Assembly (NCBI GenBank): GCA_018398815.1
Contig: JAFLJL010014739.1
Location: 1-64,000, forward strand
DNA: 64,000 nucleotides
Direction of reading: 5' to 3'
Source of the DNA: Conus ventricosus
Taxonomy: Eukaryota > Mollusca > Gastropoda > Neogastropoda > Conidae
The notes beneath the pieces are model-generated. The model was given only the letters and a program-made list of their open reading frames with translations, was not told the DNA's origin and did not search any database. Of the stretch, positions 1-64,000 are shown piece by piece. Each line of letters opens with the position of its first letter. Within the stretch, counting starts at the first letter, position 1. Position numbers and translations under genes: made by a program.

Positions 1-599
1 GATCTTTTCCGACCGGGACGTCAAGGAGTGAGGACATGCTTTTTAGCTCGCTGTTGTTCGAAACCGGTCTGGCCAAAAGAGGGCTTAAATCTTTTAGAAA
101 CCAAGCAACGAAAACGTGAAATGACAGTAAGTGAACTGGATGATTTTTTTACGTAATTGTTTTGTAGATAAACTTGATTATGAGCCGATTGATGAAGGTT
201 CTTTATTAAGCTGAAAAACATGGCTGAAATTACGCCTGCTTTACTGAAAGCCGGCTCTGAGATCAAAGCTGAAAATCGTAAAACACTTCGGCAATCTTTG
301 CTTTTAGGCCATTGGCTTGAAAGAACAAAAACTCTTTTCAAAAATCTAACCCAAAAGCGTCCTGGGATAATTATCTGAAAAACGAAATTTTGATGGAACC
401 CAAGCTGTGTAGAAAACTGATAGAATTATCATTTTTTTACTATCCAAAGTTTTATAAGCTTGGAATTTCTATCCACAGCTTGTATGAGAAAAGAAGGCTC
501 ATTTTAAAATATATGCAAAGCGACGTTGGCTTCTATGAGCTCTGGCAGGCTGGGTAGCTGCTGCGAAAAATCAATACTGGCCAAGGAACAGCCTAAAGG

Positions 600-815
600 C
601 TAAAATACTCCAGAACTGTGTCACTTCCCCACCGACCGCGGCGTCCTAGAAAGGCCCTCCACAGGGCTAAAAATATGCTAGAACTGTGTCGCTCGCTCAG
701 CAACCGCCGAGTCCTAGAAAGGCTCCCTACAGGACTAAAAATACTCCAGAACTGTGTCACTTGCCCACGACCGCCGCGTCCTAGAAAGGCCCTCAACAGG
801 GCTAAAAATAATACT
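600..815 (+). repeat. 67-bp tandem repeat inside left TIR
   Basis: Three units start at about 600, 667 and 735, with a partial fourth at 802. Each begins CTAAAAATA, carries AGAACTGTGTC and ends with CCTAGAAAGGC followed by a short palindrome of the type CCCTCCACAGGG. The same array is present in the right TIR. Confidence 0.9.
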
Positions 816-834
816 AAGGGAGGTAACTCCTGCA

Positions 835-965
835 CACACACCCCACCCCCCGCCCACTAACACGCCCCACCCACCCCCAACCCACACACACACCCCCACC
901 CCACGCACGCACACACACAACCCCACCCCCACGTGCCCCCACGCATGCACGTCCCACCCCCCTGC
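835..965 (+). repeat. C/A-rich tract of left TIR
   Basis: The tract is built from CACCCC and CACA words, about 130 bp here against about 180 bp in the right TIR, so the two ends have changed length independently. The G-rich complement could fold into G-quadruplexes (inference). Confidence 0.85.
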
Positions 966-970
966 CCACC

Positions 971-1880
971 ATGCCACAAAAAAAAACTAAGATTTGGCAC
1001 GCTCTTTACTTCAACACTATTAATAAATCAGAACAAAACGGGCCCTTTCCATTTTGGTTTTTAGTTAATTTTACATTAATAAATTTATAGGTCCAAAAAA
1101 ATTAATTCTTTAAATTCACTGTTTTTTTCCAATGAGTTAATTATAATCGAAAAACCCGCCTAGTTGAGGGCAAAACCTTTGAACTGTGATGGGTGCCATC
1201 AAAAAAAATTAGCTCTTTTTTTAAAACGTTGAAAATGAACTACAAAAATTTGTTTACGAGAAAAAAAAAGGGGTTTATTACCTTCAATTGTAAACATTTT
1301 CTTTTGTCTAAACTATAAGCTTCCCTCGTGTGGAAGCCAAAGATTTTAGCTAGGCCTCTGGGGGAAAGGTTTTTCTTTCTTTTTCTAGTGGAAAATGATA
1401 GCGATTCGAGGTTTGCCTGTTAATTCCAGAAGATGCCAAATTCGCTAAGTCCCCTTTTAAAAAACAAAATTTGTAAAAACCATAAGATTTGCATTTTATT
1501 TTTTGATTGTCCCCTCGTTACTAATTTTTTCCAGTTATTTTGACCCCCTTTCGTATCTAGCCCACAAAAATTTTAAAACCCAAATTTTCTTTAAGGGAAA
1601 TCCAAAACTCCCAGCCAATTGACCAATTGGGTACTTTAAAGAACACCGCCGTTTTGTTTGGTTTTTTATGTACATCCTTTTTTTAACTATTTTAAAAAAA
1701 AAATTTTAAAAAAAGGGAAACCCTTTTTAAATTAAGAAAAGTGCCCAACAATGTAGGGCTTTTTTATAACCCCAAATCTTTAGACTTCAGCAATCTAACC
1801 CATTGCAGTAGTGAATCATACGGCTTTCCGGGTTCGACTTGAAAAACCCGTAACTAATATTTAAATCCCCCAAATAAAGG
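971..1880. other. Noisy AT-rich stretch, no gene recognised
   Basis: This is the start of the degraded-looking part of the window, full of A and T runs. By position in the outer element a penton-like gene might be expected here, but no reading frame on either strand could be aligned convincingly to the clean penton-like gene at 32165-32845. Confidence 0.5.
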
Positions 1881-2843
1881 GTTGATAGGTGCGTCAGAAA
1901 GGGTCCCCGCCCTAGCGTTTTACCAGAATCAGTTAAATTTTGCCTTTACTGCACAACTCTGGCTGTGGTGTTTATTTGCAAAACCTTTTTAAAACCCCCC
2001 AAAATCTTTTAGAAAAGGCCCTATATCAACCTTTCGTTTATTACCTAACAGACGAATACAAAACTGAACAAAAGTAATCCTCCCAAACGAAAAACGCGTT
2101 TAATCCTTTTAAAAGCCCAATGGCAATAAGATATAAAAGAATCTGCAACGAATTTAACTTAATCCTTCAACTGACTTTAGACAAAAGTTAACCGCAATAG
2201 GGGTTAGGCACTTTTGTATTTGGGGGGTTAAAAAGAGAATATACTTTTGATACTCCCCGGCCCAACCCCCTTTTTTTAACCAGAAAAAACCATTTTCGAT
2301 TGGAATCCTAGAAAAAAAAACTCCTAATGCTGGGAAACTTTTATCTTAATGAAAGTGAAGGTTTAACAATGGGATTTTCCAAAGACTTAATGACCCATAC
2401 GGACATACTTTTGGGTTTCCCTATTGGAGCACAAGCGCAGACCAAGTCGCATATTTGACCAAATCTACGGGGTTTGACCCCAAAAAAACAATTTTAGCCA
2501 ATTTTAGAAGATGCTTTTAACTCTGTTTTTAAATTTTACCTGCCAGCATAAAAAGGTACAAAGTTTTTTGCACATGCTGGGTCAAAGGTTGACTTTGTTG
2601 AGGTCTGGTTTTTAAACAGCGCCCTGTTTTGACTGCAGAGGGCATATACAGAATTTTAAACAATGAAATCCTTATGCTGGAGACGACCAAAATTTGGGCA
2701 CAACAGGTTAAAACGGGGCCCACCCCATCCTTTAAAAAAAAGTACCAGCCTGAAAAAAGCGACCCATTAAAAAACACCCCCCAGCCAGAAACAGCCCAGA
2801 AAGCACCCCCACCTGCTGATCTACCTCACACTGACAGTCCCTA
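1880..2843 (+). pseudogene. Outer copy of fam-1 Polinton protein (noisy)
   Basis: This is the counterpart of the clean gene at 30940-32144, on the opposite strand. The reading YQNQLNFA near 1920, a GCGV-like word just after it, an FIL-x-x-SEGLT-like block near 2345, GAQAQTK near 2440 and a KKQF-x-x-NLEDA-like block near 2490 all line up with the clean copy in order. The last open part, 2629-2843, ends in a proline-rich tail that differs from the clean copy. The frame changes several times. Function is unknown; the family is recurrent in invertebrate Polintons (established knowledge) and is probably a virion component (inference). Confidence 0.65.
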
Positions 2844-2859
2844 GCGAAAGACAGCCCTC

Positions 2860-4060
2860 GTTTATTTTTAAATTTAAAAAGGTTAGCTATCTTTTTTCAC
2901 TAAAAAAAATCCAGCACTAGCATCCAAAACGTCCAGATGGTCGGCCATTAACCGGGCAATTTTGCCAAAAGTGAAAAAACCCCAACTAACAACACTCCCT
3001 TTATCCCAGGCAGAGCTAAAGCACTTTGGGGCTGTAACTTTTTTAAAAATTTGCTAATGATGAAATTTTTTTTTTAAAACCAACTTTTCCCGGGTGAGGC
3101 GTTGGGGCGTTAGGGCCCTGTTGGTCGCTACCGTTAAAGCATAAACGAGTTGAGTAGCAAACCCAAGGCCGTTAATATACTAACTATTGAAAACCCCCTG
3201 TTCTAAACAGGTCCTTATTCTTTCTGCCAGGGTGTTTTATAAATTTTCTGTTTATAGTTTCTCTGATTTGCTTGTTTTGATGCTAGCTGCGTCTGTTTAG
3301 ACAGAAACTTCTAACCGGGCCCCGCCCTTTGTAGCTTAAATCTTTTTTTTCTGCTGTATTCAGCCTTTTCTTCTCTCCAAAAAAGTTATCGTTGATCAGC
3401 CAGTTTTTTTTTTTTCTTTTTCTATCTCCCCCTTTAGTCCCCAAAGTTTTGCCAAATTGTTTGTTAATTACCCTTTTTGTCCGTAAAGTCTTAAAGCCCG
3501 GGATTTCCCCGCATAGGAATGGGAATCTTCAATTGTTTTTAACTGCGTCTCCTCATTAAAACTCGTCTCATTTCTGCTATTTGTTCATCTGTGTCGATTT
3601 AATTCTTAAAAGGGTATTTTTTTGTATTTCAGATTTTTTTGGCAACTTTTGCCCCAACCTGTAAAATAACAGCTTGACCTTAAATTGTCAATAAAGTTTA
3701 ATGCCTTTGGTCAATAATAGGGGATCTTTTAAAAATTGGGTGCTTAAAAAAGGGTTGGATCTGGTTTCATAAGTTTTTACACCTTTCCTTTGCGGTTTTA
3801 CATAAAAAAGATTATTTTCATCTGTTGAAAAATCAGAAACCCAAAAATGCTTCTGGTGCTCCCCCCCATAGGTAATAATGATTTCAATTTATCTAGCAAT
3901 CGTTTTTGACTTAAACCCTACCCCTTTGGGCCTGCTGCTGCTCCTTCGCTTTTTTGCAATGAAGGGCCCATTCTGTTTATCTTTTTCTTCACCAATAGGA
4001 TCAATTGGGGGAAAAACTTCACCCATTTTTTTTTATTTATATTTTTTTTGTTTTTTTAAA
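2860..4060 (-). pseudogene. Outer copy of fam-2 coiled-coil/membrane protein (noisy)
   Basis: Minus-strand frames align in order with the clean gene at 29761-30966. They show a block reading LTNNLAKLWGLKGEIEKEKK (clean copy LTNNLAKLGELDGHIKREKE), then a stretch matching the hydrophobic segment, then a K-rich amphipathic stretch followed by ALPGIKG and a final hydrophobic tail. Many frame changes. It is transcribed away from the capsid gene that follows, the same divergent pairing as in the inner Polinton, which supports both identifications. Confidence 0.65.
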
Positions 4061-4109
4061 AATGAACTCATACGGCTGTGACCTCGACCATACAAAAAAA
4101 GGAAGGACC

Positions 4110-5150
4110 CCCAGGGGTAAAAGGTTAAGGCAGCTGTTTTTAGTGTAAATATCCCAAAACAGTTGAGCCGGGACAAGATTTAAACGTCGGGTTCCCCGTC
4201 TGGCGCTGCGATGTTAAAATGCCAGGCACCGCTAAATTTTATTCAAAAAAGATATTACTCAGCAGATCCAAATGCTACTGTGTCGTATTTAGGCAGGGTA
4301 TCTTTTAATCTATAGTAATTAAACGGGAGGGTAAAGAAGTTTTTTTACAAAGCGAGGCAACATTTTTGCCCCTATTTGATCTTGGTACCAAAAAAAGAAA
4401 GAAAAGAGAAAGTTTATCGGGGAATACAAACCCCAAAACGGTCTCAAGCACAGGTTTTTAAAACGGGGAAGCAAAAATGATGTTAAAGATGAGGCAGTAA
4501 GAAGCATTTGGCAACAGTTCTGCCCCCTCTAATTTTGAGCTGTTAAAAGAGATTTTCCCATTTACCAGGTGCACAAAAAGAAAACTTACTTATCTTGACA
4601 TTTAACCTACGGCTCTGTTGTTCGTCGAAGACCCTTTGCTAAATACACGTTGTAAAATCCCCGGTTTTGAGTTGAAAAACCCCGGCGGGCCCAGAACAAT
4701 TTTAAACCCAGTATAAAAGTAAAACGGTTTTTTTTTAAAGAAACGTTTTGCACGCCATTAAGAAAATAAAAAACAAGCGAGCACTCTTTGGAAATCATCA
4801 ATCAGTCTCAAGTCTTAAAAGGAATTTTTTCTTTTTTTTAAAGAAGGAACAACTCCTTTTCAGAAAGAATCAAAGCTTTTTATAACCCAAAAAAAATTGG
4901 AAGGTTACTGGTAATAAATGGCAAGTTATCTTTGTATTCAGGGCGGGATTTTTTCCCTAAAAACACTTTGTTAAAAAGAAAGATTTTTTGTGGGGGGCCC
5001 CAAAAGGGACCCCTACAGTTGTGTGATGTAAAAAACTTCGCCTTTAGAGTAAGACTCGAAGATCTTAAAAACCCAAAATAGGGGCTTGGCGGGATTTTAG
5101 ATCCACATTAAAACAGTTTGTTTTGGAAGTGGAGAAAGGAAGGAAAAAGA
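4110..5150 (+). pseudogene. Outer major capsid protein (noisy, broken)
   Basis: It lies head-to-head with fam-2 as in the inner Polinton. Plus-strand words such as FLPLFDLW-like text near 4350-4380, EREKF near 4400, and NGLKHRF and NDVKDEAVRSIW near 4440-4510 correspond in order to the clean capsid gene at 28440-29724. The later part is hard to follow. In Polintons this protein is a double jelly-roll capsid subunit related to the hexon lineage (established knowledge). The assignment rests on order and short words, not on a continuous frame. Confidence 0.55.
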
Positions 5151-5289
5151 TGGTATCAAAAAATTTTTCAAAAAAAGAGACGGAAAAGGCCCCAATAAAA
5201 ATGCCATTTTTAGGGTTTTGTGTGCTCTTAAACATTAAAGAAAAAGGCTAAAAAAAGTGGCTTATTAAAATGTAGAAAAAATTTTCTAA

Positions 5290-5830
5290 TAAAAAACGAT
5301 GGTAGTTTAAAGTTTCTTCCTAAAGTCCCATTTTCCCTTATCTGGGGGGATTACGGGGTGGGGGAAAAAACTGTCTTCGTACTTGATTTGTTACAAACAA
5401 TATACAGGTTTCTTACGGAAATTTGTTATATTTGCCCCAAAGCCCAGTTTACAAAGAAAGGAAGTTTATTTGGACAGCGATAATAATTTTTAGTTGATGC
5501 ACGACAAACTGAACGACTTTTTAGAGCATTACTTGACTATTTGGGGAACTGAAACCCTGTTTATTATTGATGACTGTTCAGTGAACGGCATTGTTAAAAA
5601 AAAAAAAAAGCTCTGTAAAAGCTACCCTTTAGTGGGCGCCAGCCTTAGTTTTCTGTGTGGTTTTAACTCAAAAATACAAGCTGTCTTAAAAGTTTTAGAT
5701 CACATTTTAAAATCGGTTTTATTATTTTACACAAAGGGCAAAGTAGTTTTGAAGAATGTTTGGTGAAAATTTAAAATAAGGGACAAAGGAGTAACAAAAA
5801 TAAAAGAGCGTTAAAAAAATTAAAGCACCC
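5290..5830 (+). pseudogene. Outer packaging ATPase (noisy, partial)
   Basis: The 90-codon open stretch at 5494-5766 contains TLFIIDDCS, a Walker B strand identical in spacing to LIIDDCSAEKR in the clean ATPase at 33740-34386. Upstream, near 5340-5390, a degraded G-x-x-G-x-GK block sits at the Walker A position, followed by a VFVLDLLQ-like strand near 5385. The gene belongs to the FtsK/HerA-A32 packaging ATPases, which pump DNA into capsids in Polintons and related viruses. Walker A is not intact as read, either through noise or decay. It is followed by fam-3, whereas in the inner Polinton fam-3 precedes the ATPase. Confidence 0.7.
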
Positions 5831-5940
5831 GCATGCTAGCGGATCCCCCCCCATTTTCAATATGTTTGTTTATTGTAAATTGTTTTTTATTGATTGCTTA
5901 TAACAATTTATTTTTTTTAATTTTTTATTTTATAAAAAGA

Positions 5941-6120
5941 ATGCCCGGGGGGGCCAAATCAAAAGCGGAGTTAGCTCCAAAATGCGTTTGAGTGAGCTAA
6001 AAGCCCTGAACCATGAGTTTGCAAATAGTAGTGCCGGAAATTTTTATGGATTTAAATACCCGTTGGGGTTTAAAAACGAACAGAAATTGAAGCAAAAAAA
6101 CGACACTGCTCCTCCCATTT
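5941..6120 (+). pseudogene. Outer fam-3 protein, 5' part (cut by Gypsy-1)
   Basis: An ATG at 5941 opens a frame that, with one shift, aligns with the start of the clean fam-3 gene at 32867. NFYGFKYPLGFKNEQKL near 6030-6090 matches ALYGFEYTKDGDYKRK. The similarity stops at about 6115, where the Gypsy-1 LTR begins. The missing remainder of the same family resumes at 35001, just after the other LTR. The two parts are complementary in content, which is the main evidence that they are halves of one interrupted gene. Confidence 0.7.
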
Positions 6121-6305
6121 GCTCCTGACTTGTGGGGGGTCTTCTTGGCCTGGGCGCTTCTTAGTTCCCCTCTCCGCCCCTGGTTTGTCTGCGTACTCGG
6201 TCGACGTTGGGCCCCCCAAAAAGCCCGGGCGGAAGTCCGGATTTGGTCGTTGATTGGGCGTTCCCCCGATATGGAAATCGGCTTGACTCGAGTCCGTACT
6301 TATCA
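6116..6305 (-). repeat. Gypsy-1 3' LTR (left)
   Basis: It matches 34789-35000 along its length, for example TTTGTCTGCGTACTCGG and GAGTCCGTACTTATCA at the end. About 20 bases are missing relative to the clean LTR, mostly in the noisy start. Open frames across it on both strands are spurious. Confidence 0.75.
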
Positions 6306-6316
6306 TCTCCCCCTTC
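6306..6316 (-). promoter_or_regulatory. Gypsy-1 polypurine tract
   Basis: Read on the minus strand the 11 bases are GAAGGGGGAGA, ending exactly where the LTR begins with TGATAAGT. This is the expected position of the plus-strand primer of an LTR retrotransposon and fixes the orientation of Gypsy-1. Confidence 0.75.
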
Positions 6317-6359
6317 GTTCAAAACTGAGTACTGGTTTATTGCTACGAAGCGGCTTTTC

Positions 6360-9300
6360 CCCATAAAAAATTCGCACTGATGTCTTTCAGAGTTTTAAAG
6401 ATTCTGCCTGGTGCCATGATAAATAATTCATGAACCCATAAATGTTCTGCAACCAAATGCCCCTTTACAAAAAATGGCTTGTGACTTGTTGTCAAAATTG
6501 TTAACAGGGTTTTCTCTACCTGTGAGTTCTTGGCTCTCACTTTTTGGACCCCTTTCCCCGCTTCTATTTACATTTGGATTGGTACCCCAAAAAATGTTCT
6601 GAAACCAAATGGGTCCCCACCTGTTTTCCCTGGTATTTTTATAAATTGACTTCTCCCCGGGTTTTTTTTTCCCCGGGTGGTCTTTAAATGTTGGAGGAGA
6701 ATGATCTTTCTGAGTCAATTTTCTCTATGTCCCCCCGACTTGGGATTTTCTGTTGATTCGGAAGCTGGCTGCTTTTCGCTGTTCCGATCCTCTGACTGGA
6801 TTGTGGGCCCTTTTTTCTTGCTTGTCCTGTTGCTTCCTTTTCTGACGCTTTGGTAAGATTTGGGGTTCTGGTTGTTTTTCTAATGGTGCTTCCGGCGTGG
6901 ATAAGAATTTTTTTCTGGTTTTTTCTGTTGCGTGCATTTCGTTAAGCAATGTTTTTTTTCGGTTTCGCCCTTGTTTGCTAGTTTGAAATGGTGCATCTCT
7001 GTGGGTCTTTTTATTGTCGAAAATTCCTCCTGGCTCTTTGTGGATCCGCTGTCGGACAACCACATGAATGAGGTTCATACGCTGTTGTTAGTTTGGTTTG
7101 CTTCATCTGTTTACCAAAAACATGATCCCCGATGATAAAGTGTTTTCGGGGGCATTGGTGTCTGGTTTTTCTTCTTTTTCAGCTTGTACGGGAGACCCTT
7201 GTCGCAATGTGCTCTGTATTCTGTTTTTTTTCTGTTTTGGCAAAATTGTGTCGTAACCCACTTTTGTCCTCCCCTCTGTTCATAAAGGGCCCCTATAAGG
7301 ATTTGTCTGTGTGCTGGGTGTGCTGTCGACCTGTAACCTTCTTTTTCTGGATTGAAATTTCGAGTTCTCCTTTTTTAAAGTGTGCAATTGTAGTTTTATT
7401 CGGGTTTTTTTCATGAAGCTTTCAGCCCCTCCTTTTGCTCTCGGGTGTGCGGGTGTTACTCTATGGGTTTTTTTCCCAAATTTTTCCGTGAATCTTGGAA
7501 CTCTGCTGAAGAATGGGGCCCTTTTTCCCGTCCGATTTTTTGGGGTTGCCTGGTTGCCTTTATCTTCACTGGTTTGATGATTGTTTGATCGTTGAGTATA
7601 CGCGTTCATTCCGCATTTTGGGTTCTTTTATCTATTAGACCAAGTTGAAGGGCCGTTGCATAGGTCCGCCAAAGTCCGGAGAGTGTGTCCCATGGTTGCT
7701 CTGGTTTGGGTTTCCCCTTTGAGGGTTTTGGTTTGTCTGCTTTGTGGGATTGGGCACTCGAGAAAATTCCCCTACAGTGCTTTTATCTTGATTCATTTTG
7801 GGAACCATACTTCCCCCGCATCATTTTTTCATTTTGGTCATTCCGGGTGCCAAAGCTGTGCCCTGATTAATGCTTTCTTCTGCAATCCTCTTGGAATCAC
7901 AATCTGTGTAGTCTGAAAATCATCCTTCTGCATAAAAAGGTCATCTTTGATTGATAAAAAAGGTTGTATGTCTGGATCTCTTCTAGGGATCTCCCGTCAC
8001 CTTTGAAATTTCGTTCTTTTACTTGCGGGGGGGCACTTTGGGTTTGTTTTGATCTGTCCCACGATTGGGGTCTGACTGGATATTGTTTTGATAGCTGCTT
8101 CTGCTGAATCTGTCTCTTCGCTATCTGTTGTCTTGGTAGTGGATGTTGGATAGAAATCCAAGGGACTGCTGCGTCTTTGCCGGGCTCATAAACTATGTCA
8201 TATTTTAGTTTTGAAAGCTCAAAACCCCATTCTCTTTCTTGCTTTTTACTTGGGTGGGCTTGCTGAAAAAAGGGAAAATTAGTGGTTTGTGGGATGTGAT
8301 GATCTTAAACCCGGTGCTCCCAGAAGTAAACCCCCAATCTTTTTCTTTGCCATCGACTCCCCAAACGCCCTTTTTTCTTTTTTGGTGTTCTTGCCCGGGT
8401 TCTGTGATGATCTGCGTAAATGACGGTTGTACCCCCATTTCTGTCCCCTGGAACGTCCCCCCTGATAAACCTTCATGGAAGCTGCTTCACATCTCAAGAT
8501 GATGGTCTTCTGGGATCAAAAAACCCTTGTATGTCATTTTTTAAAGCCTTTTTCATCTTTAAATGTTTCCCTCTTGTTCTTTTCCCCATGGAGGTTGTGT
8601 TTTTGGCGTCATTTTCCCTCGGGGCTCTGTCAAATGTTATTTTGGGAAATAAACTTTGATAGGTCCCTGCCCTTCCCCAAAAAAAGCCGCACGGCGTTTT
8701 TGCTCTCTGGTGCTGGCATTCTTTCTGCTCTAACTTTCTGGAGAGGGTTTGACCCATCATTCGTGAATCTTATCCAAAGAAAAAATTTTCTTTGACTCCG
8801 AAGGCATTTTGGGTTGAACTCCCCCCGTATTCGGCTGCTCTCTGTAATCCCTGTTCGAGCGTTCTGTCTTTGCTCTTCGCGTTCTTCCCCCCGATGAGGA
8901 TGTCATCTCTCTGGTTCAGGCAGTGGGGAAATACCCCCAAAATATCTTGACGACGTTTCATCGAATACGTCTTGTGACGTTGGCTCCGAAGTTTTTCCTT
9001 TTGGGTCTTTTTTCCCCCGGGTGTGCTGAAGTTGCAACAGTTTTAAAACTTCGCATTTCCCCATTTGGGTTATACCCTTGATTCATACCCAAACTTGGAA
9101 AAGATCTTGCAATCATAAAAATTTGTGTGTAAAGTCTTCCACATCGGAGCGGTGTACCTGTACCTTTCCATGCTGCTTTTTTTGGAACCGAAGGCCCACA
9201 TTTGCTTGATCATTGTCCCCCTATCTTCTTCTTGGGGGATCTTGTGCTTTGGCTTCAGCGGGCCCCACCAGGGTGAGCACCAGGTGATTGGCTCATCCTT

Positions 9301-9700
9301 GGGACTCTCTCAAATATCCTTTTTTATACATTGTCCACCATTCCTTCGGGTTCTTGTAGGAATAGGGAACGTTTGGCTTCTGGGCCTGGACAGTGTTTTT
9401 TTCATGGAATTAGTTTGGGACCCTTTGATCTTCCCTACTCCTTGAAACACTGTCTTGTGTTTTCTAGTAAAATCAGTTCTAGAAGTGTGTCTTTTTGTTT
9501 TTGGCTCTTAGGTTCCTTAATAACCATTGGTCAAATTTTTAAAACAGCCTAGCTTCTCTAGGTCCTTTGCTTAGAGAGGAGGTGAATGAATTTTTTATCA
9601 AGACTATGAATTTTTCTGCCCCCTTGGTAGCTTTTTGACTGTGGCGTAAAATTCCCCTTTTACAGGTAAAATTATTTGACAGGTCTTCAATGTCACTGGT
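6360..9700 (-). pseudogene. Gypsy-1 pol remnants (RT, RNase H, integrase)
   Basis: Minus-strand frames show the Ty3/Gypsy order. A reverse transcriptase catalytic block QRDDILIGG lies at 8887-8913, followed by a block resembling the RT thumb (AGTYQSLFPK) near 8670. RNase H-like text around 8200-8450 includes a FKIITSHKPL-type segment near 8260-8300. An integrase catalytic-core end, PAHPRAKGGAESFM with the glutamate, lies at 7412-7453. Frames shift every 50-100 codons, matching the poor base quality. The far end (7078-6360) is a basic, proline/lysine-rich integrase tail. Because errors are dense, it cannot be said whether the element was functional when inserted. Confidence 0.7.
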
Positions 9701-10860
9701 GTCCCCTTTCGCTTCACCTTGCATTTGATCTGTTCTGTGGCTTTAAATGATGTTTGTCCTGATTTTACGTCAGCTCCGCTTCAGGTTCGTCTATGAAAAC
9801 ATTTTTATTGAACCTAAAAGTTTTGTTTTCATATTCTTTTGATTTTGCTTTACGGTTTAGGAAAAGAATTTTTTCATCTGAGAAAATTTTTTCTTTTGTC
9901 ACCCCCCTTGAGCTGGATCTGTTGAGAGTAGGTTTTTGTTCTTTTTACAGTTGTTCAAACCCTGCGGGACCTGCATATTGCAAAGTGTGTAACTTGTTAC
10001 ATTTCTTACATCTTTTGCCAAGCTGGGCATCCTTCCCTGGCTTTTGAAACCTCTGCCACAGTAACCGCATGGTTCTGTAAAGCTTCTTTTGCTTTTTTGT
10101 CTTTTTGTTCGAAGGGCTTTTAAATTTTGGTCTATCTCTTATTTTTTTATCTCTGCCTCTTCTCTCTCTTTTGGACTGACTGTTTTCCATGTCTTTCCTT
10201 GTAATTGTTTTTCCTCATCTTAGCGCTTCTAAAAAGAATTTGGTAAAACCCCTTTTTTTAAATTGCTTTTTTTTGAGGTGGCTTATTCCCCTGGTTTGGA
10301 TTAAATTTCAGAAACCTTCATTTTTATGTTTCCAAATTTACACTCTTTGCTTTCTCTCTGAGTCTTTTTAGAGTAGAATTAAAGACCCCGTTCTTCCCCT
10401 CTTCAAAAAGGATCTTGCATGCTGTTTATTTTGTTTTGGGTTTTGTGGTTGTTCAAATTTTTCCTTCAGTGGTTGAGTATCAGCCCCCCTTTGCAACTTC
10501 TCATTGGTAAATTTTTCTAAGGGACAACCTCTGTGCCCCCGAGATCAAAAAAGCTCCTTTTGTCTGCTATTCGTAATCTTTGAAAAATCTGAACTCTTCT
10601 CTTTTTTTCTACCCAAATTTTCCCCGCTTTAGCTGGTAGAAAAGGGTTGTCGGGTGACAAAAAGGGCTGCTCTGAGGTGTGGTTGAGAAAATTTAAAAAA
10701 TTTAAAACCAAACCAGGGGGAAAAAAACTAAAAACCCCCCCAAGAAAGGGAGAAAAGGGAAAAGGAAAAAGAAACGAAAAAAAAACAGGGGAAAAAAAAA
10801 AACGGGGGGAAAGAAAACCCCAACCAAAAACCAAATTTTTTTTCCTCTTGTTTTAAAACC
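9700..10860 (-). pseudogene. Gypsy-1 gag remnant with zinc knuckle
   Basis: On the minus strand near 9960-10080 a cysteine-rich block appears in overlapping frames, including GKRCKKCNKLH, as in the double CCHC knuckles of Mag-type Gypsy Gag. Upstream is lysine-rich text, and 10517-10834 is an open but noisy frame. The gene start is not identified. The N-terminal side should lie towards the right LTR and is cut off by the inner Polinton. Confidence 0.55.
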
Positions 10861-11490
10861 TAAAAGCCATTTTTTTCAAAATTTTTCCCCCAAAATTTTT
10901 CACGAAAAGGGGGAAAAAACCTTAAAAACCTTTGGGGTTTTAGCCAACGTAGTGGTGTTTTCCCAATTGGGTTCCCCTGTGCCCCCTTTCCCCCAGAGGG
11001 GGTTTTGTTTACCCCCTTACAAAATTTTTTTTAAAACCCTTTTAATGTGTTTTATTTTTTATTTTAAAAAAATTAAAAAATATAAAACAAATTTTTATTC
11101 AATAAATTTTACTTTAAAAAAATTTTTTTTTAAAAAATTAGGCCAACATTTGGAAACCAAAAAATTTTTTTCGGGAAAAGAAAAAAATGAAAAGGGGAAA
11201 GAAGAAAAGGGGGTTAAGGAAATGAAACAGATGAGCCCGGAAGGGAAAGAAGAGGCCAATTTAAAAAAGGCGGCAGGGGAAAAGGGGGCCAACAAAACAA
11301 ACCCACCCTTTTTTTCTCTTAGAAGCTAAAGCCATTTTTAAAAAACTCCAATTTTTAAGGCAGGAAACAGGGGTTTTTAACTAAAAAATTTATTTTTCCC
11401 TTTTTTTCCCCCAAGAAAACTTGGTTGAACAGATGAATGTTGTAAACATTTTGTGTTTAAGTGCGGCTGATCGGAAAGGGTTCCCCCAAA
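10860..11490. other. Noisy junction zone between Gypsy-1 and inner Polinton
   Basis: This is long runs of A, T and G with no alignable gene. The left junction of the inner Polinton with Gypsy-1 must fall here, because homology of unit A with unit B starts at about 11490. The 125-codon frame at 10952-11329 is lysine/phenylalanine homopolymer text and is not supported as a gene. Confidence 0.5.
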
Positions 11491-11784
11491 AAAAATTCTA
11501 ACCGTTTTTCTGCCCTTTGTGTGCCCTTTTAATTGGGTTTTTTAAATGTTCTTGGAAAAAAGTGGGGTTTGCAGATTTTACATTATAGTATGGAAAGAAA
11601 AATTGGCGGGATTTTAATAAATCTAAAAAACAAAGGTGAACTCTGGGGTTGGGATAAGCCTAATCTTAAAGGTTGGGTCACCCCGAAAAGAACATTTTTT
11701 GATAGTATTTAGGGGGGTTTTTTTTAATTGGCTCTTTGAAATGGCCGAGAAACCCTGCAGGGCCCACCCCTGCTTTTAAAAATC

Positions 11785-11985
11785 TTTTTTTAGATACCGT
11801 CAGCAGGACTCGGGGTTTTGAGAGTTGGTGCTTTAGCAAAAAGTGCGCGCGGCTGTAAGGGACCTGCCCAGGGGCCTACCACGGGGCGTAAAAATCTATT
11901 TATTTAGAAACCCTATGCAGGAGGGTCGGGGTTGTTTAGAGTTGACTGCCTTGAATTTCCACCAAGCACTTAAGACTTTGTTTTT
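11785..11985 (+). repeat. 110-bp tandem repeat at left end of unit A
   Basis: Two noisy units contain CAGCAGGA, TCGGGTT and GAGTTGGTGCTTTAGCAA. They match the cleaner three-unit array at 20585-20865. By position this is the subterminal repeat of the inner Polinton end. Confidence 0.7.
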
Positions 11986-12344
11986 TATTGCTGTGATACC
12001 CCTTTTTTAAACCTGCTTTCCTTCCAACGGCCTGCTTCCCCAAATTTTTTTTCGCTTGGGCGGCCACAGAATTTCTTTTTTTAACTGTCTTGGGTTTTTT
12101 AAATCAGCTTTTTTTAAATGCCTTGGTGGGGCTTTGAATTCTTCAGTTGACAGAGAGACGGGCCCCGTCTTGAATTTCGGGCTTAAGCGCCAAAAATAAA
12201 AAAAATTTTTCCCTTTCCCTATGCAAGCACTTTTCCTTTTTTTTTAATGTTTGTGCGTGTGTGTGTTATTGTTTTGTTTTTTTTGTTTTTCTGTAATAAC
12301 TTACTAATTTTGAACATTGTTTCTTATAAATAATCAAAGGTGGG

Positions 12345-12560
12345 GGGCCACCCCCACCCGCACGCCCCCCCCCCCCACCCCACGCACGCCGTCCCCCCCC
12401 CCCCCCACCCCACGCACGCACTCCCCCCCCCCCCCCACCCCCGCACGCACGTCCCCCCCCCCCACCCCAGCACGCACGTCCCCCCCCCCCCCCACCCCAC
12501 GCACGACGCCTCCCCCCCCCCCCCGTGCCCACACACACTCCACCCCCCCGCCCCCAGTTC
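12345..12560 (+). repeat. C-rich tract of unit A
   Basis: The tract is CCCCCACCCC words punctuated by ACGCACG. It resembles the tract in the outer TIRs in composition and position but is flanked by different sequence. Six overlapping proline- or glycine-rich frames here are spurious. Confidence 0.85.
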
Positions 12561-12665
12561 TTAATTAAGTTTTTTTTAAAGTCCCAAGTTCTTAATTAAG
12601 TTTTAATTAAGTTACTTCAAGTTTTAATAAATTTTTTGATTAGTTCTTGATTAAGTCACCCCCCA
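12560..12665 (+). repeat. Degenerate TTCTTAATTAAG repeat, unit A
   Basis: Repeated AAGTTCTTAATTAAGTT-like words lie just beyond the 3' end of fam-5. The same kind of repeat follows fam-5 in unit B (21465-21570) and in the outer Polinton (39075-39300). Confidence 0.75.
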
Positions 12666-12984
12666 AAATAAACTAATCATCCTTTAAATATTTAAGTTAC
12701 TTATAATTTTCAAAAAATACAAACTTGTTTTTATCTTTAAATGTGATGTTAAAATATAACACACGCCCCAAAAAAGCGTCATCGTGGGATGTCTTTCTAG
12801 CGTTCTTGCATAGATCTTTAAGGAAGTTCTTACATCCTAAGCAAACCCCATTGTTACAATCTGGTTAGGAAATGCCCTTTTTTAGACTCCCTGCTTTATT
12901 TTTTTGATTTATCATTTTATAAACGCCATGATTATTTTTTTAAAAAAATTTAAAAAATTTAAATTTTTAAAATATTTGCATTTA

Positions 12985-13880
12985 AAGGTCAAAATGATCT
13001 TTGTTGTTGACGGTTCTGGGTGCGTTGTTTTTTGATTTTTGGGTTCAGATTTTTTTTTATTGCTTTTGTTTTTGGCTCCATTTTTTTATATATTTTTAAA
13101 AAGTAAAAACCGCCCCCCGGCAGCAAGGGCGCCAAAAAGGCAAAAGTTTTAAGTTCAATATTCCATGAAATTTGGCGTGAGGTTTTTTGAATCACATGAA
13201 GTTTTTATACTGGCATTGAATCAACTTGTTCTGGGTTGGAGGTTATGTTTTTTATAGAGTTTTATTTTTAACATTTAAATTTTTTTTGTCTGTTTTTCCC
13301 CTTGCTAATTTTTTTTCCTGCTTCAACACGCCCAGGATTTTTAATGGTCCCACCTGATTCAGCGTTTTTTTGTATTTTCTGGCTTTTGGGTTTCTTTTTC
13401 CCCCTGATTCAGTGTTTTCTGATTCTGCTGATTTTTCCAGCTCGGTCATTTTGAAGGGAAATAAAATCTATATGATTAAAAGTTTTTAACCCCGTTAATG
13501 GCATAACAATTTTCCAAATCTTGTATAGATCACTCCTAGAGACTCTAAGACTTTGTTTAAAAATGGATCTTGGTTTAATATACGTAAGTCTTTTTAAATA
13601 AAGGGAGAAAATCTATGATAGTTTAGGTACAAACTAAGACCGTTTTCCCCACACTTTTCACCATTCTAGACCCCCTGGCTTCATACCGTTTGATACTTTA
13701 AAATGTTTGCGGCGCATTTGTTGAAACGTTCGCTGAATTCAGTTCCGAGGAAAAGTTTTGTTTTCCCCCATGCTGCCAAAAAAAATACCCTCTCCTTTTT
13801 GGGGATAATAGCTTGAATAACTTGGTCATTCATAAGTTTTGGAAAAGGGTTTTGGCCGCCTTGTGCGTTAGATCTCACTG
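12985..13880 (-). pseudogene. fam-5 Polinton protein, unit A (noisy)
   Basis: Minus-strand frames align with the clean gene at 38218-39061. Near 13780 a KKER-x-x-FLAAWGKT block matches HKERLYSLAACGKT. Near 13520-13560 a DPFLNKVLESLG block matches QDPVLNKSLETLA. The open stretch 13252-13449 carries the charged linker, and 12989-13195 a hydrophobic segment followed by a basic tail. In this Polinton the gene points towards the end repeats; in the outer one it points towards the polymerase. Function unknown; a C-terminal membrane anchor is likely. Confidence 0.6.
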
Positions 13881-13920
13881 TTCATGGGTTTTTTTTTTTA
13901 AAAAAATTTTTATTTTATAA

Positions 13921-14150
13921 AAATGGCACCGAAAAAAAAAAAATGTTTTCCCCCTTGTATACCATTCTGCGTTATTTGGAGGGGCTAAGTGTAGGTACTC
14001 ATGCTGGAAAAGCCCGTTAAGAAATTAAAAAAGCAGTCTTTGGGAACTGATTTGAGGTTCAGCAAAGCTGATTGCTATCATTGCGCTTTTGGTTCCCCGA
14101 AAGTTTTTTAGTCAAAGCCAAAGGAATAATTCCCAAAAGTATAAATTGTA
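13921..14150 (+). pseudogene. fam-7 small membrane protein, unit A (noisy)
   Basis: An ATG at 13921 starts a basic N-terminus, and shifted frames then resemble the clean 37701-37943 protein, including a KVFLVK-x-x-IIP-like end near 14100. It is divergent from fam-5 and followed by fam-6, the same neighbourhood as in the outer element but inverted as a block. Predicted short membrane protein of unknown role. Confidence 0.5.
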
Positions 14151-14171
14151 AGAAAAAAAAAAATTTATAAA

Positions 14172-14545
14172 ATGGCTTCACTCGTAAATGATAGGGGGGC
14201 GGGGTTAATGCGCTCGCTTTTTTGGGGAAATAATTTCGAAATTTGTAAAAATGCGGAGAAGGCGAGAAAAAGACAAACAAAGTGTGGGGAACACCAGCAC
14301 AAGATCGCTATGAAAACAAGAATTGAGCGTTAGATTTTTTAAAAAAACACTAAAAAAAAGGGGCATGCAGCTTACACAAATTTAAAAAATGTTGATCGCA
14401 AAAAACAATATTATCTTGAACAGGCAAACCAATCGAGACAGCCCCCACCAAAATTCAGTGATTTTTACATCCATCAGAAAAAAAAGGAGCAAAAAAAATT
14501 GGGGTTTTTGCTTTGGGATACCTTGTGATTTGTTGCACAAATTTT
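14172..14545 (+). pseudogene. fam-6 small Polinton protein, unit A (noisy)
   Basis: Starts MASLV at 14172, like MASLVMMIGG in unit B and MAGVVMMVGG in the outer copy. A block near 14430 reading PPPKFSDF matches SPPPELSDF of the outer gene. The middle is too noisy to follow. Confidence 0.5.
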
Positions 14546-14559
14546 TTGGTGAATAAAAA

Positions 14560-15445
14560 ATGAACAAAACTATTATTTGCCCAAAGGTATTTGGGAAGGG
14601 AAAACACAATTAAAAAACTAAGCCAAAAAAGCCGGATCATTTTAAAAAACCGCAAAAGAAAAGGTTATCTAAAACAACGATTTGGGAAATTTTTTTACCT
14701 GCGCCAAACGAAAACGAGACCCCAAATTTGGAAAACATACCGAACGACACCCTCAAATGGATCTTTTATATTTACCTTGATACATTAGACGAAAAAGATT
14801 TAGTAGCACCCAGTATTGAAGCTTCAAGAACAAAGACGGGCCATTAACACAAAGAGGGTTTTTCGTTTCTGTTGCCAAAACTGATTACCAAAAGAGGCCC
14901 CCTTAAATTAACCCCGCTGATTCAAGTTATGATGGAAAAAATTTAAAGGCCAGTGAATCAAATTGTTAAAAAATAGAGTTACCCTTAGAAAAGGCATTCC
15001 AGGAGTTTACAGATCACGGGGGTTTAGTCGAAAAAATTTTAAAAAACATTAGCTGAAAAAACTTTTTTCTCCAGATACGGAGTGATTTCAATTTCGCAAC
15101 ACAGAAAGGGGTTTGAAGATGCCTCGTTTTTTCGCGCAAAGAAAATGAAGAATTAAAAAGGGTTTAAAACCCGTACAAGCAATCAAAAGAAAAACAATAA
15201 AAGTTCTAAGGGGGAGTCTTATCCGGCAAAATAATCCCTTTGGATTGAAAGTAAAGGTACCCTTTTTTTACCGGGGGGGAAACAGAAAGGGGCACTCGCA
15301 TCAGGGGCAACAGATCCATTGGGGGTTGATCCTATGAAATAAAAAGAATTGTAAAAATAATCCCCCCGTGTATTATTTCGAGAAACGACACAACAAAACA
15401 AACCGCTCCCCAAAGACTTTTGTGAAAGAAGAAAATGCCCGATAA
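14560..15445 (+). pseudogene. Polinton integrase, unit A (noisy)
   Basis: The start near 14560 (ICPKVFGKGKT-like) aligns with SPKGYWKGKT of the outer integrase. Near 14695-14730 a FTCAKRKRDP-like reading lines up with YLPAPKRIIRP. The end near 15230-15300 shows the PFGLKV-x-x-YL block of the C-terminal domain. It converges on the 3' end of polymerase B with almost no spacer, unlike the outer element. Retroviral-like DDE integrase family, needed for genomic insertion of Polintons. Confidence 0.65.
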
Positions 15446-15469
15446 ATTTTGCCGGGCCAGTTCCCCTTT

Positions 15470-18400
15470 AATTAATTTACGGTTCTCCAGTGCCCAATTG
15501 CATATGAAAAACCCCGGATTAAAAAACACCGTTTTGTGTTTTTCTATCTAACGTTCTTTGTTTCAAGTTGTGTTTTTCTCATGTAGATTTGATCGCAGTT
15601 TTACTTTTTTCTGAGAAAAAGTCTTATTTTCCAAAAAAAGTTTTTTGTGTTGCATGTGATAGTTGATGCCAACACTGCGAATATTCCCCTTTTCTTTTTT
15701 AAAGATTTTTCCGGTCGAAAAAATGTAAATTTTGCCTTAACCCCACAACTCCTTTTATCACCTTTCCGAAATTATCCCTTTATCTTTCCTAAAACCTTTT
15801 TGTTTGTAATTGAAGTAAAGGCGAATCTTTAGGGTAATCGGTTGTCGTACCATCCACCGCTCTTTAGCTACTTCGGTTTTTCCTTCTTTTTTGATGTCTT
15901 CAGTAGGGATATCTTAAACAAAACTACTGTATCGTGTTTAAGTACTCTGGGGCTCGGTGAGGGGCTTTTAAAATGTCATAAAGAAAAATCTAACATCAAA
16001 AGCTTGATAAATTAAAACGTAAACCCAAAAAAATACAGGTTTTTTTAAAATTTATTTCTTTTTTTTCTCATTTGCCAAAAGTGATCAGAATCTTTTTTAA
16101 AATCCGAATAATTAGGTTTTTAAGTCAGCTTAATTGCTTCATTTCCTTTGGGACCAACGCATCTTTGCGCTTTGCGGATTCTCCATGTCTTTCCAAAACA
16201 GCTGTTGCATTAGCTTTAAAAAAATTTTTTTGAAAACTGTGGATTTAAATTTTGAGATCATGTTCTTCAGATGTAGGTTTCTGAATGTTCTTGTTTAAAA
16301 AGCAATTATACGAGAATGCTTCAACTTTAAACCCTGTCTTTTTAAAATTGTAGAAATCGTAAGACAGACATAATTTTTTTTGCCCCGAGATTAGGCACAA
16401 GTTTAGGCGGGTTTTGTTTTTGCCATCCTTAAACTTTTTTGCGCTAATGGTAGTCATTATGCAGGTCTGGAGTTTATAGGATTTTAAGTCACTTTTAGAA
16501 TGAAAAACCCGCTGTGTTTAGGCGTCAAAATGCCCCCCCCTTTTTGCTTTTTTAAATTTTTGTAGCCGCCTGGTACTTTTAAGTTGGAATGGAAATGATT
16601 GCCCATAGCCCAACCCTACGTTGTTTTTCTCTAAAAAACATAAGATAGTTAGACTTTTTTCCGGATCATAGTCTCCCAAATATTTGTTGTTGCTTTACAG
16701 TAAGTGGACGCCATACTAATTCCCCCACGCAATCCGTTTTTCAATTTGAATCATTTGGGAAATCCCAATAAATCAATTGACTCCAGTAAACTTTTTGAAA
16801 GCTCCCAACTATCCCGGGGGAGAAATGTAAGCGCGGGATCCAGGCTGTAATGTTCTGAGGTCTTCTTAGTTTCAAAAACGTCCGCCAAAAAATACATGCC
16901 ATCAAGTATGAATCATGTAGTCCCCCACGTTTTACACCAACTTTGCCACGCCTCTTTAACTGTGGTACGAGTCACGATGTCCTTTTTCCCCTTTGACTGA
17001 AAAGACGCCTTTTGGAGGAGTGTGTTTCGTAAAACCTTCCCCAAAGTTCAGTACTCTAAGGGTAAACGCCCTTTCTAACGAGAGTTGGGTCAAAATATTT
17101 TTTTCTTTTTTGGGAGGCTTTAGGACATGGGCCCGTGACTTAAGACCCCTCATGTGTCTAGAGTCTAGAAAACATGTTTTTAAAATGAAAAACATGTATT
17201 TTCTGATGCTTTTCAATGTGTACCCCGAAGGCATCGCCCGCTTTCATTAAGGTGGGGGTCTAACCCCGCCCAATTATGAAAGAAAACAGGCAGCTTTCCC
17301 TGTCTTTGGATCAAAAATTTAGTTGAAAAAAAATTGCATTTGTTATGCGCCGTCTCTGAACTTTCCGCAATGTGTCTGGTCTCTTCTGTCGGATTTCTGC
17401 GCTGATAGAGCCTAAACCCCAAAAACCCAAAAATGTGTGGCTGAGTCATACTGTGGGTTTTGGGCTTCAGGTGTCATTTTTGATTTTTAGTAAGTTTTGA
17501 TATTAGCAGCATTTCGCCTTGCTGCATGCGTTCAAAAAAAGTTTCTGCAGCATTTGCCCTCTATATAAATTTTTGGGTTTGAATGAAAGCCAGCCCCGAC
17601 AACGTTTAAAGCAAAGAACAAAATTTTTTGAACCATTAAAAACCCTTTTTCGAAGTTTTTGTGGGGTGGCCCTTTTATAAGGAAAAGAGTGATTAAAAGT
17701 CTGCGTAAACAACCTAGGGGGAATTTTTTGATCGTTTTTCCCTTCTTTTAAAAAAACTTTAGATCCCGGGGGGGGGGGTTTTAATTAGTTCCGTATTACA
17801 GTTACAGAAATTTTAAAAAGTTTCTTATGTTGCTCGCGGGGTGAACGATGGCATTCTTTTTAAAAAAATTTTTTCAAATTCTGTTTTGTGCCCATTTTTG
17901 AAATATGCTCATTGTTTTCTCATGTTTTGTATTTTTTTTGTAATGCGGTACCCCGGGTTGAAAACACAGTAGTAAGAACATGATTTTTGTCTGGTTCGCC
18001 AATTGTTGGGCTTTTTTAAAAACCTTTAATCGGCAGAGATTTGTTTCCTCACCCATGTGATACATTAACGTTTATTGGTTTGTTTTGTTCTTTAAACCCA
18101 TCAATTTGGCACCTAACGGAAAGGACACCCCCTAAAGTTTGACATTGATGAAGGGGCGATAGTTAGACACTCTCCTGCTTTTTGCGGATTAAAGCAGCCT
18201 TTGGGGAACACACCAATAAAACATTTTTGTTTTTAATTCTTTTGTTTTGAACTGCTCTTTTCGCTACCAAATCTCGAGGGAGTGGAATTAAGACTTGCCC
18301 AAAATCGGCGCTCTTAGCCTTTTTAACTAACTCTAAAAAATTCGCCCTTGACCAACCCGGGCCCCTTTATTTTTGGGTTTTTTGCGGCAGCGTCAAAAGT

Positions 18401-18692
18401 GCAAGCAGTTGTCTGCCCAACCCGGGGGGGAATCGTTAGAGAAAAAATGTGTGTTTAGTTGAGACCCAGACTTTTAGATTTTCTTCATTTTTGTTATATA
18501 GTCGATTTTAAAAACTAACATTACTTTAACTGGCGGGTCTATTGTTTGTTTCTGAATTTAGAAAAGATTCAACGCTTGCCTTCGTTTTTTGGGGCAAAGA
18601 CTTTTAAATCAATTCATTTAGTGCTCTTGATAAACGCTCTCTTCAAGCATTCCTTCAAAAAAAATTGTCTTTCCCCTTTATATTCTTGCCAT
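15470..18692 (-). pseudogene. Protein-primed DNA polymerase B, unit A (noisy)
   Basis: It is recognised by base-level alignment to the clean parts of the other two copies. The C-terminal coding end near 15480-15530 matches 39305-39370. The uninterrupted sequence around GTACC at 15847-15851 matches the site where Gypsy-2 sits in the outer copy. 16250-16450 matches 44880-45100, and 18290-18540 matches 27270-27500. The start codon is taken as the complement of 18690-18692 by alignment with unit B. Family role: replication of the Polinton from a terminal protein. Not translatable as it stands. Confidence 0.75.
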
Positions 18693-18824
18693 GTTGAGCT
18701 CTTTTCTAACTCAAAAAATTTTTTAAAATTAAAAAAAATAATAATCAGAATCATATCAACGGGCTTTTTGTGCTTGGACTAAAAACAAAGTATAAACCCC
18801 TTTGGTGTTGTTTCGGAGCGTTTT

Positions 18825-19403
18825 GAACAGGTTTAATTTCTCGTTTTCTTTTTTTTTAAACATTTTTTTTATCTGCTCGGCGTCTGGCTGTTGAAAAAAC
18901 TTGTCCTTGCCTTTTTTTGAAGATCAACCCTTTTTTCTTTTGTAGTCACAAAATCGGGCCCGTAAACGTTAAAATTTTTCACCCTGATGTTTTAGTCAAC
19001 TAGCGCTTTTTTATTGTCAGTTTAAACGAAACTAAATTTAGCCGTTTTAGTTGAACCATGTGTGGCTTTTGGGTTTAGTTTTTTTAATTTTTGCCCCGCC
19101 GCACTTACAGCATGAACACAGGCCGAAGGTAAAGGGCAAACCTCCAAGAGTAAAGCTGGGGTGCGCCTATCCCGTTTCTAAGAGACCAACACTCGTTCCG
19201 TGATAGAGCATTTATCGATCTCCCGTTTAACATAATAACACATTACGGCGCGAAAACCCTTTGTTTGGTTTTGCTGTTTTGAAAGGCTTTTCTAGACTTG
19301 CTGCATTTTTGTAATGTTGTTAAAAGAAGGTTTTTTTTCTAGGGTTTTTTACTATCTCTTTTCTTGGCGGCGCTTAGGCACATTTGGATAAAATGAACGA
19401 CAT
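18825..19403 (-). pseudogene. fam-4 Gly/Ala-rich protein, unit A (noisy)
   Basis: It matches 27828-28429 base by base apart from homopolymer changes, for example the GCGGCGC word near 19365 and the CATGCTTTTT start context at 19401. Homology between units A and B ends shortly upstream, so unit A does not contain the capsid gene. Confidence 0.65.
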
Positions 19404-19439
19404 GCTTTTTTTAAAAAAAATAATTTTTAAGTAAATATT

Positions 19440-20340
19440 TTTTAGACCAAAAACAACCCCCACACACACACAACACAATCTTTTCTTTCTCTCTCTCGTT
19501 AAACGCATAAAATCCCACACTTTTTTCGAAATTTTCCCACCTCCCAATTTTTGTCCAGACGGCAGAAGGGGGCTGAAACCTAATCATTAATTTCGGCTCG
19601 CGGCATTTTTTGCGCCAGAGCGCCTAGCCTGCGCTGTGAAACAAAGCCACTCGCTGGGTTGCACAAATCGCCCGTCGACACCCCGTAGAGGCTGTCCCGA
19701 CACAGGGGGGTCCCCCATTGTTGTTGAGCCATTTACAAGAAGGCTGTGTTTTGACTGCGCTCTGTTGTGACCACTGTGTTTTACTTGTGTTATTTTAAAA
19801 TGGCTAAAACGTTTTAAAAGAACGGGTTTGTTTCGAGGCCAAAAAGTTTTTTTTTAACTGCATTTTAAGTATTTGTTAAAAAAGAAATTAGGCGAAGCAT
19901 GTTGTGAAACGGAAAGATTTTTTTTTCTAAAAAAACAAAAAAAGGAACAAAATTGTTTTGGAAAGAAGACATCTTAAAGGGTTTGTTGGTTAAGGAATGA
20001 AACAAATGGCCAGTTTTGATAGTGTTAAATTTTGATGAGAGGTTTCCTTTTTTAATAAATGGCGTGCATTGTAAAGTTGGCCAAAGCAAACAAACCATCA
20101 CGCGTTGATTTTTGGGGGAAGGGTTTAGACAGTAAAGCCTTTTAAAAAACAGGCGTTTTTTTTTAAAGGGCGGAGGTAAACACGGCGTTCGATGTAAAAA
20201 ATTATATTGAAACATTTTTCTGTCCTCCAAGTAAAAATGTTCTTGTTTTGTATAACTTGATGATTTTTAAACTACAGATTCATGTTCATGTGGCAGGTGA
20301 TCTGTGTATTAAGATGTGTTACTTTTTATTTTTTTAATTT
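19440..20340. other. Unique spacer between units A and B
   Basis: About 900 bp with no counterpart in unit B. A GC-richer block at 19550-19760 looks unlike its surroundings and may be a fragment of host or other DNA. The 121-codon minus-strand frame at 19865-20230 has no recognisable motif and lies in noisy sequence, so it is not called. Confidence 0.5.
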
Positions 20341-20584
20341 TAAACCATTTTATCTCCCTTTCAAGGGGGGCCCTTTGACGAATGGCGTTTTTTTTAATGT
20401 TCTGGCAAAAAATAGATAGGGTTGGCAGACTTATTCTTTTCCTAGTATGGAGAGGAGTGTTGGGGCCCGGCCTATCTTCATAAAAATGCTCCAAAAAAAC
20501 ATGAGGGAGACTACTACGGGCGATTAGAGCCGCCTAATTCCCGAACCTGCAAAAGCAAGTTGCAAGCGCCCCTACCACTGACGT

Positions 20585-20865
20585 AGATCTTTTTTAGATC
20601 CCGCCAGCAGGAGCGGTCGGGTTTGTTTAGAGTTGGTGCTTTAGAAACATTTTGGCGCGACGTAAGACCTTGCAGGCCCCTACCACTCCCTAAGATCTAT
20701 TTTTTAGATCCCGCTCTGCGGGGAGCGGTCGGGTTTGTTTAGATTTGGGTGCTTTAGCAACAGTGCGCCGACTGTAAGCCCCATGCAGGCCTACCATGGT
20801 AAGATCTATTTTTAGTCCCGCTCAGCAGGAGCGGTGGGGGTTTTTGTTAGAGTTGTTCCCTTGAA
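20585..20865 (+). repeat. 110-bp tandem repeat at left end of unit B
   Basis: Three units start at about 20597, 20707 and 20815. Each carries CCCGCTCAGCAGGAGCGG, a CCGCTC/GAGCGG hairpin with a 5-base loop, followed by TCGGGTTTGTTTAGAGTTGG. An array of hairpins in the subterminal repeat resembles, in design but not sequence, the 67-bp array of the outer TIR. Confidence 0.8.
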
Positions 20866-21257
20866 TTTCCCCCCAGCACTTATGATTTTTGTATATATTG
20901 CTGTGATTACGGGCTTCACTGCTTGCTTCAACGCCCTGTTTTAAATTTTTTTGGTGCTTGGGCGGCCAAAAAAAATTACTTTTATTCAATGTCTTTTTTT
21001 ATTAAATAAAGTTTTTTAAAGCCTTGGTGGCTGCTTAAAAAATTTTAAATCTTCAGTTACAGAGGAGGGGCACCGTCTTAAATTTCGGCGTTTAAAGCGC
21101 CAACCATAAACCTTTCCCCATTTCCCTATGCAAGCACTTCCTTTTTTTTTTTTAAAGTTTGTGCGTGTGTGTGTTATTGTTGTTGTTTTGTTGTTTACTG
21201 ATTAACTATACTAAATTAACATTCGTTTTTTTAAAAATAAAAGGTGGCGACCAAAAC

Positions 21258-21455
21258 GCACCACGCCCCCCCACCCCCACCCCCGCACGCACGTCCCCCC
21301 CCCCCCCACCCCCACCACCCCACGTCCCCCCCCACCCCCCCCCCACGCCGCACGCCCCCCCACCCCCCCCCACGCACGACGTCCTCCCACCCCCACCCCA
21401 CCACGCACGTCCCCCCACCCCCCCCTTTGTCACCACACACACCCTACCCCCAAAT
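21258..21455 (+). repeat. C-rich tract of unit B
   Basis: CCCCCACCCC words with ACGCACG interruptions, as in unit A. Overlapping proline-rich and glycine-rich frames are artefacts of composition. Confidence 0.85.
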
Positions 21456-21464
21456 CGCCACAGT

Positions 21465-21570
21465 TTTTAAATTAAGTTTTTATTAAGTCCCCCAAGTTCT
21501 TAATTAATTTTTAATTAAGTTACTTCAAGTTCTTAATAAGTCTTGTTTAAATTTCTTGATTAAGTCACCC
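21465..21570 (+). repeat. Degenerate TTCTTAATTAAG repeat, unit B
   Basis: Repeated AAGTTCTTAATTAA-like words between the C-rich tract and the 3' end of fam-5, as in unit A. Confidence 0.75.
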
Positions 21571-21879
21571 CAAGACATAAAAAAATCACCCTTTAAGTAT
21601 TCAAGTTTCTTATAATTATCAAAAAAATACAAGCTATGTTTTTATTTTAAAATGTGATGTCTTATATGGGTACACACACGCCTAAAAAAACGCGTCATGG
21701 GGGGTGGTTTTTCTACTTTTCTTTGCATAGATTTAAGGAATTTTCTTACATCCTAAGCAACCGCATTGATTACAATTCGGTCTATGGAAATGTTTTTTAT
21801 AATCCATGTCTTTATTTATTGACTTTATCATTTTATTTACGCCATGATTTTTTTTTTTTAAAAAAATTTAAAAAATTAG

Positions 21880-22835
21880 TTTTAAAAAAATTTTGCTTTA
21901 TAAAGGTCAAAATGATCTTTTTTTTTTGTAGGGTTCTGGCGTCTGTTTTTTTTTCTGTATTTAGGGGTTTCGTTTTTTTTTGATTGCTTTTGTTTTGGCT
22001 GCCATTTTTTTATTATTTTAAACAGTAAAAACCCCCCCCAGAGCGCAAGGGCCCCAAAAAGGCAACTTTTTAAAATTTTCAATTTCCAATGAAGATTTTG
22101 GCGCTGGGTCTTAAATCACATAAAGTTTTTATAGCTGGCTTTGACAACTTGTTTGGCGTTGGCAGTGTTATTTTTTTCTTTATGAGTTTATTCTGAAACT
22201 TAATTTTTTTTGTCTGTTCCACTTGCTAATTTTTTTCCTGCTTAAACACGCCCAGGTTTTTTTAATGGCCCCAAACCTGATTCAGCTTTTTTCCTGTGAT
22301 TTTTCTGGCTTGGTTACTTTTTCCCACCTGTTAAAGTGTTTTCTGTTCTCTGTTTTTTCCAGCTCGGTCTTTTTGAAGGGAAAAAAATTATTGATTAAAA
22401 GTTATTAACCCCATGTTTAAGGGCGATAACAAGTTCCAAATCGGGAGTTAAGATCACATCTAGAGACTTAAGATTTTGTTAAAACTGGATTTGCGTTAAA
22501 TAATACGAAAATTTCTGTTCAGAAAAAGGGGAGCAAAATCATGACTATTTAGTGTACAAACTAAAAACCCGTTTGCCCCCCTTTTTCACCTTCTAGACCC
22601 CACTGGCTTCATACCTTTTTGATATTTAAAAATGTCTTGCGGCGACATTTGTTGAACTGTTCTATGCTAAATTCGTTCCGGGGAATGTTTTGTTTTCCCA
22701 CATGCTGCCAAAGAATACGCCTTTCCCCTTTTTTGGGGCATAATAGCTTGATCTAATTTTGGGTCATTCATAATTTTCGGGAAGGTTTAGGCCCCCTTTG
22801 TGCGTAGTAGATCTCATGTTCAGGGTTTTTTTAAA
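21880..22835 (-). pseudogene. fam-5 Polinton protein, unit B (noisy)
   Basis: Same alignment as the unit A copy. A hydrophobic segment followed by a basic tail lies at 21882-22082. A charged linker with a GRVEAGKKL-like word lies near 22230. The N-terminal half is near 22600-22800. The outer clean copy (38218-39061) is the guide. It is transcribed towards the end repeats. Confidence 0.6.
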
Positions 22836-22867
22836 TTTAAAAAAAATTTATTTTTTTTTATAAAAAA

Positions 22868-23095
22868 AAGCACCGAAAAAACTGTTCCCAACCTTGTATA
22901 CCATTCTGCTGTTATTGGGGGAAAAAGTGTGGGTACTCAATGCTTGGAAAAAGCTTTAAAAATTTAAACCAGCAATCTTGGCAAATGACTTTGGGTTTAG
23001 CAAAGTGATTGCTATCATTGCAGCTTCGGTTGCCACGAAAGTTTTTCTAGTCAAGCAAGGAATAATTCCAGACAGTTAAATTGTAAAAAAAAAAT
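22868..23095 (+). pseudogene. fam-7 small membrane protein, unit B (noisy)
   Basis: The expected start context is present, but the ATG reads AAAG as sequenced. Inside, FSKVIAIIAASVATKVFLVK near 22999-23060 is an easily read hydrophobic segment matching the outer fam-7 protein (VVKVIVVITAGIASKDFLVA). Predicted small membrane protein encoded between fam-5 and fam-6. Confidence 0.6.
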
Positions 23096-23107
23096 AATTT
23101 ATAAAAA

Positions 23108-23480
23108 TGGCTTCACTCGTAATGATGATAGGCGGCCGGGGTTAAATGCGCTCGTTTTTTTATGAAGAAATTACGCATTTAGAAAATGCGGATGAAGGCG
23201 AGAGAAAAAAGAAAACAAAGCGGGGACAAAGCGCAGCACAAGATCGCATGAAAAGCAGGAATGGCTTTAATTTTATTAATAACCACGAAAAAAGGGGGCA
23301 TGCAGCTTACACTTTAAAGATGTTGATCAAGCAATAAACAATATTATTTTGTAAAGGCAAACCAATCGAGACTTGCCCCCACCAAATTCAGTGATTTATC
23401 ACCATAGAAAAAAAAAAAGATGAAAGAAATTGGGGTTTTTGTCTTTGGTTGATTGTGTATTTTTTTGCACAAATTTTGGC
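23108..23480 (+). pseudogene. fam-6 small Polinton protein, unit B
   Basis: Starts MASLVMMIGG at 23108, then shifts frame. The open stretch 23146-23337 includes FNFINNHEKRGHAAYTLK, matching LDFINKKLREQGHAEHTFTD of the outer copy. A PPPNSV word near 23375 marks the conserved SPPPELSDF site. Function unknown; the N-terminus is hydrophobic. Confidence 0.6.
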
Positions 23481-23487
23481 TAAATAA

Positions 23488-24390
23488 AAAATGAAAAAAA
23501 TTTTATTCCCCAAAAGGTTTTGGAAGGGGGAATAACAATTAAAAGCTAAGAAAAAACAGCTGGATCAGTGAACAAACAGCAAAAGAAAAGGTTATCTAAA
23601 AAAAAGCGATTTGGCAAAATTTTTTTACCCCGCGCCCAAACGAAATACGAGACCCCCACTTTGTGAAAAACAAAACCGAAAGACACCCCTAAATGGATCT
23701 TCTAATTTACCCCTGAAGAAGGCGAAAAAGATTTAAGTTCGCACCACAGTCATTGACATGGTTCAAAATACAAAGATGGAGCATTAACACAAAAGGTGCT
23801 TCTCTGGTGCTGTTGCCATCAATGATTACCCAAAGAGGCCCCTTAATTATCCTCGCATGATTTAAGTTTTGATGGAAAAGAATTTAAAGGCCAAATGAAT
23901 CAATTTTTTTAAACTAGAGTTACCATTGAAGAGGCATCCAGGATTCACAATCACAGGCTTTTGTCGAAAAAATTTAACAAACGTTAGCTAAAGACTTTTT
24001 TCCTTTTCCAGATACAAGACGATTTACAATTTCGCAACACAGAAAGGGTTTTAAGACTGCCCCCGTTTGCGCGCAAAGAAAAATGAAGAATTTTAAAAAG
24101 GGGTTTAAAACCTCAAGCAATCAAAAGAAAAACAAAAAATGTTGCGAAGGGGGAGTCTTATCCGGGAAAATAATACCCTTTGGATTGAAAGTAAGGTACC
24201 TTTATTTACCGGGGGGGGCAGAAGGGGAACTCGCATCAGGGGGAACAGATCCCTTTGGGGGTTTACCCTATGAAAAAAAAAAATTTTTAAAAAAGAAAAC
24301 CCCGTGTATTATTTCGAGAAATGACACAACAAAACAACCACTCCCAAAGATCTTTTTTGAAAGAAAGAACTGCAGATAATTCGCCGACAC
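23488..24390 (+). pseudogene. Polinton integrase, unit B (noisy)
   Basis: Readable landmarks are an FYPAPKRNTRP block near 23620-23660, an RPLNYPRMI-like block near 23840, and IIPFGLKVRYLYLPGGAEGE at 24170-24229, the C-terminal domain shared with the outer integrase. The D-D-E residues cannot all be read. It converges directly on the polymerase gene, whose 3' end lies about 15 bp away. Confidence 0.7.
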
Positions 24391-24404
24391 AGTTCCGCTT
24401 TAAT

Positions 24405-27400
24405 TAATTTACGGTTCCCAGTGCCCAATTTCATAGGGGAAAAATTGGATTAACAAACACCCCCTTTTTTTGTTTGTTCATCAACGATTCTTTGTTACAA
24501 GTTTGTTTTTGGATCTCATGTAGATTTGATCGCAGTTTTACGTTGTCTTTATGAAAAATCTTATTGCCAAACAAGTTTTTTTAGTTGCATGTGATAGTTT
24601 GATGCCAACACTGCGGGTATTCCCCTTTTCTTTCTTAAAGATTTTTCCTGGCCGAAATACTGTACATTTTTTGACCTTTAACCCACAAATCCTGATCCCT
24701 TTCCGTAATTATCCTTCATCTTTCCTAAAACCTTCTTTTTAGAATTGAATGTAAAAGGGGAATCTTTAGGGTAATCGGTGGTCTACCATCCACTCGCTCC
24801 TTTAGCTACTTCGGTTTCCATGTTTTATAGATGTCTTTATAGGGTTTTTTAAACAAAACTATCTGTATCGTGTAAAGTCTCTGGGGCCAGGTACAGGGCT
24901 TAAAATATCATAAAGAACTCTAACATCAAAAGCTTTGATAATCTAAAACAGTAAACCCAATAATTTCGGTTTGTCTAATTGACTTTTTTTTTTTTTCATC
25001 ATTTTGCCAAAACTGATCATGAACTTTTAAGTCCTGATAATTAGTTTTGAAGTCGCTTAATTGCTTCATTTCCTTTGGGGACCAAAACTGACCCTCTTTT
25101 CCTTTTGCGGATTCTCCCCTTTTTTTCCAAAACGCTTTTGTTTCATTACTTTAAAAAGCTTTTTTTTGAAGATCGTGGATTTAAATTCGAATCGTGTTTT
25201 CTGATGTAGGTTTCATGAAAATGTTCTTGTCAAAAGCAATTATACGTTGAAAGCGCAACTTCAAACCATGTCTTTTAAAATTGTAGAATTTGTAATGACA
25301 GACTAATTTTTTTTTGCCTCGAAGTTAGGGACAAGTTTTTGGGGTTCTGTTTTTTTCCATCTTTTTAAATTTTGCTGTAATGGGTAGTCATTTTGCAGGG
25401 CATGGAGTTCATGAGGATTTCTAAGTCAACTTTTAGAAGAAACCCGCTGTGTAGGCGTCAAAATGCCCAACCCCTTTTTTGCTTTTTTAAAATTATTTGT
25501 ATGCCGCCTTGGGTACATTTAAAGTTGCGTAATGGAATTTATTTCGCCATAGCCCAACCCTACAGATTTTTTGCATCTAAAAACATAAGATGTTTGACCT
25601 TTTACTCGGCATAGTCGTCCCAAATATTTGTTGTTGCTTTACAGTAATGATGCGACGCCATACTAATTTCCCCCACGCAATCCGTTTTCAATCATCTGAA
25701 TCATTGGTTTAAAACCGCAATAAACAATTGTACCCAGTAAACTTTAAGAAAGCATCCCCAACTATCCGGGGGCAGAAATGTAATGCGCGGGATCCAGGGG
25801 TGTAATGTTTATCAGGTCTTTCTATTTTCAAAAGACGTCCGCCAACAAAAATACATCGCCATCAAGTTGAATCTGATATCCCCCCGTTTTACCCCCCAAA
25901 TTCTGCCACGCACTTGACATGCTGGTATCGGAGTCATGATGCCTTTCCCCTAAGACTAGAAAAGAACGCGCCTTTAGGGGAAATGTGTCTTCGTCAAACC
26001 TTTTCCCCAATGTTTATGTACTCTAAGGATAAACGCCCTTTTAACAATTGGGTCAAAATATTCTTCTGTTTTTGGGGGAGGCTTTAAGGACATGGGCCCT
26101 GACTCAAAGACCCCTCAGTGTGCTGAGTCGTAGAAAGAATGTTATTTAAAAGGAAAAACATGTATTTTCTGATGCTGTGCAATGCATGCTACCTGAAGGC
26201 TCGTCCACTGCTTTTATTTAGGGGGGATCGTAACCCCGCAATTAGAAAGAATACAGGCAGCTTCCCCTGTCTTTGGATCAAAAATTTTGTTGAAGATTGC
26301 ATTTGTTATGCCCGCCCTCTGAACTTTCCCCTAAAGTGTCTGGTCTCTTTCTGTCGATTCCTGCGCTGATGAGAGACCCAAACCGCAAAAACCCAAAAAT
26401 GTGTGGCTGAGTCATACTGTTGTTTGGGCTTCGGGGTCATTTTTGATTTCAGTAAGTTTGATATTAGAACATCATTGCGCACTTGCGCAGCGTTCTAAAA
26501 GTTTCTGCGCTTTGGGGCCCCCCCATATAATTTTTGGGTTTGAATGAACGCCCTCCGACCTGACAACGATTTAAAACAAAGAACCCAAAATTTTTGATTA
26601 CTCTTAAAGACGTTTTTCGAAGTTTTTTTTGGCGTGGCCCTTCATAAGGAAAAAAGAGTGTTAAAGTCTGCGTAACAAAAAATGGGGGAATTTTTTCATC
26701 CCTTTCCGTTCTTAAAACTAAAATTTGATCCCGGGTGGGGTGTAATTATTCCGTTTACAGTCCCCGAACTTTTAATGTTTCTTTTTTCGTCGCGGGGTGA
26801 ACGTGGCATTCTTGTTTTAAAATTTTTAAGAATTTTGTTTGTGCCCCCTTTTTGAGTACCCTTTGTTTACTCTTGTTTTTTAAAGTGTAAAGCGGTAGCC
26901 CCGCTGGGGGAAAACATCAGTAGTAAGAACATGATTTTTGTCTGGGTTCGCCAATGTTGGGCTGTTCTTTTGAACTTTAATCGGCAGAGATTTGTTTCCT
27001 CATCCCTGTGTTACATTAACAGTTTATTGGTTTGTTTTTTTCTTTAAACCCAAACAATTTGGGGCTACACTAACGGAAAGGACACCCCACAAAGTTAAGA
27101 CTTGATGAAGGACGAAGTTAGAACTCTCTCGCGTTTTTTTCGGGGGTTAAAACAGCCTTTCGAGAAACACACCCCAAAAAAACCCCTTTGTTGTCTGAAT
27201 TCTTTATGTTTAGAAATGCTCTTTTCGCTACCAACTCTCGAGCAGTGGAATGTAAGACTTGCCAACAATCGGCGCATACTTAGCCTGTTTTAATCTAATC
27301 TCTAAAACTTCGCCCTCTGACCAACCAGAGCCTCTCATTTTGGCTTCTTCAGCGGCAGCGTCAAACTGTGCAAGCAGTTCGTCTGCCCAACCGGGTGTTA

Positions 27401-27678
27401 AGTCGTTATGAGAAAGAATAGTCTGTTGTTTAGTTGAGACCCAGACTTCTAGATTTTCTTCATTTATTGTTATATAGTCGATTAAAACAGCTAACATTAC
27501 TTTAACTGGCGGGTCTATTGTAGTTTACTTGGAACTTGAGAATAGCATGTACAACGCTTGCCTGTACGTTTGTTGGGTCAATGACTTCTAAATCAATATC
27601 ATTCAGTGCTCTTGATAAACGCTCTCTCTCAAGCATTCCTTCAAAAAATTCGTCTTGCCCTTCATATATCTTAGCCAT
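24405..27678 (-). pseudogene. Protein-primed DNA polymerase B, unit B
   Basis: The first 150 codons (27678-27228) are clean: the start MAKIYEGQDEFFEGMLERE at 27678 is followed, after a frame change near 27500, by EVWVSTKQQTILSHNDLTPG, matching EVWVSTKQKEVISYHDFNSN of the outer polymerase. The rest lies in noisy sequence but aligns along its length with 44463-47238 and 39305-39703. A noisy version of the Gypsy-2 target site, without insertion, is at 24783-24787. Family role: replicates Polinton DNA using a terminal protein primer, with an N-terminal proofreading exonuclease. Confidence 0.8.
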
Positions 27679-27827
27679 GTTGAGCTTCTTTTCTAACTCA
27701 AATATTTATTTAAATTAAAAAAAATAATTAATCAGAATCATATCAACGGTCTTTTTGTGCTTGGACTCATAAAACTAAAGTATAAACACCCTTCGGTGTT
27801 GTTACTGTGAGCTGTTTAGAACAGAGT

Positions 27828-28429
27828 TTAAATTGTCTCGTTTACTTTTTTTAAGCATTCCTTTTTTATCTGCTCGGCGTCTGGCTGTTGAGAAAAACTT
27901 GTCCTTGCCTTTCTTTGAAGATCAACCTTTTGTCTTTTGTAGTCATCAAAATCGGCCTGTAAACGATTAAATTCTTCATCCGTGATGTTTGAGTCAACTA
28001 GCGCTTTATTTATTGTCAGTTTAAACGAACTAAGTTTAGCCGTTATTAGTTGAACCATAGCTGTGTGCTTTTGGAGTTTAGTTTTAATTTTTTGCCAGCC
28101 GCACTTACAGCTATTGAACACAGGCCGAGAGCTAAAGGGCAAACCTCCAAGAGGTAAAGCTGCGGGTGCGCCTATGCCCGTTGCTAAGAGACCAACACTC
28201 GTTCCTGCTGATAGAGCACTTATAGTCGATGCTCCAGTATTAACATAAGTAACAGCATTACAGGCAGCAGAATACCTTCGTTTGGTTTTGCTGTATTTTG
28301 AAAGGTCTTGCTCTAGTACTTGCTGCATTTGCGTAATGTTTGTTAATCTGAAGGTTTTTATGCTAGGATTTTTACTATCTCTTCTCTTGGCGGCGCTGTA
28401 GGCACATTTGGATAAACCTGAACAGACAT
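27828..28429 (-). pseudogene. fam-4 Gly/Ala-rich hydrophobic protein (inner)
   Basis: The start is taken at 28429 (MSVQVYPNVP), just after the capsid gene, rather than the upstream methionine at 28517, which reads capsid C-terminal sequence. One frameshift near 28380 joins this start to the long frame. Features are an N-terminal charged helical region (QMQQVLEQDLSKYSKTKRRY), a small-residue hydrophobic segment STISALSAGTSVGLLATGIG, a helical region TKLQKHTAMVQLITAKLSS, and an acidic/basic C-terminus. The family is common in invertebrate Polintons next to the capsid gene (established knowledge), function unknown. The glycine-rich segment suggests membrane insertion (inference). A second family member is at 35672-36220. 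Confidence 0.7.
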
Positions 28430-28439
28430 GCTTTTTATA

Positions 28440-29724
28440 AAATAAAAATAATTTGTATAGTACATATTTTAATCTGTTTTCTCTAATATTCAGCTGCGCA
28501 TTATATAATAAAAACAAATGTACATTAAGCGGTTTATCGGCTTCTTCTTCTTTATCAATTTGAATGTTTATTACGTCTCTTCACAGTTCTCCCGCTTCCA
28601 TACAAACTGATTATCCTCCGTTGACCTTTAGGTCAACCCATAAACCGTATTTTGTTGTTAAATAATCATCAAGCCTAACATTGTGAAGATGTAAATCTTT
28701 AGACACAAGGTCTGCTGTTAGACTTCTACCCCTCCCACCCCCAAACAATTTCTTATTTCGTCAAAATGATGATAAGGTCTAAGCCCGCTAGCGTAGATTT
28801 GGTTAGGACTACCATCAATTGTACATTGCACTTTCGTTATTTTAGGATTAAAAAACTTTTCACTTGCTCTTTTGAACGGTTCTTCATCTTCACACAGCAA
28901 TAAAATACCTTTAAGCGATCTTGCAGCGACGCTTAAAACTAAATTCCATATAGTGTCTGCCCTGCTTCTGGGATATGTTGTATGATGAATCACTCTTTTC
29001 GAATATATTGCTAATTTTCTCTGATATTGTTGCTCAATCAGCTCTGCTAAGTAAGGGTTGCTAACAACGTCAAACTCTAACGAGATGTCAGAAATGCTGT
29101 ACTTTGCTTCGGTGTCTGATGATCTGATAACACGTTGTATTCATTAAAAGTTAGTTCGTATGACAATCTGTCTTTTAATGCTCCTTGAAAGTATGGTGCA
29201 TGCGCTTTTAACAACTCAAAATCTAAGGGAATGGAAAAGCGATTTCCATACGCAAACTTTACAGCAACATACTTTTTGCCGTCTTTAGTATCTTCGGCGC
29301 TATTCTATGTTTAGCGCTTCTTCATTTTCGATTCCTTGAAACGCAAGATCGGCCCTTTCATTCCCGGTTAGCCATAGATCAGAATAGGTTAAAAATATGT
29401 CTGCATTGTGTAAGAGAAAATATTTTTCTTGCCCCTCAAGTTTATAGAAATTTTCTTAACGATTGCCCGCCCCAGATTCTGTACAACTGTCCTGTTTGGG
29501 TCTGTTGTTGAAGCGAGTTCTATTTTGAAAGTAAGACGTGCAGAGCCTGGCACAATCACTTCATCCGCTCCTAGGTCTGGAAATTTGACAGTAAGAATTT
29601 GATCTGCATCAATAGTAGATGGATTATTTGGAACAGTAATATTCCGCTTATTTCCCTTCACGCCATTGGGTTCTTTCAGTTTTCTATGCGGGTCAAGAAT
29701 CGAGCCATGTGCTTGTTGTGACAT
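28440..29724 (-). pseudogene. Polinton major capsid protein (inner)
   Basis: The start at 29724 (MSQQAHGSILDPHRKL) follows the divergent fam-2 start by 36 bp. Readable blocks in order are DADQILTVKFPDLGADEVIV and TVVQNLGRAIVKKISINLRG (N-terminal jelly-roll region), SDISLEFDVVSNPYLAELIE near 29080, then the open stretch 28718-28993 with SRADTIWNLVLSVAARSLKG and NPKITKVQCTIDGSPNQIYA, and a C-terminal FLLYNAQLNIRENR near 28490. At least four frame changes break it. The pattern is that of the double jelly-roll capsid protein of Polintons/adintoviruses, forming trimeric capsomers (established knowledge). The breaks may be residual sequencing indels or real decay. Confidence 0.8.
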
Positions 29725-29760
29725 TTTTATAAAGCAAAATAAAAGTTAATTATTTAAAAC

Positions 29761-30966
29761 ATGGCAAGAATTGAAGCTGAAGAAGATTATGATGTTTTTG
29801 ATCCTGGAGACGACATGAGTGAAATGATCCCTTTGACACAGCATCGCTCAACGCTCTCATTGCGGCGTGAATTAACAGAAAGTTAAGGCAAATCATTGTA
29901 CCAAAGTTTAGGCCAAGAACCTCCCGAATTTATAGACCTAATGATTTTGAATTAAAAAATGACCATTTGTTTGTGAAAACGATCAAGGAGAACTTGTTCA
30001 GCTTACCAACTAAAAAGACCCATCAAAGTTTTTAGCCGTGGGTTCAATTAGAAATAGACTCCCTGCGAGCGTACAAAATCGCCTTGGCATTGCTAGACCA
30101 AAAATTAGATAGGATGCAGTTGCTAAACTTCAAAACACACTGCAAGAACTCCCGACAGATAACCAAATGCAAAACATGGAACTTAAAGAATTAAATCAAT
30201 CAGCAGGTGAATTAATAAATGTAATAGAAGCAGAATCCAGTTTTTCAGAAGAAACAGCGTTAAAGACTATACACGACTCACCGCTACCCATGCGAGAACT
30301 AACGGCCCTTGATCATGCTTTAAGAACCATCAGAGGCGATTAACAAACAATTTAGCAAAACTAGGTGAACTAGATGGGCATATAAAAAGAGAAAAAGAAA
30401 AACTCGTTGAGGCTGATGACGCCAACTTAGGGCCTGATATTAAAGAAAGAATAACCCAAAGACTAAAAGATCTTGAACAAGAGAGATCAGCAAGACTAGA
30501 AGTGACGACTACTAACCGAGACCTATTACGAACTCAAGTGAATAGAATAAGAGAAACTATCCGAAAAATTTTATATGAAGACACAACGCTAGCAGAAAGA
30601 ATAAGAACACTGTTTAGAGAGCAAGTGTCACATTAGCAAGCGTTATAGCAGCCTTAGGATTTGCAATAAGCACACTGGTGTTGGCTATTACAGGCGGCGG
30701 TGGAGGCCAAAGTCCAGCGCCTCCATCGCCATCACCTCCATCTCCGCCTGATAAATCATGGGTAAAAAAACAGCTTGATCATCTTGCGGGTTTATTAAAA
30801 AAATTAGCTAGTAAAGCCGTGGACGCTTTACCAGGAATATTGGGGAGTATTGTCAGCTGGCTTTTGTCTACTGCAAGCAAAGTAGTTGGCTTTATGGCCG
30901 AGCAACTTATGGACATTAGTTCTCGTAATAGTTGGGTTACTATTTAGTAAGATAAAGACCAAGTAA
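29761..30966 (+). pseudogene. fam-2 coiled-coil/membrane virion protein (inner)
   Basis: Starts MARIEAEEDYDVFDPGDDMS at 29761, an acidic N-terminus. A long charged helical region includes LTNNLAKLGELDGHIKREKE and a coiled-coil segment ITQRLKDLEQERSARLEVTT near 30450-30520. After a frameshift near 30635 come a hydrophobic segment, a proline-rich linker (30713-30750), an amphipathic helix (HLAGLLKKLASKAVDALPGI) and a C-terminal hydrophobic stretch. Several earlier frame changes exist around 29885-30350. The family is widespread in Polintons of corals and molluscs. By position next to the capsid gene it may be a minor capsid or membrane-active protein (inference). Its 3' end overlaps the convergent fam-1 gene by about 27 bp. 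Confidence 0.7.
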
Positions 30967-32144
30967 TCCTATGCCAGTTAATCCAAGAACAAGCGCTGTC
31001 TTTTCATATTCATGGTCATCGCGAACAGAGTCCGCGAGCTTTGCTGAGTCTTCAATGGCCTTCGGGCTTTGGCCTTGGGGTTGGATGACTTATTCTTGGG
31101 TGTTTGTTTACTGCTTGCAATATTACGGGCTCAGAATTTATGTCGTTTTTCCGACTTTCTGTTCATTGCCTGCCACAAGGATTTCATTGTTGTAGTTCAT
31201 TATTTTTTCCTATCTGGAGTCTGAGGTCAGAAGGCAGCATGTATAAACCAGTGCCAACACAAAGTCTACTTTCGATCTTGCGTATTGTAAAACATGTTGG
31301 TACCTTTTAATACTTGAAGGTAAATCAACTGTAGAATTAATGGCGTCCTCTAAATTTGCTAAGTATTGTTTTTGTGCATCAAAGCCAGTAGAAGGATCAG
31401 TTTGCTCGATCTCGTTTGTGCTTGCGAGCCTAGCAAACACCAAACGTAAGTACGAACAGAGTCGTTTATTCGTTCTATTCCCGCTTTAGTTAGGCCCTTA
31501 GAAGTGTCTAAGATAAATGTTGTCCATGCTGTTTTATGCTCTTGCTCTATGGACCCTAGGTGAACAGTTGTGCCTGAAGAGAAAGATGTGTAAGGAGGAT
31601 TCCAGTCATACTTATACTTCTGTGCACGCCCCAAAAATAAGGGGTGCCTAGACCATGATTAAGATCCAACTTTTGTCTAAAGTCTGTCTTGGCCTTAATA
31701 TTGAATTCGTTACAGATCCTTTCAAAAGCCTTCATGTCTATTCTGTTGCTGAATGGATTAAACGTTTGTCATTTGGCAATGGCGCTTGCAGTTCAGTCAA
31801 AATACCCTGAAGGTGTAATAAAAATGAAATCTGTACACTGACCTCACCAAAGGATCAGGATGATTTAAGTGTTTCAGCATACGACACTCCACAACCAGTT
31901 GATGCACAAAACACAGCAAAGTTTAACTGGTTCTGATAAAACTGCATCGGATGACTAAACCAAACTTTGGGGATGTGGTCGTTTTTAATAGGAGGGTTAA
32001 GATAGCTCTTCAATGGAGTACCCACCTTTTTATGAAAAGAGGCAGTCTGGGTCACAGCAATGTCAAGAGTATCAGTTGCTATATTTTTAAGATTGTAGTG
32101 CGCCCAACAGAATATTTTGCATCAGTATATTTGAATGCACTCAT
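30940..32144 (-). pseudogene. fam-1 conserved Polinton protein (inner)
   Basis: Start MSAFKYTDAKYSV at 32144. A frame change near 32080 leads into PMQFYQNQLNFAVFCASTGC (31920-31985). Later blocks are STFILDTSKGLTK-like text and SVRTYVWCLLGSQAQTR (31440-31530), GFDAQKQYLANLEDAINSTV (31330-31390) and LPSSIKRYQHVLQYARSK. A C-terminal hydrophobic helix ending LGLYLTK stops at 30940. Two or more frameshifts break it (near 31200-31250 and 31440). The family recurs in invertebrate Polintons without assigned function. The C-terminal helix and its place among structural genes suggest a virion protein (inference). Confidence 0.65.
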
Positions 32145-32164
32145 TTTTTAATTGTTTTAAAAAA

Positions 32165-32845
32165 TTTTTTGTAACAATAACAACCCAAGACCGTCCTTCG
32201 TTTTTAGAACATGCTATTGATAACAAATGGGGGGCCAAAACGGTTGCGCTTCATGAAATATTTTACAAAGTCGTATGGTTTAATATAAGTGATCCAGGAA
32301 GAATAATAAGATTCAAAAAATTGATAATGCAGGAACATTAGTTACCCAGTTAACAATAGCTGATGGTTATTACGGGTTTTGCTCACTAAAAGAAGCAATG
32401 AGTAACTTCGACATTACTCTCAAACTTAACAATGCGAATCTAAAAACAATGTTAACCTTCAAGCCTGAAGAAGAAGTAGGTTACTATTTTGATAAAGAGC
32501 TAGCTAAAATGTTAGGCTTTACAGCTAACAATTATATATTTAGAGTTACACCAACCAAAACTACTTATGAGGGGAAAGTCCGCTCGATCTTGCATTACAT
32601 TCATTACTCTATGTTCATTTGGATGAGCTGAGCACTGATGAAAACTTATATGACGGAAGGCCCTCAACTGTTTTAAGAGCTCTTCCATCAGGAAAGCTGC
32701 ATATTGCGATTATGAAATTATACAATTCCCTAATTTACAGTTTAAAAAATTAGTTTGTGGGAGGGTCGGATCATTTAATATAAAAATCAAAGACAAAGCG
32801 GGGAAAGTTGTGAATGTGATAACCTACACATTGTTTTGGAAATAA
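32165..32845 (+). pseudogene. Penton-like minor capsid protein candidate (inner)
   Basis: The frame opening with ITTQDRPSFLEHAIDNKWGA runs to 32341, and the next block at 32398-32631 contains KPEEEVGYYFDKELAKMLGF, followed by NLYDGRPSTVLRALPSGK near 32645-32700. The gene ends NVITYTLFWK at 32845. The start codon is uncertain; the nearest methionine (32135) overlaps the divergent fam-1 start. The LAKMLGF block followed by a short strand-rich C-terminal half resembles the single jelly-roll penton-like proteins of Polintons (family knowledge, applied by inference). At least three frame changes. It is followed by fam-3 after 21 bp. Confidence 0.5.
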
Positions 32846-32866
32846 AATAATAAGTTGTTCTAAAAA

Positions 32867-33752
32867 ATGTCGCGTGGGCCAGAAGAACCAGGAGTTACAT
32901 TAGCGCCTGTGAGGTGTATAACTTTAGAATTAAAAGACCTTGCAGACGTTGCGGACTTTGAACAAAACGGTGAGATAGGCGCTTTGTATGGTTTTGAGTA
33001 CACTAAAGATGGTGATTATAAACGCAAAGAGGTTGGCGACAGCAAAAAGTTTCCTAAACTAGAACAACTGCGCAATCTAGAGGCAAATAATGTTGGCCAG
33101 TATGAATATAAAATAGTTCGAAAACCTGACCTCAAATGGCACTTAGAACCATATTTAGAATGGGACATAAAATTTGAATTCATAAGCCCATTTACATATT
33201 TTAGCCGTCAAAAAAGTTTCAGAAAAGCATTCAAAATCTGGCCCTTTACATGTAAGCCTTATGCCGGACGACATAGTCGGAAAGAAATTGAAATAACGCC
33301 GTATGGGAAAAAGCAGTACATCCTCCACAGAAAAAAACAGTTGTAAAAAAAGCTTCTACAAAATTACAGTTCTTTCCAAGCAGAAAATTAGGAGACACGT
33401 TCACAATGATATTGAAATTTCTTTTCTTTAAAGATGTGGAAGGGATGGGGTTGTGGGCGTTAGTGATGACCTTATAAAAGGAATTAATATTAGCTGGCAA
33501 ACCTTAGACGTTAAACGCCTTAACGTTGTTGTCGTCGTTCTTCACAATGGCGAGGATATTAAGATCATAACAACAAGCAACAAAATCAATGTTGACTTAA
33601 ATAGAAACAATCTTACAGAACTAAATTGGATTAATCTTACCCATTTAGGCCTCGTAGGGTTTTATTATACTGAACAAGTTTTGACGGAGAGTATGATAAA
33701 AATAATAACTGGATTAAAATTAAATTCTGTTATAAAACTATGGAGCAGTTAA
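32867..33752 (+). pseudogene. fam-3 LYGFEY-type Polinton protein (inner)
   Basis: Begins MSRGPEEPGVTLAPVRCITL at 32867 with 159 clean codons to 33346, then shifts frame (33345-33455) and continues to 33752. Landmarks are EIGALYGFEYTKDGDYKRK, VGQYEYKIVRKPDLKWHLEP, SPFTYFSRQKSFRKAF and a C-terminal strand-rich half with DDLIKGINISW. No catalytic motif or membrane segment was seen. The outer Polinton has a homologue split across 5941-6120 and 35001-35648. It overlaps the ATPase start by 13 bp, suggesting co-expression. Unknown function, possibly structural given neighbours. Confidence 0.7.
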
Positions 33753-34386
33753 ACTTTATGATAAAATCCCCTCATTGTTCAATGATTTGTGGGCAGACTG
33801 GTTGTGGAAAAACAATATTTGTCCTAGACTTATTACAACAGTTATCGCTATAATTTTGATCATATTGTGATTTTCTGTCCAACACTTAAAAGAAACAAAG
33901 CATATCATGATAGAAGTTTATATGGACAGACAATGACGTATATTTAGTTAATCCTAGCACTAAAACTGGAGTGAGTGTTTAGAATACTTTTATAAAGTGT
34001 TTGAAGGAACGCAGACACTCTTTAATTATAGATGACTGTTCGGCAGAAAAAAGATATAGTAAAAGAGAAACACTTTGTCAAAGCTGGCTTTCAGCGGAAG
34101 ACATGATGGGATAAGTGTGTGGATTTTATGCCAGAAATATAACTCGGTTTTAAAAGACTTTAGAGAACAGTTACAGACTGTAGTTTTATTTCACATGAAA
34201 GACAAAGACTCATTTGAAGAATGTTTGCGCGAAAATGATGTTATTGAAAACGATCAAGAAAAACATAGGATTAAACAAAAACTAAAATCTGAAAAGTATT
34301 AGTAAATTAGTATTAAAAACGGATAACCCTACACAGTATGTCTGTTTGTAGATAATCGTTATTTTTTGGTTATTGAAGTCTTACTT
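33740..34386 (+). pseudogene. Packaging ATPase (A32/FtsK-HerA type), inner
   Basis: Start MEQLNFMIKSPHCSM at 33740. Walker A GQTGCGKT at 33791-33814 is intact, followed by the hydrophobic strand FVLDLLQQ. After frame changes near 33845 and 33930-34010, Walker B LIIDDCSAE lies at 34021-34047, and an AFSGRHDGISVWIL-type block near 34085-34130 with Q and R residues is the region of the sensor/arginine finger. A lysine-rich C-terminus follows. This is the family that packages DNA into Polinton and related capsids. The similarity to ATPases runs to about 34386, where Gypsy-1 leader sequence begins. No inverted end repeat follows. Confidence 0.8.
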
Positions 34387-34424
34387 GTCAGAGAACAGGA
34401 AAAGGCGGCTTTTAGGCCACTTTC

Positions 34425-34788
34425 GCCCAAAAACTTGGTGGAGGAGCAAGTGAGTTAGAATTGGTAAAATGCTGTTCTCTCGGTTTGATGCCTCTGCCAT
34501 GACGATATAGAAACTCTAAATCTAGAAAAGTAACTGAGTTTTCTCTATGCTGATTGACAGAATCTCCAGATCTAGTGTACTGATAACTGCTTGTTATTCC
34601 TACCACCGTTATCTTGAATCTGTAGAAACCCAGCCAGGTCACGAAAACCATAACGTGATCAAGATCTAGATCTAGAATCCATTGATTTTCCGACGTCACG
34701 CACCAAATCGTCTGTTGACCTTGATTCATTGCAGCTTGCTAACCCAGCACCCTAGGGATCGATATTCTTTGTTCATCCTCGTCGCCAT
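34425..34788 (-). other. Gypsy-1 5' leader next to its LTR
   Basis: Reading minus from the right LTR there is a primer-binding-site-like sequence and then about 340 bp of leader. A 105-codon minus frame (34412-34729, MNQGQQTIW start) may be the beginning of gag or a leader frame; it has no recognised domain. The boundary with the inner Polinton lies between about 34386 and 34430. Confidence 0.5.
34771..34787 (-). promoter_or_regulatory. Gypsy-1 primer binding site
   Basis: On the minus strand the sequence is TGGCGACGAGGATGAAC, beginning one base after the LTR ends in TTATCA. TGG start and placement next to the LTR fit a tRNA primer site; the tRNA is not identified. Confidence 0.65.
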
Positions 34789-35000
34789 TGATAAGTCTGC
34801 CTACCTGACTTGTGATGGTGGTCTTCTTGTCCTAGTCGCTGTCTTAGTTGCCTCTCCGCTCCCTGGATTGTCTGCGTACTCGGCACTCGACGGTTGGTCC
34901 CCCAAAAGCCCCGGATGCCGGAGGTCTCGTGTATTGTGGTCGTTGATGTGGGCGTTACCCGATATGGTAATCGAGCTTGACTACGAGTCCGTACTTATCA
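34789..35000 (-). repeat. Gypsy-1 5' LTR (right)
   Basis: 212 bp with perfect 8-bp terminal inverted repeats TGATAAGT and ACTTATCA. It is clean and homologous to 6116-6305. The long plus frame across it at 34682-35230 combines LTR sequence with the fam-3 remainder and is not a real single gene. Confidence 0.8.
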
Positions 35001-35648
35001 GAAGATATAAGAAATTTAAGGCAAACGATTTTGGCAAACATGAATACAAACTTCATAAAAGAGAGAATGCTTGGGCGTTGCTTCCTGAAATTGCTTGGAA
35101 TTTAAAGTTTGAACTACGAAGCCCTAATGTATACTTTGATAAGGAAAACAATTTTAGAAAGGCTTTGAATGAAGGCCCTTTCTTGTTAGCCTGGTTCCAG
35201 GAACACAACAGAAAAAACAGATTAAAATAACTTGGCATGGTTCTGAATATATGCTACAGAGAAAGAATTCCGCTGAAGTGGGGAATGACACTGTCGGCTT
35301 AGAATTTACTCCAAAGATACTGCCACTACCTAGGCAAATGACGATGATTTTTCGCTTATTTATTACTCCGAGGGAGGCGATACTAGTTTGCCAGAACATA
35401 CGTTAATTAGAGGTATACAAATAAAGGCTGAAAACTTGGATGCTCCTCTTAAGCTCGGTATTGCAATTACTAAAAACGGAGACAAAATAAACACCCATGT
35501 ATCATCTGACAAGGTTACTGTGATGGTTGACAAAGACAAACTAACAGTACTCGACTTTATTCTCATTAAGTATGTTGATTTTATTGCGTTTTACTCTGTT
35601 AATGAAGTACTGCCAGAAGGATTAATAAGAAGATATGTACAAGATTAA
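35001..35648 (+). pseudogene. Outer fam-3 protein, 3' part (after Gypsy-1)
   Basis: Directly after the LTR the frame RYKKFKANDFGKHEYKLHK aligns with NLEANNVGQYEYKIVRKPD of the inner fam-3 gene, which is where the 5' part at 5941-6120 runs out. SPNVYFDKENNFRKALNEGP matches SPFTYFSRQKSFRKAF. A frame change near 35210-35390 leads to PEHTLIRGIQIKAENLDAPL and the end at 35648. It is followed 23 bp later by fam-4. As sequenced it lacks its own start because of the Gypsy-1 insertion. Confidence 0.75.
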
Positions 35649-35671
35649 TTTCAAAATAATCTTATTTAAAA

Positions 35672-36220
35672 ATGGAGGTTCAACAGTTTAGATTAAAGCA
35701 AATAACTGAACTTCAAAAGGAAATAGAAAGTGACTTAGATAGTATAGGGCTACTAGAAAGAAATATGCTAAAGCTTTAAATACTCTTTCTTATGTAATTA
35801 CTGGCTCATCAGCTGTAGCTAGCGTAAGTGCTGGATCTAGCGTTGCTGTTTTAGCCACCGGGGCTGGAGCGCCAGTCTCTTTAGCCTTAGGAGGCCTCGG
35901 GTTAGGTTTAGGTGCCATGTCTATGATTGTAAGTGCTGTTTTAAAAAAATTAACTCCTAAATTACAAAAGCACACCGCCATTGTAGCCCTAGCATCAGCA
36001 AAACTTTGTTCATTAAGATTAAGAATAAGCAAATCATTACAGGATGAAACATTACGGACGAAGAATTCAGAAGCTTATGGCTGATGGTGAGGATTACAGA
36101 CGACAGAAAATTGAACTTCAAAAGGAGTGGAGAAAGACTTTTACTTCACGACAGGTAGACATTGATGCAATTAAACAGAACATTGAAAAACAAACACATG
36201 ATCAGTTAAAACCGAAATAG
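35672..36220 (+). pseudogene. fam-4 Gly/Ala-rich hydrophobic protein (outer)
   Basis: Start MEVQQFRLKQITELQKEIES at 35672, with a frameshift near 35760. Then comes a hydrophobic small-residue region containing SAVASVSAGSSVAVLATGAG and LALGGLGLGLGAMSMIVSAV, and LTPKLQKHTAIVALASAKLC, which matches TKLQKHTAMVQLITAKLSS of the inner copy. A second frameshift near 36047 precedes a charged tail ending QLKPK. The GA-rich double hydrophobic hairpin is clearer here than in the inner copy. Unknown function; a membrane-inserting virion or lysis-type protein would fit but is inference. Confidence 0.7.
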
Positions 36221-36263
36221 GGTAAAAAAAAATAAGTTTAACAAAATAAATACTATTTTTTTG

Positions 36264-37270
36264 TTAACTCACTGTGTTTGGTGGGACAACTTGCAGCTCT
36301 TCGCGAACAAACGATCTTTTAGGGACAGGCTTTTTAGACGTAGTAGCACTGCTAGACGAGAGAGTTTCTCTTAAATAATATAGGGGAGGGGTTGTTTCAT
36401 AATTCTTTCAACTTCATACACATCTACGCTCCATATAGGATCTGTGGCTCAAATTCTAACATCACCCTCTGCCTCTCCAGGTGCATACAAGTATCTTACT
36501 TTTAGTCCAAACGGCAAGAGTTTTTGATTACCTTGGGTGTCTTCAGTAATGCTAATTTTTTTTAATTTGATTGCGTTTACTGGCTTAAGGCCTGTTGCTT
36601 TAAATTCCTCATTGTTCATGGCGCGTAAGACTGCTGGCAATCTCCTAACCCATTCTGTGTTACGCGTTCTGTCCATAATTTCTCTGTGATATTGATAGGT
36701 AAACAGGCGTTCAGCTAGATTCTTATTAAAGTTTTCTACTAAGGCTTGTGATCGATGGTTGCCTGGGATCCCTCTCTTAACTGTAACATGATGTTTTAAA
36801 AACAACTGGTTTACAGAACCTTTAAACTCTTTTCCATCATCAACTTGAATCAACCTAGGATACTTTAATGGGCCCCTCGCATGTATATTTTGTAAAGCCA
36901 CAGCCACAGCAGTTGAGCTTTTATCCGTTAAAGGTTCAGCGTCTTTGTATCTTGAAGCCATGTCAACAACTGTCAGGGCATACTTAAACTTTTTTCTTCT
37001 AACTTTGTCATGTGGAAGATACAGCAAGTCCATCTGGTGGGTGTCATTAGGAACTGAGTTAACAAATCTAGGCCTTATTATTCTTTTGGGGGCGGGCAGA
37101 TATATTTGCCAAATTGCCTGTTTTGAAAGCCAGTCTTTCGCATCTGATTCAGACACTCTAGCAGCTTTACTCAGTTTTTCAATAGCAGTCTTTCCTTTCC
37201 AATAACCTTTAGGAGAATAATATATTTTGTACATCGTATTGTCCATAAGAAGGACTGTATTTTTAACCAT
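36264..37270 (-). pseudogene. Polinton integrase (DDE, retroviral type), outer
   Basis: The frame from 37270 (MVKNTVLLMDNTMYK) is open for 273 codons to 36449. An N-terminal helical zinc-free domain is followed by NDTHQMDLLYLP (first Asp, residue 81), the hydrophobic strand YALTVVDMASRY, RLIQVDDGKEFKGSVNQLF (second Asp, residue 144) and HRSQALVENFNKNLAERLF (Glu, residue 179). The C-terminal SH3-like block is LLPFGLKVRYLYAPGEAEGD. After one frameshift near 36450 the reading continues to a stop at 36264-36266. The catalytic triad is complete. It inserts Polinton DNA into the host chromosome. Compared with units A and B it lies on the other strand and away from the polymerase 3' end. Confidence 0.85.
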
Positions 37271-37276
37271 AAATTT

Positions 37277-37681
37277 TTAGATTGTTTGTGCAAGAATATA
37301 GATTGCCCCCATAGCACCCACAATAAAACCAATTTCTGCTATTTTCTGTTCTTCTGACGGTTCATAAAAGTCAGACAGTTCTGGCGGTGGCGATGTTAGA
37401 AACTTCTTTCCTGTCACTAAGTAATACTCATTCATTGCCTCATCAACGTCTGTAAATGTGTGCTCTGCATGGCCCTGTTCTCTTAACTTTTTATTAATAA
37501 AGTCTAAGTGAGCAATTCGTCTTTTCTCGTAAGCGTCTCTTGCCTTGGCTAAATTTTCCATTGCCTTATTATGACGTTCTCTCTCTTCATCGACTGCAAT
37601 TTACAAAAACATATAATTGCTTCCAGAGAAGGCCAAGGCATTAACAATAGCTCCTCCTACCATCATAACTACTCCCGCCAT
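37277..37681 (-). pseudogene. fam-6 small Polinton protein (outer)
   Basis: The start is at 37681 (MAGVVMMVGGAIVNALAFSG, a hydrophobic N-terminus), joined after a frameshift near 37605 to the open frame 37277-37561 with LAKARDAYEKRRIAHLDFIN, FTDVDEAMNEYYLVTGKKFL, SPPPELSDFYEPSEEQK and a C-terminal hydrophobic IGFIVGAMGAIYILA. Two predicted membrane segments flank a charged helical middle. It is encoded just upstream of the integrase in the same direction. No function known. Confidence 0.6.
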
Positions 37682-37700
37682 CTTTTTATAAATTATTTTC

Positions 37701-37943
37701 TTATGAATTAATCTTTCTATGAACTATATTTTCTGGGATAATCCCCTGTGCAACAAGAAAGTCTTTTGACGCAATCCCTGCAGTAATTACAACTATAACC
37801 TTAACAACGTCCTCAATGTCTAACCTTCCTAGGTCAGCTGGCTTCATTCTAAACATGTTTTTTGCTAACACGCTATAGCCTATACTAAGACCGCTAATTA
37901 CAGCAGAATGGTAAATCGTATTGATAATCTTTTTTTCACTCAT
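37701..37943 (-). CDS. fam-7 small membrane protein 1 (outer)
   Basis: The chosen start MSEKKIINTIYHSAVISGLS at 37943 agrees with the starts of the other copies; an upstream in-frame ATG (37979) would add a hydrophobic leader. 80 codons, uninterrupted. Two hydrophobic segments (AVISGLSIGYSVLA and VVKVIVVITAGIA) are separated by FRMKPADLGRLD and followed by SKDFLVAQGIIPENIV. Counterparts exist in units A and B. Predicted two-pass membrane protein, function unknown. Confidence 0.6.
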   Translation of the reverse strand: MSEKKIINTIYHSAVISGLSIGYSVLAKNMFRMKPADLGRLDIEDVVKVIVVITAGIASKDFLVAQGIIPENIVHRKINS

Positions 37944-37950
37944 CTTTTTA

Positions 37951-38178
37951 TTAACTAAAAAAATAATTAAAATAATCATAATACGAAAGGCTGTCTATGT
38001 GCTTTTTAATCAAATAATCTTTTGTTGTTAAAGCTAAAAATAAAGTTGCAACTAGTTTTGGTGAATCTTCTATCTTTCCCATGTTGGTCGGTTTTATCCC
38101 TAACAAACATTTTGCAAGGGTTGAATAAACTATAACACCAACGATAGGCACCGCATAATTAACCAACTTTAAACTCAT
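37951..38178 (-). CDS. fam-7 small membrane protein 2 (outer, tandem paralogue)
   Basis: Start MSLKLVNYAVPIVGVIVYST at 38178, 75 codons. LAKCLLGIKPTNMGKIEDSP and LVATLFLALTTKDYLIKKH line up with LAKNMFRMKPADLGRLDIED and VVITAGIASKDFLVAQ of its neighbour, so the two are tandem paralogues. Only one such gene is seen in units A and B. Predicted membrane protein. Confidence 0.6.
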   Translation of the reverse strand: MSLKLVNYAVPIVGVIVYSTLAKCLLGIKPTNMGKIEDSPKLVATLFLALTTKDYLIKKHIDSLSYYDYFNYFFS

Positions 38179-38217
38179 GGTTTTAAAAGTATTATATTAT
38201 TTTTTATTGCTTTTAAA

Positions 38218-39061
38218 ATGGATTGTGACAAACTATTAAAGTGTGAGGAGCAAGCAGACTACTCTGTAGACCACTGCCATAAAGAAAGATTATATTCTCT
38301 AGCTGCATGTGGAAAAACTAGACAGTATTTAGGCATTGAACTAAGTATTGAACAGATTCAACAACTGTCTACATCAGACGTTGAGAAGTAGTACGCCAGG
38401 TACGAAGCACAGCTAGGGTCAAAAATGGTTAGATCAGTGGGTCAGACAATGATTAGTTTATATGCTAAGTTAGTAAGTAAGATGGCGCCGGTTGATTCAG
38501 AAGAAGATTTAAAATATGACTTATCTCAAGATCCGGTTTTAAACAAGTCCCTAGAAACTCTTGCATGTGACATGTATTACAGATTTGGGACGATGTTATG
38601 CCCATTCATCATGGGATTAATTACTTTTAATCATATTAATTTTGATCATATTAAATTTAATCGTAATAAAAAAAGAGCGATCAGGAGAAGAAGACGCCGC
38701 AGGACAGTCCGCAGGAGCAGAATGTACCACAAGTGAGTAATGTTACTAAGTCTAAAAGTCCTGGACGTGTTGAGGCGGGGCGTAAACTGGCTGAATGGAA
38801 CAGACTGAGAAAATCAAACCAATCAGCAAAAAAAAATTATTAGATAGTAATACAACATCACCAGCACCAACAACACAATTAACAACAACACAATCGCAAT
38901 TAAACAATAAGATGTACCATTATGTATTGCGTGCTGCTGCTGTTGTTGGTGGGTTTTTTGCATACAAATACCTAACGCCATACCTAACAACAAAGCCGCA
39001 AGCCCCCACAGTAAAAGAAGAAGAACCAACTTCTGCAAAAAGAGAGCCCCCTCTGCAGTAG
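38218..39061 (+). pseudogene. fam-5 conserved Polinton protein (outer)
   Basis: Start MDCDKLLKCEEQADYSVDHC at 38218, then HKERLYSLAACGKTRQYLGI. An in-frame TAG at 38389-38391 interrupts a conserved block just before YARYEAQLGSK. The frame continues through VRSVGQTMISLYAKLVS and DPVLNKSLETLACDMYYRFG to an arginine run near 38690. A frame change there is followed by SPGRVEAGRKLAEWNRL, then another change near 38860 and a hydrophobic segment YVLRAAAVVGGFFAYKYL before the stop at 39061. The family is widespread in invertebrate Polintons, unannotated, with a likely C-terminal membrane anchor. It is divergent from fam-7. Confidence 0.7.
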
Positions 39062-39074
39062 ACCCATTTTCTTT

Positions 39075-39300
39075 GTAATAGTTTTTAAGAACTAAATAAA
39101 GTACAAGTTAAGAACTAAATACGTACAAGTTAAGTGAGTTATAGAAAGTACTTTTTAAGTTAAGTGCAAGTAAATTGCAAGTTAAGTACAAAAATTATAA
39201 GTTCTTAAGTAAGTACTAGTTAGGTTCCTAAGTTAAGTTCTTGTTATGTTCTTAAGTAAGTACAAGTTAAGTTCTTAAGTTAAGTTCAAGTCAAGTTAGT
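39075..39300 (+). repeat. Degenerate AAGTTAAGTTC repeat (outer)
   Basis: Some 20 variants of TTAAGTTC, GTACAAGTTAAG and TTCTTAAG fill the space between the convergent ends of fam-5 and polymerase B. It is related in sequence and position (after fam-5) to 12560-12665 and 21465-21570. Confidence 0.8.
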
Positions 39301-39304
39301 CAAG

Positions 39305-39703
39305 TTAATCTTTTAAAGTTCTCCAATGCCCTACAGCATATGAGAACTCAGGATTGACGTAAGTTCTCTTGTTATTGTTAGAGACTAGCGATTTCTTGTT
39401 AACAGCAGTTGTGTTTACTTGATGAAGAGTAGAGCGCAGATTAACATTTGTGTGATGAAATACTTTGTTTTCAAAGAGAGCTTGCTTGTAGTTATCGTGA
39501 GATATATTTTTTTGGACAACTTCTTTACTTATGCCCTTAGCCTTCTTCATTACAGAAGTCTGACTGGCAACGCTATACATCTTTGACCTCAAACCAACAT
39601 ATTCTTTTATAACTGTTCCATTAAGTTCATCCTTCATCTTTCCAATCACTTTCTTGTTCACAGTTGAATGTAGAGGGCTGTCTTTAGGATAGTCGCAGGT
39701 GTC
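39305..39703 (-). pseudogene. Polymerase B, C-terminal part (downstream of Gypsy-2)
   Basis: The minus frame contains NKKVIGKMKDELNGTVIKEY, EYVGLRSKMYSV, AKGISKEVVQKNISHDNYKQ and the C-terminal FSYAVGHWRTLKD, the typical end of Polinton polymerase B. The coding sequence is continuous with 44463-47406 once the Gypsy-2 insertion is disregarded, as shown by the uninterrupted unit A and B copies. Codons around the junction are split by the retrotransposon, so this part has no start of its own. Confidence 0.85.
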
Positions 39704-39708
39704 GTACC
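39704..39708 (+). repeat. Target-site duplication of Gypsy-2, left
   Basis: GTACC, repeated at 44458-44462 on the other side of the element. Confidence 0.9.
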
Positions 39709-39881
39709 TGTCACATATGCATGTTAGAATTGTATCCCTTGATTATTATTTATCTGAATGATGATTGGTTGCGGGGACTCTACTAGGATGGCAACTTAAC
39801 CGTGGTTGTAATAAAACTACTATCGAACTCAACATTGATTTATTTCCATATAAAGATGAATGATGGAAAGTAAACACAACA
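39709..39881 (+). repeat. Gypsy-2 5' LTR
   Basis: Begins TGTCACATATGCATG and ends CACAACA. Differs from the 3' LTR only at GCAACTTAACC versus GCAACGTAACC. Near-identity means a recent insertion, since LTRs are identical when inserted. Confidence 0.95.
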
Positions 39882-39896
39882 TGGTGTCAGAGACGG
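39882..39896 (+). promoter_or_regulatory. Gypsy-2 primer binding site
   Basis: TGGTGTCAGAGACGG starts directly at the LTR boundary. The TGG start fits pairing with a tRNA CCA end. The tRNA is not identified. Confidence 0.75.
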
Positions 39897-40028
39897 GATC
39901 CAGTAACGAGATCGAACAGCTTTAAAACAGCAAAACAACGCTTCAAATCAAATTTGAGGTAAACACTGATCGAAGTTACGGATGCTGTTGGTTGCCAAGG
40001 TGAACTTTAAAACAAACGATCGTCAACG

Positions 40029-40897
40029 ATGTCGAGCGAAGAAGACCATCGAGCAAGACCTTCTACAAGCGAGTCTAGAAGGCGAAAGACCTCATGCAAC
40101 GTTCCTCCACCATCAAAATTGACTTTGAACAACCACAGTGGATCAGCAATCACTGAATGGAAACGCTTCAAAAGATCGTGGAAGAACTTTGAAATTGCTT
40201 CAAGACTGCAGCAAGAAACGCCGCAATACAGATGTGCCGTGTTCCTGTCCTGCAATCGGAGAAGAAGCAGCGGAACTCGTCGATGGATTTTCGTTCACTG
40301 CTGAGGAAAATGACGACGACATTAACATTGTCATGAAAAAATTGAAGACTTTTTCATAGGTGAAACCAACGAAGTCTACGAAGCCTACCTGTTCAACAAA
40401 GAATACAGGACAGTTCAGAAAGCATTGAAGTGTACATCGCTGAACTGAGAAAACTTGCCAAAACTTGCAACTTTGGTAACTTAGAAAACAGAATGATTAG
40501 AGACAAAATAGTTGTGGGTGTGAATGATGATGTTGTTAGACAAAAATTACTTGAGGTAAAAGATCTAAAATTGGAAAAATGCATTGAAATTTGCAGAGCA
40601 CATGAAAGTTCCAAATCACAAGTGCAAAAAATGACAACATCAGATGAAAAAATTCACAAAATAAAATCCCATAAACACAAAGTTAGTCATAAAAATGCAA
40701 AAGGAAAAAAGCATCATGAAAAAACTGATGAAAAAGATGAGAAAGAAAGTCAATGCACAAGATGTGGATATACACATTCTAAAGGAAAATGTCCTGCATT
40801 TGGTAAAAAATGTACATTGTGTTCAAAATACAATCATTTCAAGCAATGCTGTAAAGTAAAAAGAAAAAAGTACACAGCATGCATGATGACAGGTTAA
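40029..40897 (+). pseudogene. Gypsy-2 gag (broken)
   Basis: The frame from ATG 40029 (MSSEEDHRARPSTSESRRRK) contains a WKRFKRSWKNFEIASRL capsid-type helix. Frame changes fall near 40236, 40355 and 40425. The last open part, 40430-40897, has a capsid C-terminal region (KLAKTCNFGNLENRMIRDKI), a lysine-rich linker and two zinc knuckles: CTRCGYTHSKGKC (one residue short of the usual CX2CX4HX4C spacing) and CTLCSKYNHFKQCC. Gag forms the particle of the retrotransposon. Confidence 0.85.
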
Positions 40898-40914
40898 ACA
40901 CTGATACAGAATCT

Positions 40915-43900
40915 GATTTTGACACAGATTCAGAGAGTGAAGTCAGTGTAGGTGTGGTAAATAAACCCAAAGCAAAAATAGAAGGGAAGAATTGTTTGTC
41001 ACTGCAGATGTTCAAACCAAAGTATCAAATTTAAAATTGACACTGGTGCTCAAGCAAACATCTTGCCATTGCAGACATACAAAAAGTTTGACACAAAACC
41101 TGCAATGAAAAAGACCAAAACAAACTGACTAGCTACACAGGTGAGACATTGAAAACTGTTGGTACTTGTAAACTTTCTGTGATGGACAAAGAGCTGAAAT
41201 TTTTTGTTGTAAATACAAATCAATCAGGACTCATAGGTCTTGAATCAATTGAAGAATTAAACATAATTCAAATCTTGAGTGTAGATGCTGAAACAGTCTA
41301 CACAGATTTTCCTGAATTATTTCAAGAATTAGGGTGTCTCAGTCAGCCACATCACATTGAGTTGGACCCAACAGTAAAACCTGTCATACAGCCACCAAGA
41401 AAAATCCCCTTTGCACTGAGAGGTAGAATCAAGGAAGAACTTGACAGAATGGAAAAACTAGTGTTATTGAAAAACAAGAAGGACCAACAGATTGGGTCAG
41501 TAGCATGGTGGTTGTAGAAAAACCAGACAAGACTTTGAGGATTTGCATGGATCCCAAAGATCTTACAAAGCTATAAAAACAGAGCATTTTGCCATGCCAA
41601 CAGTTGAAGAAGTTACAGCACAATTAGATGGAGCTGAATTTTTCACAAAACTGGATGCTCAAAGTGGATTCTGGCAAATACCGCTAGATGAGGAAAGCTC
41701 AAAATTATGCTGCATGCAGACACCATTGGCAGATGTATTTTTAAAAGATTACCAATGGGTCTGGCTAGTTCGAGTGAAGTATTCCACAAACAAATCAAAC
41801 AGTTGTTCAGTGACATTCCAAGAGTTGATAACTGGATTGGTGACATTCTTGTATCAGGACGCACACAAAAAGAACATGATGATGCACTGACAGCAACTCT
41901 AAACAGAGCACAAGAGAGCAACCTCACTCTAAAGAAAAAGAAATGTGAATTTTCACAAAAGAGATCAAATACATTGGTCACATCATAAGCAAAGAAGGCA
42001 TCAAACCAGATCCACAAAAGATTGAAGCAATAAAAAACATACCTTCACCCAAAAGCAAAAAAGATCTGCAAAGATACTTGGGAATGATCAACTATCTTGG
42101 AAAATTTTTTCCACAGATGGCTGATTACACTGCACCAATGCGTACACTTTTGCAGAAAAAAGTAGACTGGCAATGGAATCAAGAGTAGGAGGAAGCATTT
42201 CAGAAAACAAAGGACATGTTAACAAAAGCTCCCATTCTAGCTCATTACAATCCAAACAAACCAGTAAAAATCACTACAGATGCTTCTTCAATTGGGCTTG
42301 GGTGTGCATTACTACAAAATGAAAAACCAGTTGCATATGCTTCCAGAGCACTCACAGAAACAGAACAAAAATATGCCCAAATTGAGAAGGAAACACTTGC
42401 AATTGTTTTTGCATGTGAAAAATTCCATCAGTATATATATGGCAAACAATGCAAGTGGAAACAGATCACAAACCAATTGAAAACATCTGGAGAAAAACAC
42501 TAAACAAATGCCCACCGAGAATACAAAGACTTATGTTGAGACTGCAAAGATATGATTTGGACATCACATACAAACCTGGAAAGAAATGTATGTTGCAGAC
42601 ACATTATCAAGAGCAACGGCAACAGAGTCACAGTCTCACACAATGAAGTCAGAAGAAGAAGAAATTCTCAGAATTCACGTAAACACACTTCTAGAAAATC
42701 TTAAAGTTAAAGATTATAAACTAGAAGAAATGAAAAGAGAAACAGACAAAGATAGTGAACTAGTTCTACTCAAAGAACAAATACAAAAAGGATGGCCTGC
42801 AAACAAGAACAATGTACCCAATGAGATCAGACAATACTTTCAGTACAATGAAGAACTCAGTATTATTAATGATCTTATTTTCAAGGCAAACAGAATTGTA
42901 ATCCCAAATCAATGCAATCAGAAATGCTTGAAAGGATTCATGAAGGTCATCTAGGAATTGAAAAATGTAAAAACAGGGCAAGGAGACTCATGTTTTGGCC
43001 AGGCATGAATGGACAAATTGAAGACACAGTAACATCATGTGCAACATGCACAAAATACAAAAACAACCAACAAAAAGAACCATTACTGAGTCATGAAATA
43101 CCTGAAAAGCCATGGCAGAAAGTTGGAACAGATTTGTTCACATGGGAAAAACATGATTATTTGCTTGTCGCAGACTATCATTCAAAATTCATAGAATTTG
43201 CACTACTACCAGACACAAAAAGTAAAACTGTGATCACATACATGAAATCCATTTTCAGTAGACATGGCATACCAGAAGAAGTAATTTCTGACAATGGTCC
43301 ACAATATGTCAGTGAGGAATTTTCCAAGTTTGCACAAAAATGGGAATTCAAACACACTACATCCAGTCCCAGATATCCACAGTCTAATGATTTGCAGAAA
43401 GAATGGTACAAACACTCAAAAAGTTATTACAGAAAGCAAGGGACAGCAATCAGGACGTGTACTTAGCAGTATTGAACTACGGACCACACCAATCAATAGC
43501 AAACTTCCATCTCCAGCAGAAATACTCATGAACAGAACACTTAAAACAAGACAATGTTTCCAACAAAGAATTTTAAAAAGAAGAATTCTCATCAAGTCAG
43601 AAAGGAACTAAAAGAAAAACAAAAGAAGCAGAAACACTATTATGACAAAGGAGCAAAAGCGTTGTCTAAACTCAAACCAGATGACAAAGTCTATGTAAAT
43701 GACAAAGATGTGTGGAAACCAGCAAAGGTTATAAAACCAGCAAACACACAAAGATCATATTATGTTCAAACGGAAACAGGCACACTGAGGAGAAACAGAA
43801 GAGATTTGATGAAAGTGAAAGAAAACAAAAGTACAAATACTGACAGAATTAAACAAAGCACAAGTACAAATCCAAACAGAAAACAAACAAATCCTGACAA

Positions 43901-44126
43901 ACAGTACATTTACCAAGAAGAAAGTGAGAGTGAATATGACACTGACACAAACAGTAAGACGACTAAAGAAAACAATAAAACAAGGAAACAAACACATGAT
44001 GCCAAACAAACAAACAAAACAAGTAAACAAAAAGGCACTTCAGAAACAGAAGTGTCTGAACACACTACAACAAGGAGTGGTAGAATTGTGAGAATGCCTG
44101 AAAGAATGAATGAATATTTTCTTTGA
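40915..44126 (+). pseudogene. Gypsy-2 pol (protease, RT, RNase H, integrase; broken)
   Basis: Protease has the KIDTGAQANILP active site near 41035. RT shows FFTKLDAQSGFWQIPLDE (41635-41690) and, at the catalytic site near 41830-41850, NWIGDILVSG where [FY]xDD is expected. RNase H has KITTDASSIGLGCALL (42265-42315). Integrase has an HHCC finger ending SCATCTKYK (43025-43060), VGTDLFTW (first Asp) and ISDNGPQYVSEEF (second Asp, near 43290). A charged, Thr/Lys-rich tail runs to 44126. Eight or more frame changes and an in-frame stop near 42186 break it. With LTRs almost identical, some breaks may be sequencing errors. The RT substitution is a clear base call rather than an indel. Confidence 0.9.
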
Positions 44127-44272
44127 AATGTTATATGTTAAATTCTGTTCATAAAGTTAAAATTATTTGTTCCAGATTATTTTAAATGTCAATGAAACAT
44201 TAGTAATATAGTAAGATGAAAGAAAGAAGAACACACATGGAAATAATAATAATAATAATCTTGCATCAAGCT

Positions 44273-44284
44273 GAAGAAGGGAGA
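44273..44284 (+). promoter_or_regulatory. Gypsy-2 polypurine tract
   Basis: GAAGAAGGGAGA ends immediately before the 3' LTR; expected plus-strand primer. Confidence 0.85.
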
Positions 44285-44457
44285 TGTCACATATGCATGT
44301 TAGAATTGTATCCCTTGATTATTATTTATCTGAATGATGATTGGTTGCGGGGACTCTACTAGGATGGCAACGTAACCGTGGTTGTAATAAAACTACTATC
44401 GAACTCAACATTGATTTATTTCCATATAAAGATGAATGATGGAAAGTAAACACAACA
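44285..44457 (+). repeat. Gypsy-2 3' LTR
   Basis: 173 bp, one difference from the 5' LTR, followed by the GTACC duplication. Confidence 0.95.
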
Positions 44458-44462
44458 GTACC
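44458..44462 (+). repeat. Target-site duplication of Gypsy-2, right
   Basis: GTACC, matching 39704-39708. The empty-site sequence in unit A has a single GTACC at 15847-15851. Confidence 0.9.
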
Positions 44463-47406
44463 ATCCATCAGCCCTTTAGCCACTTCCGTTTCTAAATCCT
44501 TATAGAAGTCTTCTGTGGGGACGTCTAGAATAAAACTATCAGTGTCTGTGTAAAGGACTCTTGCTTCTGGTACAGTGGTTTAAAGTAGTCGTACAGAAAT
44601 TCTAACATTAATAACTTTGACAACTCTAATACAGTAAAGCCGATAAACACTGGCTTGTCCAACTTAACATCCTTTTTCTTCATCATAATGCCAACCAGGC
44701 TGTCGTTAAATCTTCTAAAGTCTTGATAGTTGGGTTTAGAGGCAAACTTAATTGCTTGGTTTTCTTTTGTAACTAATTTAACATCTTTGCGATTGTGTAT
44801 GTTCTCCATGGTTTTGCCAAACAGCTGTTGTTCATCAGTTTAAAGAAGTTTTTTCTGAAGCGTCAGTGGCTTGGGTTCAAAGATCAGTGTTCTTCTTGAT
44901 GTATGGCCTCATAAAAGGCTCTTGGTCACAGACAATGATTCTGTGAACAGCTGTCAGTTTCAGCCCGTGTCTTAAGTAAAACTGTAACAGTCTGTAATGA
45001 CAAACATAATTAGTTTTGTGCCTAAGATTAGGCACGAGTTTAGGCGGTTCGATAGGACTCATCTTTAATCTTTCTGCGGCTAGGGGGTAATCGTTGTGGA
45101 GATCGTGTAATTCTTTAGGATATTCTAAGTCTACTTCCAAGATTAGTCCTGCTGGATTATCAGGCGTAAGCTGTGACAACATACCTAACACAGTGTTAAC
45201 ATCATGAGGACCTTTTATCATTTTAAAGTTTCTTAGCGGAAGCGGTTGACTCATGGCCTATCCATACAAATTGTTAGCATCTAAGTACATTAGATAGTTG
45301 GATGGTTTTGGGTGGGGTCATAATCGTCTAAATATTTGTTGTTGGCTTTGCAGTAAGGATGTGAGGCCATGCTAATACCTCCCCTCAGCCCGTCTTCAAT
45401 CATCTGAAGTGTGGGCAGATCAGAAATTAAGTCAATCTGGATGTTTGTAGACTTTAAGAAGGCGTCCCAAGAAAGTCCGGCGCAGAGATGTAATGTGACG
45501 AGTCTAAGTTGTAATGTTTCATGCATGTAATCTGTAATTCTGAAAAACGTCTGCCAATAAACACACGTCAGCCAATAAATATTGATCGTGATAATCCCCA
45601 TCGTTTCACAGTTAATTCTGTCCAGGCTTTCTGTGCGTATTCATAGTCAGAGTCTGTTTATCCCTTTGCCTCTAAGACTAGAAAAGAAAGCGCCTTTAGG
45701 TGGAGTGAGTCTTCATCAAACCTATCCCACGAGTTCATGTATTCATAAGGATAAACTCCTTTACGCACTAAAGATGGATCAAAGTATTTTTAGTGATTGG
45801 AAAGTCTTGTAGAGATCCCGCTAACTTATCTAAACTAGCCATCAGATGTTGGGCAGAGTCTAAAAGGATAAAGAGTCAAGAGTAAACGTCATGTACTTTT
45901 CTGAAGACTGTGCAATGCAGGTAACCCTCTTATATTCAGAAGTCACTGCTTGCATAAATAAAATGAGAATCGTAGCCTCGTAGGTTATGAAAGAAGATAG
46001 GCAGTTTCCATGTCTTAGGGTCAACCTTAAGCTGAAGATTACAATTGTTGTGCGCAGCCCTCTAAACTTTTCAGTAATGTGATCGTGGCCCTCTTACTGC
46101 GTTGCCTAATATTCTCTGTTACATACCCAACAGCACGTAGATGAGTCATAGCGTTCTTGCTCTTCAGGAGTCATAACAATGTCTGAAAGATTTAGTTCAT
46201 TGGATAACTGATTGCGAAGTTGTTTCATCTGCTCTAAAAATCTGCTGGCTGCATTGGGACCTCTGTAAATCTCGGGTGTCGTGTGTTGACCGTCTGACCT
46301 AACAACAATGAAAGCATAAGAACAGATCTGATGGTGGGTTAATAAGGTGTTTTTTTGTTCTTGCTGTTGCGGGCATAGTACTGCGGTAAGAGCGATTCAA
46401 AGTCAGCATAAACCACGTACGGACTCATCTGCATTTTGTGTACATTCTTAAAACTAACCTTAGACCCAGGCTTAGGGGTAAGGAAGTTTGGTTTCACAGT
46501 CTACAAAACTTTTACAATGTTTCTTATGGCTGGCTGCTGCTTCTATAGTAGGGATTCTGACCAAACATCTTCTACAAAGCTCTTTTTTAGCATGATTCTT
46601 TGATGTAAACCCATAAGTCTGCTTATTGTTCTGATTAATACATAATGACTCTTTGTACTATCTGCAAACAGTATCAAGTCTACATGTTTGTTAAGTGACT
46701 CGCCTAAAGTAGGGGCGTTGGAGAAACCCTTTGAGGCACTAGATCGACTTCTACAGACCATGTGTATACGTTTACGGTGATTGGTTTGTTTTGCTCTTCA
46801 ACTGAGATATACTGTTTTATACTTACTGGAAAGGTTATGTTATCAAAGTTCAGGCTATCTTTGTATTGTTCATAATTAAAATACTCTGTTTGCATGATTT
46901 TGACAGGATTTAAATGTGCTAAAACACACCACATAAAACACATGTTGTCAGAATTATGTATGTTTAAGACTGCTCGTTTTAACTCTAACTCGTTTGGGAG
47001 AGGAAGGTAAGAATTGCCAACTATAGGATAGAACTTTGTTTGTCTCAATTGATTTCAAGGACTGTCCCTTCAGACCAGCCAGAACCCCCTTTAACTTTGC
47101 CTCCTCACTTGCATGGTTAAACTGTGTAAGCATGTAGTCAGCCCAGTTAGAATTAAAGTCGTGATAGCTGATTACTTCTTTCTGTTTAGTTGAAACCCAG
47201 ACTTCCATGTTAGTATCATCAGGCGTTTTTATAATCAATCAGAACGGCCAATAGCACTTTTACTGGCGGTTCCATCTGAAGAAACTCTGGGATTTTAGCG
47301 ACAGCATGTGCCACGCTTTCCTGAACATTTGTAGGGCTAATGATGTCCATGCTACTTCACTAAACGTATTGCTTAATTGTTTGTCACTATCAAATATTTC
47401 TTCCAT
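44463..47406 (-). pseudogene. Polinton DNA polymerase B, N-terminal and catalytic part (outer)
   Basis: Start at 47406 (MEEIFDSDKQLSNTFSEVAW). Along the gene: EVWVSTKQKEVISYHDFNSN, DNMCFMWCVLAHLNPVKIMQ, exonuclease motif VVYADFESLL near 46410, GVYPYEYMNSWDRFDEDSLH (45700-45760), exonuclease III-like block DYHDQYLLADVCLLADVF near 45555-45610, palm motif A YLDANNLYGWAMSQ-like text near 45260, EVDLEYPKELHDLHNDYPLA and HGLKLTAVHRIIVCDQEPFM, a KTMENIHNRKDV-type motif B near 44800, and motif C YTDTDSFIL near 44540-44565. The coding part without Gypsy-2 is about 3.35 kb, usual for the family. At least seven frame changes. It replicates Polinton DNA by protein priming. Confidence 0.9.
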
Positions 47407-47561
47407 CGTATATAGTTTTTCTGTCCTCGAATTTACTTGTGGTCGTCATTTTTAAAGCCACAATATTTACGTAGATTAAAAAAATAAATGTATATAAAAG
47501 TAAGTAAAACACGCTTTTTATTCTTCACCCAAGTGCCGCAACACTTCAAGACACGTTAACC

Positions 47562-47779
47562 TCACAATAAACCCGCCAATATTTTAGCTTTTTCTGAATC
47601 ACTACAGTCAATGTTTATCACTTTGATTGCTTCATTAAATAGTTCACTATGATCTTTTATTATATTGTCTATATCATTCTCAAAACCAAATTCGCTAAAA
47701 TCAATGTTTAATAATTTCATTGTTTCGTCAAATAGTTCATTACAATTCTTAAATCAGATTCACTGAGTTCGGCAGCCAT
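47562..47779 (-). pseudogene. Small acidic ORF between polymerase B and TIR
   Basis: Start MAAELSESDLRIV at 47779, with a frame change near 47735. It then shows LFDETMKLLNIDFSEFGFEN and a helical acidic stretch (IIKDHSELFNEAIKVINIDC) ending LAGLL with a stop at 47562-47564. About 72 codons. An ATG preceded by an A-rich context and an end shortly before the polymerase support it. No homologue recognised. It repeats a MxAEL start seen in the next small ORF. Confidence 0.45.
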
Positions 47780-47815
47780 TTTTAATATAAAATAAATAAA
47801 AAATTAATTGTAAAT

Positions 47816-48144
47816 TCAGCTGTTATTCATAGTCTTTTCTAATCGTAAACCCTGATCTTTATTAAAGCGAATAGCTACTCCTTCAGGGCTGGTAGAAACA
47901 GTCAGATTAACATCTTCAGGAGCTATATTTTTCAACTAAAATAGCAAACAACTTTACAACTGGTTGAGGCCAATTATCTGGTATTTTACTGATAGCTTCC
48001 AATACATCTTCTCGCATGTCTATACGATTAAAAAGATCAGTAATTAATTCTTCAAACCTGTTTTTAACTGATCTTTATCAGCTTCTCTCTCCCAATCCAA
48101 CTCGTAAGTATATTAATAAGCTCTGTAGCTAATTCGGCCTTCAT
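47816..48144 (-). pseudogene. Small ORF next to right TIR
   Basis: Start MKAELATELINILTSWIGRE at 48144. Frame changes near 48068 and 47935 connect RIDMREDVLEAISKIPDNWP, then APEDVNLTVSTSPEGVAIRF, ending KTMNNS at 47816-47818. About 108 codons. The composition looks like a real protein: amphipathic N-terminal helices and a strand-rich C-terminus. Function not recognised. It is the first gene inside the right TIR, on the polymerase strand. Confidence 0.5.
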
Positions 48145-48240
48145 TTTTTAAACCAGATTAAAATCATAAATTAAAAAAATTTAAATTTAAACAGTTTCTC
48201 TTGTTTTTGTGCAAAATTAGAAAAAGTTATATGTGTGTGC

Positions 48241-48420
48241 GTGAGTGGCAGGGGGGTGGGACGTGCATGCGTTGGGTGGGGGTGGGGGGGGGGTGTGCAT
48301 GCGTTGGGTGGGGTGGGGGTGGGGGTGTGTGTAAGGTGGGGTGGGGTGGGGGTGTGCATGCGTTGGGTGGGGGTGGGTGTGGGCGTGTTAGTGGGCGGGG
48401 GATGGGGTGTGTGTGCAGGA
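48241..48420 (-). repeat. G-rich tract of right TIR
   Basis: GGGTGGGGGTGG words with GCATGCGTTGGGTGG repeats, about 50 bp longer than the left copy. It has quadruplex-forming composition on the plus strand. Confidence 0.85.
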
Positions 48421-48440
48421 GTTACCTCCCTTAGTATTAT

Positions 48441-48650
48441 TTTTAGCCCTGTTGAGGGCCTTTCTAGGATGCGGCGGTTCGGTGGGCAAGTGGACACAGT
48501 TCTGGAGTATTTTTAGTCCTGTAGGGAGCCTTTCAGGACTCGGCGGTCGCTGGCGAGCGACACAGTTCTAGCATATTTTAGCCCTGTGGAGGGCCTTTCT
48601 AGGACGTGGTGGTCGGTGGGCAAGTGACACAGTTCTGGATATTTTTAGCC
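48441..48650 (-). repeat. 67-bp tandem repeat inside right TIR
   Basis: Three units with GACACAGTTCT, GGGCCTTTCTAGGA and TTTTTAGCCCTGT, mirror of 600-815. Confidence 0.9.
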
Positions 48651-49239
48651 TTTAGGGTGTTCCTTGGCAGTATTGATTTTTCGCAGCAGCTACCCAGCCT
48701 GCCAGAACTCACGGAAGCCAACGTCGCTTTGCATATATTTTAAAATGAGCCTTCTTTTCTCATACAAGCTGTGGATAGAAATTCCAAGCTTATAAAACTT
48801 TGGATAGTAAAAAAATGATAATTCTATCAGTTTTCTACACAGCTTGGGTTTCATCAAAATTTTGTTTTTCAGATAATTATCCCAGGACGCTTTTGGGTTA
48901 GATTTTTGAAAAGAGTTTTTGTTCTTTCAAGCCATGGCCTAAAAGCAAAGATTGCCGAAGTGTTTTACGATTTTCAGCTTTGATCTCAGAGCCGGCTTTC
49001 AGTAAAGCAGGCGTAATTTCAGCCATGTTTTTCAGCTTAATAAAGAACCTTCATCAATCGGCTCATAATCAAGTTTATCTACAAAACAATTACGTAAAAA
49101 ATCATCCAGTTCACTTACTGTCATTTCACGTTTTCGTTGCTTGGTTTCTAAAAGATTTAAGCCCTCTTTTGGCCAGACCGGAACAACAGCGAGCTAAAAA
49201 GCATGTCCTCACTCCTTGACGTCCCGGTCGGAAAAGATC

Positions 49240-49718
49240 GACACTGGCTGGGGCTCGCCAGCCCCCAGCCAGAAATGACGTCATACCTCCTGTCGATTGG
49301 TTGAACGTGCACACGTGACATTTGAGCTCGTTGCCTAATGATTAAAAATGCACTAGCCGCCTGCACGCCCGGCTGCACACAAGCTTGTTGGCGGTCTCAA
49401 AGGCCAATATTGATTGGGGTAGTCTGGCAGCAGTCGTGTCAAACCATATACGTTTTTAGTTCATTTTATGTCTCTGTAGAGAATGTAAAAGTGTTCGTTT
49501 ACGATCACCCATGTTATTCTGCACGGAAACCCCCGTTTCAATGTGCTAATTACGTCAATATTTGGCAGTTTTGGCGTGTTAATTTTGTTTGTTAAAAGGT
49601 GTTAAATTTGGCCAAAACTGATATGAGATGGACGCGATTAGTATGTTAAAAAGGGGGTTTTCGTGCAGAATCACATGGGTGGTCTTGAACGAACATATTT
49701 ACATTCTCTAGAGAAGGT
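49240..49718. other. Flanking DNA, no gene; short hairpin near element end
   Basis: Just outside the readable TIR, GGCTGGGG (49251-49258) can pair with CCCCAGCC ending near 49275, an 8-bp stem. Whether this belongs to the Polinton terminus or the host is not known. The rest shows no coding evidence. Confidence 0.5.
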
Positions 49719-49935
49719 TAAAAGAACAGGGAAGATGAATGTGTGTAGAGATGGTTAAAAGAACAGGGAAGATGGATGTGTGTAGAGATGGTTAAAAGAA
49801 CAGGGAAGATGGATGTGTGTAGAGATGGTTAATAGAACAGGAAAGATGGATGTGTGTAGAGATGGTTAATAGAACAGGGAAGATGGATGTGTGTAGAGAT
49901 GGTTAATAGAACAGGGAAGATGGATGTGCGTAGTC
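49719..49935 (+). repeat. 37-bp minisatellite
   Basis: About 5.5 near-identical units of AGAGATGGTTAAAAGAACAG followed by GGAAGATGGATGTGTGT. Confidence 0.95.
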
Positions 49936-50530
49936 AGTGGGTTAGATTCAGTGTTTGATGAGATATCCCGCCAAAGAGGATGAGGCTTGTGAACAGTGTG
50001 ATCGCATGAAATCCAGTTTCTTGTTTATTTCATTACTTTTTTCTTTCTTTCTTTCTTACGTGCCACCTCAGTGGCACTGGACCCACGCTGATCATTCCAG
50101 TTTCTCATCCACAGCCACACTCAACTTATTTCCCGTCGTAGTCATCAGCTCATGAGGCAACCCGCCAGATGAGACTGCACCATTGCCGATTGGCAGTGGT
50201 GCCTGTTCAGCGTGCGTGAGCTCTCCCTCCGGGGGGCGCCAACATATCCGTCCAGGACAGTTTTTATAAATGTTATCTAATGCCTGTGACCCGACAGAAC
50301 CTCACCAAGGGTTTAGATGTGAGGAAGAAATCAAAACTGAAATCGCCATGACAATAGAGCATGAAAGGCAATAGGCTTGGAGTCTTCTTTATGCTGATCG
50401 ATGAGGACGAGAAGAATTAAGACGATGCTACAGAATTCTATTCTGATCTGAGACAGCACGACAGGGCTGTACTCTACCTTTTCTTTTATAAAATATCCTG
50501 GCTTCAACCAGCAGTGTTCATCCAGAAATT
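49936..50530. other. Intergenic, no gene seen
   Basis: A TTTC-rich stretch near 50040 and no frame with recognisable content. Confidence 0.6.
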
Positions 50531-50533
50531 TGA

Positions 50534-51050
50534 GCAACACTCTCAGAAAGGTATCTAGTAAGTGGATGAAACATTCTCAGAAAGACATCTGTTAAGTGGG
50601 TGAAACACTCTCAGAAAGACATCTGTTAAGTGGGTGAAACTCTCAGAGAAGGCATCTGTTAAGTGGATGAAACACTCTCAGAGAAGGCATCTATTAAGTG
50701 GATGAAACACTCTCAGAGAAGGCATCTATTACGTGGATGAAACACTCTCAGAAAGGCATCTATTAAGTGGATGAAACACTCTCAGAGAAGGCATCTATTA
50801 CGTGGATGAAACACTCTCAGAAAGGCATCTATTAAGTGGATGAAACACTCTCAGAAAGGCATCTATTAAGTGGATGAAACACTCTCAGAAAGGCATCTAT
50901 TAAGTGGGTGAAACACTCTCAGAAAGGTATCTAAGTGGATGAAACACTCTCAGAAAGGCATCTATTAAGTGGATGAAACACTCTCAGAAAGGCATCTATT
51001 AAGTGGATGAAACACTCTCAGAAAGGCATCTATTAAGTGGATGAAACACG
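50534..51050 (+). repeat. 34-bp minisatellite
   Basis: About 15 units with GTGGATGAAACACTCTCAGA followed by AAGGCATCTATTAA. Early units read AGACATCTGTTAAGTGGGTG and some carry AGAGAAGG in place of AGAAAGG, so variants are clustered. Confidence 0.95.
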
Positions 51051-51950
51051 CCTGTGCGGTCCCAGTCTTCTCCGTTATGCCCATAGCAAACTTAACTGTG
51101 GGACAGAACTGGTCGGGGCTGAAATGTCATTTCTGCATTGTGCTGTAGTCCTTCTCTGTGGACGACCTCCAGGCTCCTTACTGCTGCTTTACAGCGCTCT
51201 GAATGGGCCTCCTTGGGACGGCTGAGGCTTCTGTGCTGATGGGCCTCTATGCCGCGCCGTCTTCATGTTACCAGTCACGCTTGCACTGGGTAAACCAGGT
51301 CCTGATAGACAGCAAAACGAAGGGAACCTGTTGAAGCTATGAATATGGAATTATGGTCAATGAACTTCACACCTAGGTGTTCACATACAGCCTGTAGACT
51401 GCGGTGGGGTGGATTGATAGAATAATTCAGGAATAATCGAACCTAAGGTAGCTTTAGTGTTGAGAAATACTCATAACATTGGGACACAAGCTTCATCCAG
51501 TCATCTCTCTGCACAGGACCACAGGGACAAGAGTTCATCCCAACATGGATGTGACGTGATTGATGTTGGGTAAAGATTCTTCGATGGCAGCCAGGAAAGC
51601 AGATCCAGGACTTTCATCCCTGGAACACACATTTTGTACATGCACTGATTTGTTGGGGCCAGTGTTCTCAGGCTGATGTATTGCGTAGCTGAATCACCAA
51701 CTGCGAGCATAGTTTCTCTTCTGGAATGGATTGAGTCTTCAAAATTATTCACAGGAGAGAGTTTGGTAGAGAAAGATGAATCATTATGGTTGAAGAGTAT
51801 GGGGCTAGAGTAAGAGGTCTGGTAAGTTTTTGTTCTTTACCTGACGCATCTCTTCCTCCAGACTGTTCAGCAAAGAAAAGAAGTGGACAGTGGACACAAC
51901 ACACAGTGGTTGGCTAGGCAACGTTTCTCTCAGGCCTTTAGACCATCACT
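51051..51950. other. Intergenic, no gene seen
   Basis: Unique-looking sequence without supported coding frames or RNA features. Confidence 0.6.
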
Positions 51951-51976
51951 GTGTGTGTGTGTGTGCGTGTGCGTGC

Positions 51977-52052
<76 letters not shown>
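51951..52052 (+). repeat. (GT)n microsatellite
   Basis: About 100 bp of GT repeats with a few GC interruptions in the first 30 bp. Confidence 0.98.
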
Positions 52053-52054
<2 letters not shown>

Positions 52055-54000
52055 AACAACCTGCAAATTGCTTTCCGCGCCGTAATTCAAGTGGTTACTG
52101 TCCATGTCAGCTTGGGGTGGGGTGGAGACGTTCTGCAGTGGATTGTCCGTGCCAAAGCCATCCTGAAGTTGTTTGTTCATTGGAGGTTGAAGTGAAGGAC
52201 GGGGACGATCATGTAGATATGGTTTGAGCTGACGTGCTTTCTGCTGGATTGGGCTCTTTGGATCTCTTCATCTCTGAAGGTTTTAGCTTAAAAGTAATGA
52301 AAGTCTCTCTGCAGGCGTCATTCTGACGTTTAAGATCACGATTTCAAGATTCATTTACTCCTTCCTAGCGCTCGTGGCGAGTTTGAACAACGTGGGACAT
52401 GGATGAAAAAGAAGAAGCCCTGCTACTTGGAACAAAACAAAGTGCATGACTGCACGTAAGTCTACCACTCTTCCTCGTTTTACTTTTCACCACGAGTTTG
52501 TAAGTACTCGACTTACTCCTGACGTTGGTTTCTTCATCGTCAGAAAAGTGAGGACGCTGCAGAGTCTGCACAGAAAGGTGAGGACGCTGCAGAGTCTGCA
52601 CAGAAGAAAACTGCTCTTCGTTTTCAGTATCTTCCATTTTATTTTTCAGTGTTGTGAAGTTTGTATGTGTGTGTGTTTCAAAATGCTGCCTGAATGGCAC
52701 TCTTACACAGCAAAGAAGAATACAGACAAACAGGGGAAACAACTTCAACTGAGCTGCAGGCAGTAGGAGAGGTTGTCTTATCCACGGGCAGCAAGCATAC
52801 GCTGATCTACCATCATCATGGCACACGTCTCTGTCATGGAAGGGAAAGTGAGAGGTGCATGTGGGAATACATGTAGTCTGTCTCCTTGTGTGTTCAGAAG
52901 GCGTGTATGTTGTTTGTATAACTAATAACTGCACTCCCTCTCACTCACACCTTGCGAAAACAGACCAGTCAGGTACGGAGGAGTTTACACATTTAGTGCA
53001 CCATGAGGATGAGGGCGAAAAAGGACTTTCCTTATAATACTTTGTTATACTAGTTCCCACTACACTAGGGATGTCACATAAAATATGGGTGAACAAATAA
53101 ATCAATCTCCCTCAGGTAACACTAGGGAGATTCCATCCACCTGCTGGTTCAAAAAGAATACATAAACACTTTTCAGCAGAAGACTGTCCCATACACAAAT
53201 GTACTAAGACAGTTATAATATATATTCCTGCTGTCAAAGACACACATATACTGTCAATCTTTCAGGTATATTAACTATTACTAATTAGACTAATAGGCCT
53301 CTCTCAATGGGAGAACATCAGCAGATTCCACAACTCCCACAGGCCTTTACACAACACATGAAAAATCCTGATACTTCACACAATCAGAAATATATCAATT
53401 TTCCCAAAACAGGTCATCATACATTACAAGCGAGCTCCAGACTTGTCCTGAAAAATAATGATAATTTTTCTGAAACATAAAATAGTTTACAGGACAAATA
53501 CAAGTTGTTGACACAAAAGCAACTTGTGAATCAGTCTTTGACCAGTTCTGGAAAAAGTACTGTCAGGGAAAAAAAACCTGTGCACAAATACTATAAAGAA
53601 ATATATATTCCGACCTTATTCCTGCCGTGAAGAGGGAAGGAAGCGGGGCGGTAGTCTGTACCGCAGAAGAGAACACACGATACAAAGTCCAATCTCATGT
53701 GCTGTGCACAGAGGAGAAAATAAGTCACTGAGTGACACGTATCCCACTCCCGCGATTAGGCACCAAGGGGAGGGGACGGGGGGTGTAGTTCGACATCTTC
53801 TCACTGAGGCATAGTGAAGGAAGCTGGCCCATTGGTACACAGCTCTCAAAAGAAGGACCACTAAACTGGGGCAGGCGACTGCAGGGGGAAAATGTCGGCT
53901 GCTTCCGCTCAGGAAGTGGGAAGCAGCTCAAAGACAGCCCGCAGTGCTCACCAGGGTGGATCATCGTCCCGGTCAAGGTCTAACACCAGAGCATGATAAA
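52053..54000. other. Intergenic; short 27-bp direct duplication at 52549-52603
   Basis: GAGGACGCTGCAGAGTCTGC plus ACAGAA occurs twice in a row. It inflates open frames on both strands. A 189-codon minus frame (52365-52934) spans it but has no recognisable domain and is not called. Confidence 0.5.
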
Positions 54001-54084
54001 ATAATCCCTTCTAGGAGGGGGTTAAAAAATAATCATGCTCTGGACAGCAATCAACAGCGCGTCTGACAGCGGCAGTGGTCGGGT

Positions 54085-55260
54085 TTGTCTGTGCGAAAAC
54101 TGAAAAGAGTTCACCGACCAGTTGCCCTCACATCTGTTGCAATGAAATGTCTTGAACGAATTGTCCTCTGTTCTGTTTTAAAAGATACCACACAGTACCA
54201 AGACCCGTTTCAGTTCGCATACAAACAGAACAGATCAACAGATGATGCCACACTCACACTTCTCCATCATGCGTTTTCACACCTCGAAAAACCTGCCTCC
54301 TTTGTACGCATTCTTTACATTGATTTCTCATCAGCATTCAACACCTACAACCACATCTGATGGCAAAGAAACTCATTAACATGAATGTGTGTAACAAGCT
54401 CATTCTTTGGGTAATAGATTTTCTAACAAAGAGGACACAGTCTGTGCGATATCAGAGTGTTGTTTCGTCTTCCAGAGTCATTTCAACTGGCGCACCTCAG
54501 GGTACTGTTTTATCTCCAGTGCTTTTTTACTCTGTACACAAATGATTGTTCAGGAAGTGATTCAACTTTGTACATTAAATATTCAGATGACTCAGCACTT
54601 GAGGATCTTTCCAACTCTGACTCTGTTTACTTCAAGGAGGTTCAAAGATTTGTTGACTGGTGCGATCACAACTATCTTGATCTGAATGTAACGAAAACGA
54701 AAGAAATGTTGATTGATTTTAGAAAGAATCCAAAAGTTGTACCACCGCTTTTTATCAAAGGTGCTGAAGTAGAACGTGTTGAATCATACAAATATTTAGG
54801 AACTTTTATAGATAATAAGCTGAATTTTAAATCCCATGTTGATTATGTCCACAAAAAATGTCAAACCAGATTGTATTGTCTTCGCAAGCTGCGATCATTT
54901 CATGTGAATACTGACATTCTTCGGGCGTTTTATTCATGCTTCTTGGAATCTGTTTTAACTTTCTCATTTATGTGTTGGTATGGTGGGCTGACTGTGAAGA
55001 GTAGGAATGTGCTTGAGAAAGTGGTGAACGTGGGAGGAAAAATTGTTGGTGGGAGACAAAAAAGTCTGAGTGAGCTGTACAGGTCCCGTGTTGTTTGTAA
55101 AGCGAAGAAGATTGCGTGTGACCAGACCCACGTTCTTGCAAGTCAGTATGACCTTCTTCAGTCAGGACGAAGATATCGATCAGTTAAATGCAGAAGTGTC
55201 AGATTTAAACAAAGTTTTATTCCCCTGTCCATTGATTTTCTTAACAGAGGTGATGTTTAA
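54085..55260 (+). pseudogene. CR1-like reverse transcriptase (partial)
   Basis: HRPVALTSVAMKCLERIVL and DPFQFAYKQNRSTDDATLTL begin the RT, then motif A ILYIDFSSAFNTYNHI (54310-54357). A frame change near 54360-54460 follows, then GAPQGTVLSPVLF (motif B) and IKYSDDSALEDL (motif C, near 54575). The open 267-codon frame 54457-55260 carries the thumb with SYKYLGTFIDNKLNFKSHV and a C-terminal CYS/basic region to the natural stop. The 5' part of RT and the endonuclease are missing. Confidence 0.85.
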
Positions 55261-55585
55261 TTGCTTTTTAGCTATGGATTATTGTTACATTTTGTTTTAT
55301 AAAGATACATAATTTAAGCTCAGATTAAGCATGCTGTTGCATTTAGATAACAAATAGTTATGTTATTTTAGTTTAAAATCTCATCTTAGAATTTATTGTC
55401 AAATGCGTTGTAGGAATGCAATTTTATATAGTATTATTCTTATATTATTTAGTCACCTTGAAATCCAAATTCTTTTATATGAATGTATGCCATATGTGAC
55501 AAAATGGGTGATGTGACAAAATCATTGTTTATTTGCTGTGAATGTGTGTGACCACAAACTAATTTCTCGAACTGAGATAATAAAG

Positions 55586-55620
55586 TTTACTTGACTTGAC
55601 TTGACTTGACTTGACTTGAC
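55586..55620 (+). repeat. (TTGAC)n tail of the LINE
   Basis: Five to six TTGAC units follow AATAAAGTTTAC; typical simple-repeat 3' end of CR1-like elements. Confidence 0.9.
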
Positions 55621-55713
55621 CGAACAAACTATAAGGGAGGTAATCCTAGTCGCCTTACTTCGTTATACAAGCGGCCGATGCGCCGATCGTGCCTGTGACA
55701 GTCTCCTGCCACG

Positions 55714-55715
<2 letters not shown>

Positions 55716-55791
<76 letters not shown>
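55716..55791 (+). repeat. (CA)n microsatellite
   Basis: About 75 bp of CA with one AACA interruption. Confidence 0.98.
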
Positions 55792-55793
<2 letters not shown>

Positions 55794-55995
55794 ACAACGT
55801 GATTTATATAATACCATAAATACCATCATTATGGCAGTGAAAAGTTTGTTCTTGCTTTGTTTGAAATGTATTCTCTTTTCGTCAAGTTGACATTGTCTTT
55901 ATGTGTAAAATGTATTCCTTAAAAAAAATCAGTTTGACATTTTATGTATGAAATGCATTCCATTTTTATTCAGTTGACATGTTGTTATTTTCAGG

Positions 55996-56547
55996 ATACA
56001 TACAGCTTCCTCACACGTTGGATTTTGATTTCTTTTTATGTAGGACAATAACTCCACCTAAAGGTCATGTGATCTTTTTGAATCTCATCGGGTCAAAATC
56101 CAATGCCGAAAACTATGGATTGGTGTGTGTGCTTGTGAATGTGGGGAAAAAACGATCACGACGAAGTCAGTGAAACCCCAAAATTTTCCATTCATCTTTC
56201 CAGACTGGGTGGTGTCTTCTTCCACTGACCGCATTCTTGAACACAATAAAAAGACGACCTCCGATCTCCCGCTGTCAATACTTTATAATTGCTGGCGAGG
56301 TTATTGCACTGTTAAACTTAAGTTACAATTCTCTCTTCACCGCAACACGTCTAAACCCCAGCGAGTGGGACACCAGCAGTGGAACTGTTCGCCGTCTGTG
56401 TGGCCTGAGCTCCACAGACATTTTCTCTGTGACTTCTCGGCTGACTGCGTCCACTCTGAAGACGAACTTCAATGTCCCTTCATCCTGAAGGATCAGGGAG
56501 CTGAATATGTCTGTGCTCATTTTCATCAGTTAGAACGTATCTTTTAA
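55996..56547 (+). pseudogene. Possible exon(s) of a CUB/LDLa-type host protein
   Basis: A good acceptor-like TTGTTATTTTCAG ends at about 55995. The following frame, GYIQLPHTLDFDF then TITPPKGHVIFLNLIG, resembles the start of a CUB domain. After one frame change in the G4A6 run near 56145, DWVVSSSTDRILEH and later LCDFSADCVHSEDELQC resemble the end of a CUB and the end of an LDL-receptor class A module. Expected cysteines are partly missing and no donor site is convincing. It could be an exon with a sequencing indel or a decayed copy. Low confidence. Confidence 0.35.
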
Positions 56548-56594
56548 CTAAATCACTACAGTCAGGCCCACACCTCATAGATGTGGAGAAGCAA

Positions 56595-56622
56595 AACAAC
56601 AACAACAACAACAACAACAACA
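56595..56622 (+). repeat. (AAC)n microsatellite
   Basis: Nine AAC units followed by ACACACGCATGCC duplicated once. Confidence 0.95.
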
Positions 56623-56696
56623 CACACGCATGCCACACACACGCATGCCACAGAGTCTGCCTATGTGTCTGTGTCCCGTGCCGTCTATCATATTTC

Positions 56697-56768
56697 TTCT
56701 TCCTTTTCTTCTTCTTCTTCTTCTTCTTCTTCTTCTCTTCTTCTTCTTCTTCTTCTTCTTCTTCTTCA
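56697..56768 (+). repeat. (TTC)n microsatellite
   Basis: About 70 bp of TTC with one CTC interruption. Confidence 0.95.
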
Positions 56769-56769
56769 G

Positions 56770-58180
56770 AGAGCGCCTATGATAGATTAGAGAGACCAAG
56801 TTCTATCCACTTTATGATCCATGCTCTCGTTCACTCACAGGCTGCCTACCAGGGTAGAGCTGCCTGCTGTCTCTACGTTTGGTCATCTTCCGTGTCATTC
56901 AGTCGAAATGTTAGCCCCTCAATTTTTTCAGATTCTGTCGATTTTTTCCCCACAGAAGACGCATGCTATGTGTCCATGTGTTCTCCATCCTAACGCCAAA
57001 GCTGGTCTCCTTTCGGAATGTTTTGTGATGGGCATGTAAATGTGTGCAAGATGTCATGCATGTGTTTGTCACACACCGTTTTTGCAATCACTCAATCACA
57101 CACACGGCATGTTTACTCCATACGCGCGTATCCACTCCATTCATCCAAAAGAGAGACTGGGGATTCAAGAATTCAATGGTTTGAGCTTCCTTTACCGAAC
57201 ACAACAAAAATTTCATAATTCATTAAACAAGTACAAAATAGCTTTTTCGTTTGTACATGTTGTAATAACTTTTTTTCAAAAATCAACTTTGTTATCAGCT
57301 GCATGACACCATAGAGGCAGTTCGTTTTCTTTCTTTTTAATCAATAATACATCAACATTACATTTCTCGTTTCTATTTTTTAAATATTAAAAGTTGCGTT
57401 GAAAAAAGGTTCCTTTGAAAAAAAAATCCACCAACGGGAATTAAGTTTCCAGGAGGTTGGTAATTGACTCCAATAGTTGGACGCTGAGATTTTCCGTAGG
57501 GAATCAATATTCTAACAAACAGAATCCCTAGCATACTTTTGTCTGTGCTACATTAAAATCGACCAGTCCCTGGCTGCATGGAGAACTAGGTTTTCCGTTC
57601 ACAAACCCCAAGGTTGAAAATAAACAACCAACTCGACTCAAACCAAGCGGCCTATCCTCCCGTCTGGCAATTCCTGGTCTATCGTACATATCGGGAACGC
57701 ACAAGTCCTACAAACAGTGAGCTCCTCTCACTAATCACGTGCCTCAGCGTCCAACCAACGACTAGAAAAACTTAGGGATTCAAACACTGTATACTTTTGA
57801 CACTTTGACACTTTGATATTTATAGTGACACTTTGATATTTTATTGTCATTACCAAAGAGGTCTTTTGACAAGGGGGGAGAGGAAACAGAACAAAAACAT
57901 TTTCCTCTTCCTTTCCTGCAAACAAATTGTGCACTTTCATTCCTAGTGTGTATCAAACCCAAAGTTAACAAAAACAAATAAATTCGTAACATTGCATTAT
58001 GTCCTCACCTCACGTACAGGAGTAACGCAGTAAGGTTAAAAAACAAACAAACAAACCAAAAAAACAACAACTTAAGACTGCCTCGACCATCCACTCAATC
58101 AAATGATGACATTGTATTTTACTGATCTCTTCAACATGCGATGAATAATAATATTCATTCAGATATCTCTTATAATGTAT
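56770..58180. other. Intergenic, no gene seen
   Basis: AT-rich sequence with a short ACACTTTGATATTTAT duplication near 57800-57840; no supported frames. Confidence 0.6.
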
Positions 58181-58182
58181 TA

Positions 58183-59702
58183 TACTGTTCAAAAAAAGAA
58201 ACGCAAAATGCCAAGCTGCCGATTTGAAACACAATTTATTGAAGCTCAGTGTGACAACACGTTTAATGTGAAAATGACAAAAACAGGTCATCAGTAGGAC
58301 AGAAGTCTCCCCTGCAATGCTGTGGTAAAGAACCAGCCCCAGACCCTCAGGGAAATCGGCAGGCCGCTTCCAAAGTCAGTAACGGGTGTGACCCCCTCTG
58401 GCTGCAATGGTAGCCTGGCATCTGCGGGGCAATGAAGCAATAATGTTCCTGATTGTCTGCTGTGGGATGGCCGCCCACTCGGCCTGCAATGCCCGGAACA
58501 GTTCATTTGGAGTCGCTGGGGCGTTGGCCCTCACTCTCAGGCGTCTGTCCAAAACGTCCCAAACGTGCTCAATAGGATTCAAATCCGGGGAAAGAGAGGG
58601 CCAGGCCAGGGTGTTGATGTTGTTGGCGGTAAAGAAGGCTGTGGTCAGGCGTGCTGTGTGGGGCCTGGCGTTGTCCTGCTGGAACACGGCCCTGGGAGTG
58701 GCCATTAGAGGCAGGACGTGTGGCTGAACAATGACCTGGACGTACTGCTGGGCTGTCAGGTGACCTTCCACGCGCACCAGCTGGCTCCTGCCTGTGTTGC
58801 TGATGGCCCCCCATACCATGACATTGCCGCCACCATGCGGAGGTGCCTCGTCGACGCAGTTCTGCTGGTTGCGTTCATTAACCCGGCGGTAAACCCTTCG
58901 CCTCCTGTCATGGCGCTGCAGCAGAAACTGTGACTCATCCGAGAACCAGACGTGTCGCCAATGGTTCCTCAGTGTCCAGTGTCTGTGTTGCGTAGCCCAT
59001 TGCAGTCTGGTCTGTCGATGGCGCCCCGTCATTACGTTGCCACGTAGGGGCCTGTAAGCCCTCAGCCCAGCAGCATGCAGCCTGTTCCGGACAGTCTGGT
59101 CGGAGATGCGACGGACACAAGCGCATGCCTGGACAGTGGACGAGGCCGGCAGGAAGCGATTGCGGAGATGTCTTAGCCGTATAAAGCGGTCCTGGGCTGG
59201 CGTTGTGATATGAGGTCGGCCTGACCTCGGGGCATCAGCTGATGACCCTGTCCTCTGGAAGCGAGTCCAAAGTCGGCATATGGTACTGGGGGAGACATTC
59301 AAAGCATGGGCCACATCAGTTGCACTCTGACCAACTTGCAAACGACCCAGGGCGTTTTCTCTCTCTGCTGGGCTCAAACGTGGCATGCTGTTTTTTGGTA
59401 CGGTGTGCCTGCCGGTTGCCAAAATGACCCGGCTTTTATACTGCACTATGACCATGGTGTGTGTGTGTTCACCACTGAGTTGGGCATGCTTTGCAGGCGA
59501 AACAACAGAAGCACAACCCAATGTTTGCACTGTCGCACCTGGCCCACAAAACGCACGTGCACATAGTGACAACCGGAATCAATGTTATCCTAGCACGTCG
59601 ACGTTCAAGACATACATCAGGGCCGGTTTTTGGCGTGTTCTCAACTGTATGGTCCACCCCAGGTGGCAAAATTTCATTTTGCGTTTCTTTTTTTGAACAG
59701 TA
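58183..59702 (-). mobile_element. Tc1-like transposon, apparently intact
   Basis: 1520 bp bounded by perfect 28-bp inverted repeats (TACTGTTCAAAAAAAGAAAC then GCAAAATG) and flanked by TA at 58181-58182 and 59703-59704. It contains one uninterrupted transposase gene. Perfect ends plus an open gene imply a young copy. Confidence 0.95.
58376..59386 (-). CDS. Tc1-like DD34E transposase
   Basis: Start chosen at 59386 (MPRLSPAERENALGRL), giving 336 codons, the usual family length. The frame stays open upstream to 59572, but that text has no domain. A helix-turn-helix region, ATDVAHALNVSPSTICRLW, is followed by the linker SGRPHITTPAQDRFI (second DNA-binding half). The catalytic residues are Asp150 in VWFSDESQF, Asp238 in FQQDNARPH and Glu273 in SPDLNPIEHVWDVL, with 34 residues between the last two. 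A GGGNVMVWGAIS block is the Tc1 glycine-rich box. It cuts and pastes DNA at TA sites in the nucleus. All key residues are present. Confidence 0.95.
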   Translation of the reverse strand: MPRLSPAERENALGRLQVGQSATDVAHALNVSPSTICRLWTRFQRTGSSADAPRSGRPHITTPAQDRFIRLRHLRNRFLPASSTVQACACVRRISDQTVRNRLHAAGLRAYRPLRGNVMTGRHRQTRLQWATQHRHWTLRNHWRHVWFSDESQFLLQRHDRRRRVYRRVNERNQQNCVDEAPPHGGGNVMVWGAISNTGRSQLVRVEGHLTAQQYVQVIVQPHVLPLMATPRAVFQQDNARPHTARLTTAFFTANNINTLAWPSLSPDLNPIEHVWDVLDRRLRVRANAPATPNELFRALQAEWAAIPQQTIRNIIASLPRRCQATIAARGGHTRY

Positions 59703-59774
59703 TATCTTAAATTTCACTATCCTTCATCTGTCTAATTTTCAATGCTTCCGCGATGAATTTCGCTACTGATTTAA

Positions 59775-60720
59775 TTACAAGTTCATCACCTGATGAACTC
59801 CAGTTTCAGCCCATTCAGTTAATCTTGCATTTAGTATGTAAGTGTAGATTTTACTTAAAATGCCGGTAAGTGATACTGCACGATAGTTGTTGGGATTGTT
59901 CACATCTCCTTTGTTTTTGTAAATTGGTACAATTATAGATTTAGCCCATTCTGATGGAAAGATACCATTATCAAAAAAGTTGGGTGAATAAATGAACAAG
60001 AAAATTGATTACGGCTGTGTTTGCATTCTTCAACATTTCTGCTGTGATTCTATCTGGTCCTGCACTCTTTCCTAATTTTATATGTTTAATACCAGCAACG
60101 ACTTATTCACTGGAAATAAGTTGATTAAAGAATGGCTCAATTTCGTTTTCTTCTACCATACCAGTCTCTTCTTCCTTACTTTTATTATCAAAACTATGAA
60201 AAACGCCCCCAAAATGGTCATGCCACTGTTGAACTGAGATTTCGTTATACACAGAACTCTTTTTGTTTATAGATCTTATCACTGACCAGAACATTTTGGA
60301 ATCATTAACTGAATTTTTTAGTTTTTTAACCTACTTTCTTTAAACTCCAGTTCCTTTGTTTTCCTTAGCGTAACATACTCTTTACGTGATACAGCGTATT
60401 CTTCTCTTTTCTTACTTTTATCCTTGGCTGTTTTGCATCTTTGAAATCTTTTTAATAACCTTTTAACTTCCTGTTTCTTTCGTTCGCACTCATTATCAAA
60501 CCAGTCATTGTATGTTCTGCTGCCTCTACAAATAACTCGAACCATACAAGCTGCGGTTCCGCACAAAGCACTGACAAATTTATCTGGACTCTCATTCACG
60601 TTAATTTGTAATAACTGACGCGCTTTCTGCATGCTGTCCAGAAATTCATCACATTCAAGTTCATTTTTTAATATACCAGCATATTCATCAGCCCAGACAA
60701 TTTTTCTCTTCACATCGTTC
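59775..60720 (-). pseudogene. LINE fragment (linker and N-terminal RT)
   Basis: Minus frames show a charged endonuclease-RT linker (60318-60713: VICRGSRTYNDWFDNECERK, RKEYVTLRKTKELEFKE). After frame changes come VQQWHDHFGGVF and LGKSAGPDRITAEML near 60060, then GIFPSEWAKSIIVPIYKNKG and NNYRAVSLTGILSKIYTYIL, RT blocks 1-2a, ending at 59775. Endonuclease and the catalytic YxDD are absent. It appears broken at both ends, close to the Tc1 element on its left. Confidence 0.75.
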
Positions 60721-60859
60721 GGCTAAATACCTGTTCTCTACTTTACAACAAACACTGTATACATGTATATAGTTATGGTCTAACATTTACGTTGAAAGTT
60801 CTAAATCACGCTTTTAAAAATGGGCCCTGCATCTCCCGTCATGACAGCGGATGTCATTA

Positions 60860-61300
60860 GTATTTTTGTTGGTGTGTGGATATCTTTGGTATTATGTTGG
60901 TGTGTGGATGTGCTTGGTATTATGTTGATATCTGTATGTGCTTGGTATTATGTTGATATCTGGATGTGATTGGTATTGTGTTTATGTGTGGATGTGTGCG
61001 GATGTCATGGATGTAATGTTGTTGTGTAGATTTCATGGGTATAATCTTGGTGTGTGGATGCAATCGTATTATGTTTGCATGTGATATAATTGGTATTGTT
61101 TTGGTGTATGATGTGATCGGTGTTGTTTTTGTGTATGATGTGATCGCCATTATGTTGGTGTGTGATACGATCGGCATTACATTGTGTGTGGGTGTCACTA
61201 GTATTATTTATGTGTGTGTGTGATGTGATTTGAATAGTGTTTGTGTGTGGTTGGGATCGGCATTACATTGCTGTGTGTGGGTGTCACTGGTATTGATCTG
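60860..61300 (+). repeat. Imperfect minisatellite of TTGGTATTATGTTGGTGTG units
   Basis: About 15 diverged units of 27-32 bp containing GTGTGGATGTGATTGGTATT or GTGTATGATGTGATCGG. The downstream part of the Gag-protease frame reads into it, and the overlapping plus and minus frames are artefacts. Confidence 0.85.
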
Positions 61301-63012
61301 GTACTCACAAGACAAGGAACAAACGATCCTCCAGCACCACCATGTACTGTAGCGACACCTGGCAAATTGCCCAAGATCAAATCGCAGACTGGGTTATCGA
61401 TAACACAAGCGGTGAGAAATCCGGAGTAGTACGGTGTATCGACCGAAATTTTCGCCAGCGGAAACGTTTCAATCTTGCCTCCAAACGACCTACACTTTTG
61501 GACAGTGTCCAGATACTGGTTTCGAAGCACGAAAGATTTTCTTACACCAGCAGTGGTGCACCCAGTGTCTCGCAAAACCGAAGCCTGCAATCCGCTGATG
61601 GCTCCGTTTTCTAACACCAGTCCATCAACAGATTGATGTGGTGCCAAAACAAGGCCTTCTTCACAATCAGTGGAGACTAATGCGGATTTTGAATCATTTG
61701 GTTTGAAAGGGCAATTCTTTTTCAAATGGAACTTGCCATCACAAAAGAAACATCGCATTGTCTGATAGGCAGCTGACTGATTTTGTGAACTTCGGTTCTG
61801 TCCACGAACTGGCCCAAAAGGTCTACGCGGTGGTCGTTGTCCACGACCTCGGAACGTTTGTTGAGGAGCAACGGGTTTTTCCGGCGGTGAGTACTGGTAC
61901 TGACGACAGTCACTCGAACCGCGGAAAGATCCCTGTCCGTTCCTAGGATAAGCATATCCTTGAGGACTCAGAAATGACCCACGATTTCCTTTCCTGTAAC
62001 TTCCCTGTCCCGATGGGATAGTACATGACGCATGAGACTCACAGATGGAAAATTCTCCTTTCCTAGCCACGCCCTTATCTGGGTGAGCGATACAATACTG
62101 ATCAGCCATCTGACACATTTCCTCAACGCTTTCAAATTGCCTTTCTTTAAGGAAAGTGGCCAGATCTTTGCGCACGCTCTGGAAAAGTTGTTCTCTAAGA
62201 AGGAGATCTCGCAGTGATTGAAAAGTTTTGTTCGTTTTGGATAAATCGATCCATCGATCTAAACAATGACTCATACGAATTAGAAACGACGGAAACGATT
62301 CTCCTTTGTCAGGGCGCACAGAACGGAAACGTTCGCGAAAACGATCGGCAGAACATTGAAATTTCTTGAGGAGTTCTTCTTTCAACTGATCCCAAGTTAA
62401 ATTTTGTTTCGCCGCGAGTGTGTGGTACAGTGTCAAAGCGCTACCCTTAAACAACGACGCAATATACAATGTCCACTTTTCCTTTGGGCAACCACAAGAC
62501 GTTGCGTGACTTTCAAAGCGGAAAAGAAAACTATCTATGTCATCCGTTTTTTTCCTCGAAAGGTGGTAACTTTGGAATATATGCTGATTTTGTTGAGGCG
62601 CGCTTGCGGAACCGACTGGTGGAGCTGGTGGAGGTTCTCTCGATGCCTGTAATCTTTTAATTTCAGCATCAGTCTCTAGTTCTAACTGCCTCAACTTAAA
62701 TTGACGTTCTTTATCTTCAGCTTCCCTCTGTAGTCTTTTTTCTTCAATTTCAGCTTCCCTCTGTAGTCTTTTTTCTTCAATTTCCCTCTGTAGTCTATTT
62801 TCTTCAGCTTCCCTCTGTAGTCTATTTTCTTCAGCTTCAGCTTCCCTCTGTAGTCTATTTTCTTCAGCTTCAGCTTCCCTCTGTAGTCTATTTTCTTCTC
62901 TCTCTCTTAGCCTGTCTGCCCTATCTATGCATTGTTGCACATAGTTAGTAAGTTTTTCTCCATCAAAACCCAAGCGTTCCGCTTGTTGAACATATTTATC
63001 AAAATCATCCAT
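61204..63012 (-). CDS. Gypsy-type Gag-protease ORF, truncated by minisatellite
   Basis: Open for 602 codons from MDDFDKYVQQAERLGFDGEK at 63012. Residues ~35-125 are a coiled coil of repeated ENRLQREAE units. Next come a proline-rich stretch, then a helical retro-Gag/SCAN-like region (~145-330: FESHATSCGCPKEKWTLYIA, LTWDQLKEELLKKFQC). An Arg/Gly/Gln-rich region (~335-410) precedes a CCHC knuckle CFFCDGKFHLKKNC (~residue 418, spacing CX2CX4HX4C). The aspartic protease site is LRDTGCTTAGV (~480), followed by DLILGNLPG. After about residue 570 it runs into minisatellite. No pol follows and no LTR was found. Intact gag without pol is either a truncated element or a captured gene. Confidence 0.85.
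   Translation of the reverse strand: MDDFDKYVQQAERLGFDGEKLTNYVQQCIDRADRLREREENRLQREAEAEENRLQREAEAEENRLQREAEENRLQREIEEKRLQREAEIEEKRLQREAEDKERQFKLRQLELETDAEIKRLQASREPPPAPPVGSASAPQQNQHIFQSYHLSRKKTDDIDSFLFRFESHATSCGCPKEKWTLYIASLFKGSALTLYHTLAAKQNLTWDQLKEELLKKFQCSADRFRERFRSVRPDKGESFPSFLIRMSHCLDRWIDLSKTNKTFQSLRDLLLREQLFQSVRKDLATFLKERQFESVEEMCQMADQYCIAHPDKGVARKGEFSICESHASCTIPSGQGSYRKGNRGSFLSPQGYAYPRNGQGSFRGSSDCRQYQYSPPEKPVAPQQTFRGRGQRPPRRPFGPVRGQNRSSQNQSAAYQTMRCFFCDGKFHLKKNCPFKPNDSKSALVSTDCEEGLVLAPHQSVDGLVLENGAISGLQASVLRDTGCTTAGVRKSFVLRNQYLDTVQKCRSFGGKIETFPLAKISVDTPYYSGFLTACVIDNPVCDLILGNLPGVATVHGGAGGSFVPCLVSTRSIPVTPTHSNVMPIPTTHKHYSNHITHTHK
62735..62905 (-). repeat. Coding tandem repeat in the Gag coiled coil
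   Basis: Units of 24-33 bp containing CTTCCCTCTGTAGTCTATTTT encode the ENRLQREAE repeats. The unit number probably varies between alleles (inference). Confidence 0.85.
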
Positions 63013-64000
63013 AATGAACCGTCAACAGATATAAATACAAAACAATTTCTAAGTATGAATAAAAATAAGGCGATATATGATGATGTTTTATGTTTCACAA
63101 AAACGTAATTATAGTATATACAAATAAAGAATTCAATTTCCGGTGTAAACAGAAAACAGCTTACTAAAACAAGGTAGATATGAAACACTAGGAATGTATT
63201 TTTCCAGAGTATTGTGTTCTCGAAAACAGGTATCAATTTGTAATTTAAAAAAAAAATGACGTTCAATGCTAATCTGTTTTTTCCTAAGAAAGGAAAAAAA
63301 CACAATAAAGTTTTCTGAAAATAAATTCTTTATAAAGTTTTAGTTCTTAAATGTTCTTGTTGTCAGACTTTCTTACTTAATTCCAAATGAGTTCACAAAA
63401 CAGATGTATCGCCTTATACAAAAAATGAATATAAACTTACAAAACAAATGGAAGCACAAACAATTAAAAAGAGGGGAAGAAACACAAACTAGCGGAAATC
63501 CTACCTAAAAGATGAAAATGTAGAAAGAAAACTAGATAGGAGCTTATTGATGAGAAGGTTTAAGAGGTTTTGAAAAAGGGGGTGAAAAGGAAATGAAAGG
63601 ATACACAGGACCGGAACAGTGAGACGAAATCAAGAAAAGCAAAAGAAGCCCCCAGACAGCACCCTAGTGGTCACTGTCTCCCGTGAAACTGGAGACGGGA
63701 AAAACAAATCCTGCACAATATACACAACACAACAGCAATGATACAAAATACTAAACAATCAATCAATAAATGCACATTCACCCAAACGCAAAGAAAATCT
63801 CACAACACCAAAAAAAAAAAAACCCAGAAAATTTTATTAGGAGGAGTCTTCCCCGCACTTGTCAACCTCTGTCCTGTTGAAAGAGACAAGGTCGGTTCAA
63901 ACTCTGGGAAAAGGGGACTATTTGAAATGAAACGATAGGACAGAGAAAGAAAAAACAATAAAATAAAGCTAATAAGGGCGATCACGGCTGCTCCCACTCT
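63013..64000. other. Upstream of Gag ORF; no gene or LTR recognised
   Basis: AT-rich. A 5' LTR and primer site might be expected, but no TG...CA repeat can be paired inside the window. GTCGGTTCAAACTCTGG near 63890 vaguely resembles a tRNA B box and is not called. Confidence 0.5.

What the first reader, a model, noticed from the sequence alone, without database searches (positions are those of the whole stretch)
1..49239. Nested composite: Polinton containing a Gypsy element containing a second Polinton
The outer TIRs enclose 49 kb, yet the outer Polinton genes account for only about 15.6 kb, at the two sides. Between them lie Gypsy-1 LTRs, and inside these a second Polinton with a different gene order. 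If real, a virus-like element was hit by a retrotransposon that was later hit by another virus-like element. The unusual size then has a simple layered explanation.
Basis: partly seen in the sequence, partly recalled or inferred. Interest (0 to 1): 0.85.

Follow-up and report, generated by a model that had tools for sequence, protein, structure and literature searches.

The report
Polinton inside retrotransposon inside Polinton
A large block of jumping DNA in what looks like a mollusc genome is a real three-layer stack: one virus-like element was hit by a retrotransposon, which was then hit by a second virus-like element; part of its unusual length is probably an assembly error.

Summary
The layered reading holds, with corrections. 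Other copies in the same genome show both empty sites. (1) In two relatives of the outer Polinton the interrupted gene has no insertion: the window's two flanks lie 2 bp and 15 bp apart. (2) In 17 of 18 other copies of the retrotransposon the gag site hit by the inner Polinton is unbroken, with one TCGGTT (TCAGTT in one copy) where the composite has two. A second contig, C726, carries the inner left junction and what lies right of it, and gives the inner Polinton an 86-column inverted repeat and about 16.0 kb; it does not reach the outer-left junction. Corrections: window base 1 is the contig start. The outer repeat runs to 49709, not 49239. Bases ~1.1-27.2 kb are homopolymer-smeared. There, about 9 kb of the inner Polinton appear twice; C726 has them once, and the readable differences are mostly smear errors, so this duplication is probably an artefact. 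A second Gypsy element (39709-44457, GTACC duplication) sits in the outer Polinton. Nesting of retrotransposons and Polinton-like elements is already described: a good new instance of a known kind.

The parts
1..970 (.). Outer Polinton (A), visible part of left TIR; its outer ~470 bp are beyond the contig start
   Evidence: Inverted match to 48275-49239, 94.4%; window start = contig start; 98% to the right TIR over its outer part, the next best copies from other loci 91%
1917..6125 (.). Outer Polinton, left gene block: capsid-side module (1917-3629), MCP (about 4023-4581), packaging ATPase (about 5278-5895), N-terminal half of gene X (about 5950-6125); mostly poor sequence
   Evidence: Self-matches to the inner Polinton; 3877-6116 colinear with the relatives C165 and C14
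6126..6305 (-). Gypsy-1 3' LTR (outer ~17 bp not readable), followed by a purine tract (PPT, read by eye) at 6306-6317
   Evidence: 82-84% to 34804-35000; 10 of 10 substitutions copy a neighbouring base, 6.0 expected
6306..10684 (-). Gypsy-1 internal region (pol and most of gag), poor sequence; ends at the inner insertion site
   Evidence: The piece 9201-10689 matches 17 of 18 other Gypsy-1 copies; the match stops at 10684 in 16 and at 10680 in one; overall similarity to Gypsy-2
10685..34479 (.). Inner Polinton (B); about 16.03 kb in C726 (589-16619, with a poor patch inside), longer here because of the duplication
   Evidence: TIRs and target duplication read in C726
10810..19441 (.). First copy of the ~9-kb stretch of B (poor sequence)
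   Evidence: C726 holds one copy only
19449..28470 (.). Second copy of the ~9-kb stretch of B (poor to about 27.2 kb, clean after)
28721..29745 (-). Inner Polinton MCP gene, broken frame
   Evidence: DNA match to the MCP region of the C165 and C14 relatives; fold of the family
32864..33752 (+). Inner Polinton gene X (the gene that is interrupted in A), frame broken after 33346
   Evidence: P0121, 62% over 99% of the query 32864-33343
33716..34371 (+). Inner Polinton packaging ATPase
   Evidence: Pox_A32, E 5.6e-5 for 34063-34299
34395..34480 (-). Right TIR of the inner Polinton (86 columns); its mate is C726 589-672, degraded in the window from 10685
   Evidence: Score 140 against a maximum of 28 in 200 shuffles
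34480..34485 (.). Target duplication TCGGTT (right copy); the left copy reads TGGTT at 10680-10684 in the poor sequence and TCGGTT at C726 583-588
34486..34788 (-). Gypsy-1 start of gag, leader and primer-binding site
   Evidence: Present in other Gypsy-1 copies; the primer tRNA is recalled
34789..35000 (-). Gypsy-1 5' LTR, 212 bp, TGATAAGT...ACTTATCA
35001..48274 (.). Outer Polinton, right gene block: C-terminal half of gene X, INT (36452-37276, -), PolB-like gene (about 39.3-47.4 kb, -, broken)
   Evidence: rve E 7.5e-11; 92.5-93.1% to C165 and C14 over 35000-38124
39709..44457 (+). Gypsy-2, an LTR retrotransposon in the PolB-like gene of A; LTRs of 173 bp, TSD GTACC
   Evidence: LTRs 99.4%; TSD; RT, RNase H, integrase domains
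48275..49709 (.). Right TIR of the outer Polinton, true extent; ends ...TTTACATTCTCT

Best explanation
A nested composite made by four insertions. Polinton A inserted in the host first. A Ty3/Gypsy-type element, Gypsy-1, then inserted in A's gene X. Polinton B then inserted near the seventh codon of Gypsy-1's gag (codon read by eye) by the usual integrase route and made a 5-6 bp target duplication (TCGGTT; CGGTT if the TIR is read as AG...CT). Gypsy-2 inserted separately in A's PolB-like gene (GTACC duplication); its order relative to Gypsy-1 and B is not known. Shown: the layers, their order and the inner target duplication. Inferred: that each insertion used its own family's integrase. The ~9-kb direct duplication inside B is most likely an assembly artefact of the poor stretch (about 0.75). 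The composite is then an ordinary transposon graveyard: gene X of A and gag of Gypsy-1 are both cut, and the PolB-like gene of A is cut and frameshifted.
For: Outer level: in C165 (L035) window 3938-6116 and 35000-37955 are 2 bp apart, in C14 (L036) 3877-6105 and 35000-38124 are 15 bp apart, with gene X matching across the join although its frame is not perfect in either. Inner level: the C726 gag piece that ends in TCGGTT and the window piece that starts with TCGGTT overlap by exactly 6 bp in 17 of 18 other Gypsy-1 copies; these 17 show at least 13 different flanks. B has an 86-column TIR and about 16.03 kb. Second contig: C726 is colinear from window 10132 rightwards, 96.6-99.8% per 500 bp over C726 13501-30000, where both are clean. 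TIR pair of A: 98% to each other over the outer part, 91% for the next best copies from other loci.
Against: The left half (1 to 10.1 kb) was seen on one contig only, mostly in poor sequence; C726 begins at window 10132, and my searches for another contig there did not complete. Gypsy-1's target duplication in gene X is not found: right flank GAAGA, left flank GCTCC in poor sequence, and about 17 bp of the 3' LTR end are missing. A's own target duplication lies off the contig. C726 and C9227 may be two assemblies of the same reads and so not fully independent. Five of the 17 uninterrupted Gypsy-1 copies share or nearly share a flank and may be duplicates. PolB got no Pfam match on its pieces.
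Confidence: 0.93

Rival explanations
1. The left half is an assembly chimera: a read of another Polinton-A copy was joined to this locus through the Gypsy-1 repeat, so A's two halves are not one element.
For: About 1.1-27.2 kb is smeared sequence next to a contig end; the TIR family has 1346 first-look candidates and Gypsy-1 46; C726 does not reach this part; no target duplication of Gypsy-1 is readable.
Against: The left half ends where the right half begins when laid on uninterrupted relatives; the left TIR is 98% like the right one and the next best copies from other loci are 91%; the left piece carries a 3' LTR and PPT and the right one a 5' LTR and PBS, as one insertion should (LTRs; PPT and PBS by eye).
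Confidence: 0.05
2. The ~9-kb duplication inside B is real and specific to one haplotype, a recent tandem duplication.
For: It is in the contig as assembled, and the copies are head to tail without a gap.
Against: C726 has one copy. Where one copy is clean, 49 of 54 substitutions copy a neighbouring base against 27.7 expected and codon positions are hit 11/13/9; where both are poor the excess is smaller, 244 of 478 against 176. Of 67 substitutions shared by both copies against C726, 66 are of that type. The seam, all of the first copy and most of the second lie in the poor stretch; the second copy starts in a simple-repeat stretch at B's left end.
Confidence: 0.2
3. Not nested: A and B are parts of one rearranged Polinton or a recombinant of two.
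For: A and B share genes at about 58-69% DNA identity in different order.
Against: B has its own TIRs and target duplication inside Gypsy-1, and both empty sites exist elsewhere.
Confidence: 0.01

Closest known systems
Mavirus-like virophages (EMALEs) with Ngaro retrotransposons in Cafeteria burkhardae (Hackl et al. 2021, PMC8547959; passages seen)
   Same: Retrotransposons inserted in virus-like elements, and one EMALE03 with two Ngaro1 insertions that itself lies inside an Ngaro4: the same kind of layering.
   Different: Protist host, tyrosine-recombinase retrotransposons, virophages; here probably a mollusc host, Gypsy elements, Polintons, and the outermost layer is also a Polinton.
Polinton-like viruses of cryptophytes with nested retrotransposon-like elements (PMC12220804; passages seen)
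   Same: RT-bearing elements with direct repeats nested in Polinton-like viruses, some inside genes.
   Different: Protist hosts; in the passages seen no further Polinton inside the retrotransposon is described.
Vertebrate Mavericks/Polintons (PMC8097293; passages seen)
   Same: 12.7-24.6 kb, TIRs of 46-1447 bp, 6-bp target duplications; A and B fit the sizes.
   Different: The end motifs given there are (AGT)2 and (AG)3; A and B start AGAGAA, close to but not (AG)3. Gene order differs between A and B; I did not compare it in detail with the vertebrate order.

Membership tests
Polinton/Maverick | rve-type integrase | tested here: met
   A: window 36452-37276, rve E 7.5e-11, 932 proteins at E 0.001 or less among 1450 candidates. 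B: DNA match to A's INT region, 60-68%.
Polinton/Maverick | Double-jelly-roll major capsid protein | tested here: met
   ORF of the A relative C165 (L035:366-1334) found 765 proteins among 2216 candidates; model of the homologue P0124, pLDDT 86, matches PBCV-1 MCP (best E 7.5e-16, TM about 0.5-0.6), Sputnik and mavirus MCP. The MCPs of A and B are linked to it by DNA match only; no window protein was modelled.
Polinton/Maverick | A32-type packaging ATPase | tested here: met
   B: Pox_A32 E 5.6e-5, 23.2 bits against a cut-off of 22.8. A relative C165: E 3.1e-14. A's own poor pieces: no match.
Polinton/Maverick | Protein-primed DNA polymerase B | tested here: inconclusive
   Pieces of A's gene and of C14's gave no polymerase match in Pfam or PHROGs. 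Motifs such as YTDTDS are read by eye, family recalled.
Polinton/Maverick | Maturation protease | not tested
   No protease was looked for.
Polinton/Maverick | Terminal inverted repeats | tested here: met
   A: 970 bp visible on the left, about 1.43 kb on the right. B: 86 columns.
Polinton/Maverick | 5-6 bp target duplication | tested here: met
   B: TCGGTT. A: not testable, left end off the contig. Of three A relatives whose two flanks were both printed, C4784 shows AATGG on both sides, C165 four of five bases, C14 none (read by eye).
Ty3/Gypsy (Gypsy-1) | LTRs with TG...CA ends | tested here: met
   212 bp, full length in 19 of 19 loci examined.
Ty3/Gypsy (Gypsy-1) | RT, RNase H, integrase in Gypsy order | tested here: inconclusive
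   Poor sequence; three pieces gave no such Pfam match. DNA similarity to Gypsy-2, score 793 against a maximum of 642.5 in 10 shuffles.
Ty3/Gypsy (Gypsy-1) | 4-6 bp target duplication | tested here: inconclusive
   GAAGA on the clean right side; left side GCTCC in poor sequence.
Ty3/Gypsy (Gypsy-2) | RT - RNase H - integrase order, LTRs, target duplication | tested here: met
   RVT_1, RT_RNaseH, Integrase_H2C2 and rve in that order on +; LTRs 99.4%; GTACC.

The most novel reading that the evidence does not exclude
The duplication inside the inner Polinton is real: one haplotype carries a fresh ~9-kb head-to-tail amplification of the polymerase and integrase half of an integrated Polinton, inside a retrotransposon inside another Polinton, so such stacks would still be growing by unequal exchange.
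Probability: 0.15. Interest if true: 0.4.

Novelty: new member of a known kind. Interest (0 to 1): 0.3.

Why it matters
It is a clear three-layer stack with both empty sites present in the same genome, so the order of arrival of two Polinton lineages can be read directly. It also warns that very large 'Polintons' in draft genomes may owe part of their length to assembly errors. The kind of nesting itself is known.

Tried and rejected
My first candidate for the inner target duplication, CAAAAA at 10658-10663 / 34428-34433, was wrong: in C726 the true site lies elsewhere and the sequence at 34395-34480 is B's TIR. I also first thought that B had no TIR; the left one is degraded in the window. 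A supposed unique 334-bp spacer between the two copies vanished on better alignment. My reading that the outer TIR ends at 49239 was dropped. An earlier count said 18 of 20 loci end at 49709; the correct count is 15 of 17 other loci. Scans of viral contigs with the A integrase, a B capsid piece and an integrase alignment found no relative; genome contigs gave one short locus (L001), not used. PolB pieces in Pfam, PHROGs and PDB sequences gave no polymerase match. A first comparison script looked for the wrong files and compared nothing (redone). Own-genome searches for further copies of B, for another contig over the outer-left junction and for the duplication seam were asked many times and never answered (last tries), nor was a request for another Gypsy-1 copy.
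Full report
What was claimed. A 49-kb Polinton whose middle is a Gypsy element that in turn contains a second Polinton. I tested presence, junctions, and whether the assembly can be trusted.

Anatomy. A self-comparison gives the outer inverted repeats 1-970 / 48275-49239 (94.4%), a pair of direct repeats 39709-39881 / 44285-44457 (99.4%), a head-to-tail pair 11046-19441 / 19775-28470 (77.8%), and matches at 58-64% between 1.9-5.9 kb and 29.2-34.4 kb and between 13.2-28.4 kb and 35.7-47.5 kb, several of them inverted. So two Polinton gene sets lie in the window: A (1-6125 and 35001-49709) and B (between). Domains: rve integrase in A (36452-37276, E 7.5e-11) and Pox_A32 ATPase in B (34063-34299, E 5.6e-5); RT, RNase H, H2C2 and rve in the element 39709-44457.

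Sequence quality. The share of bases in homopolymers of 4 or more is 0.16-0.48 per 500 bp from 1001 to 27000, 0.14 at 27001-27500, and 0.00-0.22 from 27501 on, mostly 0.05-0.17; finer steps put the borders near 1.1 and 27.2 kb. Compared with clean partners, substitutions there copy a neighbouring base: 49 of 54 (27.7 expected) between the two copies where one is clean, and 10 of 10 (6.0 expected) between the LTRs, whereas the TIR pair shows 1 of 5 (2.0 expected) in its outer and 7 of 22 (7.3 expected) in its inner part; where both copies are poor it is 244 of 478 (176 expected). Codon positions are hit evenly, 11/13/9. This looks like damage by sequencing or consensus, not decay. C726 has such a patch of its own at 7.0-13.0 kb.

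The window's place. The genome search, when it answered, put the window at bases 1-64000 of contig C9227 of a 3.52-Gb, 12,740-contig assembly; the contig is 95,573 bases long. The left end of A is therefore cut by the contig start. Names in the homologue lists (Elysia marginata, P0085, and Thiodiazotropha records; Mactra antiquata, P0195) suggest a mollusc; this is inference.

The true outer end. The right TIR has 1346 first-look candidates, 40 of them scored, 44 matches listed. Loci were returned for 20 of these; leaving out the window itself, C726 and the left TIR, similarity ends at 49709-49715 in 15 of 17 (49638 and 49690 in the others). Copies share (T)TTACATTCTCT or close variants at that point with unrelated DNA after it. 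A thus ends at 49709, and its TIR is about 1.43 kb.

A second contig of the locus. C726 (49,149 bp) matches the window from 10132 rightwards in the same order: C726 5-613 = 10132-10705, 800-10387 = the second copy of the duplicated stretch, 10001-45999 = 28122-63819; 96.6-99.8% per 500 bp over C726 13501-30000. It has one copy of the duplicated stretch.

Inner junctions. In C726 the gag of Gypsy-1 runs to TCGGTT (583-588) and B starts at 589 with AGAGAACAGC; B ends at 16619 and TCGGTT follows. B's ends are inverted repeats of 86 columns, score 140 against a maximum of 28 in 200 shuffles. In 17 of 18 other Gypsy-1 copies for which loci were returned (one search lists 46 candidates, 40 scored) the two flanks meet in one TCGGTT (TCAGTT in one); in the eighteenth (L058) the left flank was not found. 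Five of the 17 share or nearly share a flank beyond the LTR and may be duplicates, which leaves at least 13 distinct sites. The window's degraded gag piece also stops at 10684 in 16 of these 18 copies, at 10680 in one, and has no match in one. Whether the duplication is 6 bp, or 5 bp with a perfect AG...CT TIR, cannot be decided, because the base is shared.

Outer junctions. In two relatives of A, C165 and C14, window 3938-6116 / 35000-37955 and 3877-6105 / 35000-38124 are 2 and 15 bp apart, at 78-80% on the poor side and 92.5-93.1% on the clean side. Gene X matches across that point, though its frame is not perfect in either relative; the full-length homologue P0121 shows the same order. The right flank is GAAGA; the left flank lies in poor sequence and shows no repeat of it, and about 17 bp of the LTR end are missing. 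That is a result against a clean Gypsy-1 duplication, though the poor sequence could account for it.

The duplication. The alignment runs from 10810/19449 to 19441/28470. Against C726, 5595 sites: substitutions 9.0% and 7.0%, 525 and 318 deletions; of 67 substitutions shared by both copies 66 are of the neighbour type. So I see no clear real difference between the copies. With one copy in C726 and the seam in poor sequence, I take it as an artefact (about 0.75), not proved.

Gypsy-2. GTACC on both sides in the window and in C726.

Membership. The MCP family was tested on an unbroken ORF of the C165 relative: 765 proteins at E 0.001 or less, a 30-row alignment taken from the 120 listed, a model of P0124 with pLDDT 86, best PDB matches PBCV-1 and SGIV capsid proteins, with Sputnik and mavirus lower in the list, 109 matches at E 0.001 or less in BFVD. 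PolB is inconclusive.

Literature. Six searches and passages of four papers. Hackl et al. 2021 describe an EMALE with two Ngaro1 insertions that lies inside an Ngaro4, and PMC12220804 describes retrotransposons nested in Polinton-like viruses. I saw no Polinton-in-Gypsy-in-Polinton in an animal in those listings and passages; I read no whole paper.

Verdict. The layered reading is right, the length is probably overstated, the kind is known.

Noticed in passing
window 1100-27200; C726 7000-13000 (L030, L031): Homopolymer-smeared stretches, an assembly-quality problem that makes genes look broken and repeats look old.
   Followed up: yes
window 49459-49727: The outer end of the A-type TIR is itself an imperfect inverted repeat of about 240-270 bp, 72% identity.
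   Followed up: partly
window 58376-59572 and 61204-63012, both -: A Tc1-like transposase ORF (DDE_3, E 1.7e-18) and an ORF with weak SCAN and retrotransposon-gag matches in the right flank.
   Followed up: no
window 321-557 and 48690-48926: A 78-codon open frame kept almost unchanged in both TIR copies of A; not identified.
   Followed up: no
window 12330-12560, 21250-21450, 832-970, 48250-48390: C-rich (or G-rich) low-complexity tracts near the inner end of A's TIR and roughly 2 kb inside B's left end.
   Followed up: partly
G000:C165, C14, C4784, C12, C251, C2018: Inverted TIR pairs of the A family, 9.5 to 33 kb apart: a large family with variable content.
   Followed up: no
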